Source: a virus
IMG/VR virus record: IMGVR_UViG_3300032288_002536
Span: 1-56,422 of that record
Length of the DNA: 56,422 nt
Reading direction: 5' to 3' (one strand)
Shown: positions 1 through 56,422 of the stretch, piece after piece
How the letters are laid out: each line of letters starts with the position of its first letter
How positions within the stretch are numbered: the stretch's first letter is position 1
The notes under the pieces: model-generated
What the model was told of the DNA's origin: nothing
Seen by the model: the letters and a program-made list of their open reading frames with translations, nothing else
Database searches by the model: none
Program-made: the position numbers and the translations under genes

Positions 1-90
1 GGTGTAGGATAATCCCAACTAGGATTTAACTTCATAATAGGTGCTTTTAATGACAATATAACTCTTAACTCTGATTACACAAGGCCTGTC
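1..90. other. left edge: end of an upstream frame, then open frame without a start codon
   Basis: In the frame of the gene that starts at 91, the window opens with three codons and a TAA at 10-12. This could be the end of the preceding gene. From 13 to 90 the frame stays open and reads like coding sequence (SQLGFNFIIGAFNDN...), but it has no ATG, GTG or TTG. Either the next gene simply starts at 91, or the two pieces belong together through a frameshift or sequencing error. The window does not settle this. Confidence 0.4.
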
Positions 91-2070
91 ATGCCTAACG
101 TGGACAGATACTCATGGTATAAGCCGATTTGGCAGCGCTATAGCATCGATTATCTTAAAGACCAATTTCCATCTTTGGATCTGGACGATGTCTTCTTATA
201 CGCTCCGTTAAGAGATATTTTAAATGGAAAAGCAACACATGAATCATATTGGAGAAACTCCCAGATAGAGAGGATAGCACAAAAGAAATCCAGGGATCTT
301 TTTGATAATTTTGAATGGGTTATAACACTAGGAAATAGTGATCCTGACCAGGGTGTTAAAGTAACAGTAGATGGTGAGGGTGATATTATAGCTATAGGGG
401 ATTTTGATGGTACTATATTTATGGGTGAAGTTAATAATATAGGTACTCAGGACATATATCTTACAACATCTCAGCAAGGAGTTTACATAGCAAAATATAA
501 TAAAGCTGGAGTTATACAATGGGCAAGATCTGTAAACTCAACTTCTCCACAAGGACCAATATATGCTAGATCAGTAATTACTGATGCTAACGATAACATA
601 TATGTAGTTTGCGATAATAATTCTCCCGGATTTATTGAAATAAACAAATATAATTCTGACGGAGATTTATTAAATACTATAAATATACCTATTTCTCCTG
701 ATCAATTTATCGGGGATATCAAAGCAGATAAGTACGAGAATCTTTATATATGTGGTGGATTTGAAGGAAATCTAAATCTAGGAACATTCTCATTAATTTC
801 TACTGGACAAAGCTCGGGATTCCTTGCAAAAATTGATTCGTCACTAACATTTGTGTGGGCTAAGCAGTTTAGTGATCTTACATATTCTAAAGCTTATGAA
901 ATAGGAATACTTAAAGAGGAATATCTTTATTTAACAGGAGTCTTTGAAACGGAGATAAAATTGAATCCTGTAACATTAACTGGAGTTGGCAATCCTGATA
1001 TGTTCGTTGCTAAGTTTTATACTGGTGATGGAACTTGCTTATGGGCAGATAGCTTTGCTTATGATGCCTCAACATCTTTTACTAATTCATCTATATGTGT
1101 AGACCCTAAAGGACATGTATTAGTTACTGGATCATATCAAGGTACGATTGAAATAGAGGGTCAGTCACTATCATCTTTCCCAGGAACAACAGACATATTT
1201 GTTATAAAGCTTCTTTCCACAGGAAAATTAATGTGGATGAAGATGTGTGGAGGAGCATCAGGCGATACTGCTTATGATATTGAAAGTGATTCTGAAGAAA
1301 ATGTTTATATAACAGGTTCATATACATCTCCAGCATATTTCTCTCCGGAGGAAATAGAATCTAGAGGGGGAACCGATATTTATTTAACTAAATTCAATAA
1401 GGATGGAACTCTTACTGATATAGTTACTGCTGGTGGTATGAACAATGATTCTGGAGCGGATCTTGTTTTAGATGACGAGGAAAATATTTATATAACCGGA
1501 TATTTTGAAGGAGAATCCGAATTTTCCCCATATATTGTTATGTCTCCTCCAGGGGGAAGCTTAGACGCATTCCTTGGTAAAATACCAAAGCAAAGATTTA
1601 GAAGCGGATTAAAAATAGGTGATGTTCAATCTTGGTCAGGATCACACTCTTGGTCTTGGAAAGAAGAAAAGATTTATCAGAGAGAATTTGAAATTCCTAT
1701 AGCAACTACCATATTTATAAATCCTATAGATTCTCTTATCCCTGGTAAAAAAGATCATATATGGACTTTAACCGATACTGAAAATGGTGATGTAATAGTT
1801 AAGATAAGAAAAACCCCTTATTTTATATGGACATTTGTTAATCCTGGATTCTATACCATAACATGTCAGTTACAGGACGCTAATGGAAATTTATACGAAA
1901 CTGAGCATAAAGGAAAAATAAGAGTGATAGACCACAAAACACCTTTTGCTGGGGATCTTATACCTGATGTAGTTAACCCGGAAGATTATCTACTCAGATC
2001 TATCTACTATGATAGAAAACAGCTAGGATTTCCCCCTTTATCTAGATTTGATTTAGATCAAGGAATTTAA
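91..2070 (+). CDS. virion structural protein with beta-propeller (SBBP-like) repeats
   Basis: 659 residues. After an N-terminal part rich in aromatics (about 1-75), residues 80-510 consist of five to six repeats of roughly 55-60 residues. Each repeat pairs a D-x-x-x-N-[IV]-Y-[IV]-T-G-x-[FY] strand with a later D-[IV]-[FY]-[LVI]-x-K-[FL] strand. This is the pattern of SBBP/beta-propeller repeats. The C-terminal part (about 530-620) looks like a PKD/Ig-like beta sandwich and is followed by a short tail. It neighbours large tail genes, so a tail-fibre or baseplate appendage is the likely role; this is inferred from fold and context. The stop overlaps the convergent phoH stop. ATG 91 is the first possible start, but the frame stays open upstream. 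Confidence 0.6.
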   Translation: MPNVDRYSWYKPIWQRYSIDYLKDQFPSLDLDDVFLYAPLRDILNGKATHESYWRNSQIERIAQKKSRDLFDNFEWVITLGNSDPDQGVKVTVDGEGDIIAIGDFDGTIFMGEVNNIGTQDIYLTTSQQGVYIAKYNKAGVIQWARSVNSTSPQGPIYARSVITDANDNIYVVCDNNSPGFIEINKYNSDGDLLNTINIPISPDQFIGDIKADKYENLYICGGFEGNLNLGTFSLISTGQSSGFLAKIDSSLTFVWAKQFSDLTYSKAYEIGILKEEYLYLTGVFETEIKLNPVTLTGVGNPDMFVAKFYTGDGTCLWADSFAYDASTSFTNSSICVDPKGHVLVTGSYQGTIEIEGQSLSSFPGTTDIFVIKLLSTGKLMWMKMCGGASGDTAYDIESDSEENVYITGSYTSPAYFSPEEIESRGGTDIYLTKFNKDGTLTDIVTAGGMNNDSGADLVLDDEENIYITGYFEGESEFSPYIVMSPPGGSLDAFLGKIPKQRFRSGLKIGDVQSWSGSHSWSWKEEKIYQREFEIPIATTIFINPIDSLIPGKKDHIWTLTDTENGDVIVKIRKTPYFIWTFVNPGFYTITCQLQDANGNLYETEHKGKIRVIDHKTPFAGDLIPDVVNPEDYLLRSIYYDRKQLGFPPLSRFDLDQGI

Positions 2071-2771
2071 GTAGTGTATTCCCTGTAAACATCAAGGATA
2101 TCAGGAACTATAGGATGTCTGTGGTTTTTCTTTAATGTGATAACCTTAACACCGTCTACTCTAGCAGCTATAGTATTTAAAAAATCAAGTCCTGATTCTT
2201 TTTTGTTCTTAAGGTCTATCTGAGAAGTATCCCCACATATCATTAATTTAGAACCAACTCCTAATCTACCTAAAACCATTTCCATTTGATTCATAGTTAC
2301 GTTTTGAGCCTCGTCTACTATAACACAAGAATTAACTAATGTTCTACCTCTCATGAACGGAAATGGAAGGATTTCTATTATACCTTCATTAAGAAGCTTC
2401 TCCACTTTGTCTTTGTCGTAGATCATTTCAAGATTAGCATAAATAGGAGCTAACCATGGATCCATCTTTTCCCTAAGATCTCCAGGAAGGAACCCTATAT
2501 CTTCCTTAGCTACAGTTGGTCTAGTGATAACTATCCTTTCTATTTCCCTGTTGAATAGCATATCTAAAGCTATCTGAACAGCTAATAATGTTTTACCAGA
2601 ACCCGCAGCACCTTTAAGAACACTTACTGGGGTTTCCAGTATCAGATTCTTAGCTTCTTTTTGCTCTTCATTTAAGGTGATTTTAAATTTGATAGGATTC
2701 TTTGGTTTTCTTTTCTGTGTCCAATTGGTTCCTGTCATAAGATTTTTTTTATTTTGAGAAACATATCTCAT
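2067..2771 (-). CDS. phoH: PhoH-like P-loop ATPase
   Basis: 234 residues on the minus strand. The Walker A motif GAAGSGKT lies at about residues 54-61 and the Walker B motif CVIVDEAQN at about 149-157. It is followed by the sensor-like motif CGDTSQID and an arginine/histidine motif near the C-terminus (KKNHRHPIVPDI). This is the PhoH family of RNA/NTP-dependent ATPases, common in phages of aquatic bacteria; its exact phage role is unknown. The first 30 residues are basic. It is one of only two minus-strand genes here, transcribed divergently from 2850 and converging with the propeller gene, whose stop codon shares bases with its own. ATG start. Confidence 0.93.
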   Translation of the reverse strand: MRYVSQNKKNLMTGTNWTQKRKPKNPIKFKITLNEEQKEAKNLILETPVSVLKGAAGSGKTLLAVQIALDMLFNREIERIVITRPTVAKEDIGFLPGDLREKMDPWLAPIYANLEMIYDKDKVEKLLNEGIIEILPFPFMRGRTLVNSCVIVDEAQNVTMNQMEMVLGRLGVGSKLMICGDTSQIDLKNKKESGLDFLNTIAARVDGVKVITLKKNHRHPIVPDILDVYREYTT

Positions 2772-2822
2772 GTTTCTCGGTTTAATAAATACACGTATCT
2801 TTTCTTAAACGAATAGATACAG

Positions 2823-2830
2823 GATATATA
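2823..2830 (+). promoter_or_regulatory. GATATATA late-promoter-like element
   Basis: GATATATA ends 19 bases before ATG 2850, in the 78-base divergent gap after phoH. The same octamer recurs at similar distance before other genes here and resembles the T4 late promoter TATAAATA. Function is inferred. Confidence 0.4.
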
Positions 2831-2849
2831 TCAAAAAAAGAAAAATCAA

Positions 2850-3767
2850 ATGGCAATTACAATTACTGAAATTCTTGGAACTGACTCTATTTCAGGATCA
2901 AGATTAACTATTAATGCTAACTTTTTGCTTCTTGAAAATGCCTATAACGATCTAGAAGACACATTTAACATAAATGTCTTAACAGGGTCAATGGACGTTT
3001 CCACCGCATCTAGTGGTCAAATAAAATCTAAATCCTTACTTACAAATAGTTTGGTGATGCCTTCTTCAGGTTCTCCTACTATTCAAATATACGGAACAGG
3101 AGCTAGTGGAGGTTCAGTAATAGCTACTAATACTATTGCAGGACCTACTGGAATTTTTTCAAATGTACTTCAAGCAAATGCTCTTTCAACCTCTGGAGCA
3201 GCTAATTTTGGAGCTACTGCTACTTTCCAGAGTGTTGTTAATATTGAAGGAAGAGTATCTATAGGAGCTTCTGGTAATTTTGTTAACACTAATAGAAAGG
3301 CTACAGTTGGATCTACTACGGCATTTCCTTCTGCACCAGGTGCTGGTGTTACCGGAACTTATTCTACTCCTTATCAATTAACATTAACTGAAAATGTCAT
3401 CTATATACAATCTGATTATGTTTCGACTGCACCTGCAGATACTGCAAACGCTACAGGATTTTTCTTTTATGCAACAACCGGTTCTGGAGCAAGTGCTTCT
3501 GATATCCCTGCGGGTTACACAGTAACACTAATCGATTCTGCAACAACTGCAGGTTTAATTGCTACTGGTGTTACAGGACCTTCTCCTTATTATTATACGG
3601 GATTCTCCACTGGGGATGCTTCATACAGTGATCCTTCTATTCAAACACCAGGAAACCCTTATAAGTCTTCATTAACTCTTATATGGGAACCTAGAATAGA
3701 TCAATCTGCAGGTACTCAAAAAGGATCATGGGTGGTAGTAACAGACACTCAAGGATTCACATACTAA
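2850..3767 (+). CDS. putative fibre or decoration structural protein
   Basis: 305 residues, rich in Ser, Thr, Gly and Ala with little charge, typical of phage fibre shafts. The N-terminus (ITEILGTDSISGSRLTINANF) matches in style the N-terminus of the collagen-like protein at 15106 (INILNILQGDSQSNIVDKIN): a short hydrophobic strand, then a polar helix ending in an N-x-N-F/Y-like motif. The two may share an attachment domain. The C-terminal half (about 190-305) looks like a beta-rich head domain. No enzymatic motif is visible. It starts a rightward run of structural genes and has an A-rich leader with no Shine-Dalgarno sequence. Confidence 0.5.
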   Translation: MAITITEILGTDSISGSRLTINANFLLLENAYNDLEDTFNINVLTGSMDVSTASSGQIKSKSLLTNSLVMPSSGSPTIQIYGTGASGGSVIATNTIAGPTGIFSNVLQANALSTSGAANFGATATFQSVVNIEGRVSIGASGNFVNTNRKATVGSTTAFPSAPGAGVTGTYSTPYQLTLTENVIYIQSDYVSTAPADTANATGFFFYATTGSGASASDIPAGYTVTLIDSATTAGLIATGVTGPSPYYYTGFSTGDASYSDPSIQTPGNPYKSSLTLIWEPRIDQSAGTQKGSWVVVTDTQGFTY

Positions 3768-3781
3768 TTAAGTATTTATAA

Positions 3782-5965
3782 ATGGCAAAGACACCTTATA
3801 TAAGACCCATAGCAGTTCAGGGAGGTACTTTTTATACCTTCTCTTCTGCTGCAGAGGATCTATCTCTAACTTTCAATAACTCACTAAAGAAGTTTTCTTT
3901 TTCGAAGTATGCTTTATTGAAATTACCAGAGTTTGGAACTCCTACATACGGAGAAAATACTTTGCAATTTAATTCAATAGATACAACCTTTTTAGATGCC
4001 GCTGATGGTAATTTTATTCTTACAAATCCAAATAATCTTAGTCCATCTCCTGAGGTATCATTTCAGAATTACTGTTTAAATTTAGAAGCAACTGTTATAT
4101 CTGATCCTAATTACAATCCAGAATTAAAAAGAAATGTATCCGAAAGGATATTTTGGAAATGGGTAAAAGAATTAGGAGGGGTAAGATATAGAGCTGCTAA
4201 TACAAATGAAGTTGTTGCATCGCTAAACCAAACAACTACAACAACAAAGGATGGATATCCTTATTCAGATAAAAGATGGGTAGAGGAAGATACTCTTTTA
4301 ACAGGAAACGGAACACCTAATCCAAGATACGAGAGAATAGTTCAATATATTGGTGATATAGATGTTGTAAACTCTGTTCAGAACACTCAAAATGCTTATT
4401 CTGAGGTTTATATACACATTCCTACTGGAGACGGAGGAACGCCATATGTTCTTTTTAAGACAGTAGCAGACGAAAATTATTATCCAGATAGAACATGGAC
4501 ACATTTACCCTCAGATCCTACAGATACTGAGTATTTGCAGGGAAGGGATTCAGCATCTGGATTATACGGACCTAATGGATTACCCAAACTTGCTATTTTT
4601 GATCAAGACGTTTTAGGAGATCCAGGAGTAAGTGGATCTTCCGCAACAGGATCTTTTTCAAACAATTGGTATTCCCCAAGAGATGAGGCAAATTCTTATT
4701 TTACCGACCCAACATTCTTTGATAACTCTAATTACACTTTACAAAAGTATGTAGCTGCTTCTGGACCAGCATCATATTCAGTTACTTATAAAAGAAGTAA
4801 TCTGGATGGGGTTCAGATAGATTTCGATCCAGCTTCTTATAAAGCTATACAAAATTATGTGGGTATATCTACTATAGAAGAGTGGAACGGTACACCTACA
4901 ACTACTTCTTTTGAATTTAATGCTGTATTGGTTTATTACGATGTATACGATCCGAATAATCCTACAGATTCAGAGACTAATCTATATGGGATTTTATTCT
5001 TAAATGATCCTGAGCCAGTTTCAACTAATGCTGCTAAGTTACCTTCTTTTAAGAAATTTAAGCCAGATCCTATAACCAAACTAAATGGTAATTCATACGG
5101 ATTTAAGATAAACCTTAAATTTGATACTGACGTAGAAAGCACAGGAGTAGAGCAAGCAATAAACGATTATTCTTCGTTCTCTCTTTCTATATTTATGGAT
5201 GCTGCTACTGTTTTACAAGATGCTGCTAAAAATCTTAATGATAGAACTCTGCAGATAGCTAGCATGCAGCAAGATATTGCTGATCTTAAGGATCTTGTAA
5301 TAAACACTGATGACAGTTCAGAAATAAAAGCTAGATTAGATGTAGTAGAGTCTTCATTACAAGCTAACCAGGCTTTATTTAATAATACACAGGACATACT
5401 AAGTCTGATAGAGAAAAACAGTGACGATATAGAAAATATCCTTCAGAATCAGACATCTATTAACATGTCATACAATTTGGACTTGTTAAAAGACGGAAAC
5501 GGAACATCTGTAGACAGAAGCATACCTAACATATTAAAAGTAAACGTAACGCAGCAAGACTACAATATAGGTAATAGTTCTTTATTTACTATAAATCCTG
5601 TTGCTGGTAACACTGTTCCTCTCTCATTGTATACTAATTATTTAAAACACAAAAACAACGGAGTAAGCATTACTGCTACTAATGATGTTGTAATAAGAAT
5701 AGATGATAGCATAAACAAATGGCAAAAAGGACAGGTTTTAAGATTTGTTATAGGTGACGAAATAGATCTAGGTAATTATTCTTTAGTTATACTTACTGAT
5801 GCACTGGGCGAATATCCTAAAGCTAATCCTTCAGGAGTTCCTTATTCTTCTGTTATTGCTGGATTTATAAATATACAATTCTCTGGATCTGGATACAAGC
5901 CAATATTTGATATAGTCTGTGTTGACGAAAAGAACTTAATATTTGAATTGGATCAAATAAAATAA
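3782..5965 (+). CDS. large tail/baseplate-type structural protein with coiled coil
   Basis: 727 residues. I do not recognise a specific family. Residues about 1-470 are beta-rich, with many Asn, Pro, Tyr and Ser. A strong heptad-bearing coiled coil spans about 475-565 (DAAKNLNDRTLQIASMQQDI, later DVVESSLQANQALFNNTQDI). A beta-rich C-terminal domain follows. This resembles a trimeric baseplate wedge or fibre-connector protein. It lies between a fibre-like gene and two larger structural genes with gaps of only 4-14 bases, so all are probably co-transcribed late genes. The leader is a poly-A-rich stretch. Confidence 0.5.
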   Translation: MAKTPYIRPIAVQGGTFYTFSSAAEDLSLTFNNSLKKFSFSKYALLKLPEFGTPTYGENTLQFNSIDTTFLDAADGNFILTNPNNLSPSPEVSFQNYCLNLEATVISDPNYNPELKRNVSERIFWKWVKELGGVRYRAANTNEVVASLNQTTTTTKDGYPYSDKRWVEEDTLLTGNGTPNPRYERIVQYIGDIDVVNSVQNTQNAYSEVYIHIPTGDGGTPYVLFKTVADENYYPDRTWTHLPSDPTDTEYLQGRDSASGLYGPNGLPKLAIFDQDVLGDPGVSGSSATGSFSNNWYSPRDEANSYFTDPTFFDNSNYTLQKYVAASGPASYSVTYKRSNLDGVQIDFDPASYKAIQNYVGISTIEEWNGTPTTTSFEFNAVLVYYDVYDPNNPTDSETNLYGILFLNDPEPVSTNAAKLPSFKKFKPDPITKLNGNSYGFKINLKFDTDVESTGVEQAINDYSSFSLSIFMDAATVLQDAAKNLNDRTLQIASMQQDIADLKDLVINTDDSSEIKARLDVVESSLQANQALFNNTQDILSLIEKNSDDIENILQNQTSINMSYNLDLLKDGNGTSVDRSIPNILKVNVTQQDYNIGNSSLFTINPVAGNTVPLSLYTNYLKHKNNGVSITATNDVVIRIDDSINKWQKGQVLRFVIGDEIDLGNYSLVILTDALGEYPKANPSGVPYSSVIAGFINIQFSGSGYKPIFDIVCVDEKNLIFELDQIK

Positions 5966-5969
5966 AAAA

Positions 5970-8900
5970 ATGTCGAATACTAAAAATTCATTCTCATCTC
6001 TGATAGCTCAGTTCCTTAGACTTCAAAAGAACTCTCTGGAAATTATAAACAAACTAAATGATGTTACAACATCTCCTAATGATTCTGTAGAGATAGAATT
6101 TTTAAAAGATGATAATACTTCGGAAAATATACAGGTTCCGTCTTTTGGTTTTTTAAAATCCGAGATTAGCAGATTAGACGAGAATATAAAAGCTTTATCT
6201 GGTCTTGAAGATAATAGGGCTAATATTAGAAATGCTGATGGAACAGTTGCTAAAATATATCAGGCAACAATATTAAAAGATCCATCATCTCCTTCAAGTC
6301 TTCAAGTTCCTTCAACATTCCAAGCAAGAAATAATTGGTTCTTTGAGTCTTTTTTAAATCCATTGCTTTATATTGAAATAGACGTTGAAAATCAGATACC
6401 AGCAAATTCAGAGAACGTTTACGTTAAAAGAATAATAGCTAATACACAATCTGATGTTCAAAAGCAGTATTTTGATAATAATCTAAAGGGGAGAAACGAT
6501 ATCACAGATTCTGATTTTATAGCATCTCTAGAAAGTCAAGGAATACAATATTTTGTAGATGAGCAGATAAACAATTTAGATCTAAGAACTATAAGATATA
6601 CAGGATCATTTGGAGTTCTTAGAATATTTGACGAGGAGGTACAAACCACAGAAAATGGTATAACCACTACAACTACTGTTAGAAAGTATAAGCTAAATGG
6701 AATATCTTATAGTGATAATCTTGCAGATACAACTAACTCTAGAACTCTAGCTAAAGGAGATCTTTTAATAACCCCGGGTTCAACTAAGTATGAGATATCT
6801 TCTATAGATGTAAGCAACCAAACTGTTGTATTAAAAAGAATATTTGGATTTGAACCAATACAGATAGGAAGTACTTCATTAACAATCTATTCCAACGTAC
6901 TTTCAAATAGACAGGTAGAGGTAAATGTTGGATTTGATGAAAGACAAGCTGTTTTTATTAAATCCATCGACGGAGATTTTAATGTTGCTTCTAGTAAATA
7001 TAGTCCAGGTATTTGTTTCTGGTCTAACGAACTACAGATAAACACTTCAGATGGTGTTAAAACTTTAGAATCTTTCTATAATTCTCAGGTGTCTGATTTT
7101 GGTAAAATATTTATAGCATCTGCCAAGGAGAATACAATACCTGCAGTTTATGGACAGACCCCTTCTGCTCCCGTTGTTTCTGCTACTAATTTTAAAGTTG
7201 TAAAAGTTAATGCTCAAGTAACTGATTCTAAGGAGAGTACAAATTTTAAGGATAAAATAAAAATCAAGACAACCCTTAAAAATGAAATAGACTCAATAGA
7301 TAGAGCGATAGATCAAACTAGAAAACAACTATCAGAGCTAACAACTACATCTAGTGCAAAAATACCTACTGCAGAATTTAAGAAGCTTAACGATAAAATA
7401 TCTACCTTAACTAAAGATAAAGGAACAAAAACGGATCTTCTATCGACAACAATAAGCGATATAAACAATCTTGTTATAGCTACCCCAGAAATCACAGAAG
7501 CTCCTAAATATAGAGTAAGAGGATTTTGGCCTATACCTGAACCAATATTTGATCCTAAAACCGGAGATCAGAACATTATACAATTTAATATAAGGTACCG
7601 ATATCTTTCAATGACTGGTAATCCTAATGGAACAGATCAAATAGATTATGTAGATAATAACGGGGTAGCAAAAGCTGGTCAGTTCAGTAACTGGGTTCAA
7701 TTTAAAAGCGATTTAAGAAAGAAAGTATACGATACTAATACTGGAACATATATTTGGCAAATTGAGGACGTTAGCGATGCTAATACTGTAAATATAAACC
7801 AGTTAGATATAGCTATAACAAAAGGAGAAAAGGTTGAAATACAGGTTCAGTCTATTTCAGAAGCCGGATGGCCAAGCAATGCTTTAACTTCTGACTGGTC
7901 TACATCAGCTATAGTTGAATTCCCACCTGATCTGGTTGTATCTGTGGATAATTCATCATTTGTTGCACAGAATAGTACTGATAGTGCAGTAGTTAAGGTT
8001 CAGGAAGATCTACAAGCTAAGGGATTAGACCAACATTTATCTACACAATTTACATCTGGGGATAAATTTTATGCTCACAATTCTTCAGTTATTGCATCGG
8101 GATTCTTCGACGCATCTGGTAAGGCATTAGATCTTTTCCAGAAATTAACACAGATAGACAACGAATTACAATCTCTTAGAGCTCTTATTGCTAAAGCTAA
8201 AGGAACCCTTGGAGTTTATATTAGGTCAGGTAACACATCAAACAAGATTAATAACGGAAGTACGGTTAATCTTTTTGCAGGATACTACGATGATCTAATT
8301 GATCTTTCTAACACTAGCAACAAAGGAAAAATAGCTACTGTTATTTATTATTTAGAACTAAAGAACGAAGCAGCAACCCCTCTAGAATTATCATCACTTA
8401 TACCTGGAGGACAAGGAGTTAAAGCACCTAACTCTATAGCAGGACAGGCTGATTATAATAATAATAGAAAATATGGAGATACACCTATTCAACTATCTGG
8501 TATAGTTGATGCGAATGTTAATGTATCCACTCCTGGAGCATTTATACAATCCCCTGGTTATCAGAGTGCTAACGCGTATTCTCAGTTTGTATATAACAGA
8601 TACAAAAGTGTGGGATTAGACGAGGATCTTTATTTTACCCCTCCAACTTCACTATCGTGGAATATTAGCAATGGTACTTCAGGATTACCTATAAATAATG
8701 ATGGTATAATAATGCCGTTCGATCCACCAACATCTCCTTCGGGTGCGGGTGCTAATTCAAATGTATGGAGTGGAACATATACAGGGTCAACTCCAGATGG
8801 TAACGGTAATCTTAATGAATTTTGTGTTCATGTATCTCACCCTGATATAAATGATGGATCTGTATCTAACTTTACTTCGTTAGTTAGACCTTCAGTTTTG

Positions 8901-9452
8901 CCTTCTGGTCCAATGAATTATCCTTCTTTTAGACACGCTTTAGGATTTGAGACAGATACAAACATAACTTCATCTATAACTAGTTCACAAACATCATCTT
9001 CTCAGCAACTAGAATACTATCCAGGAAATTCTGGATCTGCTTTTGGTACAGACGATAATGCCTATCCTAATAAATTAGGCTTTGTTGAATATGACGAATT
9101 CCTATGTGGTAAGTACTCTTGCGGATCTTATCTTTTTCTTGCACCAACTAATCACACGGCCGTACAAATAGAAGGATCTACACAGTTAGCCAAAAAGACC
9201 TTAGATTTCGGGGAAGAGAACGCGATAACAGTTCCGCTAGTATTCCAGTTTAGAGCTCAAGATAAACTTGGGTATGTTGGAGGTTGGAGATCTGCAGGTA
9301 ACCTTAAGAATATTACCTATACTAAGAAAATAGGAATAGATATACAGGTAAAGAATGAAGATCTTTTCTCTTTCGATGTTCTTGTAACAGGAAGCTACAC
9401 TAAGACTTCATTAGTTTCACCTGCTTATTCACAAAGTAAGAAAACTATTTAA
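5970..9452 (+). CDS. large tail/baseplate-type structural protein, fibronectin-like segment
   Basis: 1160 residues. The N-terminus (SSLIAQFLRLQKNSLEIINK) is a helix. Beta-rich domains follow. At about 415-510 an inserted coiled coil carries heptads (EIDSIDRAIDQTRKQLSEL). Right after it comes a segment resembling a fibronectin type III or Ig strand set, with aromatic Y-R-Y/W-V-Q-F pairs. The C-terminal 450 residues are rich in Gly, Asn, Ser and Pro. The preceding gene also has a coiled coil, so the two may be partners in one baseplate or tail-tip complex. No enzyme motif is seen. The start at 5970 follows an A-rich sequence (aaataaaaaaatg). Confidence 0.5.
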   Translation: MSNTKNSFSSLIAQFLRLQKNSLEIINKLNDVTTSPNDSVEIEFLKDDNTSENIQVPSFGFLKSEISRLDENIKALSGLEDNRANIRNADGTVAKIYQATILKDPSSPSSLQVPSTFQARNNWFFESFLNPLLYIEIDVENQIPANSENVYVKRIIANTQSDVQKQYFDNNLKGRNDITDSDFIASLESQGIQYFVDEQINNLDLRTIRYTGSFGVLRIFDEEVQTTENGITTTTTVRKYKLNGISYSDNLADTTNSRTLAKGDLLITPGSTKYEISSIDVSNQTVVLKRIFGFEPIQIGSTSLTIYSNVLSNRQVEVNVGFDERQAVFIKSIDGDFNVASSKYSPGICFWSNELQINTSDGVKTLESFYNSQVSDFGKIFIASAKENTIPAVYGQTPSAPVVSATNFKVVKVNAQVTDSKESTNFKDKIKIKTTLKNEIDSIDRAIDQTRKQLSELTTTSSAKIPTAEFKKLNDKISTLTKDKGTKTDLLSTTISDINNLVIATPEITEAPKYRVRGFWPIPEPIFDPKTGDQNIIQFNIRYRYLSMTGNPNGTDQIDYVDNNGVAKAGQFSNWVQFKSDLRKKVYDTNTGTYIWQIEDVSDANTVNINQLDIAITKGEKVEIQVQSISEAGWPSNALTSDWSTSAIVEFPPDLVVSVDNSSFVAQNSTDSAVVKVQEDLQAKGLDQHLSTQFTSGDKFYAHNSSVIASGFFDASGKALDLFQKLTQIDNELQSLRALIAKAKGTLGVYIRSGNTSNKINNGSTVNLFAGYYDDLIDLSNTSNKGKIATVIYYLELKNEAATPLELSSLIPGGQGVKAPNSIAGQADYNNNRKYGDTPIQLSGIVDANVNVSTPGAFIQSPGYQSANAYSQFVYNRYKSVGLDEDLYFTPPTSLSWNISNGTSGLPINNDGIIMPFDPPTSPSGAGANSNVWSGTYTGSTPDGNGNLNEFCVHVSHPDINDGSVSNFTSLVRPSVLPSGPMNYPSFRHALGFETDTNITSSITSSQTSSSQQLEYYPGNSGSAFGTDDNAYPNKLGFVEYDEFLCGKYSCGSYLFLAPTNHTAVQIEGSTQLAKKTLDFGEENAITVPLVFQFRAQDKLGYVGGWRSAGNLKNITYTKKIGIDIQVKNEDLFSFDVLVTGSYTKTSLVSPAYSQSKKTI

Positions 9453-9455
9453 TAA

Positions 9456-12400
9456 GTGGCAAGGAAGATAATAAAACAGAATTCATCATTTGGGGTTCTA
9501 AGAGCAAATCCAAGGATATCGGGAAATGTAAAAATAACCGTAGATTCCAATAGTGATATATGGCTTAATTCCATAGATTCAAATCCTGAGATGTCTAATA
9601 GCTCGTATAAAGCTTTTAGAATATCTCCAGATACTTCTTATGATAAGGATCTTTATAAATTTTTTAAAGACGGATCAACTCCGTCCCAATTTGTTTTTGG
9701 ACTAGTTGGAGAGGGAACGCCAGTACAGAATCAAATAAAAGATATAACACAGACCTATAATTTTTTCTATAGTGCAGGTGTTTCACCTCTAATTTCTGAT
9801 AGGTATTCAGAGGATTTCTCATATCTTGCTCCTTTTTGGCTAGGAGAAGATATACCGGATCATTTTGTCATATTTAAAATTAATGATCCGATTGATTATT
9901 CATATAAAGTTCCAGTAACTTCACTGAATATTGGAAACACTTACAAGGTTCTACAGGATACATCTGTAGACACTCAGGATCCTAACTATTTACCTTTCCA
10001 AATATCTAGTGGTACTCAAACTTATAGCGATGGAAATGTATTCACTGCAACAACATCTACATTTACTGTTGTACAAGGACAAGGTGAAGTTATACTTTTA
10101 GATCCTCTTTATAATTTAGATAAGGTAGAAAACACAGCGGATCATTTTTACGATAAGATACTTCCTAAATCTACTGTAGTCGCAAGTTTTGATCTCACTG
10201 AAGATTCTAAAATTGGAAAGTATTTAAGAAAAATAAAGACCAATCCGGGATACACGGATAGTTTAATAGATGTAAGATTTGAGGATAATCAGTTAACAAC
10301 ATTTAATGGTGTTAATTATTCGGTTGGGATCTTTGATAAAAAAGGAGACTTTTTAATAGATTATTATAAAAATCCAGACACGCAAATAGGATTTGAAGGT
10401 TTCATAACCGACGGATTTAGAAACAACGGTATTATAAGCTACAAACTTCTAAACCTTGAATTTTTATTCAACGATAATGATTCAGAAAATTATACTATAA
10501 ATAGATACTTCGGACTTTATGTTAATGCCCCGGAGATAGCTAAATTTAAATTAGACGGGGATTCATTATATAAAAGTGCAGGATCATCAGGAAATACTCC
10601 AATACCAGAAAAAAACAACAAGGGATATTATTATCAAGAGACAACATATTTTCAGTATAATGATAACGGAGTAAGACTTTACATAGATCCCGAAAAAATA
10701 ACTGGTATAATACCAAATTCTGATAATGTAAATATCGACGAGAATAATAAGTTATTTTGGATCAAGGATAAGAATGGAAAATTTCATTCATTAAAGCGTG
10801 ATGAGAATTATGACCTAACTTCTCCTACCCCGTTATATTCTACTTATGGAACATCTGGATACGAAAATGAAATAGTAATACAGGATACATCGGTAGATTT
10901 ATCAATATTTACTGGTAAAGATGTAGGTACCAAAAAACAATATCCAGGGGTAACTACAGGAGAGAAAGGGAGAGCATATAGTGTTATTAGAATAAATAGC
11001 GAATTAGATAATACTAGTGAAAATGCTTTTATATTTTATAATCCATTAGGTTATTATGGATCCCCCGGATACAAATATGACATAATAAAGGCTTCAGATC
11101 TTTCCCTTTCGATAGATGAATGGGGACCCGGAAGTTTTTATGCACAGGATAATGCTTATTATTACCATCCTTTTGGAACTAATGAGGACATAGCAAAAGC
11201 TATTGCTGGTATATTTAACAGCTTTAATTATAATTCTTTCGAAGCTTTTCAATCTGGCGATGAGGTAGTTATAAGAACAAATGCTACTGGAATCAAAGAA
11301 AATCAAAAATATCATTTAGATTTCTTTCAAGATTTTACATCGTTCCAAAGAATGCCAGATGCAAACAGAGGAATGGTATTCATAAACGAAAAGGATGTAT
11401 GTGATATAAATCAGAGACAATCTTTCGTAGGTGGATCTAATTATGCTAATACAAGAATCAAGGTTAAACTCGAAGACGGTAATAAAATAATACCAGGTAC
11501 TACCTTTATAGAAACTATAAAAAATACATCCACTGATTCCTTTAGTAATATCCCTGAATATTCTAATAGATCTTCTTCTGTAGTTGTTGGTAAATATAGG
11601 TTTGTCGATCAATATGCTAAGGACGAAAATGGGGATGTAATTGGATTAAGGGATTTCGAAACACACGTAACATTAGAAATAGCTAATTTTACTGAATCAA
11701 TAGCATTTGGTTCCGCCGGATCTATATCAGCATTTAATACTTATAATATACCTTTAGGGATATTTTCTTTCTATGGTGTGAGAGAAATAGATATGGATTT
11801 CTGGTACAGCCAGTATGGATATACACCAACTCAGGAATATTATAAATATCTAGATGTTCAGCCAGAAGGGGTAACTAAGATAATCCCTGGTAAGACTTAT
11901 TTTGCTTCCACTGGATCATTTATTATCTATAATGGATTTAATATAACAGGTCCAGATTTCTTTGAAGGTATAGTGGGGGAGGAACAATATTTATTAGTTA
12001 CCGGATCATCTAATGCAGAATCCAATGTGTTTCCTACCATATCATCTAGGGGTAATATAACTACAGGAGTAACCCCTAGTAATTTCGATTATTCCTTCTA
12101 TCCAGATTTGGATTCTTTTCCGGGATTTTACGGAATACAATCTCTGGAATTTATAGACAATCAAGTTGGTATAGATACGAAGTTTAAGCAGTTAAATTTC
12201 GGAAAGCTTGATTCCGAATATGATTATACCAAAGATAATTACAATCCAGATTATGCTACGAATAGTAGGGTTAATCCTTACATATCTAAATGGGTATATC
12301 GGGGAGGTACTGATGTTAGAGGAAATGGATATAGACTGAATGCTAATCTAGCATTTAATCCGTTGAATTTTTCTCCTAGCTTTTTTAGAAGAAGTCAGGA

Positions 12401-15062
12401 TCCTCAGTATTTTACTCATGAGTGGTATCAATTACAGAAACCACCTTATTCATTACCAGAAGAAAATTTACACATAGATAAGAGTTATCTTTCTTCTGAG
12501 TTGGATGAGGCTTTATTAACTGATGCAAATCCAGCATTAAGAGATTATTTCTTGGATTATTTTTCTGTAGAGGGAGAGGATTTAAATGTTTACTATCCTG
12601 GAAGTCAAACTATAAACAATATAGATTTATCTGAAAGATATTCGGTTTTTGATTTTAATAGTTCTAGTGGATTCTCTGAAACATTATTTAGAGGTGCTAA
12701 AGTTAGAATAAAAAGAACTTTTACTGATTATGCTCAGGGTGAATCTATTAAGTATATTGAGGACGATAGATTTTATGACGATTATAAATTCTCTTGTGTA
12801 ATAGTTCCTGTAAGAAATATAATAGACGAAATACAAACCCCTATAAAAATAAAGGTTTTAGAGAATCGTACTTTTAAGAATATAACATTTGTTGTTGAGG
12901 TTTTAATAGAAGATGCTAGGGTATTAAATTTCGAAGATATTAGTCCAGAAAACCAATACCTAGATCTAGATTACTTCTTGCTCTACTCGTTAAAGGATAA
13001 ACTTGATAGCCAGTATTTTTCAACAACACCAACATCTTGGCTTCCTGGTGGATCAGTTGAACTTCCTAAGATAGGAGATGTTAAACTTTCTTCCGCTTTA
13101 AATATAACGCTAACTCCAACATCCCAGGGATTATTCTCTGCTGTTAATGGAGGTACTAATGGGACAGAGGGGGAAATTTATATAATACCAAATCCGGATT
13201 ATGAAACTGATCTAAGGGACGAGATAGGATTTACTTATCTTCCTAGTGTACAGCCATCTCCAGGAGGTCCTAATTCGAATAGTCCAGGATCCTTTTATGG
13301 GATTTTTGGACCACCCCCATATAACTATAATTTGCCTTTCCCTACCGGAGTTGGACAGGATGTAATAAACTTTACTAATACTGGGCCAGATTATACTTTT
13401 GACTTCTCTGATCTTGGTATACCTGGACCTATAAATATACCTACAATAGCAAACTTTAGTACAGTTTCTAATATTCCTATATACCAGAGGGAAGGAGGAG
13501 TAGGATATTGGGGAAATATATTAGAAAAATTATCATTTGCTAATTTATCTCTTTGGATTAATACCGGATATCCTTATATAGACTATATTACTTACGAATG
13601 GGATTCTGTAAACAAAACAACTAATATACTTAATGATCAGTTTGTTTTAGAATTTATAAGACCATCTTTCTTTGAGCAAGAGGCAGTTATAGTTCCTGTG
13701 GAGATAACTGATAAGCCACAAGAACTTAGTGTATTTAATATTGGTTATACAACCGAGGATATAGAAGGAAGCAGCGAACTTTATAGGTATAGTGGAGAGT
13801 ATGTACCAAGCTTTAGGGAGATATTAAAGTTCCAGGATGTAAAATATGATATCCCTTATTGGGTTACTCCTAACTCATATACTTTTTATGTAAAAATAGT
13901 TGAAAAGAGTATTAGTTCTAATACCTATGATATAGGATCTAATTATTGTATAGAAATAGATGGGGTATCTCAAGATGAAATAAATTTGATTAAGGGGGTA
14001 ACATATTACTTTGATCTTAGCGATTCTAGTAACACCGGATATCAGATATATTTCTCTCTATCAAATATTGGAAATAGCATATCTACTGATTCGTTATCAC
14101 AGGGATACACATTAATTGGAACTCCTGGTAGCATTGGATCATCTGTTCGATTTGATGTTCCTTATGATTTTCCGGACAATGTTTATTATGTAAGTGAGGG
14201 AGGAAAATATATGGGTGGCAATATTAAAAATATAGACCCTATAGAATATTCGTACTGCTCATTTGGCCCGGATAGAGATGGATTTGGGGTTTCTAAAAAT
14301 CTTAATTATTACAAATATTCACCACAGTGGATATTCAGAATAGGTCAGAATTCTCCTTACAATCCAGCTTATAATCTTATAGGAGAATCTCCGGTAGATA
14401 AGAGAGATCTTTCTATATTTGAAAGCTCATGGGATCCAGGATTTTATAGAGAATATTCAGGACCTACTGGATATGCTAGTTTGCCAGGAACTAGAAGCAT
14501 GAAGGAGGAAAGATCTTTCTTTGGTAGCAAGTTTATGCAGACACCAGATACTATAAATTCTCAAAAGCAGTTGGTTTATCCACAATCTGTTGTAAATGTA
14601 TTAAATGTAAATTATGATAACTATCCTAATTACGAAATACTATGGGAGGAGACCTCTACTGAACTAAGGGGGGTTTTATTAATGGATAGAATGTTGAATC
14701 GATATTTTTTAGAAAATGGAGGAAAAAAATCATTTGACCAATTTATAATCCCGGAATTTGGTTTCGGTAGCCTTACCGATGTTGATGACGATTTTAAAGA
14801 ATATATGAGGCAGAATATATTAGCAATATTCCAATCAAAAAACAATGGGGGGTATTTAAAAAAGATTCCCGTATCACAAAACGAAACTCTTATCCCAGTT
14901 ATTGGAGACCTGGCAGATTATCAAAAACTAATAAATGGATATTTTAGATCCCCTGAGATTAGATATACTAAAGTTAATGAGCTAAGATTTGAGTTTAGAG
15001 TTCCTAAAGATCCATCATTCAATTATTCAGTTTGCTTTTCTATCGAAATAGGAAAAATTTAA
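9456..15062 (+). CDS. giant (1868-residue) tail/baseplate-type structural protein
   Basis: The largest gene in the window, beginning with GTG three bases after the previous stop. The protein is almost wholly beta-strand and loop sequence, rich in Tyr, Phe, Asn, Asp, Ser and Gly, with no signal peptide, membrane segment or coiled coil. The N-terminal 150 residues (NSSFGVLRANPRISGNVKIT; later PFWLGEDIPDHFVIFKINDP) look like a globular assembly domain. A Gly/Pro/Asn-rich loop lies around 1245-1320. I know no family for it. Size and context suggest a core baseplate or tail-tip scaffold to which the neighbouring fibre-like proteins attach. Confidence 0.5.
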   Translation: MARKIIKQNSSFGVLRANPRISGNVKITVDSNSDIWLNSIDSNPEMSNSSYKAFRISPDTSYDKDLYKFFKDGSTPSQFVFGLVGEGTPVQNQIKDITQTYNFFYSAGVSPLISDRYSEDFSYLAPFWLGEDIPDHFVIFKINDPIDYSYKVPVTSLNIGNTYKVLQDTSVDTQDPNYLPFQISSGTQTYSDGNVFTATTSTFTVVQGQGEVILLDPLYNLDKVENTADHFYDKILPKSTVVASFDLTEDSKIGKYLRKIKTNPGYTDSLIDVRFEDNQLTTFNGVNYSVGIFDKKGDFLIDYYKNPDTQIGFEGFITDGFRNNGIISYKLLNLEFLFNDNDSENYTINRYFGLYVNAPEIAKFKLDGDSLYKSAGSSGNTPIPEKNNKGYYYQETTYFQYNDNGVRLYIDPEKITGIIPNSDNVNIDENNKLFWIKDKNGKFHSLKRDENYDLTSPTPLYSTYGTSGYENEIVIQDTSVDLSIFTGKDVGTKKQYPGVTTGEKGRAYSVIRINSELDNTSENAFIFYNPLGYYGSPGYKYDIIKASDLSLSIDEWGPGSFYAQDNAYYYHPFGTNEDIAKAIAGIFNSFNYNSFEAFQSGDEVVIRTNATGIKENQKYHLDFFQDFTSFQRMPDANRGMVFINEKDVCDINQRQSFVGGSNYANTRIKVKLEDGNKIIPGTTFIETIKNTSTDSFSNIPEYSNRSSSVVVGKYRFVDQYAKDENGDVIGLRDFETHVTLEIANFTESIAFGSAGSISAFNTYNIPLGIFSFYGVREIDMDFWYSQYGYTPTQEYYKYLDVQPEGVTKIIPGKTYFASTGSFIIYNGFNITGPDFFEGIVGEEQYLLVTGSSNAESNVFPTISSRGNITTGVTPSNFDYSFYPDLDSFPGFYGIQSLEFIDNQVGIDTKFKQLNFGKLDSEYDYTKDNYNPDYATNSRVNPYISKWVYRGGTDVRGNGYRLNANLAFNPLNFSPSFFRRSQDPQYFTHEWYQLQKPPYSLPEENLHIDKSYLSSELDEALLTDANPALRDYFLDYFSVEGEDLNVYYPGSQTINNIDLSERYSVFDFNSSSGFSETLFRGAKVRIKRTFTDYAQGESIKYIEDDRFYDDYKFSCVIVPVRNIIDEIQTPIKIKVLENRTFKNITFVVEVLIEDARVLNFEDISPENQYLDLDYFLLYSLKDKLDSQYFSTTPTSWLPGGSVELPKIGDVKLSSALNITLTPTSQGLFSAVNGGTNGTEGEIYIIPNPDYETDLRDEIGFTYLPSVQPSPGGPNSNSPGSFYGIFGPPPYNYNLPFPTGVGQDVINFTNTGPDYTFDFSDLGIPGPINIPTIANFSTVSNIPIYQREGGVGYWGNILEKLSFANLSLWINTGYPYIDYITYEWDSVNKTTNILNDQFVLEFIRPSFFEQEAVIVPVEITDKPQELSVFNIGYTTEDIEGSSELYRYSGEYVPSFREILKFQDVKYDIPYWVTPNSYTFYVKIVEKSISSNTYDIGSNYCIEIDGVSQDEINLIKGVTYYFDLSDSSNTGYQIYFSLSNIGNSISTDSLSQGYTLIGTPGSIGSSVRFDVPYDFPDNVYYVSEGGKYMGGNIKNIDPIEYSYCSFGPDRDGFGVSKNLNYYKYSPQWIFRIGQNSPYNPAYNLIGESPVDKRDLSIFESSWDPGFYREYSGPTGYASLPGTRSMKEERSFFGSKFMQTPDTINSQKQLVYPQSVVNVLNVNYDNYPNYEILWEETSTELRGVLLMDRMLNRYFLENGGKKSFDQFIIPEFGFGSLTDVDDDFKEYMRQNILAIFQSKNNGGYLKKIPVSQNETLIPVIGDLADYQKLINGYFRSPEIRYTKVNELRFEFRVPKDPSFNYSVCFSIEIGKI

Positions 15063-15079
15063 TGAAGGGATGAATTTTT

Positions 15080-15087
15080 GATATATA
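15080..15087 (+). promoter_or_regulatory. GATATATA late-promoter-like element
   Basis: The octamer, in the context tttttgatatataat, ends 18 bases before ATG 15106, in a 43-base gap between two structural genes. Confidence 0.4.
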
Positions 15088-15105
15088 ATACAACTACAAT
15101 AAGAG

Positions 15106-17733
15106 ATGCCACAGATTAATATATTAAACATTTTACAGGGAGACAGTCAATCCAATATAGTTGATAAAATCAATTATAATTTTGATCAGATCCTTAGTGC
15201 AGGAGGAGGACCTCAAGGAGCACAAGGTATAATAGGTCCAACTGGACCGATAGGACCTCAAGGACCCCAGGGAGTTCAAGGAGCACAAGGACCTTCGGGT
15301 ACTAAATGGTTTGTACAAAATACCCCTCCTGCTTCTGGTGGTATCTCTGGGTCTAATCCTTGGAGCTTCCCTACCATAGGTGACTATTGGCTTGATCCCA
15401 ATTCTTCTAATCAGGACATTTATGTATTCGGATCTACTGGTTGGATTAATAGCGGATATGGATTGGATGCTGGGAGTTTATTTCAAAAGATAACACCGAT
15501 AGATCTTATAGGAAGTACGACTGGTGAAGCGATTCTTTTTGCAGGTGCAACAGCATCAGATAAAACATTAGTCCTTTCTGATTCATCTATAAATGATTAT
15601 ACACCGGGGGGAACTGCTATACAGAATATTAATTACGAGGATTCTAAACTTAAAATAGCAACAAGGGATTCTAGAACAAAGCTGATATCATTCAGTAGAT
15701 CTGAATATGATACTAGTTCTGGCGGATCTGGATCCACTGGTAGTGTATTTAACCCGTATTTTTCTTGGAATCTGACATCAAATCCTTCTGGCCCTACTTC
15801 TATAGGACCTGGATTTTATGATATTAGTTTTATAAACCCGAAGGGATCTATTACGATATCTTCTGCTGGATCTACTGCAGAATCAGGAGTAAATATAAAC
15901 AGCAACAGCGAAGTAAGTGCACAATCTACTTCAGATAACATAATACTTAAGACTTCGTCAATAAACAAAGGAACTTTCATTGATGCTAGTTCTAATGGAG
16001 GATTCCTTGAATTATCTAATAATTCAACTACCCCATCAAACCAGGCCTTAGCCCCATTGTTTGCTAATTCTACTGGTATGGGTCTTGGCCTTGGTACTGG
16101 ACAATTTGAACAAACTAGTCCTACCGGTGCTAGAAGATTGGCTGTTAATGGAAACGTAAGCATTGGAACAGGAACATCCCCGCATACTTCTTCTTTATTT
16201 GTTGGACAATCAGGAACTCCTAACTATAATCAGGGTGTATTATTTGTTTCTGGACACTCCCTGTTCGGACATACAAATCCGACTGGAGATAATTCAGGAG
16301 GTATACAAACAACAGGACCAGCAGAAGCTCAGGGAAGATTTCCTCAGTTATTTGTAACATCACCTAACTATGGACCGGGTATACAGGTAAAAACGAAAGG
16401 GATTAATTATTCACCTAGAACAATAATAGGAGATGGTGTTTTCGATGGATCTGGAACTGGTCCTAGCATAACTCAGGAATTTTTTGCTGGTACTGGATAC
16501 TCTTTTGTATTTAATAATCCATTAATAAGCTACAATCATAAAATATCCAACATATCTAACTCAGGAGCTTCTGGTCCTGTTTTTTCTATAACAACATTTA
16601 CAAATAGCGGAACTTATAATTATTCAAGCGCTGCTTTTAGAACTCTTATAGAGACAAAAAATTCTAATAAGAGACTTGATATATTCACTAATGGAACAGG
16701 AGGATCGAATACCATTACGATGGGGGTTTTAAACTCTTCTCTACTATCTATTTATGGAGCTTCCGGAAGTACATCTGGTGGTGTTTCAATTGGGATTAAT
16801 TCAAACTTGTCACCCACGCTATCTGCTTTAACTGGAGCTACCTTTACTGCAAATAATAGGGCTAACCACAGTTTATATGTTACCGGAGTACAAACTATAG
16901 GAACTTCTGAGTCCAGGTCCCTATTTAACCTCGGAGCAACTAATACTAATGCGCTTATTGGAGGTCACTCCATGCTTAAGGTTTCTAGAAATCTATATTC
17001 AACAACTGTCCCGGCAGGAAAGGGAAGTGATGCTGCAGGATTTTCTGTTAATAATTATCCTAATGGTATAGAGGTTACTTCATATATACCCTCTTCGGCC
17101 TCTACAGCACCTAATGCTAATAATTCAGTTGCAATAGCAGTAGGTGCAACTACTTATTTAAACGGAGGAACAGCTGGAACAGCTGGAACAACTGGATTCT
17201 TCGTTAGTAATTCAGGAGAAAATATATCAATAGGGCAAGCTATTGATTCAAGTGCTGCTATTGGGGTATCAGGAGCTGGTAGTGACTTTGCTATTAAAGC
17301 AAAAGGAAATGTGGGGGTAACTGGTGATGTGGGAGTAACTGGTGATGTTAGAATTGTCGGAAATACTACATTCGGCGTAGGAACACCTTTTTCTGTTATG
17401 TATACAGGGAAAATAAGAATGACAAAAACTGGAACAACAACAGGGTCTGTTAGTGTTTTACACGGAACAGATTATGCTGGTAATCCATTAACAGTAACAG
17501 GTAGTTATAATTCTACAACAGTATTTGCAGTTGTTAATTTTCCTACCCCTATGCCTAACAGTAATATTTTAGTAGTCTGTAGCATAGACAGTACAGCTTC
17601 TTCCCATTATGCCTGGACAGTACTGTGTAATAGCAGGAGCACTACCTCCATAGGACTTATTTGTCTACAACCAAGTGCTGCCCCTTGGAATTCTGGTTCA
17701 GTTGATGCGAGTTTTATAGCATATTGTTTATAA
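15106..17733 (+). CDS. collagen-like fibre protein
   Basis: 875 residues. A short N-terminal domain (residues 1-32) probably attaches to the virion. It is followed by about 33 residues of collagen-like G-x-y triplets (GPQGAQGIIGPTGPIGPQG), then a long Ser/Gly/Thr/Asn-rich beta-fibre shaft. The last ~100 residues contain conserved-looking hydrophobic strands and several Cys, as in a C-terminal receptor-binding or trimerisation head. Two copies of GVTGDV occur near residues 735-746. Its N-terminus resembles that of the protein at 2850. The collagen stretch should form a trimeric stalk. Probably a tail or head fibre; which one is not decided by sequence. Confidence 0.65.
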   Translation: MPQINILNILQGDSQSNIVDKINYNFDQILSAGGGPQGAQGIIGPTGPIGPQGPQGVQGAQGPSGTKWFVQNTPPASGGISGSNPWSFPTIGDYWLDPNSSNQDIYVFGSTGWINSGYGLDAGSLFQKITPIDLIGSTTGEAILFAGATASDKTLVLSDSSINDYTPGGTAIQNINYEDSKLKIATRDSRTKLISFSRSEYDTSSGGSGSTGSVFNPYFSWNLTSNPSGPTSIGPGFYDISFINPKGSITISSAGSTAESGVNINSNSEVSAQSTSDNIILKTSSINKGTFIDASSNGGFLELSNNSTTPSNQALAPLFANSTGMGLGLGTGQFEQTSPTGARRLAVNGNVSIGTGTSPHTSSLFVGQSGTPNYNQGVLFVSGHSLFGHTNPTGDNSGGIQTTGPAEAQGRFPQLFVTSPNYGPGIQVKTKGINYSPRTIIGDGVFDGSGTGPSITQEFFAGTGYSFVFNNPLISYNHKISNISNSGASGPVFSITTFTNSGTYNYSSAAFRTLIETKNSNKRLDIFTNGTGGSNTITMGVLNSSLLSIYGASGSTSGGVSIGINSNLSPTLSALTGATFTANNRANHSLYVTGVQTIGTSESRSLFNLGATNTNALIGGHSMLKVSRNLYSTTVPAGKGSDAAGFSVNNYPNGIEVTSYIPSSASTAPNANNSVAIAVGATTYLNGGTAGTAGTTGFFVSNSGENISIGQAIDSSAAIGVSGAGSDFAIKAKGNVGVTGDVGVTGDVRIVGNTTFGVGTPFSVMYTGKIRMTKTGTTTGSVSVLHGTDYAGNPLTVTGSYNSTTVFAVVNFPTPMPNSNILVVCSIDSTASSHYAWTVLCNSRSTTSIGLICLQPSAAPWNSGSVDASFIAYCL
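15202..15300 (+). repeat. collagen-like G-x-y coding repeat
   Basis: About eleven consecutive Gly-x-y codon triplets, with Pro, Gln, Thr and Ala in the x and y positions. Confidence 0.85.
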
Positions 17734-17745
17734 TAATTAATTTAA

Positions 17746-17952
17746 GTGGATAGAAACTGGTTCATACAAAAATATTCTGATATACACTATGATCTTAATA
17801 GATTGGAGTCGGAAATAGAAGAGCATTTAAAAAATAAAAAGGATCTACTCGAAAGCGACGAAAAGCTAGAGGATCTAAAAAGAAGAACTATAGAAACTAT
17901 AGAACTTCTAAATAAGACAAGAGATGATGAAAGAAAAATTTTCAATTACTGA
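17746..17952 (+). CDS. small coiled-coil protein
   Basis: 68 residues, GTG start, 12 bases after the fibre gene. Nearly all helix with heptad-like Leu/Ile spacing and dense Lys/Glu (NRLESEIEEHLKNKKDLLES). There is no membrane segment. Its end overlaps the next gene by 29 bases, which suggests translational coupling with the membrane-anchored protein at 17924. Possible small chaperone or lysis accessory; function unknown. Confidence 0.55.
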   Translation: MDRNWFIQKYSDIHYDLNRLESEIEEHLKNKKDLLESDEKLEDLKRRTIETIELLNKTRDDERKIFNY

Positions 17953-18724
17953 ACTTAAAAAAAGAAAGGATATTTTACTTCTTGTAGCCATTGCTATATT
18001 GTGTATTTTATTGTTTAAACAGTGTGACAGCAACGCAGATCTTAAATCCCAATTGTACATACAGAATGAAAATTTAGATGCGTTAAAAGACACTGTACGA
18101 CTCCAAAAGAACAAAGCTGGTGAAGCTACTTACGTTAAGAAAACCCTATTGGCCGACAAGAAAACATTAGAGAAGCTTAATAAAGATCTGAAGGAAGAAT
18201 TAGATAAGCAAAAGGGACAGGTAATAGTTATAGAAAGAGTTGTAACAGAGACTGAAGTTGATACTCATTATGTAAATAATTATTTAACTGCATACGGTAA
18301 TAATAAGTTTAGTTTAGATTGGAAATACGATAGCATATTTTCACCAGATAATTATAGAAAGTTTTCTGGTAATAGCTTCTTTACTGTAGACACAATAAAC
18401 AATAAAGTTGTACCAGGAAAAACTAGAATAAACGAGGATGAATTAGGATTTTCATTTGTTACTGGATTAAGGGAGAAAGATAAATCCCTAGAAATATTCG
18501 TAACCCCTAACTATCCAGGAATGAAGATTACAAAAATAGATGGAGCGGTAATAGATCCTAGCAAATCTGAGGTACTAAAGAAAATGTTTCCTAATAAGAA
18601 ATTCTCATTTGGTCCTTATGTTGGAGTTGGAATTGGAGCTGGATATGGATTAAACGGAAACCCTATAGCAGGACCGGTATTCAATATTGGATTTGGTCTT
18701 CAATATTCCCTCATTAAATTTTAA
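17924..18724 (+). CDS. membrane-anchored periplasmic coiled-coil protein, spanin candidate
   Basis: 266 residues. A short basic cytoplasmic N-terminus (to about residue 15) is followed by one transmembrane helix at about 16-32 (ILLLVAIAILCILLF). Next come Cys-Asp and a long periplasmic coiled coil at about 38-105 (LADKKTLEKLNKDLKEELDK). The C-terminus (about 225-266) has alternating small/aromatic residues (FGPYVGVGIGAGYG, then FNIGFGLQYSLIKF) typical of outer-membrane beta strands ending in an aromatic residue. An inner-membrane anchor, a periplasm-spanning coil and an outer-membrane-like end together suggest a spanin-type lysis protein. This is inference. No lipobox is apparent. Confidence 0.5.
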   Translation: MMKEKFSITELKKRKDILLLVAIAILCILLFKQCDSNADLKSQLYIQNENLDALKDTVRLQKNKAGEATYVKKTLLADKKTLEKLNKDLKEELDKQKGQVIVIERVVTETEVDTHYVNNYLTAYGNNKFSLDWKYDSIFSPDNYRKFSGNSFFTVDTINNKVVPGKTRINEDELGFSFVTGLREKDKSLEIFVTPNYPGMKITKIDGAVIDPSKSEVLKKMFPNKKFSFGPYVGVGIGAGYGLNGNPIAGPVFNIGFGLQYSLIKF

Positions 18725-18726
18725 GG

Positions 18727-18734
18727 AATATATA
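18727..18734 (+). promoter_or_regulatory. AATATATA element, short-spacing class
   Basis: AATATATA ends only four bases before ATG 18739. If it acts as a late promoter, the mRNA would start at or near the start codon. Confidence 0.3.
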
Positions 18735-18738
18735 AACC

Positions 18739-21054
18739 ATGGCTTATACTTCGACACAAAGATTCGTAAAGTTAGGTAGTTATCTACTACTAGAATACAA
18801 TTATACTACTGCTCCTACTCCAGAGATTTATTATGTTAATACTGGATCTCCTGCTGTTGGTTTTGAAAAAATAGTAAATGGGTATTTTAATAATTCTGTA
18901 CAGATTTTAAATAATCCAGCTTCGGAATCTACAACTGGGAATGTTAGGGATCTAAGTGTTGTTCAGGTTGATAAAAACAGATTTGTTACATTAGATCAGG
19001 ATTATCTAGTACCTTACTTGGATACTGATCCTAAACTAACTTCTGTAAATAATCTTCCAGTAGTTTTTCCTTCTAATATAGGTGTTTATTACGACAGCAT
19101 AAAATTCCATATAGTAGCTGGGTATAATTTTGAAAATATAGATGGTATAATACTTCAGGGGCAGTTTAGAGAAAGAACTGGAAAGGATGCAACTATATTC
19201 CAGAGAATAATAACTAAAGCTGATACTAATTCAACTGTATTAAATCCCAACCCGATATATCTAGGTGGTGCACTTTACGATCACTATGTAGAGGTTAAGA
19301 TACCTGCTTACGCCAATATGGTTTACGAGTTTGATATCTTGGCTAATACACCAGCACAAGCTAACACTCTAGCTGCTAAGATCTCTTCAGACGGGAATGG
19401 ATTTTTAAAAGATGCCCCGATAAAATTTAGCTTGTATGAGATAAACTCCACAAGCCTTAAGAATGGATATGAGAATTATATAGCACAAGTAAGAAGTCAA
19501 TTATCTATATTTCCTAAGGATAATTACTCATCTCTTTCAGCGGTTATACAAGAAAATCAATTTTATAACTATCTTGAATTTTATCCAGCTTGGGATGGTA
19601 ATTTCTTAGAGGATTTCTTAGATGCTGAAGGAAAGGTTGGTAATGTCTATTATGTAATAAATGAAATAGAAGTTAAGGAACAAATAGGATTAACTTATAT
19701 AACTACTTACAATTTTAGTAGTACACAAACTAGTGATTTTAATTCGCCATCTATATTTAGACCTATTCTAATAAACCCTTTAACTACTTCCTTTGTAGTA
19801 AATTATACTATGAGACTTGTTAATAAAGGAAACCAGAATCAGATAATAAGGAGATCTACGTTTAGCTCGTTTAATGTAAATAAATACGGGAAGGAAAACA
19901 ATACTATATCTTTAACCACTGGTGCTTATTCTCAGAAGGTTTATAACAAAGTGGTACAAGCTCCTAATGTTATATCAGGGGGTCCTTCCGTAACTCCTTC
20001 TTTACCAACAGAGAAAAGAATCCCAGTTTTTTACAAGGATAATAACATATCAGTAACCAAGGAGACTCTTACTATAGACAAGAATGGTAACATAATATCT
20101 GAAACATCTATACCCGGATCTACTCAGATATATGGACAAGGGAAAGCTAAGATATTAGTTGATCCATTTGATAACTTCTATAAGTTTACAGTTTATAACT
20201 ATAAAGAGGGAAATTCCCCAGAGATATTAGACTTAGGAACATCCCTTAGTTACTATATAGTTTTCTTAGACAGTACCGGTCAGAGTGTAAGAGTTGAAAA
20301 CATAAAGAATAAAACAACAATTTCTAATCCATCTTCCGGACAGATAGCTTTTAAAGTAGTAGAAACTAATTCTAAGAAGGTATTGGGATTTGTATCTAGA
20401 GATTTTTATATAGTTTCTAGAACCCCTGATGGCATAGAAACTAAGCTTTATTCGGGGTCATGGGAAACCCAGGCTGAATTTATAGCAAGAACAGAAGTTG
20501 TAAATACTACATCTTCCTCAACTGGAGTTACTGGAGCACCAGTAGTAACTACAACTGATGTAGCTAGTACGGGATCTACAGGAACTACTGGATCTTCTAC
20601 CACTACTGGATCACAGATAGCTTCTAGGGTTCCTGTTACTAAACTCATCAAAAAAGTAAGACCTTATTCTCTTGGAAGTAGTTCTATATTAAGTGTTAAA
20701 CCAACATCGATATTAAATACAACGGGGGGATTTGTAAATACCGCTGGATCTAATAAGAGCGTTCCGCTTCAGAGTAGCACTCAGGTTAATAATATAAATA
20801 TTGATGCTCTAGCAGATTCTATATCAGGAAGGGAGGCTCAAGGATTAAACGTACAGAAAGTAGTAAATTATTATTTTACTCCAGGAGCACCTGGATCTGT
20901 TTTATTTAAGGGATTAAAAGCTAGCCAGTTTTTAACTGCAGCTTTACAGGTTCATCCTAAATTTGCTAATTCAGTATTTGATCCTAAATATATTCAGTAT
21001 TGTAATGCTCTCGGATTCCCTGTTACTGACGATCCTGGATCTGTTAAAAAATAA
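18739..21054 (+). CDS. large virion structural protein
   Basis: 771 residues, beta-rich, no recognised family. Residues 1-420 form aromatic-rich strands. A Thr/Ser/Gly/Val low-complexity linker at about 590-630 (TTDVASTGSTGTTGSSTTTG) separates a C-terminal domain. Its last 80 residues (QKVVNYYFTPGAPGSVLFKG, then HPKFANSVFDPKYIQYCNAL) look globular. It sits directly before the tail-tube-like gene, so a baseplate or tail-completion role is plausible but not shown. Confidence 0.5.
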   Translation: MAYTSTQRFVKLGSYLLLEYNYTTAPTPEIYYVNTGSPAVGFEKIVNGYFNNSVQILNNPASESTTGNVRDLSVVQVDKNRFVTLDQDYLVPYLDTDPKLTSVNNLPVVFPSNIGVYYDSIKFHIVAGYNFENIDGIILQGQFRERTGKDATIFQRIITKADTNSTVLNPNPIYLGGALYDHYVEVKIPAYANMVYEFDILANTPAQANTLAAKISSDGNGFLKDAPIKFSLYEINSTSLKNGYENYIAQVRSQLSIFPKDNYSSLSAVIQENQFYNYLEFYPAWDGNFLEDFLDAEGKVGNVYYVINEIEVKEQIGLTYITTYNFSSTQTSDFNSPSIFRPILINPLTTSFVVNYTMRLVNKGNQNQIIRRSTFSSFNVNKYGKENNTISLTTGAYSQKVYNKVVQAPNVISGGPSVTPSLPTEKRIPVFYKDNNISVTKETLTIDKNGNIISETSIPGSTQIYGQGKAKILVDPFDNFYKFTVYNYKEGNSPEILDLGTSLSYYIVFLDSTGQSVRVENIKNKTTISNPSSGQIAFKVVETNSKKVLGFVSRDFYIVSRTPDGIETKLYSGSWETQAEFIARTEVVNTTSSSTGVTGAPVVTTTDVASTGSTGTTGSSTTTGSQIASRVPVTKLIKKVRPYSLGSSSILSVKPTSILNTTGGFVNTAGSNKSVPLQSSTQVNNINIDALADSISGREAQGLNVQKVVNYYFTPGAPGSVLFKGLKASQFLTAALQVHPKFANSVFDPKYIQYCNALGFPVTDDPGSVKK

Positions 21055-21062
21055 TTTGAATA

Positions 21063-21614
21063 ATGATATTAAACGTTAGACAGAACGGATTTATATTTAA
21101 TTTTCCGAAGGGATTTATTCTAGATGAGGTAGTACAGAAATATGAGAAATATATCACGAGGATGCCTATTCCTTATGATACTGTTAATGATTTTATAAAT
21201 TCAACTATACAGCAGGTAAACTTTCCTACTCTAAGAACAATAGACACCACTGAGCAAATTAGGCCAGGAGGTTTTAGGCAAAGCTATAAGAGTGCAACTA
21301 CACTACAGAACTTAATACAAAGGGATTTTACTGTTACATTTAAGTTGGGTGAAGGTTTTATAAACTACTGGGTTCTGTATGAGAATATCGTAAAATTTCT
21401 AGATTTTCAAAACCCGGAACAATATCTTCAGGACTTCCGATTGTTACTGTTAGATAATGATGGTATAGTTATGGCTAGCGTTCTTTTACAACAGCCGATA
21501 TATACATCATTATCAGAAATTCAGCTAAATTATGCGAGTACTACACCGCAGTTTACAACATTTAGTATTGGATTCAAATGTAACTACGTTGATGTTAAAC
21601 TTGAAATCGGATAA
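21063..21614 (+). CDS. tail-tube-fold protein (gp19/gp54-like candidate)
   Basis: 183 residues. The pattern matches the myovirus tail-tube fold: an N-terminal strand pair, a loop containing L-R-T-I-D, a central strand FTVTFKLGEGFINYWVLYEN followed by a helix, and two C-terminal strands (TFSIGFKCNYVDVKLEIG). T4 gp19 has the same order, with a V-T-V strand, a helix containing an F-x-D-W-like motif, and closing strands. It could be the tube, the tube initiator (gp54) or a baseplate hub tube protein. Sequence alone does not separate these. The next gene overlaps its end. Confidence 0.45.
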   Translation: MILNVRQNGFIFNFPKGFILDEVVQKYEKYITRMPIPYDTVNDFINSTIQQVNFPTLRTIDTTEQIRPGGFRQSYKSATTLQNLIQRDFTVTFKLGEGFINYWVLYENIVKFLDFQNPEQYLQDFRLLLLDNDGIVMASVLLQQPIYTSLSEIQLNYASTTPQFTTFSIGFKCNYVDVKLEIG

Positions 21615-22290
21615 GAGAATAATTGGAATAGACTTCTCTTTAAATAGCCCTGGGTTTTGTATATTAGATTATGATTCTTGTAAGTGGATTAGTCTTCACC
21701 GGACTAAAAACATTATAGATAAGATGCTCGTTAAGGATGGATCACCTTTTAAAATTCTAAATGATAACCCTAGAGTAGATATAAATATTATAGGGAAGAA
21801 GGAGTTCAAGGGTGAGTATCATATTATTGAGAGAGATAAAATAATTAATGCTGTTTATTTTTCTGAACTAGTCATTGATTTGTTAACACCATATCTGGAT
21901 GAAAATACTATAGTAGGTATGGAAGGATTATCATTTGGATCATCTGGTAATTCGTTGATTGATATCTCTATGACAACAGCACTAGTTAGATCCTCTATAA
22001 TTAAAAAAATAGATCCTAATAATTTCTTTGTTTTGTCACCTACAACTATTAAAAAATTTGCATTAAAGGGTAATTCAAAAAAAGATGAGTTGTATCAAAA
22101 ATTGATAGAGGATAGGATAGATGACAATAGATTAAAACCATTTTTGAATGTTTTGAGAGAATATAAGGACACATGGATTAAAGGGCCAAATAAAGTAGAG
22201 AATCCATGCTCAGATTTAGTTGATGCAACATGGATTTCTTTATTCGTTGAGGAAAATTTAGAGAAACTTTTAGCTGGTAAAAAGATATAA
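21592..22290 (+). CDS. RuvC-like Holliday junction resolvase
   Basis: 232 residues from ATG 21592. A start at 21532 is possible but would overlap the upstream gene by 83 bases and add residues outside the fold. RNase-H-like resolvase motifs are all present: strand-1 Asp in IIGIDFSLNSPG, Glu in IVGMEGLSFGSSGN, and the C-terminal D-x-x-D pair in CSDLVDATWI. The motif LSPTTIKKFALKGNSKKDE is the RuvC-type DNA-binding/helix segment. It should cut four-way junctions and debranch replicated DNA before packaging, replacing T4 endonuclease VII (gp49). It heads the recombination/replication cluster that follows. Confidence 0.82.
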   Translation: MLNLKSDKRIIGIDFSLNSPGFCILDYDSCKWISLHRTKNIIDKMLVKDGSPFKILNDNPRVDINIIGKKEFKGEYHIIERDKIINAVYFSELVIDLLTPYLDENTIVGMEGLSFGSSGNSLIDISMTTALVRSSIIKKIDPNNFFVLSPTTIKKFALKGNSKKDELYQKLIEDRIDDNRLKPFLNVLREYKDTWIKGPNKVENPCSDLVDATWISLFVEENLEKLLAGKKI

Positions 22291-22326
22291 CTATTAAATA
22301 AGTATAATTTAAATAATTTAAGAACT

Positions 22327-23286
22327 ATGGAAGACAATTTTGACATTTTTAATCTGGACAATGAAGCTTTTGTTAAACAAGAAGTTAAGAGAGACGAGGA
22401 TGAATTTATTTACAAACCTTACCCTGAATTAGGTAAGGATGGGGTTTACAAATCTTTGGTTAGATTTTTACCAAATATTACAAATCCTAAAAAATCAAAA
22501 ATCCATCAATACTACGTTTGGTTGAAAGACCCTGTAGATGGAACTAATCACAAAGCAATCTGCCCTTCAACAGTAGGGAAAAAATCAATACTTAAGGATC
22601 TTTACTGGAAGCTTAAAAATTCTGCTTCTGCGAAGGATCAAGAAATATCTAAAGCTTTCTCTAGAAAGGAGGATTTCTATTCTTTAATTCAGGTAGTTAA
22701 AGATGCTAACCGACCAGATCTTGAAGGAAAGATAATGATTTTTAAATTCGGTAGAAAGGTTAATGACATGATCGAACAGCAAATTAAACCTGAATTTGGA
22801 AATCCGTCAAATCCTTATGATCTTTTCGAAGGTAAAAATTTCGGTATTCAAGTTAGAAAAGTAGGGGAATGGAACAACTACGACCTTTGTCAATTCGTTG
22901 GTGATAAAATGCCAATAATGATTGAGGGTGAAGCTGTAGAGAAAACCGAATCAGGAAGAGATGTCGTAACTAAATATCTTAAGACTGGACCTCTAGATTT
23001 AGATAAGTATGATTATAATGACTGGAGTGATGAGGAGAGCGAAAAGATAATGAGAATCATAAGAAACACTATTCCTGACGGAAGAATGGTTTCTGAAATT
23101 ATAGGATCTAGCTCTGATTCTAAATCTTCAGGATCATCAGTTTCTGTTGATGATTTTTATGAGCAGGCAAACACTTCAAAATCTACTTCCGTTGAGGCAG
23201 ATGAAGAAGCAGCTCCAGCAAAATCTTCAAAACCAGCTACTAAAAAATCCGCACCATCATTAGACGATCTATATAACGATCTATAA
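22327..23286 (+). CDS. 32: gp32-like single-stranded DNA-binding protein
   Basis: 319 residues. The OB-fold core resembles T4 gp32: VRFLPNITNPKKSK, then LIQVVKDANRPDLEGKIMIF followed by FGRKVNDMI. The C-terminal tail is Ser-rich and acidic and ends in SLDDLYNDL, nearly identical to the T4 ending LDDLLNDL that recruits partners. In T4 a His/Cys zinc module sits after the first strands. Here that region (about 75-95) has a single Cys, so the zinc site is missing. It coats ssDNA and coordinates primase, UvsY and polymerase. Neighbours are exactly those partners. Confidence 0.9.
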   Translation: MEDNFDIFNLDNEAFVKQEVKRDEDEFIYKPYPELGKDGVYKSLVRFLPNITNPKKSKIHQYYVWLKDPVDGTNHKAICPSTVGKKSILKDLYWKLKNSASAKDQEISKAFSRKEDFYSLIQVVKDANRPDLEGKIMIFKFGRKVNDMIEQQIKPEFGNPSNPYDLFEGKNFGIQVRKVGEWNNYDLCQFVGDKMPIMIEGEAVEKTESGRDVVTKYLKTGPLDLDKYDYNDWSDEESEKIMRIIRNTIPDGRMVSEIIGSSSDSKSSGSSVSVDDFYEQANTSKSTSVEADEEAAPAKSSKPATKKSAPSLDDLYNDL

Positions 23287-23302
23287 AAATCGATAGATTG
23301 TT

Positions 23303-24376
23303 ATGGACACAAAGACTATAAGTGGGCTTTCTGTAGATAGATTGAAAGGAATCGTAGGTTCCGCTCTACTTAAGTTCTTTGGAAATGATCCTCAAAGATT
23401 GAAGATTTACCAAGGGGGCAACAGATTAAACTTCTGTTGTCCCTATTGTGGTGATTCCAAAGATGCAAGAAAGAAAAGAGGAAATCTATACAGTGATACT
23501 TTAACATATAAATGTTATAATGGAGGGTGTGGGGTATTCAAAAATCTAAATCAATTTACTAGGGATTTTGAAATACAATCAATGCTTAGTACCGATGAGA
23601 TATCAGAGATTGCTGAAATATCAAGGAGCTCTACCATTAGAAAAAAGATAAGGAATTCCCTTGATTACTTTTTTACCGAAAATTATAAGGACATACTTAT
23701 AGACAGAGAGGAGTTAAAGGAATGCTTAAATCTAACCGAGGTTAAAGGAACGTACGGAGAAAAGTGGCTATTAGAAAGAAATCACAATCCAGATTCCAAA
23801 TTTCTATGGGATCCTAGCAGAAGAAATCTATACCTCCTAAATCTTTCCGGAGATGAAACTAAAATAATAGGATTACAGATAAGACCTATAGTTAAGAAAA
23901 ACGGAGGGAGTAAATACTACACTTATAAGCTTAGTGGGATATACAAGAATCTTCTTAAGATAACGAATCCGGAGATTATATTAAAAGCTGAGGAGGTTGA
24001 TCCTATATCCAGTGTATTTGGATTTTCTACTGTTGATCTGGACTCAATGATAACAACTTTTGAAGGTCCTTTGGATGCTTGGCTTTGCCCTAACTCAATA
24101 GCTCTTTGTTCTATAAATAATCCATTTCCTTTTGATGTGTTAAACAAAAGATGGATGCTAGATGGTGATGATGTGGGTAGACAGAAAGCTAGGGAATTTT
24201 TAGAGAAGGGTGAGCAAGTTTTTTTATGGGGTAGATTCATTAAGGAGTGTGAGCTTCCAGAGAGAGATAAATGGGATTTAAATGATGTTGTGGATTATGT
24301 TAGATCTACTGGAAAGAAAATAAAGAGATTGGATCATTTCTTTTCTTCTGATAAATGGGATATTATAGATATATGA
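23303..24376 (+). CDS. 61: DNA primase, gp61/DnaG-like
   Basis: 357 residues. An N-terminal zinc ribbon has CPYC at about 48-51 and CYNGGC at about 71-76. The TOPRIM catalytic domain follows: Glu in TTFEGPLDAW (about 254-258), the D-x-D pair in MLDGDDVG (about 289-296) and a third acidic patch in KWDLNDVV. It makes RNA primers for the lagging strand and works with the gp41-type helicase, which is not in this window. It starts 16 bases after gp32. The stop overlaps the next ATG (ATGA), so the genes are coupled. Confidence 0.88.
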   Translation: MDTKTISGLSVDRLKGIVGSALLKFFGNDPQRLKIYQGGNRLNFCCPYCGDSKDARKKRGNLYSDTLTYKCYNGGCGVFKNLNQFTRDFEIQSMLSTDEISEIAEISRSSTIRKKIRNSLDYFFTENYKDILIDREELKECLNLTEVKGTYGEKWLLERNHNPDSKFLWDPSRRNLYLLNLSGDETKIIGLQIRPIVKKNGGSKYYTYKLSGIYKNLLKITNPEIILKAEEVDPISSVFGFSTVDLDSMITTFEGPLDAWLCPNSIALCSINNPFPFDVLNKRWMLDGDDVGRQKAREFLEKGEQVFLWGRFIKECELPERDKWDLNDVVDYVRSTGKKIKRLDHFFSSDKWDIIDI

Positions 24377-24549
24377 AAAACAAATTAGACATAAAGTTTC
24401 CTATAGATCTTAAAGGGGATCTTGAAATCCCTGATTTTGATTTATCTCAAAATTTTTCCACTCCTAAATTGAAAAATAAAATAAGTTCTGAGGTAAAAGA
24501 AATAACTAAAAATAAAAAAAGCAAATGTCAGAGCAGCAAGCTAATGTAG
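24373..24549 (+). CDS. small basic protein between primase and UvsY
   Basis: 58 residues from ATG 24373, which overlaps the primase stop as ATGA. An in-frame ATG at 24355 would overlap further. The protein has D/L-rich strands first (IDLKGDLEIPDFDLS) and a Lys-rich C-terminus. The next gene starts inside its last 25 bases, so it is embedded in the operon. Function unknown. Confidence 0.55.
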   Translation: MKNKLDIKFPIDLKGDLEIPDFDLSQNFSTPKLKNKISSEVKEITKNKKSKCQSSKLM

Positions 24550-24992
24550 AAAAGAAAGATTTTGGTAGGGAGTTCCAATTGGAAAGAGAGGAATGGACTG
24601 AGAGAATAAGAGTTCTTTCTGTTAGGATGAAGAATATAAAAGAGTTAGCTGAGGTTCAGGTAGAGCTTTATTCTAGTAGGCAAATATTATTGGAAATGTA
24701 TTCTAAGCTCGGACAAGTTATGGTCAAGCTTAATTCTAAATACAGGAAAGATAAAGCAGACAGACTTAGGTATTATTCTGAATCTGTCCAAGTTAAATAC
24801 GGAGCTAATGAGAAAACACCATTGATTGATGGGGATTTATCAGAGCTTAAAGAAAGAATGGATCTAGTCGATGGACAAATTTCATTCTTTAACGAGACTA
24901 TGAAAACCGTAGATCATATGCTCTATGGCGTGAAGAGTCGTATAGCATTGGAAGAATACTTAAGATCCGGTGCGGTGAAAAATAATTATTAA
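24525..24992 (+). CDS. uvsY: UvsY-like recombination mediator
   Basis: 155 residues, mostly helical. Three features align with T4 UvsY (137 residues): a central helix then DRLRYYSE (T4 ARLDYYSG), an Asp/Leu-rich segment DGDLSELKERMDLVDGQISF (T4 SADKDVLKVDTSLQYW) and a C-terminal HMLYGVKSRIALEEYLRSG (T4 ALDAIKSRGFAIKHIQDM). UvsY loads UvsX recombinase on gp32-coated ssDNA. Its position between gp32/primase and UvsW supports the call, since uvsY and uvsW are also adjacent in T4. I recognise it by pattern at low identity. The UvsX recombinase itself is not in the window. Confidence 0.7.
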   Translation: MSEQQANVEKKDFGREFQLEREEWTERIRVLSVRMKNIKELAEVQVELYSSRQILLEMYSKLGQVMVKLNSKYRKDKADRLRYYSESVQVKYGANEKTPLIDGDLSELKERMDLVDGQISFFNETMKTVDHMLYGVKSRIALEEYLRSGAVKNNY

Positions 24993-24994
24993 TA

Positions 24995-26536
24995 ATGTTA
25001 ATATTTAGGGTAAGTGAGGATAATAATTGGTTGAGTTTAATAGATTATTCGGAAGAATTTGAAAGGAAACAGATAGAGATATCCTTAACTAAAAAAATAC
25101 ATAATCATTTCTTTCACCCTCTTGTTAAGAAAAAACATTGGGATGGATCAATATGTTTTGTCGATAAGAAATTACCCGTGTGGAGAGTTCCTATTGGTCT
25201 TTGGTCTGAAGTATATCAGATATGCGAGAAATATAAAATAGATGTAAAGATTGATGGATTAGAAAGGCTAATAGATCAGGGTTTCACATTAGAGGATTTT
25301 ACTGATTGGTGTAATGAATTTTTCAAAGATGGTGTAGGTGGAGATCCTAATAAGATGCCAAGGGATTATCAGATAGAGACTGCATGGAAAATAATAAAAT
25401 TTAAACTATCTGTTTCTGAGGTTGCAACTAGTTCAGGTAAGACGCTTATTGCTTTTATTGTTATGGCTTATCTTAAGGAGGTAATGAAAGTTAAGAAATT
25501 CCTTATGATTGTTCCTAACACTAATCTAGTTATACAAGGATCTGAGGATTTTGAAGAATATGGATTGGAAAAACTTGAAGATTGTGAAATACAACAAATA
25601 CACGGAGCCAATAAGAAAAAAATATCTGGTGGATTGATGATAGGTACATATCAATCACTTGTTAAGATGGATGCGGAATTTTTTGATGATGTAGAGGCAG
25701 TATTTGTAGATGAATGTCACCAAGCTCAAAGTGCTTCGATTAAAAAAGTAGTTGCTCTGTGTAAAGATTCTAAATGGAGATTTGGATTATCTGGTACTCT
25801 AGCAAATAAAAACACTGCTGAGTACCTAACTATACAGCAATTTCTTGGACCTCTTATAATGGAGATCTCACCTAAATTTCTTTTTGATAACAAATATGCA
25901 ACACCAGTTTCTATCAAGATAGTAAAGATGGATTGGATGGATCAGGAAGTAAAAGAAAAACTTGCTACACTGAAAGAAAACAAGACTGAAATGGAGGGTA
26001 ATGAGATATTTAACCTTGAAAGAAAGTTGGTTGTTGCTTCTGATAAGAGATTAAATTATATAATAGATTTCGTATTAAAAACATCTAAAAATTCTTTAAT
26101 ATTATTTCAATCGGTTGGCGAAGGATACGGTAAAAGAATATACGAAGGTATTAGGGAAAGATCGAATGATAGAGAGGTTTATTATATAGACGGGGATACA
26201 GATCCAGACAAGAGAGATATTTTTACAAAAAGAATGGAGGAGGGAACAAATAAGATAATGGTTGCTTCCTTTGGTACTATGTCTACCGGTATATCTGTAA
26301 AAAATATACATAATATATTTCTCACGGAGTCATATAAATCTGAGGTACTTATAAAACAAAGTCTAGGAAGGGGTATGAGATTATTTGATGGTAAAGAGAA
26401 GGTTAATATTATAGATTTTGTAGATGACTTCTCTTTTGGTGGTAAGGACAATTATTTAATGAAGCATTCCAAGGAAAGAATAGAAATTTACAAGAAAGAA
26501 CACTTCGAATATAAGATATACAATATCAAAATTTAG
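24995..26536 (+). CDS. uvsW: UvsW-like DNA helicase
   Basis: 513 residues, superfamily 2. An N-terminal domain of about 120 residues binds DNA in T4 UvsW. Then come the Q-like motif MPRDYQIE, Walker A ATSSGKT (about 148-154), DECH box VDECHQAQ (about 237-244), motif III LSGTL, and motif VI QSLGRGMRLF (about 460-469). It unwinds R-loops and migrates branched DNA, moving the phage from origin-driven to recombination-driven replication. It ends the cluster that began at 21592 and starts two bases after uvsY. Confidence 0.9.
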   Translation: MLIFRVSEDNNWLSLIDYSEEFERKQIEISLTKKIHNHFFHPLVKKKHWDGSICFVDKKLPVWRVPIGLWSEVYQICEKYKIDVKIDGLERLIDQGFTLEDFTDWCNEFFKDGVGGDPNKMPRDYQIETAWKIIKFKLSVSEVATSSGKTLIAFIVMAYLKEVMKVKKFLMIVPNTNLVIQGSEDFEEYGLEKLEDCEIQQIHGANKKKISGGLMIGTYQSLVKMDAEFFDDVEAVFVDECHQAQSASIKKVVALCKDSKWRFGLSGTLANKNTAEYLTIQQFLGPLIMEISPKFLFDNKYATPVSIKIVKMDWMDQEVKEKLATLKENKTEMEGNEIFNLERKLVVASDKRLNYIIDFVLKTSKNSLILFQSVGEGYGKRIYEGIRERSNDREVYYIDGDTDPDKRDIFTKRMEEGTNKIMVASFGTMSTGISVKNIHNIFLTESYKSEVLIKQSLGRGMRLFDGKEKVNIIDFVDDFSFGGKDNYLMKHSKERIEIYKKEHFEYKIYNIKI

Positions 26537-26543
26537 AAAATGT

Positions 26544-26551
26544 GATATATA
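26544..26551 (+). promoter_or_regulatory. GATATATA late-promoter-like element
   Basis: The octamer (context tgtgatatatagag) ends 21 bases before ATG 26573, in the gap between the replication cluster and the first tagged gene. Confidence 0.42.
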
Positions 26552-26572
26552 GAGTAGAAATAATTTATCTTG

Positions 26573-27178
26573 ATGACAAGAATTAAAAATTTTAAGGATT
26601 TCTGTTTTATTAATGAGTCTGCTGATGACCTTTTTTTCAGAAGGCACTTAGGTAATACTGGCTCTACATACGATAGTAGAGCTAAAAATCATTACGATCT
26701 AGGAGATAAGCCTTCAGTACTTACAAAGACCCATAACTTCTTCCAGAGAATGGAAGATAGAATAAACAGGGCAGCAGAAATAGGAAAATCCCAAGTAAGA
26801 CAAAATAGAGCAGCCAGACCTTATGGTGGACCTGATACAGGATTTGAAATATTGTTTGGGGCAGTTTCTGTTATACCTAATGTACTTAAAAGAGTATTTG
26901 CTCCCACTAAATATGAATTTAGTAAGAAGGCTTCTTCAGATGAAGCTGTTGATGTCGAATTTATTAGACATACCAATGAAGATTTTGCTAAAAATGAATT
27001 ACCTAATATAAAAACGGAGGACCAACTTGCAGATCATATAGGTGATTTATATAGTAGAGGCGACGTTAGAATGGGAGAGGTTCCTGTTTTAGATGACATT
27101 GCTAGGAATAGAGCTAATCTTTATTATCAGCATCAGGAAAATCCTAATCAGCCTATATTCCAACCAAATAATTTATAA
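26573..27178 (+). CDS. tagged protein of unknown function (capsid-targeting-like N-terminus)
   Basis: 201 residues from ATG 26573; a TTG lies just upstream in frame. It begins MTRIKNFKDFCFINESADD. This fits the recurrent tag of this phage (F-x-x-F ... [IL]-x-E-S) and the T4 prohead-protease rule [LI]-x-E. Cleavage would fall after FINE. The rest is polar, with basic Arg/Asn/Gln-rich segments at about 60-85 (MEDRINRAAEIGKSQVRQNR) and an acidic C-terminal half. No enzyme motif is seen. A packaged internal head protein is the best guess. Confidence 0.6.
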   Translation: MTRIKNFKDFCFINESADDLFFRRHLGNTGSTYDSRAKNHYDLGDKPSVLTKTHNFFQRMEDRINRAAEIGKSQVRQNRAARPYGGPDTGFEILFGAVSVIPNVLKRVFAPTKYEFSKKASSDEAVDVEFIRHTNEDFAKNELPNIKTEDQLADHIGDLYSRGDVRMGEVPVLDDIARNRANLYYQHQENPNQPIFQPNNL

Positions 27179-27180
27179 AA

Positions 27181-28002
27181 ATGAAAAAATTCTCCTTAGC
27201 AGTAGAAAAAAAGAAACAAGAATTAAATGAAAGCCAGATGGTTTCAGAGAGAAACCTCTATTTGGACTTCTCTAAAAAGTATCATAAAAAGCATGGTGTT
27301 TCTGGACCTTTTGATAAAAAGTTTAAAGGAGACAGAGATGAGCAAGAAAGATACATGGATGGTCTTGCGAAAGAGTGGGAAGAGCATAAAAAGAAGCATG
27401 GTATAAAGACTAAATCTAGTAAAGGCAAATTTGATTTTGCTAAGAAAAAAATGAATGAATCTAAGTCTTTAGAAATGGCTAGAAAAATGGTAGGTGATGG
27501 CGGAGATCCTAATTATCATTTTGTAACTATGTGTGATGATTTCTACTACGAGAAGGGCGGAGAGATGGTTAGATATAGTAAATATATGGATACAGCTCCT
27601 CTTAAAATAAAGACCACACCAGATTTAGGAGCATACACATTTGGACCTTTTGCAAATTTAGAAGAATCTAAAATGTTTGCAGCAAGTATAGAGCTGGATG
27701 AGATAAATGGTCCTAGAATGGTTACCATAGAAGATAGAAAAAGTGGTGATGTATATTCTAAATTTCTAACTTGTAAAATGCAACCTGTTTGGAATGAAAT
27801 AGAAGAAGAAGAGGAGGAGTACGAAGAAGAGGAGGAAGAAGATGATGAGGAATATGAAGATCCTAGTGCTGAATATACCTATGGTGAAGAGAACGAAGAA
27901 GAAGAGGATGAAGACGAAGACGAGGATGATGAAGAAGAAGATGACGATCATGATGATGAGTACGTAGCTAATGTTCCTCAGGATGATTCTGAAGAGGAAT
28001 AA
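27181..28002 (+). CDS. protein with basic N-terminus and extreme acidic C-terminal tail
   Basis: 273 residues. The first ~95 residues are Lys-rich and helical and contain two E-S sites (KQELNESQ at about 14-21 and KKKMNESKS at about 89-97) that could be protease sites of the tag type. A small alpha/beta domain spans about 100-195. From about 200 to the end the protein is mostly Glu/Asp with few breaks. Such tails bind basic proteins or mimic DNA. A head-core/scaffold component or histone-binding protein are both possible. It starts two bases after the preceding tagged gene. Confidence 0.55.
   Translation: MKKFSLAVEKKKQELNESQMVSERNLYLDFSKKYHKKHGVSGPFDKKFKGDRDEQERYMDGLAKEWEEHKKKHGIKTKSSKGKFDFAKKKMNESKSLEMARKMVGDGGDPNYHFVTMCDDFYYEKGGEMVRYSKYMDTAPLKIKTTPDLGAYTFGPFANLEESKMFAASIELDEINGPRMVTIEDRKSGDVYSKFLTCKMQPVWNEIEEEEEEYEEEEEEDDEEYEDPSAEYTYGEENEEEEDEDEDEDDEEEDDDHDDEYVANVPQDDSEEE
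27799..27960 (+). repeat. low-complexity Glu/Asp codon run
   Basis: GAA/GAG/GAT/GAC codons dominate across about 160 bases, giving the acidic tail. The opposite strand has a long hydrophobic open frame here, which is an artefact of this composition. Confidence 0.85.
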
Positions 28003-28017
28003 CACCAGGTATAAAAT

Positions 28018-28461
28018 ATGCTTAATCCAACCCAAAATCAAGCACTGTACCCAGTTCTTCAGCACTATACAGGATGTAAGATATTATCAATATCATCAGA
28101 GGGTGAGGATCTTTCTTTCAAAACCTATATGGGAGATGGGGGAATTTTAAAAAAAGATAGAAGGGGTAATTGGATTATAAAGATAGGAGACGAAATTATT
28201 TATAAGATAGAAAAGGACGTATTTAATGTTTTAATAAAACCCAGTAAGAAGAATTCTCTGGAGGATTATATAGAAATTTTAAATGAATTATATAATAGCT
28301 CAAGAATAAGCTACAGGTCGAAGCTACTTGTTATGAACATCCTTAAATTTTTAGAAGAATATATAATAGGGTCCGATTTTTTACCCAAAAGTAATATAAG
28401 AGTGGGTATATTTATGGTTTTTAATATTTGCGGTACCAAAATTATTAATTGTTTAAACTAA
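28018..28461 (+). CDS. hypothetical protein
   Basis: 147 residues. An alpha/beta N-terminal part (GDGGILKKDRRGNWIIKIGD) is followed by a helix-rich part with many Leu/Ile and a hydrophobic C-terminus (VGIFMVFNICGTKIINCL), perhaps one weak membrane segment. I recognise no family. Its stop overlaps the next ATG (TAATG), so it is coupled to the ligase-like/NMNAT gene. Confidence 0.55.
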   Translation: MLNPTQNQALYPVLQHYTGCKILSISSEGEDLSFKTYMGDGGILKKDRRGNWIIKIGDEIIYKIEKDVFNVLIKPSKKNSLEDYIEILNELYNSSRISYRSKLLVMNILKFLEEYIIGSDFLPKSNIRVGIFMVFNICGTKIINCLN

Positions 28462-30494
28462 TGGCAGGAATAAGACATTTATCGGATATTTATTCAAAGA
28501 AAGGAAAGGGATTTATAGAAAGCCTTTTTAATAAATTTTTGACTGTAACTGAAAATCTTGATGGATCATCTTTTTCCTTCGAGAAAGATTTTACTGGAGA
28601 TAACATTTCATTTTACAAAAAAGATCAGGATAATCCTATAACTAAAGTTGATAGGATATTAATGAGATATTACGAAAAGCCAATAGTTTATGTAGAGTCT
28701 TTACCAGAGGAAGTAAAAAATGAAATCCCTAAGGGGTGGAGATTTGGTATGGTTTATTTTCCTACAAATAAACCAGTAAACATAGAATATGACAGGATAC
28801 CTAAAAATCATTTGATCCTTACTCATGTGATGGTTAGAGATGAGTTCGGTGATATAATAAAAAATATCCAAGACAAGGAAGAACTTGACGAGTGGGCGGA
28901 AAAACTAGGAGTAGAAAAAGCCCCTATAATATTCCAAGGAAAGCTAAACAGGGATCAGAAGATAGAGATCATGGATTTCTTATCTACCCCCCTCATGGAT
29001 CTAAAGAATAGATTTAAAACTGAGAGTTTTAGCAAATACCTAATATCCATACTAAATAAGAAATTAGAAACAACATCCCTTGGAGAAAATTTAGAGGGAA
29101 GTATAGATTCTCTAGTTTTCAGATTCGAGGATGAAGATGGAAAGGAAGACACAGTTCTTGCTAAAATGGTAGACCCTATATTTTATGAAATAAATCGGGA
29201 TAGGAAGGTAACAAAAACATCATATTTCCCTAGTGACGTATATTCATTATGTCTAATAGACGTAATGAATTTTATATTAGAAACTGGTGTAGAAGATTTT
29301 TATATTGGAGAAGGAGATCCTGAAGAAAGGTACATCAACTTTGTTTTTAGCGTGTTTAAGAGGTTTATAGAGGAGGAGGGAAGTAAATATATTGGAGCGG
29401 ATTTTAATAAGCCAGAGTATCTTAAAAGCGATGGATTTAATATAAATAAAGAATTAATAGAAGACCAAGAGGTAGTTGATCTTTTAGAGGAGGATGAATC
29501 ATATATTGACATTCTTCAAATGATATTAAATTCCTTTAGAAAGTTAAAAAGAACCCCACATGGATTTTTCACTGAAGGCTTAATTCAACAATTTAATATG
29601 TTGGTAGAGGAAATAGCCGATTATGTAAATGCAAAAAGAAAAGATGTTGTTCAGGAATCTATAGGAGTTCCGTCATTTGTTTGGTTTAAAAAAGTTGGTG
29701 CAAGATTTAATCCTTTAATCGAGGAATACAGTAAGGATGATGAAATAGAGCATATAGTATCAAATTATTCTGGTGATGAATTAGATACGAATGAATCTTT
29801 AATATTGGAGTCAGATCAACAAATATTAGAAGAAGAAAAAGAAGAAGCTAATAAGGATAAGGATAAAGAAACATCAGAATTCTTTTCATTTAAGGATTTT
29901 AAGAAAGTTGTTTCGACCAATAAAGAGAAAAGAAAAATTAGGATACTTAACGAAAATAACAGTAAGGTAAATCTGGTAATAGGTAAATTCCAGCCTTTTA
30001 ATAATGGACACTTAAAGATGTGCTCTAGATTAAAAAAAGAAAACAATCTCCCAGTTTTTCTTTGTGTTGTACATCCAGATGTGGAATCGAATAACAAATA
30101 CCCATTTTCATTAGATCTCATTAAAAAATCAATAGGATCTTTAACATCAGAGAATAATAATCTATTTGCCGGTTATGAAATAATTTCCTCGGATCTTTTA
30201 GAGGATGCTATAAATGCTGTTGTTAAACACGCAAATCCAGCTTCTGTTTGTATAGGAGAGAAGGATTTTCAGAATATGGTTTTACAAAGACAATGGATAA
30301 GAGATAAGTATGATTTAGATGGTGGAGATATAGAAATATATAAAACCCCTCAATGGGCAGACAACAAGGACATAAGATCTTACATATCTAATACTGATTT
30401 CCAACAATTCAAAAACAAAGTTCCAAAGTCTATAGCTGTACTATTTAATGAGTTTGTAAGGGAATTAAAAGATTCTCCAGAGGAGGATATATAA
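28461..30494 (+). CDS. RNA-ligase-like domain (catalytic Lys missing) fused to NMN adenylyltransferase-like domain
   Basis: 677 residues from ATG 28461. The N-terminal part has the nucleotidyltransferase/ligase signature: motif I region VTENLDGSSFSF (about 29-40), motif IIIa-like WRFGMVYF, motif IV-like EGSIDSLVFRFED, motif V-like VLAKMVDP. Motif I normally reads E-K-x-D-G, but here the Lys that takes AMP is Asn32. The C-terminal ~170 residues are an NMNAT/NadR-type domain with GKFQPFNNGH (about 505-514) and a late motif DIRSYISNTDF; this would make NAD from NMN and ATP. An F-x-x-F segment (FFSFKDFKKVV) and LNENN lie just before it. The domain pairing suggests NAD or RNA-end metabolism. Confidence 0.72.
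   Translation: MAGIRHLSDIYSKKGKGFIESLFNKFLTVTENLDGSSFSFEKDFTGDNISFYKKDQDNPITKVDRILMRYYEKPIVYVESLPEEVKNEIPKGWRFGMVYFPTNKPVNIEYDRIPKNHLILTHVMVRDEFGDIIKNIQDKEELDEWAEKLGVEKAPIIFQGKLNRDQKIEIMDFLSTPLMDLKNRFKTESFSKYLISILNKKLETTSLGENLEGSIDSLVFRFEDEDGKEDTVLAKMVDPIFYEINRDRKVTKTSYFPSDVYSLCLIDVMNFILETGVEDFYIGEGDPEERYINFVFSVFKRFIEEEGSKYIGADFNKPEYLKSDGFNINKELIEDQEVVDLLEEDESYIDILQMILNSFRKLKRTPHGFFTEGLIQQFNMLVEEIADYVNAKRKDVVQESIGVPSFVWFKKVGARFNPLIEEYSKDDEIEHIVSNYSGDELDTNESLILESDQQILEEEKEEANKDKDKETSEFFSFKDFKKVVSTNKEKRKIRILNENNSKVNLVIGKFQPFNNGHLKMCSRLKKENNLPVFLCVVHPDVESNNKYPFSLDLIKKSIGSLTSENNNLFAGYEIISSDLLEDAINAVVKHANPASVCIGEKDFQNMVLQRQWIRDKYDLDGGDIEIYKTPQWADNKDIRSYISNTDFQQFKNKVPKSIAVLFNEFVRELKDSPEEDI
30486..30493 (+). 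promoter_or_regulatory. GATATATA element at the end of the NMNAT gene
   Basis: The octamer overlaps the stop codon of the preceding gene and ends ten bases before ATG 30504. Intermediate spacing, so weaker support. Confidence 0.25.
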
Positions 30495-30503
30495 TAATAT
30501 CCT

Positions 30504-30776
30504 ATGAAAAAGTATAGCGAAATAAGGGAAAATTCTAATCCTTATGATTTTTCAAACAGTAAGAAATTACTGGAAGAAGCTATGGAGAGATTAAAATCCG
30601 TAAAGGATGAATTCTCTAGAATGAGTGATGTGGATATACAGGAATTAGAGGAGGGATGGAATCTTATTGATAAATACTACGGAAATGTAGTTAGAGGTGA
30701 GATATTTAAAAGGAAAAAAAATAAGGGATATATCCCAAATACTTCTGCGGTATTCCCAAGAAAAGGAGATAGTTAA
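30504..30776 (+). CDS. small hypothetical protein
   Basis: 90 residues. Starts MKKYSEIRENSNPYDF, loosely like the recurrent tag (aromatic, then an E-N-S), but without the second Phe. The middle is helical with heptad-like spacing (LLEEAMERLKSVKDEFSRM). The C-terminus is basic and Pro-containing. Function unknown; it begins a run of small accessory genes with 3-8 base gaps or overlaps. Confidence 0.5.
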   Translation: MKKYSEIRENSNPYDFSNSKKLLEEAMERLKSVKDEFSRMSDVDIQELEEGWNLIDKYYGNVVRGEIFKRKKNKGYIPNTSAVFPRKGDS

Positions 30777-30779
30777 GAT

Positions 30780-31316
30780 ATGCAACACATAAAATTATTC
30801 GAACAATTTTTAAACGAGAAGGACGGATACGGAAGGGACTTTTTCGTAAAGGAGAAAGATGGTAAAGTATCTAAATACTTTTTTAAAATTGACGGGGAAG
30901 ATCAGGCTAAAGGATTCATTGTTTCTATCGGAAAACTTTCTAGAGAAACATCTATTGATGATGCAGAAAACAGTTATGGTGTTATCTCAGTTGAGCCAAT
31001 TAAAGTGTCCATAATGGACGATTATTTAGTAAATGAGACTGATTATAAGTCTAGGGAAAATGACGAGTTTAGGCTAACTAAATCGGAGTTTATGAGATTC
31101 TATAATATAGTTGGCGAATGTATAAAAGACTATCTTCAATCAAATCCTAAGGTTTCTAAATTTTATGATGAAATACTACTGAATCTTGAAATGGGAAGGG
31201 ATGATTATATGGACAAGTGCGATGTACTCATGGATGAATGGAGCTACAATAAATGGAGCATTCAAGAAGGACCGGATAAAAGAACTTTAGTATACACTAG
31301 AAGAGATCATGATTAA
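30780..31316 (+). CDS. tagged protein of unknown function
   Basis: 178 residues. Starts MQHIKLFEQFLNEKDGYG, which fits the tag with F-x-x-F-L-N-E; predicted cleavage after FLNE. The remainder is a compact alpha/beta domain (KYFFKIDGEDQAKGFIVSIG; YGVISVEPIKVSIMDDYLV) and helices with many Asp/Lys. No catalytic motif recognised. The last eight bases overlap the next tagged gene, so the two are probably translated together. Confidence 0.55.
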   Translation: MQHIKLFEQFLNEKDGYGRDFFVKEKDGKVSKYFFKIDGEDQAKGFIVSIGKLSRETSIDDAENSYGVISVEPIKVSIMDDYLVNETDYKSRENDEFRLTKSEFMRFYNIVGECIKDYLQSNPKVSKFYDEILLNLEMGRDDYMDKCDVLMDEWSYNKWSIQEGPDKRTLVYTRRDHD

Positions 31317-31620
31317 ACCTATTCTTTCATATGATGAATTTATAAGTGAATCAAGGATAGCAATAGCTTGGGCTAAGCCTTCTCAATTAACAATAAAGGT
31401 TCTTTCTTTCATATCAGAAAATGAAAGAGTTACTAAAAAGGAGCTATCCGAATTTCTAGAATCTATACCAGAGGATGCCTCTGGAAAAAAGCCATCTATG
31501 CAATGGGTTAAAAATCAGAAGAAATATATTAAATATAAAATAGAAGAGGAGTCTGCTAATTTCTATTGCTTAACTACCCTAGGAAAAAGGATATTAAGAG
31601 CCGCTAAGGTCAATGATTAA
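31309..31620 (+). CDS. tagged winged-helix-like protein
   Basis: 103 residues. Begins MIKPILSYDEFISESRIA: tag with Y-D-E-F-I-S-E-S, predicted cleavage after FISE. After the tag (residue 16 on) comes a winged helix-turn-helix pattern: helix LTIKVLSFISENE, VTKKELSEFLES, a recognition-helix-like KKPSMQWVKNQKKYIKYKIE and a wing NFYCLTTLGKRIL. A packaged DNA-binding or transcription-affecting protein is plausible. It could instead simply bind phage DNA in the head. Function is inferred. Confidence 0.55.
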   Translation: MIKPILSYDEFISESRIAIAWAKPSQLTIKVLSFISENERVTKKELSEFLESIPEDASGKKPSMQWVKNQKKYIKYKIEEESANFYCLTTLGKRILRAAKVND

Positions 31621-31660
31621 CCCTATATCTTAAATTAAATATCCATACGGAGAGGTTTTA

Positions 31661-31692
31661 TTTGTTTTTTATGAAACAATCCTTTATATTTG
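31661..31692 (+). promoter_or_regulatory. Bacteroidota-type sigma-A promoter
   Basis: TTTG at 31661-31664 and TATATTTG at 31685-31692, separated by 20 bases. This matches the -33 (TTTG/TTG) and -7 (TAnnTTTG) consensus of Bacteroidota housekeeping promoters. Transcription should start a few bases downstream, about 20 bases ahead of the histone-like gene. It is the only exact match I noticed between genes. Confidence 0.7.
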
Positions 31693-31718
31693 CTGTAAAA
31701 TATTTAAAATTATAAAAA

Positions 31719-31898
31719 ATGGAAACTTACGAAAAAATTAAAGAATTGGTAGCAGGAATGGAAAAAGACATGGATGCTTTTTATGCTAAAGGAAACAAGT
31801 CAGCTGGAACTAGAGTTCGTACAGCATGTCAAGAACTTAAAAAACTAGCTCAGGATTTAAGAGTTAATGTACAAGAAACTAAGAACACTAAAGCCTAA
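31719..31898 (+). CDS. Hc1-type histone-like protein
   Basis: 59 residues, METYEKIKELVAGMEKDMDA at the start. Further key segments are FYAKGNKSAGTRVRTACQEL and KKLAQDLRVNVQETKN. The helix, the K-G-N-K-x-A-G-T-R-x-R core and the second helix reading L-K-x-L-A-Q-x-x-R match the histone H1-like Hc1 family that is widespread in Bacteroidota, where it binds and compacts DNA. The bacterial version normally has a Lys/Ala-rich tail; here the protein ends shortly after the second helix. It has its own host-like promoter, so it may be expressed early. A host-derived gene is likely. Confidence 0.82.
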   Translation: METYEKIKELVAGMEKDMDAFYAKGNKSAGTRVRTACQELKKLAQDLRVNVQETKNTKA

Positions 31899-31901
31899 TT
31901 T

Positions 31902-32132
31902 ATGAGTTATTATATTTGTAAAGTAAGCTTTTTTACAGGAGAGGTTTCTAAGAGTACAGGTAAAGCTAAAGCATCTAAATCAGAAATTCTGGTAGAGGCT
32001 GAAAGCGTTACTGAAGCAGAAGCCAATCTTAACAAACATCTTGCAGGAGACAATGCAACAGCTCATTTAGATTTTGAAGTTACTTCAGTAGCTCAATCTA
32101 AAATAGAATCTGTTGTACATCTTAAGGGATAA
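31902..32132 (+). CDS. small protein resembling the N-terminal part of DUF4494
   Basis: 76 residues, three bases after the histone-like gene, so probably on the same transcript. The pattern Y-x-C-K-V-S-F, then KSEILVEAESVTEAEANLNK, resembles the start of DUF4494, a family typical of Bacteroidota and their phages. The assignment is by pattern only. Function unknown. Confidence 0.5.
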   Translation: MSYYICKVSFFTGEVSKSTGKAKASKSEILVEAESVTEAEANLNKHLAGDNATAHLDFEVTSVAQSKIESVVHLKG

Positions 32133-32167
32133 TTCCCTATAAAGATATTTAATAGACTCTCAGTTAG

Positions 32168-32175
32168 GATATATA
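32168..32175 (+). promoter_or_regulatory. GATATATA late-promoter-like element
   Basis: Ends 18 bases before ATG 32194, in the 61-base gap that separates the histone operon from the following structural-type genes. Confidence 0.42.
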
Positions 32176-32193
32176 AGGTAAAACAAAGTCCTT

Positions 32194-32448
32194 ATGTATT
32201 TTGACTGGGAGTCTCTTTTTATAAATGCTACTATACATAGACAGAATTTAGATAAGAGCGGACTATCCGAATCTGAAGTTGTTTCTAGAATGAATAAAAT
32301 GCTAGATTCTGAAACTCTATTACCTCCACTTTCTGTACCAGGTATAGGATCAATAGGAGGTGGCGGATCTATAAGTCCAGAGGGTCCAGTAGATAACACA
32401 GTAAATTCATTTGTTGAAGACGGGTACGTTGAGGATTATTTTGAATAA
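32194..32448 (+). CDS. small protein with Gly/Pro-rich linker
   Basis: 84 residues. Helical N-terminus (MYFDWESLFINATIHRQNLD; SESEVVSRMNKMLDSE), then a Pro/Gly-rich linker (VPGIGSIGGGGSISPEGPVD) and an acidic C-terminus. Lies with the next four small genes behind a late-type element, which suggests a virion component. No family recognised. Confidence 0.5.
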   Translation: MYFDWESLFINATIHRQNLDKSGLSESEVVSRMNKMLDSETLLPPLSVPGIGSIGGGGSISPEGPVDNTVNSFVEDGYVEDYFE

Positions 32449-32464
32449 TAAAAAATATTAAAAT

Positions 32465-32974
32465 ATGCCATTAGTTACCAGAGAGGGAAAGGGAAGTAAA
32501 TTAACAGTACAAGAGATGGATGGTAATCTATTATATTTAGATGATAAAGCGAATATATCTGGATATACCAAAGCATCTTATACGATTTCTCCAGGGGATT
32601 TATTATCATTGTCTACTCGTCCTGTAAAATTATTGGTTGCTATTAATGGATTTTATGATATAAATTTTAGTATGTCTTACATAAGATATAATCCAGAAAG
32701 AGCCCCTTATGAGATTACAACCACTGGAGAAACCCCATATTTTGAGATTTATTTTAATGATGATAGGGGGACAGGACCTTTCACTCATGCTTTAGCTGAT
32801 CCATCGGGTTTAGAGGATGTTAATACTTCGTTATCTAGATTTTTCTATCCAGCATATATCCCATCCATTGTATCTTCGTGTGATTTATATTTAGGATTAA
32901 CCACAGGGGGAGTAATAAGCAAAGGAGACGGATCTATTGAGATTACAATATTCTATAAGACTATTGAAAGATAA
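32465..32974 (+). CDS. putative virion/fibre-associated protein
   Basis: 169 residues. The N-terminus PLVTREGKGSKLTVQEMDGN followed by L-L-Y-L-D matches a segment common at the start of phage fibre and tail proteins (G-S-x-L-T-x-x-E-M-D-x-N). The remainder is beta-rich with aromatic strands and no catalytic motif. Probably a structural decoration or fibre protein; the family is not certain. Confidence 0.55.
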   Translation: MPLVTREGKGSKLTVQEMDGNLLYLDDKANISGYTKASYTISPGDLLSLSTRPVKLLVAINGFYDINFSMSYIRYNPERAPYEITTTGETPYFEIYFNDDRGTGPFTHALADPSGLEDVNTSLSRFFYPAYIPSIVSSCDLYLGLTTGGVISKGDGSIEITIFYKTIER

Positions 32975-32989
32975 AATAAAATTAAATTA

Positions 32990-33157
32990 ATGGGAAGAAA
33001 GAAATCTCCGGAAACTAGCTCATATGAGCCTCCTGTTTCACCAGTAAAGATACCAGATGGCGATACTGGATTTAATATAGTTAAAAATAACTACAGAAGA
33101 TTTATATGGACATGGAATGAATATATAAAGAAAAAACCTAAATTCCAAAAAACTTAG
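32990..33157 (+). CDS. small basic protein
   Basis: 55 residues starting MGRKKSPETSSYEPPVSPVK and ending YIKKKPKFQKT. It has an open frame from ATG 32990 to TAG 33155-33157, 15 bases after the previous gene and three before the next, filling the gap exactly. Proline-rich N-terminal half; an aromatic/basic C-terminal half (NYRRFIWTWNEY) may be a helix. Function unknown. Confidence 0.55.
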   Translation: MGRKKSPETSSYEPPVSPVKIPDGDTGFNIVKNNYRRFIWTWNEYIKKKPKFQKT

Positions 33158-33160
33158 AAT

Positions 33161-33502
33161 ATGCCAGCTGTATCTAGAACACAACAGAGATTAATGGGAC
33201 AAGCCCACGGTGTTCGTAAATGGATGGACACTAAAGGAAAAGAGGGAATAGATCCTAAAGATATAAAGTCTGCATACAGAGAAACTATAGTAGAGATAGC
33301 TAAGAATATGAAAAAGAAAGCTCTTAGTGATTATGCTCATACCAAGCATAAAAATCTTCCTGAGGAAGTAGAGGAAGGAGAAATACCAACAATAGTTCCT
33401 TATCTAAATCCAGAATCTAATAAACCAAAAAAATCTAAATCTGCTAAGATGCAAAATCTGGCTGATTATAGGGAATTTATATCTAATAAAAGAAAAAAAT
33501 AA
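33161..33502 (+). CDS. MPAVSRxQQRLMG-type small protein with C-terminal tag-like motif
   Basis: 113 residues. The N-terminus (PAVSRTQQRLMGQAHGVRKW) is the conserved start of small phage proteins resembling DUF3008. It is followed by a helix and an acidic stretch with Pro. The C-terminus, NLADYREFISNKRKK, looks like the phage's tag (Y-x-x-F-I-S) at the opposite end of the protein and lacks the Glu. It may be a head-associated or core protein; function not known. Confidence 0.55.
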   Translation: MPAVSRTQQRLMGQAHGVRKWMDTKGKEGIDPKDIKSAYRETIVEIAKNMKKKALSDYAHTKHKNLPEEVEEGEIPTIVPYLNPESNKPKKSKSAKMQNLADYREFISNKRKK

Positions 33503-33503
33503 T

Positions 33504-33980
33504 ATGAGCGAAGTAAACGAAGACTGCGGATGTGGAGCAACATCAAATAATATTAGAAGCTATAATTCACATATTGCTTCTAAATATGACCAGGATCCAT
33601 TAGTTGGGAAAAGAGTTTCTTTAATAGATGGAAGGAGTGGGATAGTTGATGATTCAATAAGAAACAGTACGGGTGAAGTTATTGGATATGTGATTGAGGG
33701 TGATCGTGGAATGTATAGGGTTTTTAAGGACAAGATAGCTTCTCAAATAGAAGAAGGGGGTGGAGCTATGGCTTCACTAGCAGGAACCCCTGGAATAGGA
33801 CCTATAGTTCCTCCCGGTCCAGGGAAAACTGGATCTGGGGATCAATTTCCCAGTTTAAATGTGGGAACACCATCTGCTAGAAAGAAAAAGAAAAAGGTAT
33901 CTAAGGAGAACCCTAGTCCTATAAGTAATTCATTAATGGATTTTAAAACATTTATGAACAACACTAAAAAGAATCAATAG
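33504..33980 (+). CDS. head-associated protein candidate with Cys pair and C-terminal tag-like motif
   Basis: 158 residues. Starts MSEVNEDCGCGA (C-x-C). Residues 30-85 form a small beta barrel-like SH3-type stretch (KRVSLIDGRSGIVDDSIR; GYVIEGDRGMYRVFKDKI). A Gly/Pro-rich stretch AMASLAGTPGIGPIVPPGPG then GSGDQFPSL is of a kind I have seen repeatedly in myovirus proteins, though I cannot name the family. A Lys run and SLMDFKTFMNN end the protein, again resembling the F-x-x-F tag. The stop codon lies inside the following hairpin. Confidence 0.5.
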   Translation: MSEVNEDCGCGATSNNIRSYNSHIASKYDQDPLVGKRVSLIDGRSGIVDDSIRNSTGEVIGYVIEGDRGMYRVFKDKIASQIEEGGGAMASLAGTPGIGPIVPPGPGKTGSGDQFPSLNVGTPSARKKKKKVSKENPSPISNSLMDFKTFMNNTKKNQ

Positions 33981-34001
33981 GTGAAATTTTGTCACCCTAT
34001 T
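33976..34001 (+). terminator. hairpin at the end of the 33504 gene
   Basis: Arms AATAGGTGA and TCACCCTATT with one bulged base around a seven-base loop, followed by a T-rich stretch. The gene's TAG stop is within the left arm. Confidence 0.5.
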
Positions 34002-34040
34002 CTGATTATTTTATAAATTTTACCGACAAAAAGTCATAGA

Positions 34041-34067
34041 AAATACCACTTTAAACGAGTGGTATTT
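34041..34067. terminator. perfect 10-bp hairpin, probable terminator
   Basis: AAATACCACT and AGTGGTATTT pair perfectly around TTAAACG, followed by ATTTTG. It ends the accessory block and lies 33 bases before the small heat-shock gene. Confidence 0.6.
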
Positions 34068-34100
34068 ATTTTGTGTATATGGTTAAAAAAATAATTAGCT

Positions 34101-34430
34101 ATGTTTACAAAAGATTTACAATTACCAGTTTTATTAAACACAATTAGGAAATCACTAGGAGGATATGTTTATAAGAATGGGGTTCTCCTTTTTGATGTAC
34201 CAGGTTTTTCTAAGGATGATATAGAAATTACATTAGAAGAGAATGTAATGCACATCTATGGAAAGAAAGAAATAATGGGGGAAGAATATGAGATAAGTAA
34301 GAAATTCTCCTTGCCCTCCTATTATTTAAATTCTGATTCTCCAATTAAAGCTAAGGTAGAGAATGGGCTTTTATTTATTGAATTGACAAAAAATGAAAAA
34401 AACAAGCAGACTAAGGTTGAGATTTCTTAA
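34101..34430 (+). CDS. small heat-shock protein (Hsp20/alpha-crystallin)
   Basis: 109 residues. The alpha-crystallin domain spans most of the protein: LLFDVPGFSKDDIEITLEEN, HIYGKK, EYEISKKFSLPS, then KAKVENGLLFIELTK. The last matches the conserved A-x-x-x-n-G-v-L sequence. It is shorter than bacterial IbpA because the flanking arms are reduced. It would hold unfolding proteins, perhaps during virion assembly. The gene stands behind two hairpins and so has its own expression unit. Confidence 0.88.
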   Translation: MFTKDLQLPVLLNTIRKSLGGYVYKNGVLLFDVPGFSKDDIEITLEENVMHIYGKKEIMGEEYEISKKFSLPSYYLNSDSPIKAKVENGLLFIELTKNEKNKQTKVEIS

Positions 34431-34439
34431 TTTAGCTCT

Positions 34440-34826
34440 GTGGAGAGATTTAGAATAATACAGGAAGATTATAAAGATGATCCTTGGAGAGTATTAGTAT
34501 GCTGTATATTACTTAACCAAACTAGTAATAAACAAGTAAGACCCCTTATTGAGAATTTTTTTAAAAAATGGCCAGATCCAAAATCTATATTAAAAGAGGA
34601 GGATTTGTCCATTTCTGAGTTTATAAAAACTACTGGATTTCAAAATATAAAATCTAGAAGGATAAAGGCATTTTCCGAAGCGTGGTGCTCTGGTGTAAGA
34701 GATCCATTTAAATTCCCAGGAGTTGGAGACTATGGAAGGGAGGCTTGGAGAATATTTGTAACTAAGGATCTAGACTTTTTACCGAGGGATAAGAAACTAA
34801 GAATGTATTTAGAATCTTTTCGGTAA
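34440..34826 (+). CDS. MBD4-like HhH DNA glycosylase
   Basis: 128 residues, GTG start. It aligns in pattern with the glycosylase domain of vertebrate MBD4 and bacterial relatives: DDPWRVLVCCILLNQTS (MBD4 HDPWKLLIATIFLNRTS), a helix-hairpin-helix GVGDYGREAWRIF (MBD4 GIGKYGNDSYRIF) and the catalytic Asp117 in PRDKKL (MBD4 PEDHKL). The family removes T or U mispaired with G, or damaged pyrimidines. There is no iron-sulphur cluster Cys set. It is shorter than most because little precedes the glycosylase fold. Confidence 0.83.
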   Translation: MERFRIIQEDYKDDPWRVLVCCILLNQTSNKQVRPLIENFFKKWPDPKSILKEEDLSISEFIKTTGFQNIKSRRIKAFSEAWCSGVRDPFKFPGVGDYGREAWRIFVTKDLDFLPRDKKLRMYLESFR

Positions 34827-34832
34827 TATATA
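34825..34832 (+). promoter_or_regulatory. AATATATA element, short-spacing class
   Basis: Overlaps the glycosylase stop and ends four bases before ATG 34837. Confidence 0.3.
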
Positions 34833-34836
34833 CTAC

Positions 34837-35412
34837 ATGAATTATTTATTATCCTATAGACAGCTACTAGAAAAACTCCAGATGGTTACCACTAACTGGA
34901 TGATAATAAACAACGAGGCGTCCTTTGAAAAAAAGAAGGATTATGGATATCTTGTATTTAATCAGAAAGGTACTTTCTCTGTGATTTATTATAAAGGAGA
35001 AGAAGAGGCTAGAATAGATTTTTATTCAGACAAGAGCGAATCAACAGACAAAAAATCTGTTTGTGAATGCAAGATAACTACCCCTTCAGGTAGCGATAGG
35101 ATAAAGAAAGGATTTCCTGATATAACCGGAGATAATGTTTGGGAGATTATAACTACATTCTTCGATTATTGTGATTTAGAAAAATCAGAAAAAATGGTGG
35201 TGGATAAATTCCTAATGGGATTTTCAAAATCAATAAAGGAAGTTTTAAAGTCCGAGGATAAAGATCAGCTATCTCCTTCATTTAAGATGTTTATTAAGTA
35301 TATGGATAGCTGGACTAAAAACTCCAATATTAAATCTATAGGTGACGAGGAAGAGTATGACTTTAAAAAGATAATAGAAAAGTTTATAACTTATTACAAA
35401 TCTAAAAATTAA
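34837..35412 (+). CDS. hypothetical protein with a loose tag-like start
   Basis: 191 residues. Starts MNYLLSYRQLLEKLQM, resembling the tag in position (Y-x-x-L-L-E) but without the F-x-x-F core. A beta-strand domain (YGYLVFNQKGTFSVIYYKGE; ARIDFYSDKSE) leads into a helical C-terminal half with many Lys/Asp. No family recognised. It converges with the minus-strand gene at 35409 and overlaps it by four bases. Confidence 0.5.
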   Translation: MNYLLSYRQLLEKLQMVTTNWMIINNEASFEKKKDYGYLVFNQKGTFSVIYYKGEEEARIDFYSDKSESTDKKSVCECKITTPSGSDRIKKGFPDITGDNVWEIITTFFDYCDLEKSEKMVVDKFLMGFSKSIKEVLKSEDKDQLSPSFKMFIKYMDSWTKNSNIKSIGDEEEYDFKKIIEKFITYYKSKN

Positions 35413-35714
35413 GAATTCTCTTTCGCTTTTAGGTGGTTAAGATATTCCTCCCAGATTTTTCCCCCCTCTTTTATTCCTGGATTTTTAGATTTATGTGATT
35501 CTGCTCTCTTCGACATTATATAAGAAGCTATTATAGCATCTTTTAATTCTATCTCCTTATTGTCTAATAATGATTGAACCCTCTTAACTGAAGCTAAAGC
35601 ATTTTCTTTATTTGAAAATTTAAGACCTCCTACATAATTCTTATCTTTCTTGAAAGGATTTATATCCCCAAGGTATACAGCTTCAAATAAACCGAAAGAT
35701 AGAATTTTTTTCAC
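35409..35714 (-). CDS. small tagged protein on the minus strand
   Basis: 101 residues with a GTG start at 35714. It begins MKKILSFGLFEAVYLGD, fitting the tag style (hydrophobic, F-x-x-F-E-A), with likely cleavage after FE or nearby. The body is a helical Lys-rich domain (ALASVKRVQSLLDNKEIELK; AIIASYIMSKRAESHKSK) of unknown function. It is the only accessory gene on this strand. An AATATATA element ends four bases before the GTG. Confidence 0.5.
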   Translation of the reverse strand: MKKILSFGLFEAVYLGDINPFKKDKNYVGGLKFSNKENALASVKRVQSLLDNKEIELKDAIIASYIMSKRAESHKSKNPGIKEGGKIWEEYLNHLKAKENS

Positions 35715-35718
35715 CTAT

Positions 35719-35726
35719 TATATATT
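35719..35726 (-). promoter_or_regulatory. AATATATA element (minus strand), short-spacing class
   Basis: Reads AATATATA on the minus strand and ends four bases before the GTG of the gene at 35714. Same spacing as on the plus strand at 18727, 34825 and 50331. Confidence 0.35.
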
Positions 35727-35767
35727 CACAAATGAAACCTTCTTCATGTTAAGGGGATAAAATAGTT

Positions 35768-37174
35768 ATGATCATCGATATTGAAAATACAGGGAATGGA
35801 TTAACGGTTTCACATTATACTGAGGAAGGAGAGGTTAACTTATTAAAAATCCAAGTTCCTAAAGCTTTACAATTCGTATGGCAGAAAACATCGGAGTCGG
35901 ATAAGAATAAGGATAAAGAGTGGAGATCTTGGGATGGATTTCCCATAAAAAAAGTATCGTCAAATAAATTCGACAAATATAGGGTAGTAGAAATACTTGA
36001 AGCTATAGATCCTGAAGTAACCAAACCTTTGTGGGATTATCAAATACCTAAAAAATACTTTGTAGATATTGAGGTTGAGATCACTGATAACAGAGCGGAT
36101 TCTTTAGACACCGAAGGGGCTAGAAACAGAGTTCTTTCTATAGGTATGGCTTCCTCCCAGGGTAAAATACTTGTTATCGGTCTAGAAGATATGTCACCAG
36201 AGAGGATATTGAAGATAGAGAAGAGAATAAAGGATCATTTTAAGGAACATCCAATGGGTTGGACTTTCAATTATAGGAAGTTTGAAACCGAGTTTGATAT
36301 GCTCTATACCTTTATGTCTAAGCTAATTCATAAAATGCCTCTTATAACAGGATGGAACTGGTTCGGATATGACTGGCCTTATCTGATTAACAGAGCTAAG
36401 AGATTGGGTATAGATCCTAGGATATGTTCACCTAGCGGAATACTAATAGGAAAGAATCAGATACCTATGCACATACTTATGGTTGACTACTTGGACATCT
36501 ATAAAAAATGGGATAGAGTAATTAAAATAAGGGAATCTAATTCATTAGACTATGTGTCTAATCAAGCGATAGGGATCAAGAAAATTGCATACAATGGTAC
36601 TTTAAAAGATCTTTACGAATCTGATTTTGAAACATTCATATTCTACAACGCAGTTGACTGTGCTCTGGTCCACTATATAGATAAAAGACTCGACACCATC
36701 TCTACTTTCTTTAAGATTGCGGAAGTTAGTAGAGTTGAAATAAACAGAGCACTTTCTCCTGTTTGGACAACAGAAGTACTTATGCTCCGTAAGTTTATGG
36801 AAAGAAAACAGATAATCATAAACGAAAGGAAGGAGGAATCACATGTTAAGTTTGAGGGTGCTTATGTAAAGAAACCTGAGAGGGGCTTATACGAATGGAT
36901 TGCTTGTTTTGACTTCGCATCCCTATATCCAAATACTATGATGCAATGGGGAATATCCCCGGAAGTTTTTATAGGTAAGAATCTTAAAGAAATACCAGAA
37001 GGTGCAATAAAAACTTCCTCTGGTGCGGTTTTTTACAGTAAGGAGGGAAGAGAACCGATTCTTAGAGAAATATTACAGGATCTATATTCGCAGAGAAAAG
37101 CAACAAAGAAGAAATATTTTGAGTGTGAGAAAGAAATAGAAAAAATTAAAAAAACAATAAAATCAAAATCATAA
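35768..37174 (+). CDS. 43A: DNA polymerase family B, N-terminal half (exonuclease, motif A)
   Basis: 468 residues. T4 gp43-like order: N-terminal domain, ExoI FVDIEVEI (Asp100, Glu102), ExoII NWFGYDWP (Asp202), ExoIII FYNAVDCAL (Tyr293, Asp297), then palm motif A CFDFASLYPN (Asp382). The protein ends at about where the fingers begin, after a Lys/Glu-rich helix (QRKATKKKYFECEKEIEKIK then KTIKSKS). It therefore lacks motifs B and C, which are in the gene at 54195. All exonuclease acidic residues are present. The two halves must reassemble to polymerise. The next gene starts two bases downstream. Confidence 0.92.
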   Translation: MIIDIENTGNGLTVSHYTEEGEVNLLKIQVPKALQFVWQKTSESDKNKDKEWRSWDGFPIKKVSSNKFDKYRVVEILEAIDPEVTKPLWDYQIPKKYFVDIEVEITDNRADSLDTEGARNRVLSIGMASSQGKILVIGLEDMSPERILKIEKRIKDHFKEHPMGWTFNYRKFETEFDMLYTFMSKLIHKMPLITGWNWFGYDWPYLINRAKRLGIDPRICSPSGILIGKNQIPMHILMVDYLDIYKKWDRVIKIRESNSLDYVSNQAIGIKKIAYNGTLKDLYESDFETFIFYNAVDCALVHYIDKRLDTISTFFKIAEVSRVEINRALSPVWTTEVLMLRKFMERKQIIINERKEESHVKFEGAYVKKPERGLYEWIACFDFASLYPNTMMQWGISPEVFIGKNLKEIPEGAIKTSSGAVFYSKEGREPILREILQDLYSQRKATKKKYFECEKEIEKIKKTIKSKS

Positions 37175-37176
37175 TT

Positions 37177-37641
37177 ATGGCAAATATGGATAATAAATGT
37201 TCAGATCTTCCAGTAGAGGACTTTCATACTGGATCTAACGACACTTTGGGATTAATTTACAACAAACAGAAAGAACTTCAGGAAAGATATGGATTCGATT
37301 TTAAGGATTGGTCTATTAAGCAGATAGCAGATTTTTGGATGGTAAATAAGCATGCACTTGGAGATGAATTAAATGAAATGTTTGATGCACTTGGTGGAAT
37401 TAACGACGGAATAGGTTCTGCTGGATGGAAATATTGGAAAGGAGACAACAAAAAAGCTAATGATATGAAAATATCGGATCTTACACAAGAAGATAAATTG
37501 GAGCTTTTCTATGAGTGGATCGATGGACTTCATTTCTATATGAACTTTGCTATTTCTATAGGTATGACAAGTAAAGATATTATTAATCTTTATATGGCAA
37601 AAAATTCCGAAAATCATAATCGCCAAGAGAGGGGATATTAA
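37177..37641 (+). CDS. dUTPase-like all-alpha NTP pyrophosphatase
   Basis: 154 residues. Two helix bundles carry acidic metal-binding positions: GDELNEMFDALGGINDGIGS and KLELFYEWIDGLHFYMNFAI. The C-terminus is NLYMAKNSENHNRQERGY, a signature of the dimeric dUTPase/MazG-like family (T4 gp56 relatives). It removes dUTP (or dCTP) and lowers uracil in phage DNA, feeding dUMP to thymidylate synthesis. It sits between the polymerase half and nrdB, in a nucleotide-supply operon. Confidence 0.8.
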   Translation: MANMDNKCSDLPVEDFHTGSNDTLGLIYNKQKELQERYGFDFKDWSIKQIADFWMVNKHALGDELNEMFDALGGINDGIGSAGWKYWKGDNKKANDMKISDLTQEDKLELFYEWIDGLHFYMNFAISIGMTSKDIINLYMAKNSENHNRQERGY

Positions 37642-37648
37642 ATATATA
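37641..37648 (+). promoter_or_regulatory. AATATATA element
   Basis: Overlaps the end of the dUTPase stop and ends 22 bases before ATG 37671. Could serve nrdB. Confidence 0.3.
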
Positions 37649-37670
37649 ATATAAAAATAAAAGTAAATTC

Positions 37671-38651
37671 ATGGAAAAATTATTAACACCTAACCCGAAA
37701 AGATTTTCTCTGTTCCCTGTTCAAAACCACGATATGTGGACAATGTACAAAACTGCTGAAGCTTCTTTTTGGACTGCAGAAGAGATAGATCTTTCGCAAG
37801 ATATAACTCATTGGAGAGAAAAATTAAATGATAATGAGAGATATTTTATAAAGCACGTAATTGCTTTCTTTAATAACTCAGATGGGATAGTAAATGAGAA
37901 TCTTGCAGCTAACTTCTTTAATCAGGTTCAATATCCTGAGGCTAGGTGTTTTTATGGATTTCAATTAGCAATTGAAAACATCCACGGAGAAACATATTCA
38001 TTACTGATAGACACTTACATAAATGATGAGGAAGAAAAGGATCATTTATTTAATGCTATTGATACAGTTCCTTCTGTTAAAAGAAAAGCAGATTGGGCTA
38101 TGAAATGGATAGAGAATGGATCATTCGTAGAAACATTAATTGCTTTTGCTGCAGTAGAGGGAATATTCTTCTCGGGATCTTTCTGTTCTATATTCTGGTT
38201 AAAGAAAAGAGGATTGATGCCGGGCCTATGTTTTGCTAATGAACTTATATCTAGAGACGAGGGATTACATTGTGATTTCGCTTGTTTACTTTACACTAAC
38301 CACATCGAAAACAAACTTCCAGAGGAAACAGTGATAAGTATAATTTCTGAAGCTGTGGAGATCGAAAAAGAATTTGTTACATCTTCCCTTCCTGTTAGAC
38401 TTATTGGAATGAACTCGGATCTTATGTGCGAATATATCGAATTTGTTGCAGATAGATTATTGGTTTCTTTAGGATGTGCTAAGATCTATAACACAAGATG
38501 TCCTTTTGATTTTATGGTTAATATAGCTCTAGAGAACAAAGGAAATTTCTTCGAGGGAAGAGTGGGATCATATCAAAAATCCGGTGTAATGGACAGCACA
38601 AAGGATAACAAAGATTCTGGAAAAACATTCACTATGGATGCAGATTTCTAA
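37671..38651 (+). CDS. nrdB: ribonucleotide reductase class I, small subunit
   Basis: 326 residues. Di-iron ligand motifs are ENIHGETYS (His and the radical Tyr four residues later), [13 protein letters not shown], and [12 protein letters not shown]. The C-terminus FTMDADF is of the eukaryote-like type (human R2 ends FTLDADF) and binds the large subunit. It makes the tyrosyl radical for reduction of ribonucleotides to deoxyribonucleotides. Length and motifs look complete. nrdA follows about 1.2 kb downstream, after an inserted fibre gene. Confidence 0.96.
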
Positions 38652-38673
38652 TTTGATAATATACCTTTATTTG

Positions 38674-38681
38674 AATATATA
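38674..38681 (+). promoter_or_regulatory. AATATATA late-promoter-like element
   Basis: Ends 19 bases before the GTG of the collagen-like fibre gene at 38701, between nrdB and that gene. Consistent with late expression of an inserted structural gene. Confidence 0.4.
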
Positions 38682-38682
38682 A

Positions 38683-39750
<1,068 letters not shown>

Positions 39751-39833
39751 TTTTATAAAGTATTAATTGCAAATCCTGGGAAAGGAATAATTTTTTAGTC
39801 CTCGGATGAAATATTAATTGTTTCTACAACTAG

Positions 39834-39841
39834 TATAAAGA
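39834..39841 (+). promoter_or_regulatory. TATAAAGA element before nrdA
   Basis: Ends 17 bases before ATG 39859; the leader between is A-rich with no Shine-Dalgarno sequence. The 108-base gap 39751-39858 holds nothing else I can identify. Confidence 0.35.
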
Positions 39842-39858
39842 CAAAATAAAAATAAAAA

Positions 39859-42225
39859 ATGGAAGTAATAAAAAGGGATGGATCACGTGAAAGGGTAAAG
39901 CTCGACAAGATCCTTAATAGGGTTAAGAAGCAGTGCTACGGATTAAATATGGATTATATTGAACCCATGGAAATTGCAAAGAAAGTTATCCACGGATTAT
40001 ATGATGGTATATCATCAGTTGAGTTGGATACATTAGCTGCTGAAACAGCTGCTGCTCTTACTCCAACACATCCAGATTACTCTATTTTAGCTTCTAGAAT
40101 TTGTGTTACTTCTCTGCATAAAAGAACACCGAAGAGTTTTTCTCAAGTGATAGAACAGCTCTATAACTACGTAGATCCTAGAACTGGAATGAAAGCTCCG
40201 ATGATTGCGGATGATGTCTATGAGATAATAATGAATAATTCTAAAGATATAGATTCACAAATCATTACAGATAGGGATCTTGATTATGATTATTTTGGTT
40301 TTAAAACTCTAGAAAAATCATATCTATTAAAAATAGATGGACAACCTTCTGAGAGACCACAACACATGCTAATGAGAGTTGCTATAGGAATTCATAAAAA
40401 CGATCTCAATTCAGCTTATAAGACATATGATCTAATGAGCCAAGGATTCTTTACCCATGCAACCCCCACTTTATTCAATTCTGGAACTAGAAGACCCCAA
40501 CTTTCTTCTTGTTTTTTAGTATCTATGAATGACGATTCTATCCAAGGTATTTATAAAACACTATCAGATGTTGCTCAGATATCAAAAAATGCAGGAGGTA
40601 TAGGTTTACATATTCACAATATTAGAGGAACTGGTGCTTATATAAAAGGTACTAATGGAACATCTAATGGAATTATTCCAATGCTTAAGGTATTCAATGA
40701 GACTGCTAGATATGTTGATCAGGGTGGGGGTAGAAGAAAAGGGTCTTTTGCAATATATTTAGAACCATGGCATTGTGATGTTGAAGATTTTCTAAACCTA
40801 AGAAAGAATCACGGTAAGGAAGAGATGAGAGCTAGGGATCTTTTCTTAGCACTTTGGACACCTGATTTATTTATGGAGAGAGTTAGAGAAAATGGAGATT
40901 GGACTCTTTTCTCACCTGATGAAGCCCCTGGATTAGATGATTGCTATGGCGATAAATTTAATGAACTTTATACTAAATATGAAAGTGAAGGAAAAGGTAG
41001 AAAAACTGTTAAAGCTCAAGATCTTTGGTATAAAATTATAGAAGCCCAAATCGAAACAGGAACTCCTTACATTCTTTATAAAGATTCAGCAAATACTAAA
41101 TCTAATCAGAAAAATTTAGGAACAATTAAATCATCTAATCTTTGTACGGAGATTATAGAATATTCAGATTCTAAAGAAACTGCTGTATGTAATTTAGCTT
41201 CAATTGCACTTCCTAAATTTATTATACCGGGTAAAAAACCTAAGTATGATTTTAATGCTCTTAAGGATATAGCTTACACTGCAACATTTAATCTTAATCG
41301 TGTAATTGATGTTAACTATTATCCTACTAAAGAAACTAAGACTTCCAACATGAAGCATAGACCAATTGGTATTGGAGTACAGGGTCTTGCTGATACTTTT
41401 GCTATACTTAAAATACCTTTTGATTCTGAGGAAGCTACTCAATTAGATAGAGAGATATTTGAAACAATATATTATGGAGCTATGTGTGCTTCAGTTGATC
41501 TTGCAGAAAAAGAGGGAGCTTATGAGTCATTTAAAGGATCTCCCCTTTCCAAGGGAATATTCCAATTTGATCTATGGAATGAAACCCCAGGAACAAGATG
41601 GGATTGGGAATCTTTAAGAGAAAGGGTAAAAACACACGGAGCTAGAAATTCTTTATTACTCGCTCCTATGCCTACTGCATCAACCAGTCAGATACTAGGA
41701 AACAATGAATGTTTTGAACCTTTCACATCTAATATTTACATTAGAAAAACATTATCTGGAGAATTCCCAGTGGTTAATAAACATTTAGTTAAGGATCTAG
41801 TAAAACTTGGATTATGGGACGAATCCCTAAGGGATAAGATAATTATAAATAATGGTTCTATCCAGGAAATAAATGAAATTCCGGACGATCTCAAAATAAT
41901 CTATAAGACTGCTTGGGAGATGAGTCAGAAGGTTATAATTGATCATGCTGCAGCTAGATCCCCTTTTATATGTCAGAGTCAGAGTATGAATCTATTTGTA
42001 CAGGATGCTAACTTTGCTAAATTATCATCCGCTCATTTCTATGGATGGGGTAAAGGTTTAAAAACGGGAAGTTACTACATCAGAACAAAAGCTGCTACTA
42101 CTGCAATTAAAGGATTGGGGATAGATATGTCAAGAAGCGAGCCAGTTAAATCTGAATCGGATAACTATAGCGACTTAGTATGTAGCATAGATAATCCAGA
42201 GGATTGCGAAGCTTGCGGATCTTAA
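39859..42225 (+). CDS. nrdA: ribonucleotide reductase class I, large subunit
   Basis: 788 residues. An N-terminal ATP cone ([20 protein letters not shown], then [20 protein letters not shown]) implies allosteric control of overall activity. Active-site motifs: [14 protein letters not shown] (Asn-x-Cys-x-Glu), and AVCNLAS. The C-terminal CEACGS pair is the dithiol that re-reduces the active site. It makes deoxyribonucleotides with the small subunit encoded about 1.2 kb upstream. The ORF is complete. The next gene starts nine bases later. Confidence 0.96.
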
Positions 42226-42233
42226 TATATTTT

Positions 42234-42893
42234 ATGGAAAAAAAGAATAACCCAAAGAAGATTGAAAATTTTAAGGAATTCGTTAAAGAATATGGAGACA
42301 TAGACGGAAAAGAAAACCTTGAAGAAATACCATGTATAATTATAACAGGACCTCCTGGGTGCGGTAAAGGAACACAATCCAAAATAATATCAAAAGGAAT
42401 GAGATGGAAACACATCTCTACTGGGGATATACTTAGACAATCTAATAACAAAGAAATAAAAAAACTAATGAAAACGGGGAAGTTACTTCCTGATGATTTA
42501 GTTGGTAAAGAGCTAATAGATTATCTTAAGGAATACTCAAAGGATCATGATCCCAAGGGTTTTATATTTGATGGATATCCTAGAAATCTATCACAGAAAG
42601 ATATATTCAATGAAATATGTAGGGTCAACAAACTAAATCTAGTTTATGTATTTTTTCTTAACGGACCAGAATCTCTATTAAAGAAAAGGATAGTCGAGAG
42701 AGGAAAAACGTCTGGAAGATCTGACGATAAAAGTGAGAAAGCTTTTGATAGAAGGATGGAAGAATATAATGAACAAACTCTACCTATGATCGAATCGATG
42801 AGAAACGGATCTAATTTCTTAGAAATATCTTGCAACAGAAATTTAGAAGAGATTACATCTCTAATATTCAAGAAACTTAATAGCGTTTCCTAG
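42234..42893 (+). CDS. adk: adenylate kinase with tag-like N-terminal extension
   Basis: 219 residues from ATG 42234; an upstream TTG start is less likely. The kinase core begins at about residue 36: P-loop GPPGCGKGTQ (about 42-51), HISTGDILR, FIFDGYPRN, and a lid segment in which RGKTSGRSDD takes the place of the usual longer lid. It balances AMP, ADP and ATP pools. The first 35 residues are absent from ordinary adenylate kinases and contain IENFKEFVKEYG. This resembles the F-x-x-F tag seen on other proteins here but is Lys-rich and displaced, so it may be a mere extension. Confidence 0.86.
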   Translation: MEKKNNPKKIENFKEFVKEYGDIDGKENLEEIPCIIITGPPGCGKGTQSKIISKGMRWKHISTGDILRQSNNKEIKKLMKTGKLLPDDLVGKELIDYLKEYSKDHDPKGFIFDGYPRNLSQKDIFNEICRVNKLNLVYVFFLNGPESLLKKRIVERGKTSGRSDDKSEKAFDRRMEEYNEQTLPMIESMRNGSNFLEISCNRNLEEITSLIFKKLNSVS

Positions 42894-42901
42894 TATAAAT
42901 A
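42894..42901 (+). promoter_or_regulatory. TATAAATA element
   Basis: An exact match to the T4 late promoter core. Overlaps the adenylate kinase stop and ends 19 bases before ATG 42921. Confidence 0.5.
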
Positions 42902-42920
42902 TTAATCAAAAACAAATAAA

Positions 42921-44180
42921 ATGGCCAAAAAAAAGGAAGAAACCCCAATTGATGACATTAAAAAAGATGAATCAGTAAATTTAAATCCGCAGCCAACTAT
43001 CTGTCTTACTATGATAGTTAAAAACGAATCTGAAGTTATACGAAGATGTATAGATTCAGTGAAAGATTATATTAGCTATTGGGTAATAGTAGATACCGGA
43101 TCAACGGATGGTACACAGGATCTTATAAAAGAAATAATGGCTGAGTATGAGATACCTGGGGAATTACATGAAAGACCTTGGGTTGATTTCGGACATAATA
43201 GGACAGAAAGTCTTAATTATTCTAAGGATAAGGCAGATTATAGACTTGTTATAGATGCTGATGATGTTTTATTTGTAGAAAATCCAGAAGAAAATCCATT
43301 TGTCAATATGACTAAGGATTTTTATAAGATAAGAATAAGATTAGGATCGCTGGCATACTATAGAACTCAGGTTGTAAGAGGAGATCAGGATTGGAAATAT
43401 GTTGGGGTTTTACATGAATACCTATCTGGGCCAGAGGGAATTGAATTAGAGGAGGATTTTATAAATGGTGCTGAGATGCACGCTTCGGTTTCTGGCCACA
43501 ATAGAGATATCAAAGGTAAGGACAAATATCACAATGATGCCTTAATATTCGAGAAAGCTCTTTTAACAACACCAAAAGAAGAACTTCCTATAGATCTTGA
43601 GAGAAGATATGTTTTTTATATGGCTCAAAGCTATAGAGATGCTGGTATGCACGAGAGATCTATCGAATCATACCAGAGAAGAATAGATCTTGGTGGATGG
43701 CCGGAAGAGGTTTACATCTCAAAATATTGGATTGCTAGACAAAAACAAAATCTAGAAAGACCTGATGAGGAAATCATAGATGCTTATTTAAAAGCTTGGG
43801 AATATAGACCTAACAGATTGGAATCATTGTACCATCTAATTAAGTTTTTAGGAAGTAGAAAAAGATATGCTCTTGCATTTGCATTTTCTGCGATAGGTAT
43901 GAAAACTGGTCCTTGTACAGATATACTCTTTGTAGAGGATGATATTTGGAAATGGAGGATGCCTGATGAATATTCTGTTCTAGCTTATTATAACGGAAAC
44001 GCGGAAGAGGCTATGAAGGTAACAAATATTCTTATTAGTTCCCCTGTATTCCAGAAAATACCAAAGAACGAACAGGATAGAATAATGAAAAACGTAGGAT
44101 TCTATCAAAAGGCTATAGAAAGAACACCAGAGGAAGTACAAGAAGAAGTTAAAGAAAATACGGAATTACAGGAATCTTAG
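42921..44180 (+). CDS. GT-A glycosyltransferase (family 2-like) with helical repeats
   Basis: 419 residues. The N-terminal GT2 fold begins after 25 polar residues: LTMIVKNESEVIRRCIDSV, then IVDTGSTDGT (about 63-72) and VIDADDVL (about 111-118), the D-x-D-type metal motif. From about 210 the sequence is helical with TPR-like pairs (YVFYMAQSYRDAGMHERSIE; ARQKQNLERPDEEIIDAYLK). It would transfer a sugar to a phage or host acceptor: fibre protein, modified DNA base or cell-surface glycan. The acceptor cannot be read from sequence. Confidence 0.85.
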   Translation: MAKKKEETPIDDIKKDESVNLNPQPTICLTMIVKNESEVIRRCIDSVKDYISYWVIVDTGSTDGTQDLIKEIMAEYEIPGELHERPWVDFGHNRTESLNYSKDKADYRLVIDADDVLFVENPEENPFVNMTKDFYKIRIRLGSLAYYRTQVVRGDQDWKYVGVLHEYLSGPEGIELEEDFINGAEMHASVSGHNRDIKGKDKYHNDALIFEKALLTTPKEELPIDLERRYVFYMAQSYRDAGMHERSIESYQRRIDLGGWPEEVYISKYWIARQKQNLERPDEEIIDAYLKAWEYRPNRLESLYHLIKFLGSRKRYALAFAFSAIGMKTGPCTDILFVEDDIWKWRMPDEYSVLAYYNGNAEEAMKVTNILISSPVFQKIPKNEQDRIMKNVGFYQKAIERTPEEVQEEVKENTELQES

Positions 44181-44188
44181 GATATATA
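44181..44188 (+). promoter_or_regulatory. GATATATA late-promoter-like element
   Basis: Immediately after the glycosyltransferase stop, ending 18 bases before ATG 44207 of a tagged gene. Confidence 0.45.
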
Positions 44189-44206
44189 GTGTAAAAGCTA
44201 TATAAA

Positions 44207-44689
44207 ATGTTAATCTTAAGATTTCAAGAATTCATTAATGAATCAGTATACAACGTAGGAGTTCCTATCTATAGAGGATCTAGTTTTCAACCAGAAAAAA
44301 CTATAAAAAGAAATAAGTTTATTGGTGAGTTGAAAAGCTATCTTTCTCAAGTAGCTAATGGTACTTTATCACAAATAACTATAGTTGCTGAAATACCAAC
44401 TCAAGGTAAGAATATGCCTAGTTATTTAAAGGATATTTACTCAGAAATGGGATATGATCCTTCTGGAGAAAGAGAAGATATGTATGATCCAGAAACTGAC
44501 GTTTATATGGGCGACAGAAGCAGAACTGCAGATGAGCCAGAATCAAATGTATTCGTAGATTCTGAATTTATAGTTAAAGATGTTGACGAATCAAGAGGTG
44601 TTATAATAGCAACTCCATATTCTCTTAGAAAAAGAGACATTATAGTTGAAATAACACCAGACATGGTAGACGAAGCTCATATTAAGTAA
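44207..44689 (+). CDS. tagged protein, possible ADP-ribosyltransferase-like
   Basis: 160 residues. Starts MLILRFQEFINESVYNV: F-x-x-F-I-N-E-S, the clearest copy of the tag, with predicted cleavage after FINE. The body has an IYRGSSF motif right after the tag and EPESNVFVDSEFIVKDVDES at about 110-129. An E-x-E followed nine residues later by F-x-V is the spacing seen in ADP-ribosyltransferase toxins. The middle S-T-S motif is not evident, so the call is tentative. T4 Alt, a packaged and injected ADP-ribosyltransferase, is a precedent. Confidence 0.5.
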   Translation: MLILRFQEFINESVYNVGVPIYRGSSFQPEKTIKRNKFIGELKSYLSQVANGTLSQITIVAEIPTQGKNMPSYLKDIYSEMGYDPSGEREDMYDPETDVYMGDRSRTADEPESNVFVDSEFIVKDVDESRGVIIATPYSLRKRDIIVEITPDMVDEAHIK

Positions 44690-44690
44690 T

Positions 44691-45059
44691 ATGGATAATA
44701 TAGAACATGATGATTTCTACATAGCAAAAATAGGAGATCATACTTTTATATTAGAAGAATGTAAAGACTTTCCAAAAGGACTTTCAGAAAGAGAGCATCT
44801 CCTAGAAAACGAGGGGATGCTTTTTAATTTTAATGCAGATGGGGAAAGATCCTTCCATATGAAGGGATGCTTGATTCCACTGGATATAATATTTGTAAAA
44901 GGTGGTAAAATAGAAAAAATATATCACAATTGCAATCCGTGCCATATGGATGAGTGTGAAAAGTTCGAACATGGATCATCCGATGCGGTTATAGAATTAA
45001 TGGGGGGTACTTGCAAGAAAAATAATATAAACGAGGGACTGATATATCGTCTCATGTAA
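44691..45059 (+). CDS. DUF192 (UPF0127) family protein
   Basis: 122 residues. The family pattern is clear: GLSEREHLLENEGMLFNF, then SFHMKGCLIPLDIIFVKGGK followed by I-E-K-I. The usual W-M-K-N-T is H-M-K-G-C here, and extra Cys residues (NCNPCHMDEC) could bind metal. The family is a small beta barrel of unknown function, seen in bacteria, archaea and phages. It starts one base after the tagged gene, so the two are co-translated. Confidence 0.78.
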   Translation: MDNIEHDDFYIAKIGDHTFILEECKDFPKGLSEREHLLENEGMLFNFNADGERSFHMKGCLIPLDIIFVKGGKIEKIYHNCNPCHMDECEKFEHGSSDAVIELMGGTCKKNNINEGLIYRLM

Positions 45060-45101
45060 GAAACTTTTCCCTCCTTATCTAGTTAAAAAGCTAGAGTATT
45101 T

Positions 45102-45109
45102 TATAAATA
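45102..45109 (+). promoter_or_regulatory. TATAAATA element before the topoisomerase gene
   Basis: Exact T4-late-type core, ending 20 bases before ATG 45130. Topoisomerase is an early function in T4, so a host-type or other role is possible. The 70-base gap holds nothing else. Confidence 0.42.
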
Positions 45110-45129
45110 CATTTAATTTCTAATCAATA

Positions 45130-46917
45130 ATGTCATCCAATAAAGAGATAAAGGTTTTATCGGAAAGGGAGCACATACTCCTAAGGCCAACTGTATATGT
45201 AGGAAGTGTAAAACCAACCGACGAGAAGGTTCCAATAGTAAAGGATAACAAGATTTTTATTGAATCTAAGAAGATTTCGGTAGGAATGTATAAATTATTC
45301 GACGAAGTCTTTTCTAATGCGTTAGACGAAGCTAAACGCATGAAAGGAAAGATGAAAACTATAAATATTATTGTTAATTCTAAAGATAATACCGTTTCAG
45401 TTAAAGATACAGGAAATGGATTTTACAAAGGAACAGATATTAACAAAGTTAGTGGTAAAACAAACATAGAAACTGCAGTATCCCAATTAAGAGCAGGTTC
45501 TAACTTTGAGAATGATGACGTAGAGGAATCGTTGGTAGGAACTAATGGTATGGGTGTTAGTCTTGTTAATGTTTTATCTAGATATTTCTCGATAGAAACT
45601 GTAAATGATAAGGCTCATTATTTTCAAGAATGGAAAAATTACGAGGGAAGCGATCCTAAAATAAATAAGAATAAGACAGGACTTAAAACTGGTACAACAG
45701 TAACATTTAAACCCCTATCGGATGTTTTCGGCGGGGATAAATGGGACAAAGAGGTTCTTACATCCACTTTAATACTAAAGTACGATCTTATAAAAAGAGA
45801 TCCAATCCTGAGTAATCTGAACATAGAACTTATTTGGGATGGAGATTTAGTTGATTTAAATGTGGGATTTGTACCAGATAATTCTTTTAAAATAAACACT
45901 GATATAGGACAAATAACTATATGGGAAAAATACGAGGGATCTGGTTCAATTAGTTTTGTTAATTCTGCTATGTGTACTGGTATACATCAGAAGATAGTTA
46001 ATGATTTTATTAATCAAAAACTTGATGACACATTGGGGCACCATTTTTATGACTCCCTTATAGTTTTAAATCTCCCACCAAAATATGTAAAGTTTGGGGA
46101 TCAGAACAAAACTAGGTTTGTAACGACTAGAGAGGAAATTGAAAATCATTTAATTAATAAGTTTGGATCTAAGCTACAGAACTTCTTTAAAACTGAATTA
46201 TTTGAAAGAATAGTTAAGAAGGTAGAAGAAAGGAAAAATGATGGATACGTAAAAAAATTAAGAGCAGAGAAAAGAAAAGTGAATCTTAAACATTCACACA
46301 AATATTTTCCTGCTCAGAAATCAGTAGCGGAAAATCTTTTTATAGTTGAGGGACTTTCTGCTATGGGATCTATACTACAGAAAAGGAATCCAAAAGAGGA
46401 TGGAGTATATGCTCTAAAAGGAAAAATAAAGAATTGTAAAAATATAGGAGATTTATCAGAAAATAAAGAAATCCTAGAGCTAATGCAAATACTTGGATTA
46501 GATCCCACAACAAGAAATTTAGATATTGTTGGATATAAAAAAATAGTAATAGCAACGGATCCGGACCCAGACGGATCACACATAACATCCCTTTTGATAA
46601 ATCTTTTCTATAAATGGTTCCCTATGATAATAAGGATGAAGAGATTAAGCTTCTTAAAGATTCCCTTAGTTTCTTCCGGGGATTCTAAGAAAAGAAAATA
46701 CTATTGGGACATGGATGATTTTAAAAAATCTAAGCCGACTGGTAATATTAGATATTTGAAAGGACTCGGATCTTTATCCCTAGATGATTGGGAGTGGGTT
46801 ATGGGTAATAAATCACTAATATCAATAGAGGAGAGTGATGACAGTAAGGAGAAATTAGAAATGGCTTTTGGTGATTCTTCAGATTTAAGAAAAAAATGGT
46901 TATCTAATAATAAATAG
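45130..46917 (+). CDS. 39: type II DNA topoisomerase, large subunit (gp39+gp60 type)
   Basis: 595 residues. GHKL ATPase motifs: FDEVFSNALDEAKR (Asn/Glu for ATP), VKDTGNGF, and GTNGMGVSLVN. A transducer region follows. The TOPRIM metal site is present: LFIVEGLSAMGSI (Glu) and VIATDPDPDGSHI (D-x-D-x-D). ATPase and TOPRIM parts are in one gene, whereas in T4 they are divided between genes 39 and 60. Together with the gp52-like product at 52020 it relaxes and decatenates phage DNA. Confidence 0.92.
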   Translation: MSSNKEIKVLSEREHILLRPTVYVGSVKPTDEKVPIVKDNKIFIESKKISVGMYKLFDEVFSNALDEAKRMKGKMKTINIIVNSKDNTVSVKDTGNGFYKGTDINKVSGKTNIETAVSQLRAGSNFENDDVEESLVGTNGMGVSLVNVLSRYFSIETVNDKAHYFQEWKNYEGSDPKINKNKTGLKTGTTVTFKPLSDVFGGDKWDKEVLTSTLILKYDLIKRDPILSNLNIELIWDGDLVDLNVGFVPDNSFKINTDIGQITIWEKYEGSGSISFVNSAMCTGIHQKIVNDFINQKLDDTLGHHFYDSLIVLNLPPKYVKFGDQNKTRFVTTREEIENHLINKFGSKLQNFFKTELFERIVKKVEERKNDGYVKKLRAEKRKVNLKHSHKYFPAQKSVAENLFIVEGLSAMGSILQKRNPKEDGVYALKGKIKNCKNIGDLSENKEILELMQILGLDPTTRNLDIVGYKKIVIATDPDPDGSHITSLLINLFYKWFPMIIRMKRLSFLKIPLVSSGDSKKRKYYWDMDDFKKSKPTGNIRYLKGLGSLSLDDWEWVMGNKSLISIEESDDSKEKLEMAFGDSSDLRKKWLSNNK

Positions 46918-46924
46918 ATATATA
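46917..46924 (+). promoter_or_regulatory. GATATATA element, short-spacing class
   Basis: Overlaps the stop codon of the topoisomerase gene and ends five bases before ATG 46930. Confidence 0.35.
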
Positions 46925-46929
46925 CTCTG

Positions 46930-47673
46930 ATGATTTTAAGATTAAAGGACTTTGTTTTTGAGCAGGAGATGGAGAAAAATCCAGAATCTCCGGTTACACC
47001 ATCTCCTAGTAGAGGTAAGCTATCAATTAATTGGGTTAAGCCAGATTTAGCTGAGGAGATATCTCATTATGATGACAAGGCTAAATTAGAATTTTATCAA
47101 CATAATATAACAATAGGTAATAGAGATATAGGAAGAACATCCCCTAGATCTACTAAATTCTACAAGTACATATCCGAGCCTTTTAAGAAAGGACATTTTG
47201 AGAATGTCCCCGTTGTTTCAGAAGGAAGCTTCGACATAAACAGCATACAGAACTTTATGGTTTATGAATACGATAATATAGTTAATGGTGCTTATGGAAG
47301 GGCTTATGGAGATGTACTAGTAAAGACCACAGATGAATTAAAGAAGAGAGGATCTCTGGATCTCCCTGCTCCTATAATTATAAAATTTATTAACTTCGGT
47401 GAAACTAGAACATCCGAAGAAGCTAGTTATTATCTATTTTCTGGAAACAGATTAGCTAATTTAGCACTTCAATATAATATTCCTGTTAAAGCATGGATCG
47501 TCGATCTAATACCTTCTAGAAGAGATGTTAGAGAGTTTGCAGATCAATCAGGAGCTTCTGCAAATCCTACTAAATTTAAAAAACTTCTTAGAAGAGAAAC
47601 AGGAAAAGAGTCTATAGACGACTTAACTGCTAGAGAAAGATTCAAAATCATCCAATCCCTTAAGAATTTTTAA
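46930..47673 (+). CDS. tagged protein with ParB/Srx-like segment
   Basis: 247 residues. Starts MILRLKDFVFEQEMEK: D-F-V-F-E-Q, a variant of the tag. Around 160-190 it has GETRTSEEASYYLFSGNRLA then IPVKAWIVDL. This resembles the ParB/sulfiredoxin-like fold, whose loop reads d-G-x-H-R-l-x-A with [IV]-P-V after it, but His is replaced. Such folds bind DNA or hydrolyse nucleotides (CTPase, nuclease). Catalytic residues are not certain. The rest is helical and basic (LRRETGKESIDDLTARERFK). Confidence 0.5.
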   Translation: MILRLKDFVFEQEMEKNPESPVTPSPSRGKLSINWVKPDLAEEISHYDDKAKLEFYQHNITIGNRDIGRTSPRSTKFYKYISEPFKKGHFENVPVVSEGSFDINSIQNFMVYEYDNIVNGAYGRAYGDVLVKTTDELKKRGSLDLPAPIIIKFINFGETRTSEEASYYLFSGNRLANLALQYNIPVKAWIVDLIPSRRDVREFADQSGASANPTKFKKLLRRETGKESIDDLTARERFKIIQSLKNF

Positions 47674-47687
47674 TCTACCTTTATGGT

Positions 47688-48605
47688 ATGATATACGATA
47701 CTAGATTAGGATACTGTTGTCTGTGCCTTTCTTTGGAGAAAGAAAAAGTAACAACAAATAGGGGGATGATCAAAAGAACTTTCTTAGAAAGAGGGATTTC
47801 TTACGTTTCTGAGCTTTGTGTAAAAAATACTGAAGACCTCATAAGAATCATAAAATTTAATGGGGAGAAAAACATAAGGATGTACAGGATGAGTTCTGAT
47901 ATGTTTCCGTGGATGTCTGAGTATGAGTTAGAGGATCTTCCAGACTTTGAACAAATAAGGGACAATTTAAAAAAAGCTGGAGATATTTCAAAAGAATTGG
48001 ATCAGAGATTAAGCTTTCACCCCTCGCCTTATTGTGTTATAGCATCAGAAAATCCAAATGTTGTTGAGAAGTCTATAAAAGAGTTAAGACAGCATGCACA
48101 GATTATGGATCTAATGGACCTAGAAGCATCCCATAAATATCCTATAAACATACACATAAACACAACTAGACCAACCAAAGAAGAAGCTGCAAAAAGATTT
48201 TGTAAAGTATTTAATGGCCTTCCAGAGAATGTACAGAAAAGGTTAGTGGTTGAAAATGATGATAAAAAGAGCCAATTTACTCCATCAGATTTATACTCTA
48301 TGATATATAAAGAGATCATGGTACCGATAACATACGATTTCTTACACCATAAATGTAACCCAGATCAGTTATCTGAGATAGAAGCTTTAGACCTTTGTAT
48401 ATCAACATGGCCAAATGGAGTTGTTGCTCTAACACACTTCTCAGATTCTAGAAAAATATTTGAAGACTCCAATGCTAAGGAAGTTGCACATTCAGATTGG
48501 ATCTGGAGTAAAATAGAAACTTATCAGAGAGTTTTTGATATAGAATTAGAGGTGAAGATGAAAGATCTTGCCTTGCTGAAATACTTAGGGGAATGGAAGA
48601 AATAG
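47688..48605 (+). CDS. uvdE: UV damage endonuclease (UvdE-type)
   Basis: 305 residues. UVDE TIM-barrel motifs: RLGYCCLCLS at the N-terminus, NIRMYRMSSDMFPW, RLSFHPSPYCVIAS, HINTTRPTKEEAAKRF, RLVVENDDKK, and ITYDFLHHKC. Conserved His, Glu and Asp residues of the trinuclear metal site are visible. It nicks DNA 5' of pyrimidine dimers and other lesions, starting excision repair. T4 uses DenV instead, so this is a different repair route. The next small gene overlaps its end by 13 bases. Confidence 0.88.
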   Translation: MIYDTRLGYCCLCLSLEKEKVTTNRGMIKRTFLERGISYVSELCVKNTEDLIRIIKFNGEKNIRMYRMSSDMFPWMSEYELEDLPDFEQIRDNLKKAGDISKELDQRLSFHPSPYCVIASENPNVVEKSIKELRQHAQIMDLMDLEASHKYPINIHINTTRPTKEEAAKRFCKVFNGLPENVQKRLVVENDDKKSQFTPSDLYSMIYKEIMVPITYDFLHHKCNPDQLSEIEALDLCISTWPNGVVALTHFSDSRKIFEDSNAKEVAHSDWIWSKIETYQRVFDIELEVKMKDLALLKYLGEWKK

Positions 48606-48799
48606 ATTTAACTAATTCTAAATGGTCATTAGATGCAGCAATTTATCTAGTGAGTGTAGTGGAAGGTATAAAGGACAACTATCCAGAGATAGATTTAAAA
48701 AAAGAATTAGCGGACATGAAATACTCGGAAGAAGATCTTTTAGATCCCGAGAAGGTTTCTCTTTTAATGGAGAAATTAAATAAGATGTACCCTGATTAA
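48593..48799 (+). CDS. small acidic helical protein
   Basis: 68 residues. ATG 48593 lies inside the end of the UV endonuclease gene, so it is translationally coupled. Helices with Leu, Glu and Lys (LDAAIYLVSVVEGIKDNYPE; DPEKVSLLMEKLNKMYPD). No motif recognised. Confidence 0.5.
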   Translation: MEEIDLTNSKWSLDAAIYLVSVVEGIKDNYPEIDLKKELADMKYSEEDLLDPEKVSLLMEKLNKMYPD

Positions 48800-48801
48800 T
48801 T

Positions 48802-48939
48802 ATGAAAATATTTCTAAGATGTCTTTCATTTCCACTCTATCTGATTTTAGGAATGTCTGTTTATTTCATTCTTTTCCTTTATGAGTTTCCAAATTTGTTG
48901 ATTAATTTATTTACTGGATCTAAAAGGACTGATAATTGA
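48802..48939 (+). CDS. 45-residue single-span membrane protein
   Basis: ATG 48802 to TGA 48937-48939, two bases after the previous gene. [18 protein letters not shown] starts the sequence, and residues 8-28 are a hydrophobic helix ([20 protein letters not shown]). The end is short and polar. Its TGA overlaps the TTG start of DnaJ (TTGA). It may be a small inner-membrane protein (holin-like or toxin-like size). Function unknown. Confidence 0.5.
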
Positions 48940-49991
48940 TAAACTATTATGAAATATTAGGTGTTCCTGAAAACTCTGATCAGGACTCTATAAAGAAGGC
49001 TTATAGGCAACTTGCCAAGAAATTTCACCCGGACAAAAACAAAGAACCTGGAGCTGAAGAGAAGTTTAAGAAAATAACGGAGGCTTACGAAAATATAGGT
49101 GATCCTGTAAAAAGGAATGAATACGACAGGAAAAGAAACTTCAGAAGTTCATTTTTTGGTCAGGACTTCGGTAATTTTGGTAGAGGATCTAATGATAACT
49201 GGAATTTTAAAGATCCTTTTGCTAGTCACTATAACCCGGCTACTCCACAAGATCCTAAGGGGTCACATCTAAATATAACGCTTAAAATAACGTTACATGA
49301 TGTATTAAAAGGAGTGGAGAAAAAAATAAAGCTCAAGAGAGATACTAAGTGCGGATCTTGTAAAGCAACAGGAGCTGAAGGAGGTTTATCTTATCAAAGC
49401 TGTGGTATGTGTAATGGATCTGGGTACATTACACGAAATTCTGTAAATGGTTTTGTACATGTTAATTCTGTTGCAGTTTGTCATTCATGTAATGGATCCG
49501 GTAAAGCAATACTAGAATATTGTTTAGATTGTTTAGGAAAGGGTTTAATATCTAGGGAAGATATAATAGATATAAATATCCCAGCTGGTGCATCTGATGG
49601 TATGCAGTTTGTGGTTGCCAGTAAAGGAAATGAAGGAAAAGGAAATGGTTTAGCAGGAGATCTTTATGTTAAAATAAAAGAAATTCCTGATGATAATTTT
49701 ATTAGAAGAGGTATAGATCTAATATCATCAAGAGAGGTAACTTTTATCGATGCAACCTTAGGAACCAATATAGAAGTATTAATGCCTGACGGGGAAATTG
49801 TAAAGACAGTAGTTTCTCCTGGAACTATCCCAGGAACTGTTTTAAAGTTTTCTCATAAGGGAATACCTAATCTTGGATATGGGGGAATTGGGGATTTTCT
49901 AGTTGAAATAAATGTAAAAATCCCTACGGATTTAACTAGAGATGAGAAGAAATTCCTAGAGGAGTTAAAAGAATATGATATGTTTAAATAA
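48936..49991 (+). CDS. dnaJ: DnaJ-type co-chaperone
   Basis: 351 residues starting at TTG 48936; the J domain begins at once ([23 protein letters not shown] in KFHPDKN at about 30-36), so no later start fits. Four C-x-x-C-x-G-x-G-like zinc repeats follow: [32 protein letters not shown], at about 140-205. Then come the C-terminal substrate-binding domains. It stimulates DnaK ATPase and delivers unfolded clients, perhaps redirecting host DnaK. Full-length and apparently functional; shorter Gly-rich linker than E. coli DnaJ. Confidence 0.94.
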
Positions 49992-49998
49992 TAGTTAT

Positions 49999-50325
49999 AT
50001 GCTGGATTTCTTTTTTTATATACTTTCAATTTGGGGTCTTACCCACATATTAGTATCATCTAAAATATTAGAGAGCATTAGAAATTGGCTACTCATAAAT
50101 ATTCCATTTATTGGTGAGATGTTAAACTGTTATCAGTGTACATCATTCTGGGTATCTATGATTTTATACTTTATGTTTGATAATATTGACTTAGGGGGAG
50201 CACACTTCTATATAATGGATTTTAAAATCAATTTAGATTTCATCATCTCATCTTTTATAGGATCTGGTATAATTTCATTTATTTCAATATGGATGTCCAT
50301 ACTAATAAATAAATCTAGAAGATAG
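49999..50325 (+). CDS. small membrane protein with C-x-x-C motif
   Basis: 108 residues from ATG 49999; an in-frame ATG at 49975 would overlap dnaJ by 17 bases. Three hydrophobic stretches: about 1-17 (MLDFFFYILSIWGLTHILV), 53-66 after NCYQCTSFW, and 80-103 (LDFIISSFIGSGIISFISIW). The motif N-C-x-x-C-T-S-F-W resembles the DUF1360-type membrane proteins of phages and bacteria (C-x-x-C-x-x-F-W). Function unknown. Confidence 0.55.
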   Translation: MLDFFFYILSIWGLTHILVSSKILESIRNWLLINIPFIGEMLNCYQCTSFWVSMILYFMFDNIDLGGAHFYIMDFKINLDFIISSFIGSGIISFISIWMSILINKSRR

Positions 50326-50330
50326 ATTTT

Positions 50331-50338
50331 GATATATA
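50331..50338 (+). promoter_or_regulatory. GATATATA element, short-spacing class
   Basis: In the context attttgatatatagagtatgg; ends four bases before ATG 50343 of a tagged gene. Confidence 0.38.
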
Positions 50339-50342
50339 GAGT

Positions 50343-51968
50343 ATGGAAAGAAGAATACTATCGTTCAATAGATTTTTAGTTGAACAAGAAACTGTTTCTG
50401 GAGCTACTGGAACGGATACAGCATCTACAGCCACTACAGCAGCTAATATAGAAAGACCTGAAACAGAAAGAGAAGCTAAAAGCAGAATAGCTGGTAATAT
50501 AGTAAAAAATCTATTTGGTGGGACTGGACTCGATGTAGGTCTTACCGGAGGGATTGATTCGGTTATAGAACAAACAAAAGAAGTAAAGGAATCTTTACCA
50601 TATAAGGGATGTGGAATAAATGAACCTTTTGATTTAGGTAAAGTGGATCTTTCGGTATTAACTATAAAGATACTATTAGAATATCTAAATGAAAAAAAAG
50701 CTGGAGATTACACAAAATCAATCGATGAATTAGCTAATAAAAGAGCTATAATATTAGGGGTAAGATCCAGATTAGAGCTTAAAAAAGAATCTGCAAATCA
50801 GGATAGGTTCTGTGATGCACTATATTTCGTTCCTGGAAATGCTAGTGATGGAACTGGTGCTACAGGATCAACTGGTGCTACTGGATCAACTGGTGCTACT
50901 GGATCAACTGGTGCTAAAACAGAAGCCAAACCTAAGGATAATAAAAAAGAGGACTTAATGTCCAAAATTAAAAACAAAAAAAAGAACGAGTCCCTATTAA
51001 TATCTGAAATAAATGATAGAATACAGGAGATAGACTATCTAAAAGAATCTAGTCTATGGGGATTCGAAGAATTCGAGAAACTACAAAGGGAAAAAGAATT
51101 CTTGATAGAAAGCAGAGAACTTCTATATGAGGGGCACATGGACGGTGAGGAATTCTCAAGATTATATGAAGATTTTCTTGGAATAGGGTCTTTCCTTAGC
51201 GGTGCTTATGATGTGGCAGCATCTGGAGTAAAATGGGTAGGAAAGAAACTGGGTCTCGTTTCAGATGATCCTAAAGCTCCAAAATATGATATAGATGCTG
51301 AGGATCCTAAAAGTAGTAAAAAATCGGCAGATGTAGCTGCTCCAACTGGGCCAACTGGACCAACACCCCCAGCCAGTCTTGGTGATCTAATACCAGCTTA
51401 TCAGATAACAACAGTTCCTAGTTTAGCATACTATGGAAAGAAGCCAATGAATCCTAAGGGGGTAGGTATAAAACTACCAGGTGATACCGTTTATATCCTA
51501 CAAGAAAGTAGCTTGGGGGGTAAGGAAAAATATAAAATGATGGTTGAGTATAGTAAGATAGATGTTGGAAGATATCCAATAGGTGTTACTAAATTTGAGA
51601 CTTACAAACCAGCAGAAAAATACAACGAAAATTGTGGTATGCACATTCACAGGTCTTCAACAAAAGGTGTTGGTATATGTGTAGGGCCATGGTCAGCAGG
51701 ATGCCAGGTATTTGCAGATTATGAACAATGGAAAGAGTTTATAGCTAAAGCAGAAAAAGAAACAATGAACTCCAATAGGTTTATTTATGCACTAATACAG
51801 TTGGATGATATACCTGAAGAAGTTTTAAAATATGCTATGATGGGTATAAGATACTCAGAGGTTTTAGCTTCTTCACAAGCAGCACCACAATCTAGCTCAA
51901 CAGGATCACAAGAACCAACAAAAAAAGCGGGGTCCCTTAAAAAACTAGGAAGAGTAACAGAAGACTAG
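50343..51968 (+). CDS. tagged L,D-transpeptidase-like protein with collagen-like linker
   Basis: 541 residues. Starts MERRILSFNRFLVEQETVSG: F-x-x-F-L-V-E-Q tag. Central parts are helical (about 45-155 and 200-280), separated by a short Gly-Ala-Thr-Gly-Ser-Thr repeat at about 172-190. The C-terminal ~150 residues hold the peptidoglycan L,D-transpeptidase-like core: NCGMHIHRSS (His434, His436) and WSAGCQVF (Ser451, Cys454), with a final helical stretch. The nucleophile Cys and neighbouring His are present. SAGC replaces the usual SHGC. It may act on the cell wall from inside the virion, or it may be an endolysin-like enzyme. Confidence 0.7.
   Translation: MERRILSFNRFLVEQETVSGATGTDTASTATTAANIERPETEREAKSRIAGNIVKNLFGGTGLDVGLTGGIDSVIEQTKEVKESLPYKGCGINEPFDLGKVDLSVLTIKILLEYLNEKKAGDYTKSIDELANKRAIILGVRSRLELKKESANQDRFCDALYFVPGNASDGTGATGSTGATGSTGATGSTGAKTEAKPKDNKKEDLMSKIKNKKKNESLLISEINDRIQEIDYLKESSLWGFEEFEKLQREKEFLIESRELLYEGHMDGEEFSRLYEDFLGIGSFLSGAYDVAASGVKWVGKKLGLVSDDPKAPKYDIDAEDPKSSKKSADVAAPTGPTGPTPPASLGDLIPAYQITTVPSLAYYGKKPMNPKGVGIKLPGDTVYILQESSLGGKEKYKMMVEYSKIDVGRYPIGVTKFETYKPAEKYNENCGMHIHRSSTKGVGICVGPWSAGCQVFADYEQWKEFIAKAEKETMNSNRFIYALIQLDDIPEEVLKYAMMGIRYSEVLASSQAAPQSSSTGSQEPTKKAGSLKKLGRVTED
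50856..50909 (+). repeat. three 18-base direct repeats (Gly-Ala-Thr-Gly-Ser-Thr codons)
   Basis: GGTGCTACTGGATCAACT repeated three times head to tail, the first unit with one substitution (ACA for ACT). It codes for a collagen-like linker. The near identity of the units suggests recent expansion by slippage. Confidence 0.85.
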
Positions 51969-52019
51969 TGTAGAAACTTTATTCTTTTGACGCTGTAAAA
52001 TAGGTATAAAAATATTTTA

Positions 52020-53432
52020 GTGTCAAATACAATAACAATATCGGATCAGATAAATCTGGATTATAGAAAATATGCTCTCTATGTTATTCAGAGTAGGGGA
52101 ATACCTAATTTTTATGATGCTTTAACTCCGGTACAAAGATTAATCCTACAGAATTCCCCTAGTAATTTCAAAAAAACAGTTGGTGTAATTGGTGAAGTCT
52201 TTAGTACGGGTCTTTATCACCACGGGGATTCTTCTATGGCTCAGGCGATATCAAAATTAGCAAGACCATTTTCCTGTGCTGAACAAATATTATTAGGTGA
52301 TGGATTTTTTGGAAGTCCTGTTAATCCAGTACCTTCTGCCCCAAGATATACACAAGTAAAGATATCCGGTAAATACAAGGAGATCATAGAAAAATATAAA
52401 GATCTTAACGTTCCTAATGAGGAGGGGGGTTTTGATTGGATTCATGTTGACTATCCTGTTGGATTGTCTACACATATAGTTGGTATTGCTGTTGGATATA
52501 AATCCAATATACTTCCTAGAAAGCCAGAAGACGTTACATCATATCTAAATGGTAATAAAACTAAAAAGATAAAGCCATACTTCAGGGGATTTAAAGGTAA
52601 GATAACAAGGATGGATTCCATTAGATCAGCATGGCTTATAGAGGGTGATATTGAAATGGATAGCACTTCTAGGACATTTAAGATAAAATCGCTTTCTCCA
52701 TTACAAAGATACGAGTCATTTTTCATAAGACTGAACAATCTATTGGAAAGAAGGGGATTAAATTATAAGATAGAAAACTCTTCAACTGACGAGGTTAAAA
52801 TATCTATAAAATTTAGATGCACCGATCAGGAATTCAAAGATATATCAGATTTAATAGCTAAAGAAACTAAGCAAATAGTTACCGAGAATATTGTTTTTGT
52901 AAGAGACGGATGTGTTTTGGAATACGATTGTATAGAGGATTATTTAGAGGACTTTATAGTACACAGAGAAAGAACAATACTAAAAAGATACGAGAGGGAT
53001 CTTGTCTATATGAATGATGAGTTGGAATTTTTAGAAGCCAAGCTTAAATTCCTTATATTTATGCAGGAAAAGAAAAGGACAGCTGATGAGGTTTCTAAAT
53101 TTCTTTCAGATTTCAAAAGGGAAATATCGAGAAGACTTGAGTCTATATCACTAATTAAATTAACTAAAGAAGAAATAATTAAGACTAAGGAAGAAATTAA
53201 TTCAGTGAAATCTGATATAAAAGATAAGACGAAACAAATCAAAGATCAAAGAGAGAGACTTAAAATAGCGGAAAAAATAAATTCAGCTATACCGAGATCA
53301 TCCTCTAGATCAACTTCATTGATCAGCGAATCTGTAGACGAGTTTCATAATGGTATTAGGATCTTTAACCCAGAAGAAGAGATACAAGAAGAAATAGAAG
53401 AAGAAAAAGAATTAAATTTAGAAAATGAGTAA
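52020..53432 (+). CDS. 52: type II DNA topoisomerase, medium subunit (gp52-like)
   Basis: 470 residues, GTG start. DNA-cleaving half of the enzyme: FYDALTPVQRLIL, GLYHHGDSSMAQAISKLARP and the catalytic tyrosine in SAPRYTQVKI. C-terminal coiled-coil gate helices at about 320-420 (DELEFLEAKLKFLIFMQEKK) end in an acidic tail. It partners the ATPase/TOPRIM subunit encoded at 45130. The two genes are about 5 kb apart. The sliding clamp ATG lies within its last eight bases. Confidence 0.92.
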   Translation: MSNTITISDQINLDYRKYALYVIQSRGIPNFYDALTPVQRLILQNSPSNFKKTVGVIGEVFSTGLYHHGDSSMAQAISKLARPFSCAEQILLGDGFFGSPVNPVPSAPRYTQVKISGKYKEIIEKYKDLNVPNEEGGFDWIHVDYPVGLSTHIVGIAVGYKSNILPRKPEDVTSYLNGNKTKKIKPYFRGFKGKITRMDSIRSAWLIEGDIEMDSTSRTFKIKSLSPLQRYESFFIRLNNLLERRGLNYKIENSSTDEVKISIKFRCTDQEFKDISDLIAKETKQIVTENIVFVRDGCVLEYDCIEDYLEDFIVHRERTILKRYERDLVYMNDELEFLEAKLKFLIFMQEKKRTADEVSKFLSDFKREISRRLESISLIKLTKEEIIKTKEEINSVKSDIKDKTKQIKDQRERLKIAEKINSAIPRSSSRSTSLISESVDEFHNGIRIFNPEEEIQEEIEEEKELNLENE

Positions 53433-54192
53433 GAAACAACAAACTTGGAATTTTAGAATAACTAATCCATCGAATTTTATATCTTTTTTAAAGAAGCTAA
53501 AATTAGTTGATAAGAGTGTTCCACTAGAGATTGAAGGAGATAATTTATTTGCTAAGGTAAGAACTCCAGACAAGTCAGTAATTAAGTATGTTAATGTAGA
53601 TATAACAGATATCCTGGAGGGAAATTTTCCGCCTAACAGATTAAAAATCGGTATACTAGAGATAAACAAACTAATCGACGTTTTTAAGTACTTCGGTCCT
53701 GAGGAGGAATTAAATTTATTGGTTGATTCACAGCCTTATGACTCTGATCTTATTGCAACTAGCCTTAAATTCTCGTCCCCTAGTTTAAACATATTTGTTA
53801 AGTGTGCAGATATTAGCCTATTAGCTTACATAGACGATAACATACAAAGACAAATACATTCAACAGAAGGATCTGAAGTAAACTTTGAAATATCTAGGGA
53901 AAGCTTTCAAAAGGTTTCATCCCTAACTGGAATTGAATCGAACTCCGAGGAGTTACTAAATTTTGATATAGAAGAAAATGGGGTAACTATAAGGGGTAAT
54001 TCTTTCCAGTATAATCTAATAAGAGGAAGTAAACCGAATGGATTTAGTGATTCTAGAGTATACACAATATACAAAAATCAATTCTCCTATATAGATCAGG
54101 AAAATTCTGAAATACATTTCCACGAGAATAGGATATTAGTAAAATCTACCGAATCCGATTCTATAATAGCAATAGGTTTAGTAGAAGTTTAA
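53425..54192 (+). CDS. 45: DNA polymerase sliding clamp (gp45-like)
   Basis: 255 residues, slightly longer than T4 gp45 (228). Two clamp-fold repeats: an N-terminal domain with LKIGILEINKLIDVFKYFGP and a C-terminal domain with VNFEISRESFQKVSSL, then NGVTIRGNSFQYNLIRGS. As in T4 it should form a trimeric ring that tethers the polymerase and, with gp55-type sigma, activates late transcription. It directly precedes the C-terminal half of the polymerase (two-base gap), a partner that binds it. Confidence 0.82.
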   Translation: MSKKQQTWNFRITNPSNFISFLKKLKLVDKSVPLEIEGDNLFAKVRTPDKSVIKYVNVDITDILEGNFPPNRLKIGILEINKLIDVFKYFGPEEELNLLVDSQPYDSDLIATSLKFSSPSLNIFVKCADISLLAYIDDNIQRQIHSTEGSEVNFEISRESFQKVSSLTGIESNSEELLNFDIEENGVTIRGNSFQYNLIRGSKPNGFSDSRVYTIYKNQFSYIDQENSEIHFHENRILVKSTESDSIIAIGLVEV

Positions 54193-54194
54193 TT

Positions 54195-55364
54195 ATGGAG
54201 GAGATAGATTACATGTCAATGAGCTTGGAAGAGCTCAATCTAAAACTCCTTGAGTACCAAAAAAAATCATCAGATTTTTATAATACTGAACAGGGAATTA
54301 AATTAACTCTTAACAGTATATACGGAGCGACTGGAAATCAGTACTTTGCTTTATTTAATCCTGATGTAGCTGAAAGCACAACATTACAAGGACAGGACAT
54401 ATGGAAGTTTGCTGAGAAGATAATCAACAGATACTTCAATGATATGTGGCATCTTGATACAGAGCTCCATGAAAAAATGGAGGTGAGAAATGTCAGACAG
54501 CTAAGTCTTGATTTTATCATTTATGGCGATACTGATTCCAACTATATAAATCTTGGTGCTGTAATGGATTCGTGTGAATTCGATTATGAGCCTTTTGAAT
54601 TTGTAAAGAGACTTAACGAGCATAGATTAAAGGAGTATATTAAAAAGTGCTATGACATCTACTCTAAAAAATGGAACACTGAAAACTATCAAGATTTTGA
54701 GCTGGAAAGCTTATCTTATGCTGGGATATTTTTAGGAAAGAAAAAATATGTACTCCATATTGCTTGGCAAGATCCTAATAAAGATTTATTCCCTAGACTT
54801 TCTAAAATAAAATCCACTGGTATAGAATTAGCTCAAGGAGGAACCGCTCCATTTGCAAGAGAAAAACTCACATTCCTATTAAGACACATTTTTGAAAAGG
54901 GTAAATCTTTTGACATAAGAGAATTTGTTAAAATCCTAAAGGAGATAAAGAATGAGTTTAAAGTTCAAAGCCCAGATCAGATATCTATAGGAACGTCCGT
55001 TAATAACATAGAGAAATTTATAGTTAATGACACTTCTAAATTTGAGGTAGCTAAGGGATGTCCAATGCACGTTAGAGCTGCTGGATATCATAACTATATA
55101 CTAAACAATTCCAAATACAAAGCTAAGTACAGCTTAATAAGATCGTCTGAAAAAATTAAATACTATTACGTTAAAGTTAATAGTGAGAGGGAAAATAATG
55201 TCTTTGGATATCTTAATGGATCTTACCCTTATGAATTTGCTCCTCCTGTTGATTTTGATGAGCAATTCAACAGAGTTATCCTAGATCCAATCAATAGATT
55301 TATTGAGGCAATGGGATATTCACCTCTATCACCTAATCTACTATTGGTAAGGGCTTTGTTTTAA
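54195..55364 (+). CDS. 43B: DNA polymerase family B, C-terminal half (motifs B and C, thumb)
   Basis: 389 residues. The N-terminus is an acidic helix (MEEIDYMSMSLEELNLKLLE). Then come motif B KLTLNSIYGATGN (Lys36, Asn40, Tyr43), motif C IYGDTDSNY (Asp112, Asp114) and KKKYVLHI, a likely KKRY-type motif. A thumb domain follows. The C-terminus MGYSPLSPNLLLVRALF resembles the clamp-binding peptide of gp43. The protein lacks exonuclease and motif A, which are in the gene at 35768. There are no intein residues at either end. It lies right behind the clamp gene. Confidence 0.92.
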   Translation: MEEIDYMSMSLEELNLKLLEYQKKSSDFYNTEQGIKLTLNSIYGATGNQYFALFNPDVAESTTLQGQDIWKFAEKIINRYFNDMWHLDTELHEKMEVRNVRQLSLDFIIYGDTDSNYINLGAVMDSCEFDYEPFEFVKRLNEHRLKEYIKKCYDIYSKKWNTENYQDFELESLSYAGIFLGKKKYVLHIAWQDPNKDLFPRLSKIKSTGIELAQGGTAPFAREKLTFLLRHIFEKGKSFDIREFVKILKEIKNEFKVQSPDQISIGTSVNNIEKFIVNDTSKFEVAKGCPMHVRAAGYHNYILNNSKYKAKYSLIRSSEKIKYYYVKVNSERENNVFGYLNGSYPYEFAPPVDFDEQFNRVILDPINRFIEAMGYSPLSPNLLLVRALF

Positions 55365-55376
55365 TATCTTTTTGAT

Positions 55377-55384
55377 GATATATA
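55377..55384 (+). promoter_or_regulatory. GATATATA late-promoter-like element
   Basis: Ends 20 bases before ATG 55405 of a tagged gene, in the 40-base gap after the polymerase half. Confidence 0.42.
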
Positions 55385-55404
55385 GATGAATACGTGTTTA
55401 TCTA

Positions 55405-56160
55405 ATGCCAGGAAGAATTAAAAATTTTAGTCAATTCATTAATGAATCCAATAAAGTAGGGATTAATGAGGGATTCATATCGAGTTTAAAAAAATATGGA
55501 TCTATGGCCATTGGATGGTCTTATCAGCTTTTAAAAAATATAATAAATGGATTAATTGCTCCTATTCCCTACGGTCCAAAAAAAGGACTTCCTACCATTA
55601 TGCTTTTTATACCTGAGGCTGGCCCGATAAGTTCACAGATTGCTAAATTTGAAATGGGTAGAGATCCTTTAAAGGAAGCAGAACTTCCATTGGAATATTC
55701 AAAGGAATATGATACAGAGAGTTCTGATTTAGAAGATCCGTCTGAAAGTATAGTAGAATTGTATAATAATAAATATTATGGAGATGCCTCTAAAAATATC
55801 TTCATAGTTGATAAAAATGATACTGAGGGAGGAAAGAGCGTAGGAAAGGCTGGTGATAAATTAGGGATACCAGTTTTGATGATGGAGTTTAAATACATAG
55901 ATCCTAGAGATATTATAAAGGACGGATCACTAACAAATTCCGGAATACTTCCTACTGACAATGGGAAAGATAATAGGGGTGGTATTATATTTATAAATCA
56001 AATGGATAAGGGCGATTCTAATCTAAAGGGATACTTTACCAATCTTTCTAAATATGGGGAATCTGATGGATACTATCTTCCTAGCAAATGGATTATAGTT
56101 GCATCGGGAGAAAACCCAGATATGGTAGGGGATATCTCTTCATTCGAACTTAAAAAATAA
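55405..56160 (+). CDS. tagged degenerate MoxR-type AAA protein
   Basis: 251 residues. Starts MPGRIKNFSQFINESNKV: F-x-x-F-I-N-E-S tag. The second half resembles a MoxR-type AAA module: P-loop-like NDTEGGKSVGKAG (first Gly missing), DKLGIPVLMMEFKYIDPRDI, Walker-B-like GGIIFINQMD and YYLPSKWIIVASGENP, the sensor-1 region. The usual Walker B reads hhhhDE, but here it is I-N-Q, so ATP hydrolysis is not expected. The protein ends soon after sensor 1 with no lid or arginine finger. It may be a packaged pseudo-ATPase or decoy of a host complex. Confidence 0.6.
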   Translation: MPGRIKNFSQFINESNKVGINEGFISSLKKYGSMAIGWSYQLLKNIINGLIAPIPYGPKKGLPTIMLFIPEAGPISSQIAKFEMGRDPLKEAELPLEYSKEYDTESSDLEDPSESIVELYNNKYYGDASKNIFIVDKNDTEGGKSVGKAGDKLGIPVLMMEFKYIDPRDIIKDGSLTNSGILPTDNGKDNRGGIIFINQMDKGDSNLKGYFTNLSKYGESDGYYLPSKWIIVASGENPDMVGDISSFELKK

Positions 56161-56177
56161 ATTAAATAATCAATAAA

Positions 56178-56422
56178 ATGGGAATGACTTTCGACGAATT
56201 TAAAGTAAAAGGAACTGAATTTGAAATGGATCCTTTAACAACATCAACTAAATCACTAGGATCTGGGGTTGATGAACATTTTGTAAATCTATTGACTTTT
56301 CAGATGCAGTTAAAAGTTATGCACTGGGGTACTGAATCATACGCTCAACACAACGCATTTGGATCTACATATAGTGATATAGATGATGGATTGGATGCAC
56401 TGGTTGAATCATATCAAGGATA
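56178..56422 (+). CDS. DUF5856-like/ferritin-like protein, partial
   Basis: 81 complete codons, cut by the window edge. Starts MGMTFDEFKVKGTEFEMDPL, which includes a tag-like F-D-E-F near the start. The helix FVNLLTFQMQLKVMHWGTES followed by Y-A-Q-H-N-A-F and YSDIDDGLDALVESYQG fits the DUF5856 family of phages, four-helix ferritin/Dps-like proteins. Conserved His, Glu and Asp are in place. A18-base A-rich leader precedes it. The C-terminus is unknown. Confidence 0.6.
   Translation, partial: MGMTFDEFKVKGTEFEMDPLTTSTKSLGSGVDEHFVNLLTFQMQLKVMHWGTESYAQHNAFGSTYSDIDDGLDALVESYQG

Follow-up and report, generated by a model that had tools for sequence, protein, structure and literature searches.

The DNA analysed here, a viral stretch of 56,422 nt hereafter called the window, encodes several proteins that begin alike, which raises the question of whether these N-termini form one signal and what such a signal would serve. 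The first-pass annotation had likened them to the capsid-targeting sequence (CTS) of phage T4, and the N-termini that it quoted are present at their positions. We considered the tag credible in 8 of the 53 window genes, with a consensus of roughly [ILV]xx[FY]xxF[ILV]xE. These members are the following (a slash marks the predicted cut), with one doubtful case given last:

26573..26617, plus strand: tag MTRIKNFKDF-CFINE/S, displaced-site form, on a 201-aa protein with no family match
30780..30818, plus strand: tag MQHIKLFEQFLNE/K on a 178-aa protein (family F00, 8 records)
31309..31350, plus strand: tag MIKPILSYDEFISE/S on a 103-aa protein (F01, 8 records)
35682..35714, minus strand: tag VKKILSFGLFE/A, LFE form, on a 101-aa protein with a GTG start
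44207..44242, plus strand: tag MLILRFQEFINE/S on a 160-aa protein (F03, 7 records)
46930..46962, plus strand: tag MILRLKDFVFE/Q on a 247-aa protein (F04, 7 records)
50343..50384, plus strand: tag MERRILSFNRFLVE/Q on a 541-aa protein (F05, 6 records)
55405..55446, plus strand: tag MPGRIKNFSQFINE/S on a 251-aa protein (F02)
42234..42290, plus strand: doubtful tag IENFKEFVKE on an adenylate kinase (PF00406, 1e-31)

The strict motif [FY]xxF[IL]xE was found within the first 15 residues of five of the 53 window coding sequences against 0.05 expected from its interior density (1 match per 17,376 positions), which confirms the shared tag that had been proposed. The looser motif [FY]xxF[ILV]x[EQ] was observed in six N-termini (0.09 expected), and shuffling residues 2-25 over 2,000 trials yielded 0.11 matching proteins on average and never more than 2. 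Two members, 26573 (NFKDF-CFINE, with its displaced site) and 46930 (LKDFVFE), are not caught by the looser motif, yet they are conserved in relatives; those of 26573 read KNFKDFCQINES and KNFSDFCRLNEA. The relatives of the minus-strand gene read SFKLFEE, SFKLFED, TFKLFEQ and PFKLFEQ (4 records). The two cases that the annotation had called weaker fared less well: the adenylate kinase at 42234 is doubtful, some of its orthologs lacking the Glu (NFKDFVKD) and others the entire site (NFGDF-GSKE, NFKEF-DSLS), and 56178 (MTFDEFKVKG) was discarded by eye since it lacks an [ILV]xE close to the N-terminus.

The observation extends to related phages, including two of 462 kb and 636 kb. The motif [FY]xxF[ILV]xE was found on 4-20 genes per relative record, with a single exception carrying one, and it exceeded expectation in LR756500 (20 vs 1.15), LR756504 (19 vs 2.01) and G006 (12 vs 0.40). 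Across 11 records, 152 of 2,892 proteins are tagged, and their bodies are unrelated, falling into 81 families. Chance or a biased residue composition at N-termini may explain single members such as the DegT protein of LR756504, whose N-terminus (MIPIYKPFLNEKN) resembles that of an ordinary DegT protein. For the set as a whole we rejected this explanation on the observed and expected counts in the window and its relatives, and we regard it as negligible. The regex counts are the untrained evidence, since our tag PSSM was trained on the same N-termini that it counts; broadening the regex raised both observed and expected numbers. ORFs came from our own longest-ORF script run on tiles of 20 kb with an overlap of 1.5 kb, which produced some wrong starts and cut long ORFs (e.g., the N-terminus of the G020 fusion described below), and G021 and G024 were covered in part (223.5 of 238 kb and 168 of 208 kb, respectively). 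Two further searches for relatives gave no match. A DNA-level version of the tag pattern discriminates poorly when a genome is AT-rich: it returned 22 matches against 13 in the control for LR756504 and 16 against 6 for Lak, in which the protein regex matches no N-terminus despite these 16 matches. PTm1, RaK2, PA5oct and BF, searched by DNA pattern only, gave 1, 4, 0 and 3 matches (controls: 1, 3, 2 and 7).

We further analyzed the residues at the presumed cleavage site. An [ILV]xE was found within -2 to +14 of the anchor for 134 of 179 N-terminal anchors but only 69 of 324 interior ones, and when E is replaced by D, K, Q, N or S, the N-terminal rate does not exceed the interior rate. These counts indicate that the tag site is under selection for [ILV] and Glu, even when displaced. 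For the remaining 45 N-terminal anchors, no [ILV]xE lies nearby, which we counted against a targeting function. The pattern [AS]xE is found at 20 of 179 N-terminal and 32 of 324 interior anchors, so that the huge-phage tags do not follow the A/S-x-E rule of phiKZ-type (S80) propeptides.

Conservation of the tag exceeds that of the body in fast-evolving cargo, as in F02 (55405), where identity across 6 sequences is 0.81 in the tag and 0.47 in the body. In F04 (46930), both tag (0.80) and body (0.82) are conserved and the approximately 18 residues that follow the tag are hypervariable, with indels (0.34). In F04, F05 and F08, conservation is slightly lower in the tag than in the body, which also counts against targeting.

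Tagged genes share an upstream element as well. The annotation had placed them mostly behind late-type promoter elements, and we found GATATATA starting 12-29 nt upstream of five of the eight, as well as ahead of the gene at 30504, which directly precedes 30780 and 31309:

26544..26551, plus strand: GATATATA upstream of 26573
30486..30493, plus strand: GATATATA upstream of 30504
44181..44188, plus strand: GATATATA upstream of 44207
46917..46924, plus strand: GATATATA upstream of 46930
50331..50338, plus strand: GATATATA upstream of 50343
55377..55384, plus strand: GATATATA upstream of 55405

The element at 30486..30493 may serve both 30780 and 31309. GATATA was found upstream of 40 of 69 tagged and 146 of 928 untagged genes, and GATATATA is common to tagged genes, the protease-scaffold gene and genes presumed structural. 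Such a shared element would be expected if promoter, ribosome site and first codons formed a conserved 5' DNA cassette for gene swapping with no function in the protein, and internal-protein genes of T4-like phages are described as occupying a variable hotspot (PMC12373910). However, the same-codon rate at residues that tags share equals the codon-usage expectation in LR756500 (0.761 vs 0.760) and LR756504 (0.616 vs 0.654) and is only slightly above it in G006 (0.582 vs 0.506), G003 (0.545 vs 0.499) and G021 (0.726 vs 0.680). More than 90% of 33 nt were identical in only 5 of 908 tag pairs. Synonymous codons thus lie near expectation and the tags have little DNA in common, which shows that, as far as the sequences tell, sharing is at the protein level. 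We therefore rejected a DNA-level origin of the tag and consider the cassette very improbable.

A targeting signal of the T4 type calls for a gp21-type (S77) protease, and the annotation had named the lack of one in the genome as a refutation. PF03420 was not found in the window, a 56-kb fragment, so its own protease is not seen; that the window record lacks the head module was counted against the targeting reading. Where the record of a relative extends to the head genes, an S77 protease gene is present, adjacent to gp23 (the capsid gene), and the refutation did not occur there. The protease there shares a polypeptide with a scaffold-like region in which a 14-residue unit is repeated (..YSEYLAEN..), and its catalytic His, Ser and Asp align with those of T4 gp21. 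The match is above the family cut-off in G006, G011, G020, G021 and LR756500 and below it in LR756504 (E 4.4e-6). The repeat region, which probably constitutes the scaffold, contains [FY]xx[FY][IL]xE 15 times in G006.

The repeats resemble the tag itself. The fusion ranks first among proteins for interior matches to [FYH]xx[FYH][ILV]xE in all six tag-clade records and in none of five other phages tested for internal tag-like sites; this regex was picked after the repeats were seen and is hence post hoc, though stronger than the PSSM version. By match count in the interior PSSM scan, the fusion led in two records (G006, LR756504), was level with other proteins in G011 and G020, and fell outside the top three in LR756500. 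Several observations were counted against the link: the repeat of LR756500 is degenerate (4 matches, none with a stricter pattern), G020 has 10 scaffold repeats yet a regex tag in just 1 of 160 genes, and, against mimicry, the unit common to tag and repeat spans 7 residues with the upstream Ile offset by one. At least five motifs were found at 97 of 98 S77 loci, a proportion biased upward because the whole fusion, with its repeats, had served as the similarity query that retrieved the loci; 15 of the 113 loci were left out as the S77 regex gave no ORF there. Tags of at least 10 bits were found in 67 of the 1,440 genes flanking S77 loci.

We conclude, with a probability of roughly 0.83, that the tag is a capsid-targeting and cleavage signal of the T4 type, here used far more widely and probably imitating the scaffold repeat. 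The capsid-targeting interpretation of the annotation is supported by the N-terminal position, the aromatic anchors, the [ILV]xE, the unrelated bodies, the S77 protease and the upstream element. The [ILV]xx[FY]xxF stretch would dock the protein into the prohead scaffold core, each tag imitating one repeat of the protease-scaffold polypeptide and presumably contacting the scaffold by this mimicry. Docking and cutting would therefore rely on the scaffold's own code. The S77 prohead protease would cleave following [ILV]xE, and the matured cargo would remain in the head and enter the next cell alongside the DNA. We infer this packaging, cleavage and injection from the features above; we found no virion proteomics for the tag clade, which we counted against packaging.

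Alternatively, the tag might serve for docking only, the tagged proteins acting in assembly or as part of the core before they are degraded or exit the head, with few or none injected. Some tagged genes adjoin the MCP gene, and the T4 core proteins gp22, gp67 and gp68 are described as being cut up and mostly leaving (PMC9026906). However, many tagged genes are distant from head genes, their bodies are diverse and some enzyme-like, and several evolve fast, as expected of host-facing proteins; we consider this alternative unlikely. It is still less probable that the tag targets some other structure made by the phage (replication compartment, tail or membrane). The tag finishes with a site that fits the S77 cleavage rule and is selective for [ILV] and Glu, it resembles the scaffold repeat, and a T4 tag of this kind marks internal head proteins, as does, by annotation, the related tag of Sphingomonas phage PAU.

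Among known systems, the huge-phage tag looks like that of T4 but is carried by far more proteins. The T4 CTS (IPI-IPIII, gp21 S77 protease) likewise occupies the N-terminal 10-20 residues of unrelated bodies, with aromatics three apart (present here, their need shown in T4 only) and an [LI]xE cut, and the T4 prohead protease also adjoins gp23. In mutants of T4 IPIII, targeting depends on residues 4 and 7 and processing on residues 8 and 10 (PMC9026906), with which the selection for [ILV] and Glu in the huge-phage tags agrees. T4 ipI also presents a displaced site (MKTFKEF-TSTTTPVSTITE), and T4 gp61.1 begins with MKTFKEFIKE. In IPIII, a change of Glu to Asp permits loading but blocks cutting. 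As a positive control, our regex recovered ipII and ipIII; it gives 3 matches in T4 against 4-20 genes per tag-clade record (1 in G020). In contrast to T4, the huge-phage tag has an extra hydrophobic residue ahead of the aromatic pair, allows V, which is outside the printed [LI]xE rule, and favours Asn before Glu. Protease and scaffold are fused with aromatic repeats in the tag clade, whereas T4 gp22 has no such repeats; the T4 CTS works without them, so mimicry is unnecessary for targeting in general.

The giant phages phiKZ and SPN3US (S80-type protease) are also large, with many head proteins, N-terminal propeptides and cleavage after Glu, but the available account gives the motif A/S-x-E and several propeptides of more than 100 residues, and describes no short common aromatic tag (PMC5694885). 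PAU carries an [IL]xE-ending N-terminus, MKT[LI]xxL[YF]E, on 22 of 300 ORFs, including four of the five entries named 'internal capsid protein' by the depositors on an unstated basis (gp70 is without it). Unlike in the tag clade, the PAU anchors are Leu rather than aromatic, protease and scaffold have a gene each, and head-gene products have 0-1 aromatic repeat matches. The mature PAU capsid protein is reported as 520 of 585 residues (PMC5646251), starting one residue past the ALME/N cut, and the agreement is thus only to within one residue. The bS21 Bacteroidetes huge phages have a protease/scaffold gene in the MCP region and a GC-content of 31.0-33.7% (window: 31-35%); they are defined by bS21, and the portion of the source available mentions no tags (PMC9723584). 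bS21 (PF01165) was found in one of 12 records searched, LR756504, and in neither the 10 IMG/VR relatives nor LR756500, most of these records being fragments.

Few cargo functions are recognisable: Acb1-like (in LR756504), GluRS and nucleotidyltransferase-like. The L,D-transpeptidase, ParB, pseudo-AAA and winged-helix assignments of the annotation found no confirmation in Pfam, PHROGs or NCBIfam, the winged helix (31309, F01) giving only a weak, sub-threshold Pfam match. Residues 360-490 of the 50343 protein match PHROG 3000, a family of unknown function. A PDB sequence search with 44207, 46930 and the C-terminus of 50343 returned nothing meaningful. Predicted structures were of low confidence (mean pLDDT 59 for 44207 and 46 for 46930), and a fold search with the 44207 model gave no match at E<=0.001; the ADP-ribosyltransferase-like identity considered for 44207 from its 'YRG' is unsupported. 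PADLOC returned only weak scattered matches for 59 cargo representatives (best 1.4e-5).

In a broader version, which we hold at even odds, the tag would be a scaffold-mimic loading code: huge T4-superfamily phages would have a fusion of tandem docking-and-cutting repeats, and a gene would join the payload via one N-terminal repeat copy, producing a fast-changing, pre-made arsenal delivered before phage gene expression. The payload would include an Acb1-like phosphoesterase, a nucleotidyltransferase-like protein, RNA end repair, a tRNA synthetase, leucine-rich repeats and many unknowns. The link between tag and repeat would also account for the way in which a tag of ten residues reaches the prohead core, and would open this step to testing. 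The three T4 internal proteins are described as each blocking a different GmrSD restriction enzyme (PMC12373910), and the dozens of new tag carriers are therefore candidates for anti-defence or host takeover, with putative effector roles. If the capsid-targeting reading is right, a tag readable in sequence would list candidate injected proteins of huge uncultured phages, which are otherwise seen by virion proteomics.

The window, 56 kb long, is a piece of a huge phage of the T4 superfamily. Among large phages of the phage collection, LR756500 (462 kb) and LR756504 (636 kb) are closest to it, the Prevotella Lak phages being more distant, and the window's gp32-like protein has relatives at 31 IMG/VR loci (identity 49-92%). 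The first-pass annotation proposed that dispersed genes share an N-terminal tag (a short hydrophobic/basic stretch, then F/Y-x-x-F-[IL]-x-E), likened to the capsid-targeting sequence (CTS) of T4. Within residues 1-15 of the 53 curated CDS, we found [FY]xxF[IL]xE in five (0.05 expected) and the [ILV]/[EQ] form in six (0.09 expected). The proposed set is borne out with eight credible members, including displaced and LFE forms that are kept in relatives. Of the weaker carriers, we regard the adenylate kinase 42234 as doubtful and reject 56178; the open frame at 56178-56422, which presumably resembles Dps/ferritin, is interrupted by the record end. A further tag variant may open window 30504-30776 (MKKYSEIRENS..), which is preceded by the GATATATA element. 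The C-terminal portion of 28449-30494 weakly matches adenylyl/cytidylyltransferase-related models.

The search was extended to related phages, as the first-pass annotation had suggested, and the tag recurs above expectation in most relatives.

Matches to [FY]xxF[ILV]xE in residues 1-15, as matches/genes (expectation); G001-G024 are IMG/VR relatives of the window
Window: 5/55 (0.14)
G001: 4/70 (0.08)
G003: 14/332 (0.68)
G005: 6/101 (0.16)
G006: 12/169 (0.40)
G010: 12/158 (0.21)
G011: 5/120 (0.14)
G017: 5/118 (0.06)
G020: 1/160 (0.38)
G021: 19/272 (0.61), record read in part
G024: 1/158 (0.14), record read in part
LR756500: 20/674 (1.15)
LR756504: 19/935 (2.01)
Lak: 0/636 (0.81)
T4: 3/265 (0.56)
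Pelagiphage Mosig: 0/189 (0.07)
Cyanophage S-CAM1: 1/229 (0.23), the gene adjoining its S77 protease

In T4, the positive control, the pattern recovers ipII, ipIII and 61.1. A PSSM built from 94 tag words (cut-off 6 bits) retrieved 91 of 1,283 N-termini relative to none of 4,783 internal-Met decoys in the nine-record window clade, with overlapping training and test sets. For MK250016 (Lak-A1), reading TAG as Gln lengthens the average ORF from 149 to 256 aa, which is consistent with recoding.

After tag removal, the 152 tagged proteins (>=6 bits) among 2,892 clustered into 81 body families, 59 of which have a member at >=12 bits. One representative of each of these 59 was aligned, and hardly anything but the tag is shared (consensus MKxIxxxxxFxNE, with F10 and E13 conserved in >=90%). 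One of the 59, the DegT aminotransferase of LR756504, probably matches by chance. Some families, for instance the leucine-rich-repeat one of LR756500 and F19 of LR756504, mix tagged with untagged members. Tagged paralogs bearing leucine-rich or DUF285 repeats recur at LR756500 13446, 180972, 198758 and others, and at G021 174543-177442. Across 11 window-clade families, mean identity is 0.76 for the tag, 0.63 for the following 20 residues and 0.64 for the body, a comparison made where synonymous sites approach saturation. The difference is largest in fast cargo (F02, 0.81 vs 0.47; F10, 0.78 vs 0.46; F12, 0.73 vs 0.32), small in F01, F03 and F07, and slightly reversed in F04, F05 and F08. Same-codon rates in tags equal or slightly exceed the codon-usage expectation, with little DNA in common.

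The tag is composed of two separable putative signals, an anchor ([ILV]xx[FY]xxF) and a predicted cleavage site ([ILV]xE). Within -2 to +14 of the anchor, [ILV]xE was found in 134/179 N-terminal vs 69/324 interior cases, which are not fully independent because only identical words were removed and related sequences were kept. With Glu replaced, the respective counts were 24 and 80 for D, 6 and 21 for Q, 22 and 83 for K, 32 and 68 for N, and 18 and 45 for S; [AS]xE gave 20/179 and 32/324. When considering displaced sites only, N-termini present 42 displaced and 45 site-less cases, and interiors 61 and 255 (Fisher p = 1.6e-7). The first site residue is I, L or V in 87 of the 101 N-termini with Glu exactly at the expected place. 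According to PMC9026906, aromatic residues 4 and 7 of T4 IPIII are the main targeting determinants and residues 8 and 10 serve processing, Asp at 10 blocking processing and leaving targeting intact. T4 ipI has this displaced-site form too, with MKTFKEF and then STITEA farther along. T4 gp61.1 (NC_000866; L114 18966-19130 minus), annotated as hypothetical, has a full CTS-like N-terminus (MKTFKEFIKE) and is a candidate further internal protein. Short acidic, D/E/W-rich N-termini at LR756504 47163, 62693, 312206, 330120 and 614951 begin with MKYLKL[YF]E[DN]FS, an anchor without cleavage site.

A gp21-type protease, whose presence elsewhere the first-pass annotation had named as a check, was found as PF03420 (S77) in LR756500, LR756504, G006, G011 and G020, with a gp23-type major capsid protein (MCP; PF07068) immediately downstream. 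The catalytic His, Ser and Asp, as assigned in the literature, align with T4 gp21 in G006, G011, LR756500 and LR756504. The product is a fusion of 623-764 aa running from protease through a repeat region (14-residue period, e.g. NISYSEYLAENLDK) to a conserved tail. We infer that the repeats may be a scaffold, because of their place and their many [ILV]xE. By a post hoc count of interior [FYH]xx[FYH][ILV]xE, chosen after the repeats were seen, the fusion is the top protein in G006 (15; next 2), G011 (13; next 1), G020 (10; next 2), LR756500 (4; next 2), LR756504 (12; next 2) and G021 (9; next 2). The protease or scaffold is not top in Lak (1), G024 (1), T4, Mosig or S-CAM1, and the aromatic repeat was not found in the head-gene neighbourhoods of PTm1, RaK2, PA5oct, PAU and BF (0-1 per protein). 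Presumed scaffolds in this last group also have plentiful plain [ILV]xE, but its combination with a preceding aromatic pair is confined to the tag clade. The unit common to tag and repeat spans seven residues, the upstream Ile being one residue closer in the repeat. G020 is an exception in that its fusion carries the repeats and yet tags are scarce; LSEYLFEGEE and FKAYMLNEEE stand in its orthologs of tagged families. In window-clade MCPs, W[SA]PIIES occurs close to the N-terminus and HSLNESAG at about residue 40, consistent with the same predicted cleavage rule. Small stand-alone S77-like proteins accompany the main fusion at G020 57964-58443 (159 aa) and LR756500 154840-155244 (134 aa, match under the family cut-off).

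The cultured Sphingomonas phage PAU (NC_019521; L389-L393) has its own common N-terminus, MKT[LI]xxL[YF]E, unlike the window-clade tag. M-x(2-9)-L[YF]E begins 22 of 300 ORFs (1.7 expected); 18 of these fit the strict pattern, and among the others two look like chance. Four of the five depositor-named 'internal capsid proteins' (gp70, gp142, gp154, gp199, gp270) carry it (Fisher p = 1e-4), a post hoc test since the pattern was picked after the head genes were seen. No paper was found giving the basis of this annotation, which probably did not derive from the tag alone because 18 of the 22 ORFs lack that name.

Among genes of seven window-clade records, 40/69 tagged vs 146/928 untagged ones have GATATA in their upstream 60 nt (p = 3e-14). 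TATATA precedes 18/21 tagged vs 249/913 untagged genes of LR756504, and the signal is weaker in LR756500. GATATATA also stands ahead of the protease-scaffold gene of G006 and of the genes there that correspond to window 2850 and 15106, presumed to be structural. This element may be a late promoter.

Pfam was searched over the 59 cargo representatives (25 commonest families among the matches listed). Matches were tabulated protein by protein for 40 of these representatives, 10 window proteins and 10 tagged G021 proteins; the majority of proteins in these tables had no match. Recognised cargo includes GluRS (3.6e-92; tag on a 45-residue extension), PNK3P (2.4e-21; LR756500 317088), DUF2201 metallopeptidase/VWA, leucine-rich repeats and FMN reductase; G021 contributes DUF285 repeats and a protein resembling cytidylyltransferases (1.9e-7). 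Tagged LR756504 63145-63699 (L123:7645-8199) matches Acb1 (6.5e-7) and the 2'-5' RNA ligase superfamily (1.4e-10), both above cut-off; this 2H phosphoesterase-like protein is possibly a pre-packaged anti-CBASS enzyme.

That T4-like phages may use the CTS to put various proteins into heads has been proposed before (PMC9026906). In our literature search, outside bioRxiv and most subscription papers, we found no description of so large a tag repertoire in huge phages, or of the tag resembling a scaffold repeat. Judged from sequence, the tag is best read as a greatly expanded T4-type capsid-targeting and cleavage signal, likely acting through scaffold mimicry, and its cargo may act against host defence.

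Follow-up and report, generated by a model that had tools for sequence, protein, structure and literature searches.

A head-tagged phage remnant of a MoxR ATPase that has lost its catalytic motifs

We analysed an open reading frame, P0001 (55405..56160, + strand, ATG start, 251 aa, beginning MPGRIKNFSQFINESNKVGINEGF), in a 56,422-nucleotide viral contig, the whole of which is referred to here as the window, and found it to be a truncated and motif-less derivative of a MoxR gene that is intact in close relatives of the phage. Its common descent with that gene, the deletion that shortened it, the loss of its motifs, the empty site of a second MoxR module and the retention of a head-targeting tag were all shown. 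With a probability of roughly 0.6, we interpret P0001 as a remnant, dead as an ATPase, of a head-tagged MoxR that the phage itself once encoded in a module of MoxR, DUF2201_N metallopeptidase and DUF2201 VWA genes (module A), and as a protein that is probably still made and packaged.

Direct searches of Pfam, PHROGs, NCBIfam and PADLOC with P0001 gave no family match, and a scan of IMG/VR viral contigs with its exact peptides or peptide patterns alone gave no relative. The relatives were reached solely via the adjoining DNA polymerase gene, whose C-terminal part (54195..55364, +), a conserved upstream neighbour, served as query and anchor and yielded 15 loci. The polymerase is encoded by two genes 17 kb apart (window 35768-37174 and 54195-55364), as in the related genomes G002 and G005. 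Right after the polymerase in six close relatives (L002-L006 and L009), where the polymerase is 93–95% identical to that of the window, we found an orthologue matching over the length of P0001; it was complete at ~500 aa in five of them (L002, L003, L004, L006 and L009) and intact up to the contig end in L005. The match between P0001 and the intact orthologue had an E-value of 1.5e-63, placing P0001 in the MoxR AAA+ lineage. The intact proteins carry the motifs GAPGIGKT, IIFMDE, AAGNRPE and ALADRF and a C-terminal lid, with Pfam AAA_5 and AAA both above their cut-offs. In L003, L006 and L009, the loci with the best coverage, the MoxR gene is followed by the DUF2201_N metallopeptidase, the DUF2201 VWA and a ~290-aa gene, after which L003 and L006 have a DUF5856-like gene. 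The L003 metallopeptidase is itself head-tagged (FSNYVRFINES). PHROG 1314, labelled HNH endonuclease, matches the metallopeptidase and VWA genes of L003 (10720-12731), and the label looks wrong for these genes.

Aligned with its intact orthologues, P0001 has lost every catalytic motif inspected. An earlier note made from the sequence alone had read its Walker B as I-N-Q instead of D-E, and the alignment bears this out: the former acidic pair is now N-Q (55996..56001, +) within IIFINQ (G-G-I-I-F-I-N-Q-M), where all 13 aligned intact relatives have DE in the hhhhDE pattern. The same note had described a P-loop without its first Gly; the loss is real but larger than that, the whole P-loop being gone, with the relatives' GAPGIGKT (GxxxxGK[ST]) in register with DKNDTEGG at the former Walker A position (DKNDTEGGKS, 55810..55839, +) and the GKS of P0001 two residues out of register. 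The reported Y-x-L-P-x-x-W-I-I-V-A-S-G region is present and its sensor-1 strand W-I-I-V-A-S-G is retained (56089..56115, +), but the sensor-1 Asn-Arg itself has been replaced by E-N, giving GEN where the relatives have GNR. The lid and arginine finger are absent, as the note had stated, because a ~3.5-kb deletion ended the reading frame early, at a point matching residue ~274 of the ~497 in the family, removing the C-terminal ~220 residues. A wide scan gave 59 distinct ORFs, the 35 nearest of which were scored for Walker A, DE and the tag; all 35 have Walker A, 33 match DE and 28 are tagged, and no active family with an N-Q Walker B was found among them. From its sequence, P0001 is expected neither to bind nor to hydrolyse ATP.

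Structure prediction, which the note had proposed as a check, returned an AAA fold. The AlphaFold2 model of P0001, whose input alignment included intact MoxR relatives and which is therefore limited as independent evidence of the fold, shows its strands in AAA order, mostly at pLDDT 70–89 across residues ~111–240, and its top PDB matches were all AAA+ proteins, the MoxR protein NorQ (9qh8) among them. For the intact form, the closest PDB match of the predicted structure was CbbQ2 (CbbQ, 6l1q), a MoxR ATPase. P0001 thus appears to share the core fold of CbbQ and NorQ, but several of their elements are missing from it: Walker A and Walker B, sensor 1, the arginine finger, the lid and some of the hairpin region that lies between strands 2 and 3. 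A further 23 residues were deleted in frame between these strands; the corresponding stretch contains a hairpin in the model of the intact form. The inactive, MoxR-type AAA fold postulated by the note is supported by this predicted fold and by the missing catalytic parts.

The truncation was traced by comparison with L003. Homology to the window ends at ~10.06 kb of L003 within the MoxR gene and resumes at window position 56159, which corresponds to L003 13593, so that ~3.5 kb has been lost from the window (3' junction at 56148..56178, +, joining L003 ~10.06 kb to ~13.59 kb). The lost segment comprised the C-terminal (lid) half of MoxR, both partner genes and the ~290-aa gene, and the window now reads polymerase, P0001, 17 bases and the DUF5856-like gene (56178..56420, +), a conserved downstream neighbour cut by the contig end. 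The truncated form was absent from every close relative checked. The junction lies ~270 bp from the contig end, as might be seen if an assembly chimera had made the truncated gene. We regard such an artefact as very improbable: both flanks of the junction are collinear with relatives, the polymerase also directly precedes the DUF5856-like gene in L007 and L008, which have wholly lost module A, and a chimera would leave the lost Walker motifs and the in-frame deletions upstream of the junction unexplained.

A separate deletion was found in L011, where the first ~70 leader residues run in frame into the final ~75 of the VWA protein (PPFAWLQKEKIIPSVFVYFTDT...). In the tree, L011 was the sister of the intact L003 with 99% support, while the window branched outside L002, L003 and L011 (100% support for the trio, 69% for the next node); given this placement and the different junctions, the deletions in the window and in L011 were independent. 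The C-terminal part of the L011 polymerase (7845-8828) seems to be interrupted at YGDTD/S by an intein-like sequence ending in FFANHILVHN/S (slashes mark the junctions here and cut sites below).

The relatives checked carry a second module of metallopeptidase, VWA and MoxR genes (module B) ~25 kb upstream of the polymerase. A gene-by-gene comparison showed the window to be collinear through this region with G002 and G005, in which the metallopeptidase, VWA and MoxR_B are present, and module B to be cleanly missing between 30494 and 30504 (empty site 30495..30503, unstranded). In G006, G007, G009 and G010, module A has been lost and module B is still present. The intact paralogue that the note had suggested seeking in the same genome exists in relatives, and the 56-kb contig has none; nor does it contain any DUF2201 or DUF2201_N gene, and P0001 has no VWA partner next door. 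Of the phages in this close group that were examined, only that of the window has no whole MoxR module at one or the other site, although the part of its genome outside the contig could carry one.

The leader of the protein has fared differently from its active site. The head-targeting tag, IKNFSQFINE at residues 5-14 (55417..55446, +), has the aromatic-xx-F-[IL]-x-E pattern of the capsid-targeting sequence of T4 IPIII (N-terminus MKTYQEFIAEA), in which targeting and cutting depend on residues 4, 7, 8 and 10 (PMC9026906); the equally spaced residues of P0001 are F, F, I and E. It differs from the T4 sequence in lying 4 residues farther from the initiator Met and in being carried by an enzyme-derived protein, whose packaging is predicted. 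The pattern [FY]xxF[IL]xE occurs at the N-terminus of 5 of the 53 window proteins versus 0.09 expected, and we take the tag noted earlier to be real. Its [IL]xE ending predicts a prohead-protease cut after E14 (INE/S, in IKNFSQFINE/S). A second conserved [IL]-[ND]-E/G site, INE at residues 20-22 (55462..55470, +; INEG, LDEG or LNEG in pair-A orthologues), makes a second cut possible. Both an S77 prohead protease and a gp23-like capsid protein, the latter with L-N-E/S near its N-terminus, are encoded by the close relative G010; the window, itself only a genome fragment, contains no member of the S77 or Gp23 family. Two adjoining small proteins of the window (33161-33502 and 33504-33980) have C-terminal tag-like sequences (ADYREFISNKRKK and MDFKTFMNNTKKNQ).

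A candidate late promoter, GATATATA, lies 28 bp before the P0001 start (55377..55384, +), and in relatives this position is occupied by GGATATATAA. Nine of its 11 occurrences are 10–30 bp before gene starts (window 2823, 15080, 26544, 30486, 32168, 44181, 46917, 50331 and 55377) versus an expectation of 0.21, which was the best result among 280 letter permutations, and all four copies of GATATATAG precede head-tagged genes. The A-rich stretch found before the start in relatives is reduced before P0001, a change that could weaken translation.

We then considered whether P0001 is simply a pseudogene that decayed neutrally after the deletion and is neither made nor used. The lost motifs, the in-frame deletions and the smaller number of A residues before the start are in keeping with this, as is the dispensability of the gene, given that L007 and L008 lost the module altogether. 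The AAA part of P0001 is 31–35% identical to its orthologues versus 83–97% among the orthologues themselves, while the leader (residues 1-98, 55405..55698, +; tag, helix and GLIxPIPxGPKKGxP block) is 48–61% identical to orthologues that share 59–84% and still evolves at near its normal rate. Because unlinked codon fits for each partition were unstable, with saturated synonymous sites, the partitions were fitted jointly under common branch lengths; omega on the window branch was 0.40 for the AAA part versus a background of 0.027 and 0.18 for the leader versus 0.094, with 0.0075 for the polymerase, all of these values being rough since synonymous sites are near saturation. The raised omega would also suit decay, but neutrality (omega = 1) was rejected for the AAA part, with a whole-branch p-value of 5e-5. 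P0001 has no in-frame stop codon or frameshift, whereas neutral drift to 32% identity gave 7.1 ± 2.7 stops and none of 300 neutral simulations remained stop-free.

None of the 12 catalytic residues was kept, as against 21 of the 31 remaining aligned invariant positions (p = 6e-5). Of the 17 hydrophobic positions in the strands, 16 remained hydrophobic, which was matched in only 17 of 2000 neutral simulations; hydrophobic positions taken overall were kept as under drift. The strand core has therefore been preserved while the enzyme was lost. With an open frame and with the strands, the leader and the promoter-like motif kept, the remnant is not plainly neutral, and we consider the pseudogene explanation unlikely, though it is the strongest of the competing ones. 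Had P0001 been only a passenger, stops could have removed its C-terminal 150 residues; that these persist counts against the preferred reading and hints that this region has some use.

Such use could be a binding role. Once packaged, a dead AAA protein might act on a working AAA/VWA system, belonging to the host or to a competing related phage, by binding its VWA partner or subunits. An open frame in which strands and tag are kept and every catalytic residue is lost would suit a protein that only binds, and intact MoxR-VWA modules (MoxR_A/B) are indeed found in competing relatives. We nevertheless think repurposing of this kind improbable. The truncated form is not shared by close relatives, so that no conserved new surface can be demonstrated, the lid and C-terminal half, which help to build AAA hexamers, are missing, and the AAA part is evolving at an omega of ~0.4. 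The C-terminal part having stayed open and folded, some room is left for a blocker, and in its specific form, in which the tagged core was kept after the loss of both modules as an ejected protein blocking the MoxR-VWA systems of relatives or host, we rate this idea as slightly more doubtful still. The earlier note had proposed, more narrowly, that the protein could bind or poison a host AAA assembly early in infection. This is unsupported and seems improbable: P0001 is a degraded orthologue of a phage MoxR that is intact in close relatives and has phage-encoded VWA and metallopeptidase partners there, these partners have been deleted here and module B is missing, and nothing points to a host target.

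Under the preferred reading of an ATPase-dead, packaged remnant, P0001 would be transcribed late and would enter the prohead by means of its tag, where the protease would trim it; it would then be carried as a folded, catalytically idle internal head protein. Selection would chiefly preserve the leader for targeting and the solubility of the fold, with the active-site surface left to drift. P0001 would be incapable of the work of MoxR because it has no ATP site, lid or partners.

A chaperone pair of MoxR and a vWA(metallopeptidase) protein has been described in group 2.2 jumbo phages, and suggested to function in virion assembly, in the MoxR passages of Iyer et al. 2021 (PMC7824862). The intact orthologues resemble that pair, being MoxR AAA+ genes beside metallopeptidase (PF13203) and VWA (PF09967) genes. 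They differ from the pair as described in those passages in that the metallopeptidase and VWA are separate genes and the MoxR and metallopeptidase are head-tagged; the window differs further in keeping half a MoxR gene and neither partner. In the same passages, we found no description of head tags on MoxR or metallopeptidase, of two paralogous modules or of independent losses. A single locus shows module A intact, as two different in-frame remnants and wholly lost among phages whose polymerases are 90–95% identical, and the head tag has been kept in both remnants (the window and L011). The tags on the intact MoxR and metallopeptidase suggest a system that is either active within the head or injected; if so, the published idea of a chaperone for virion assembly would be refined.
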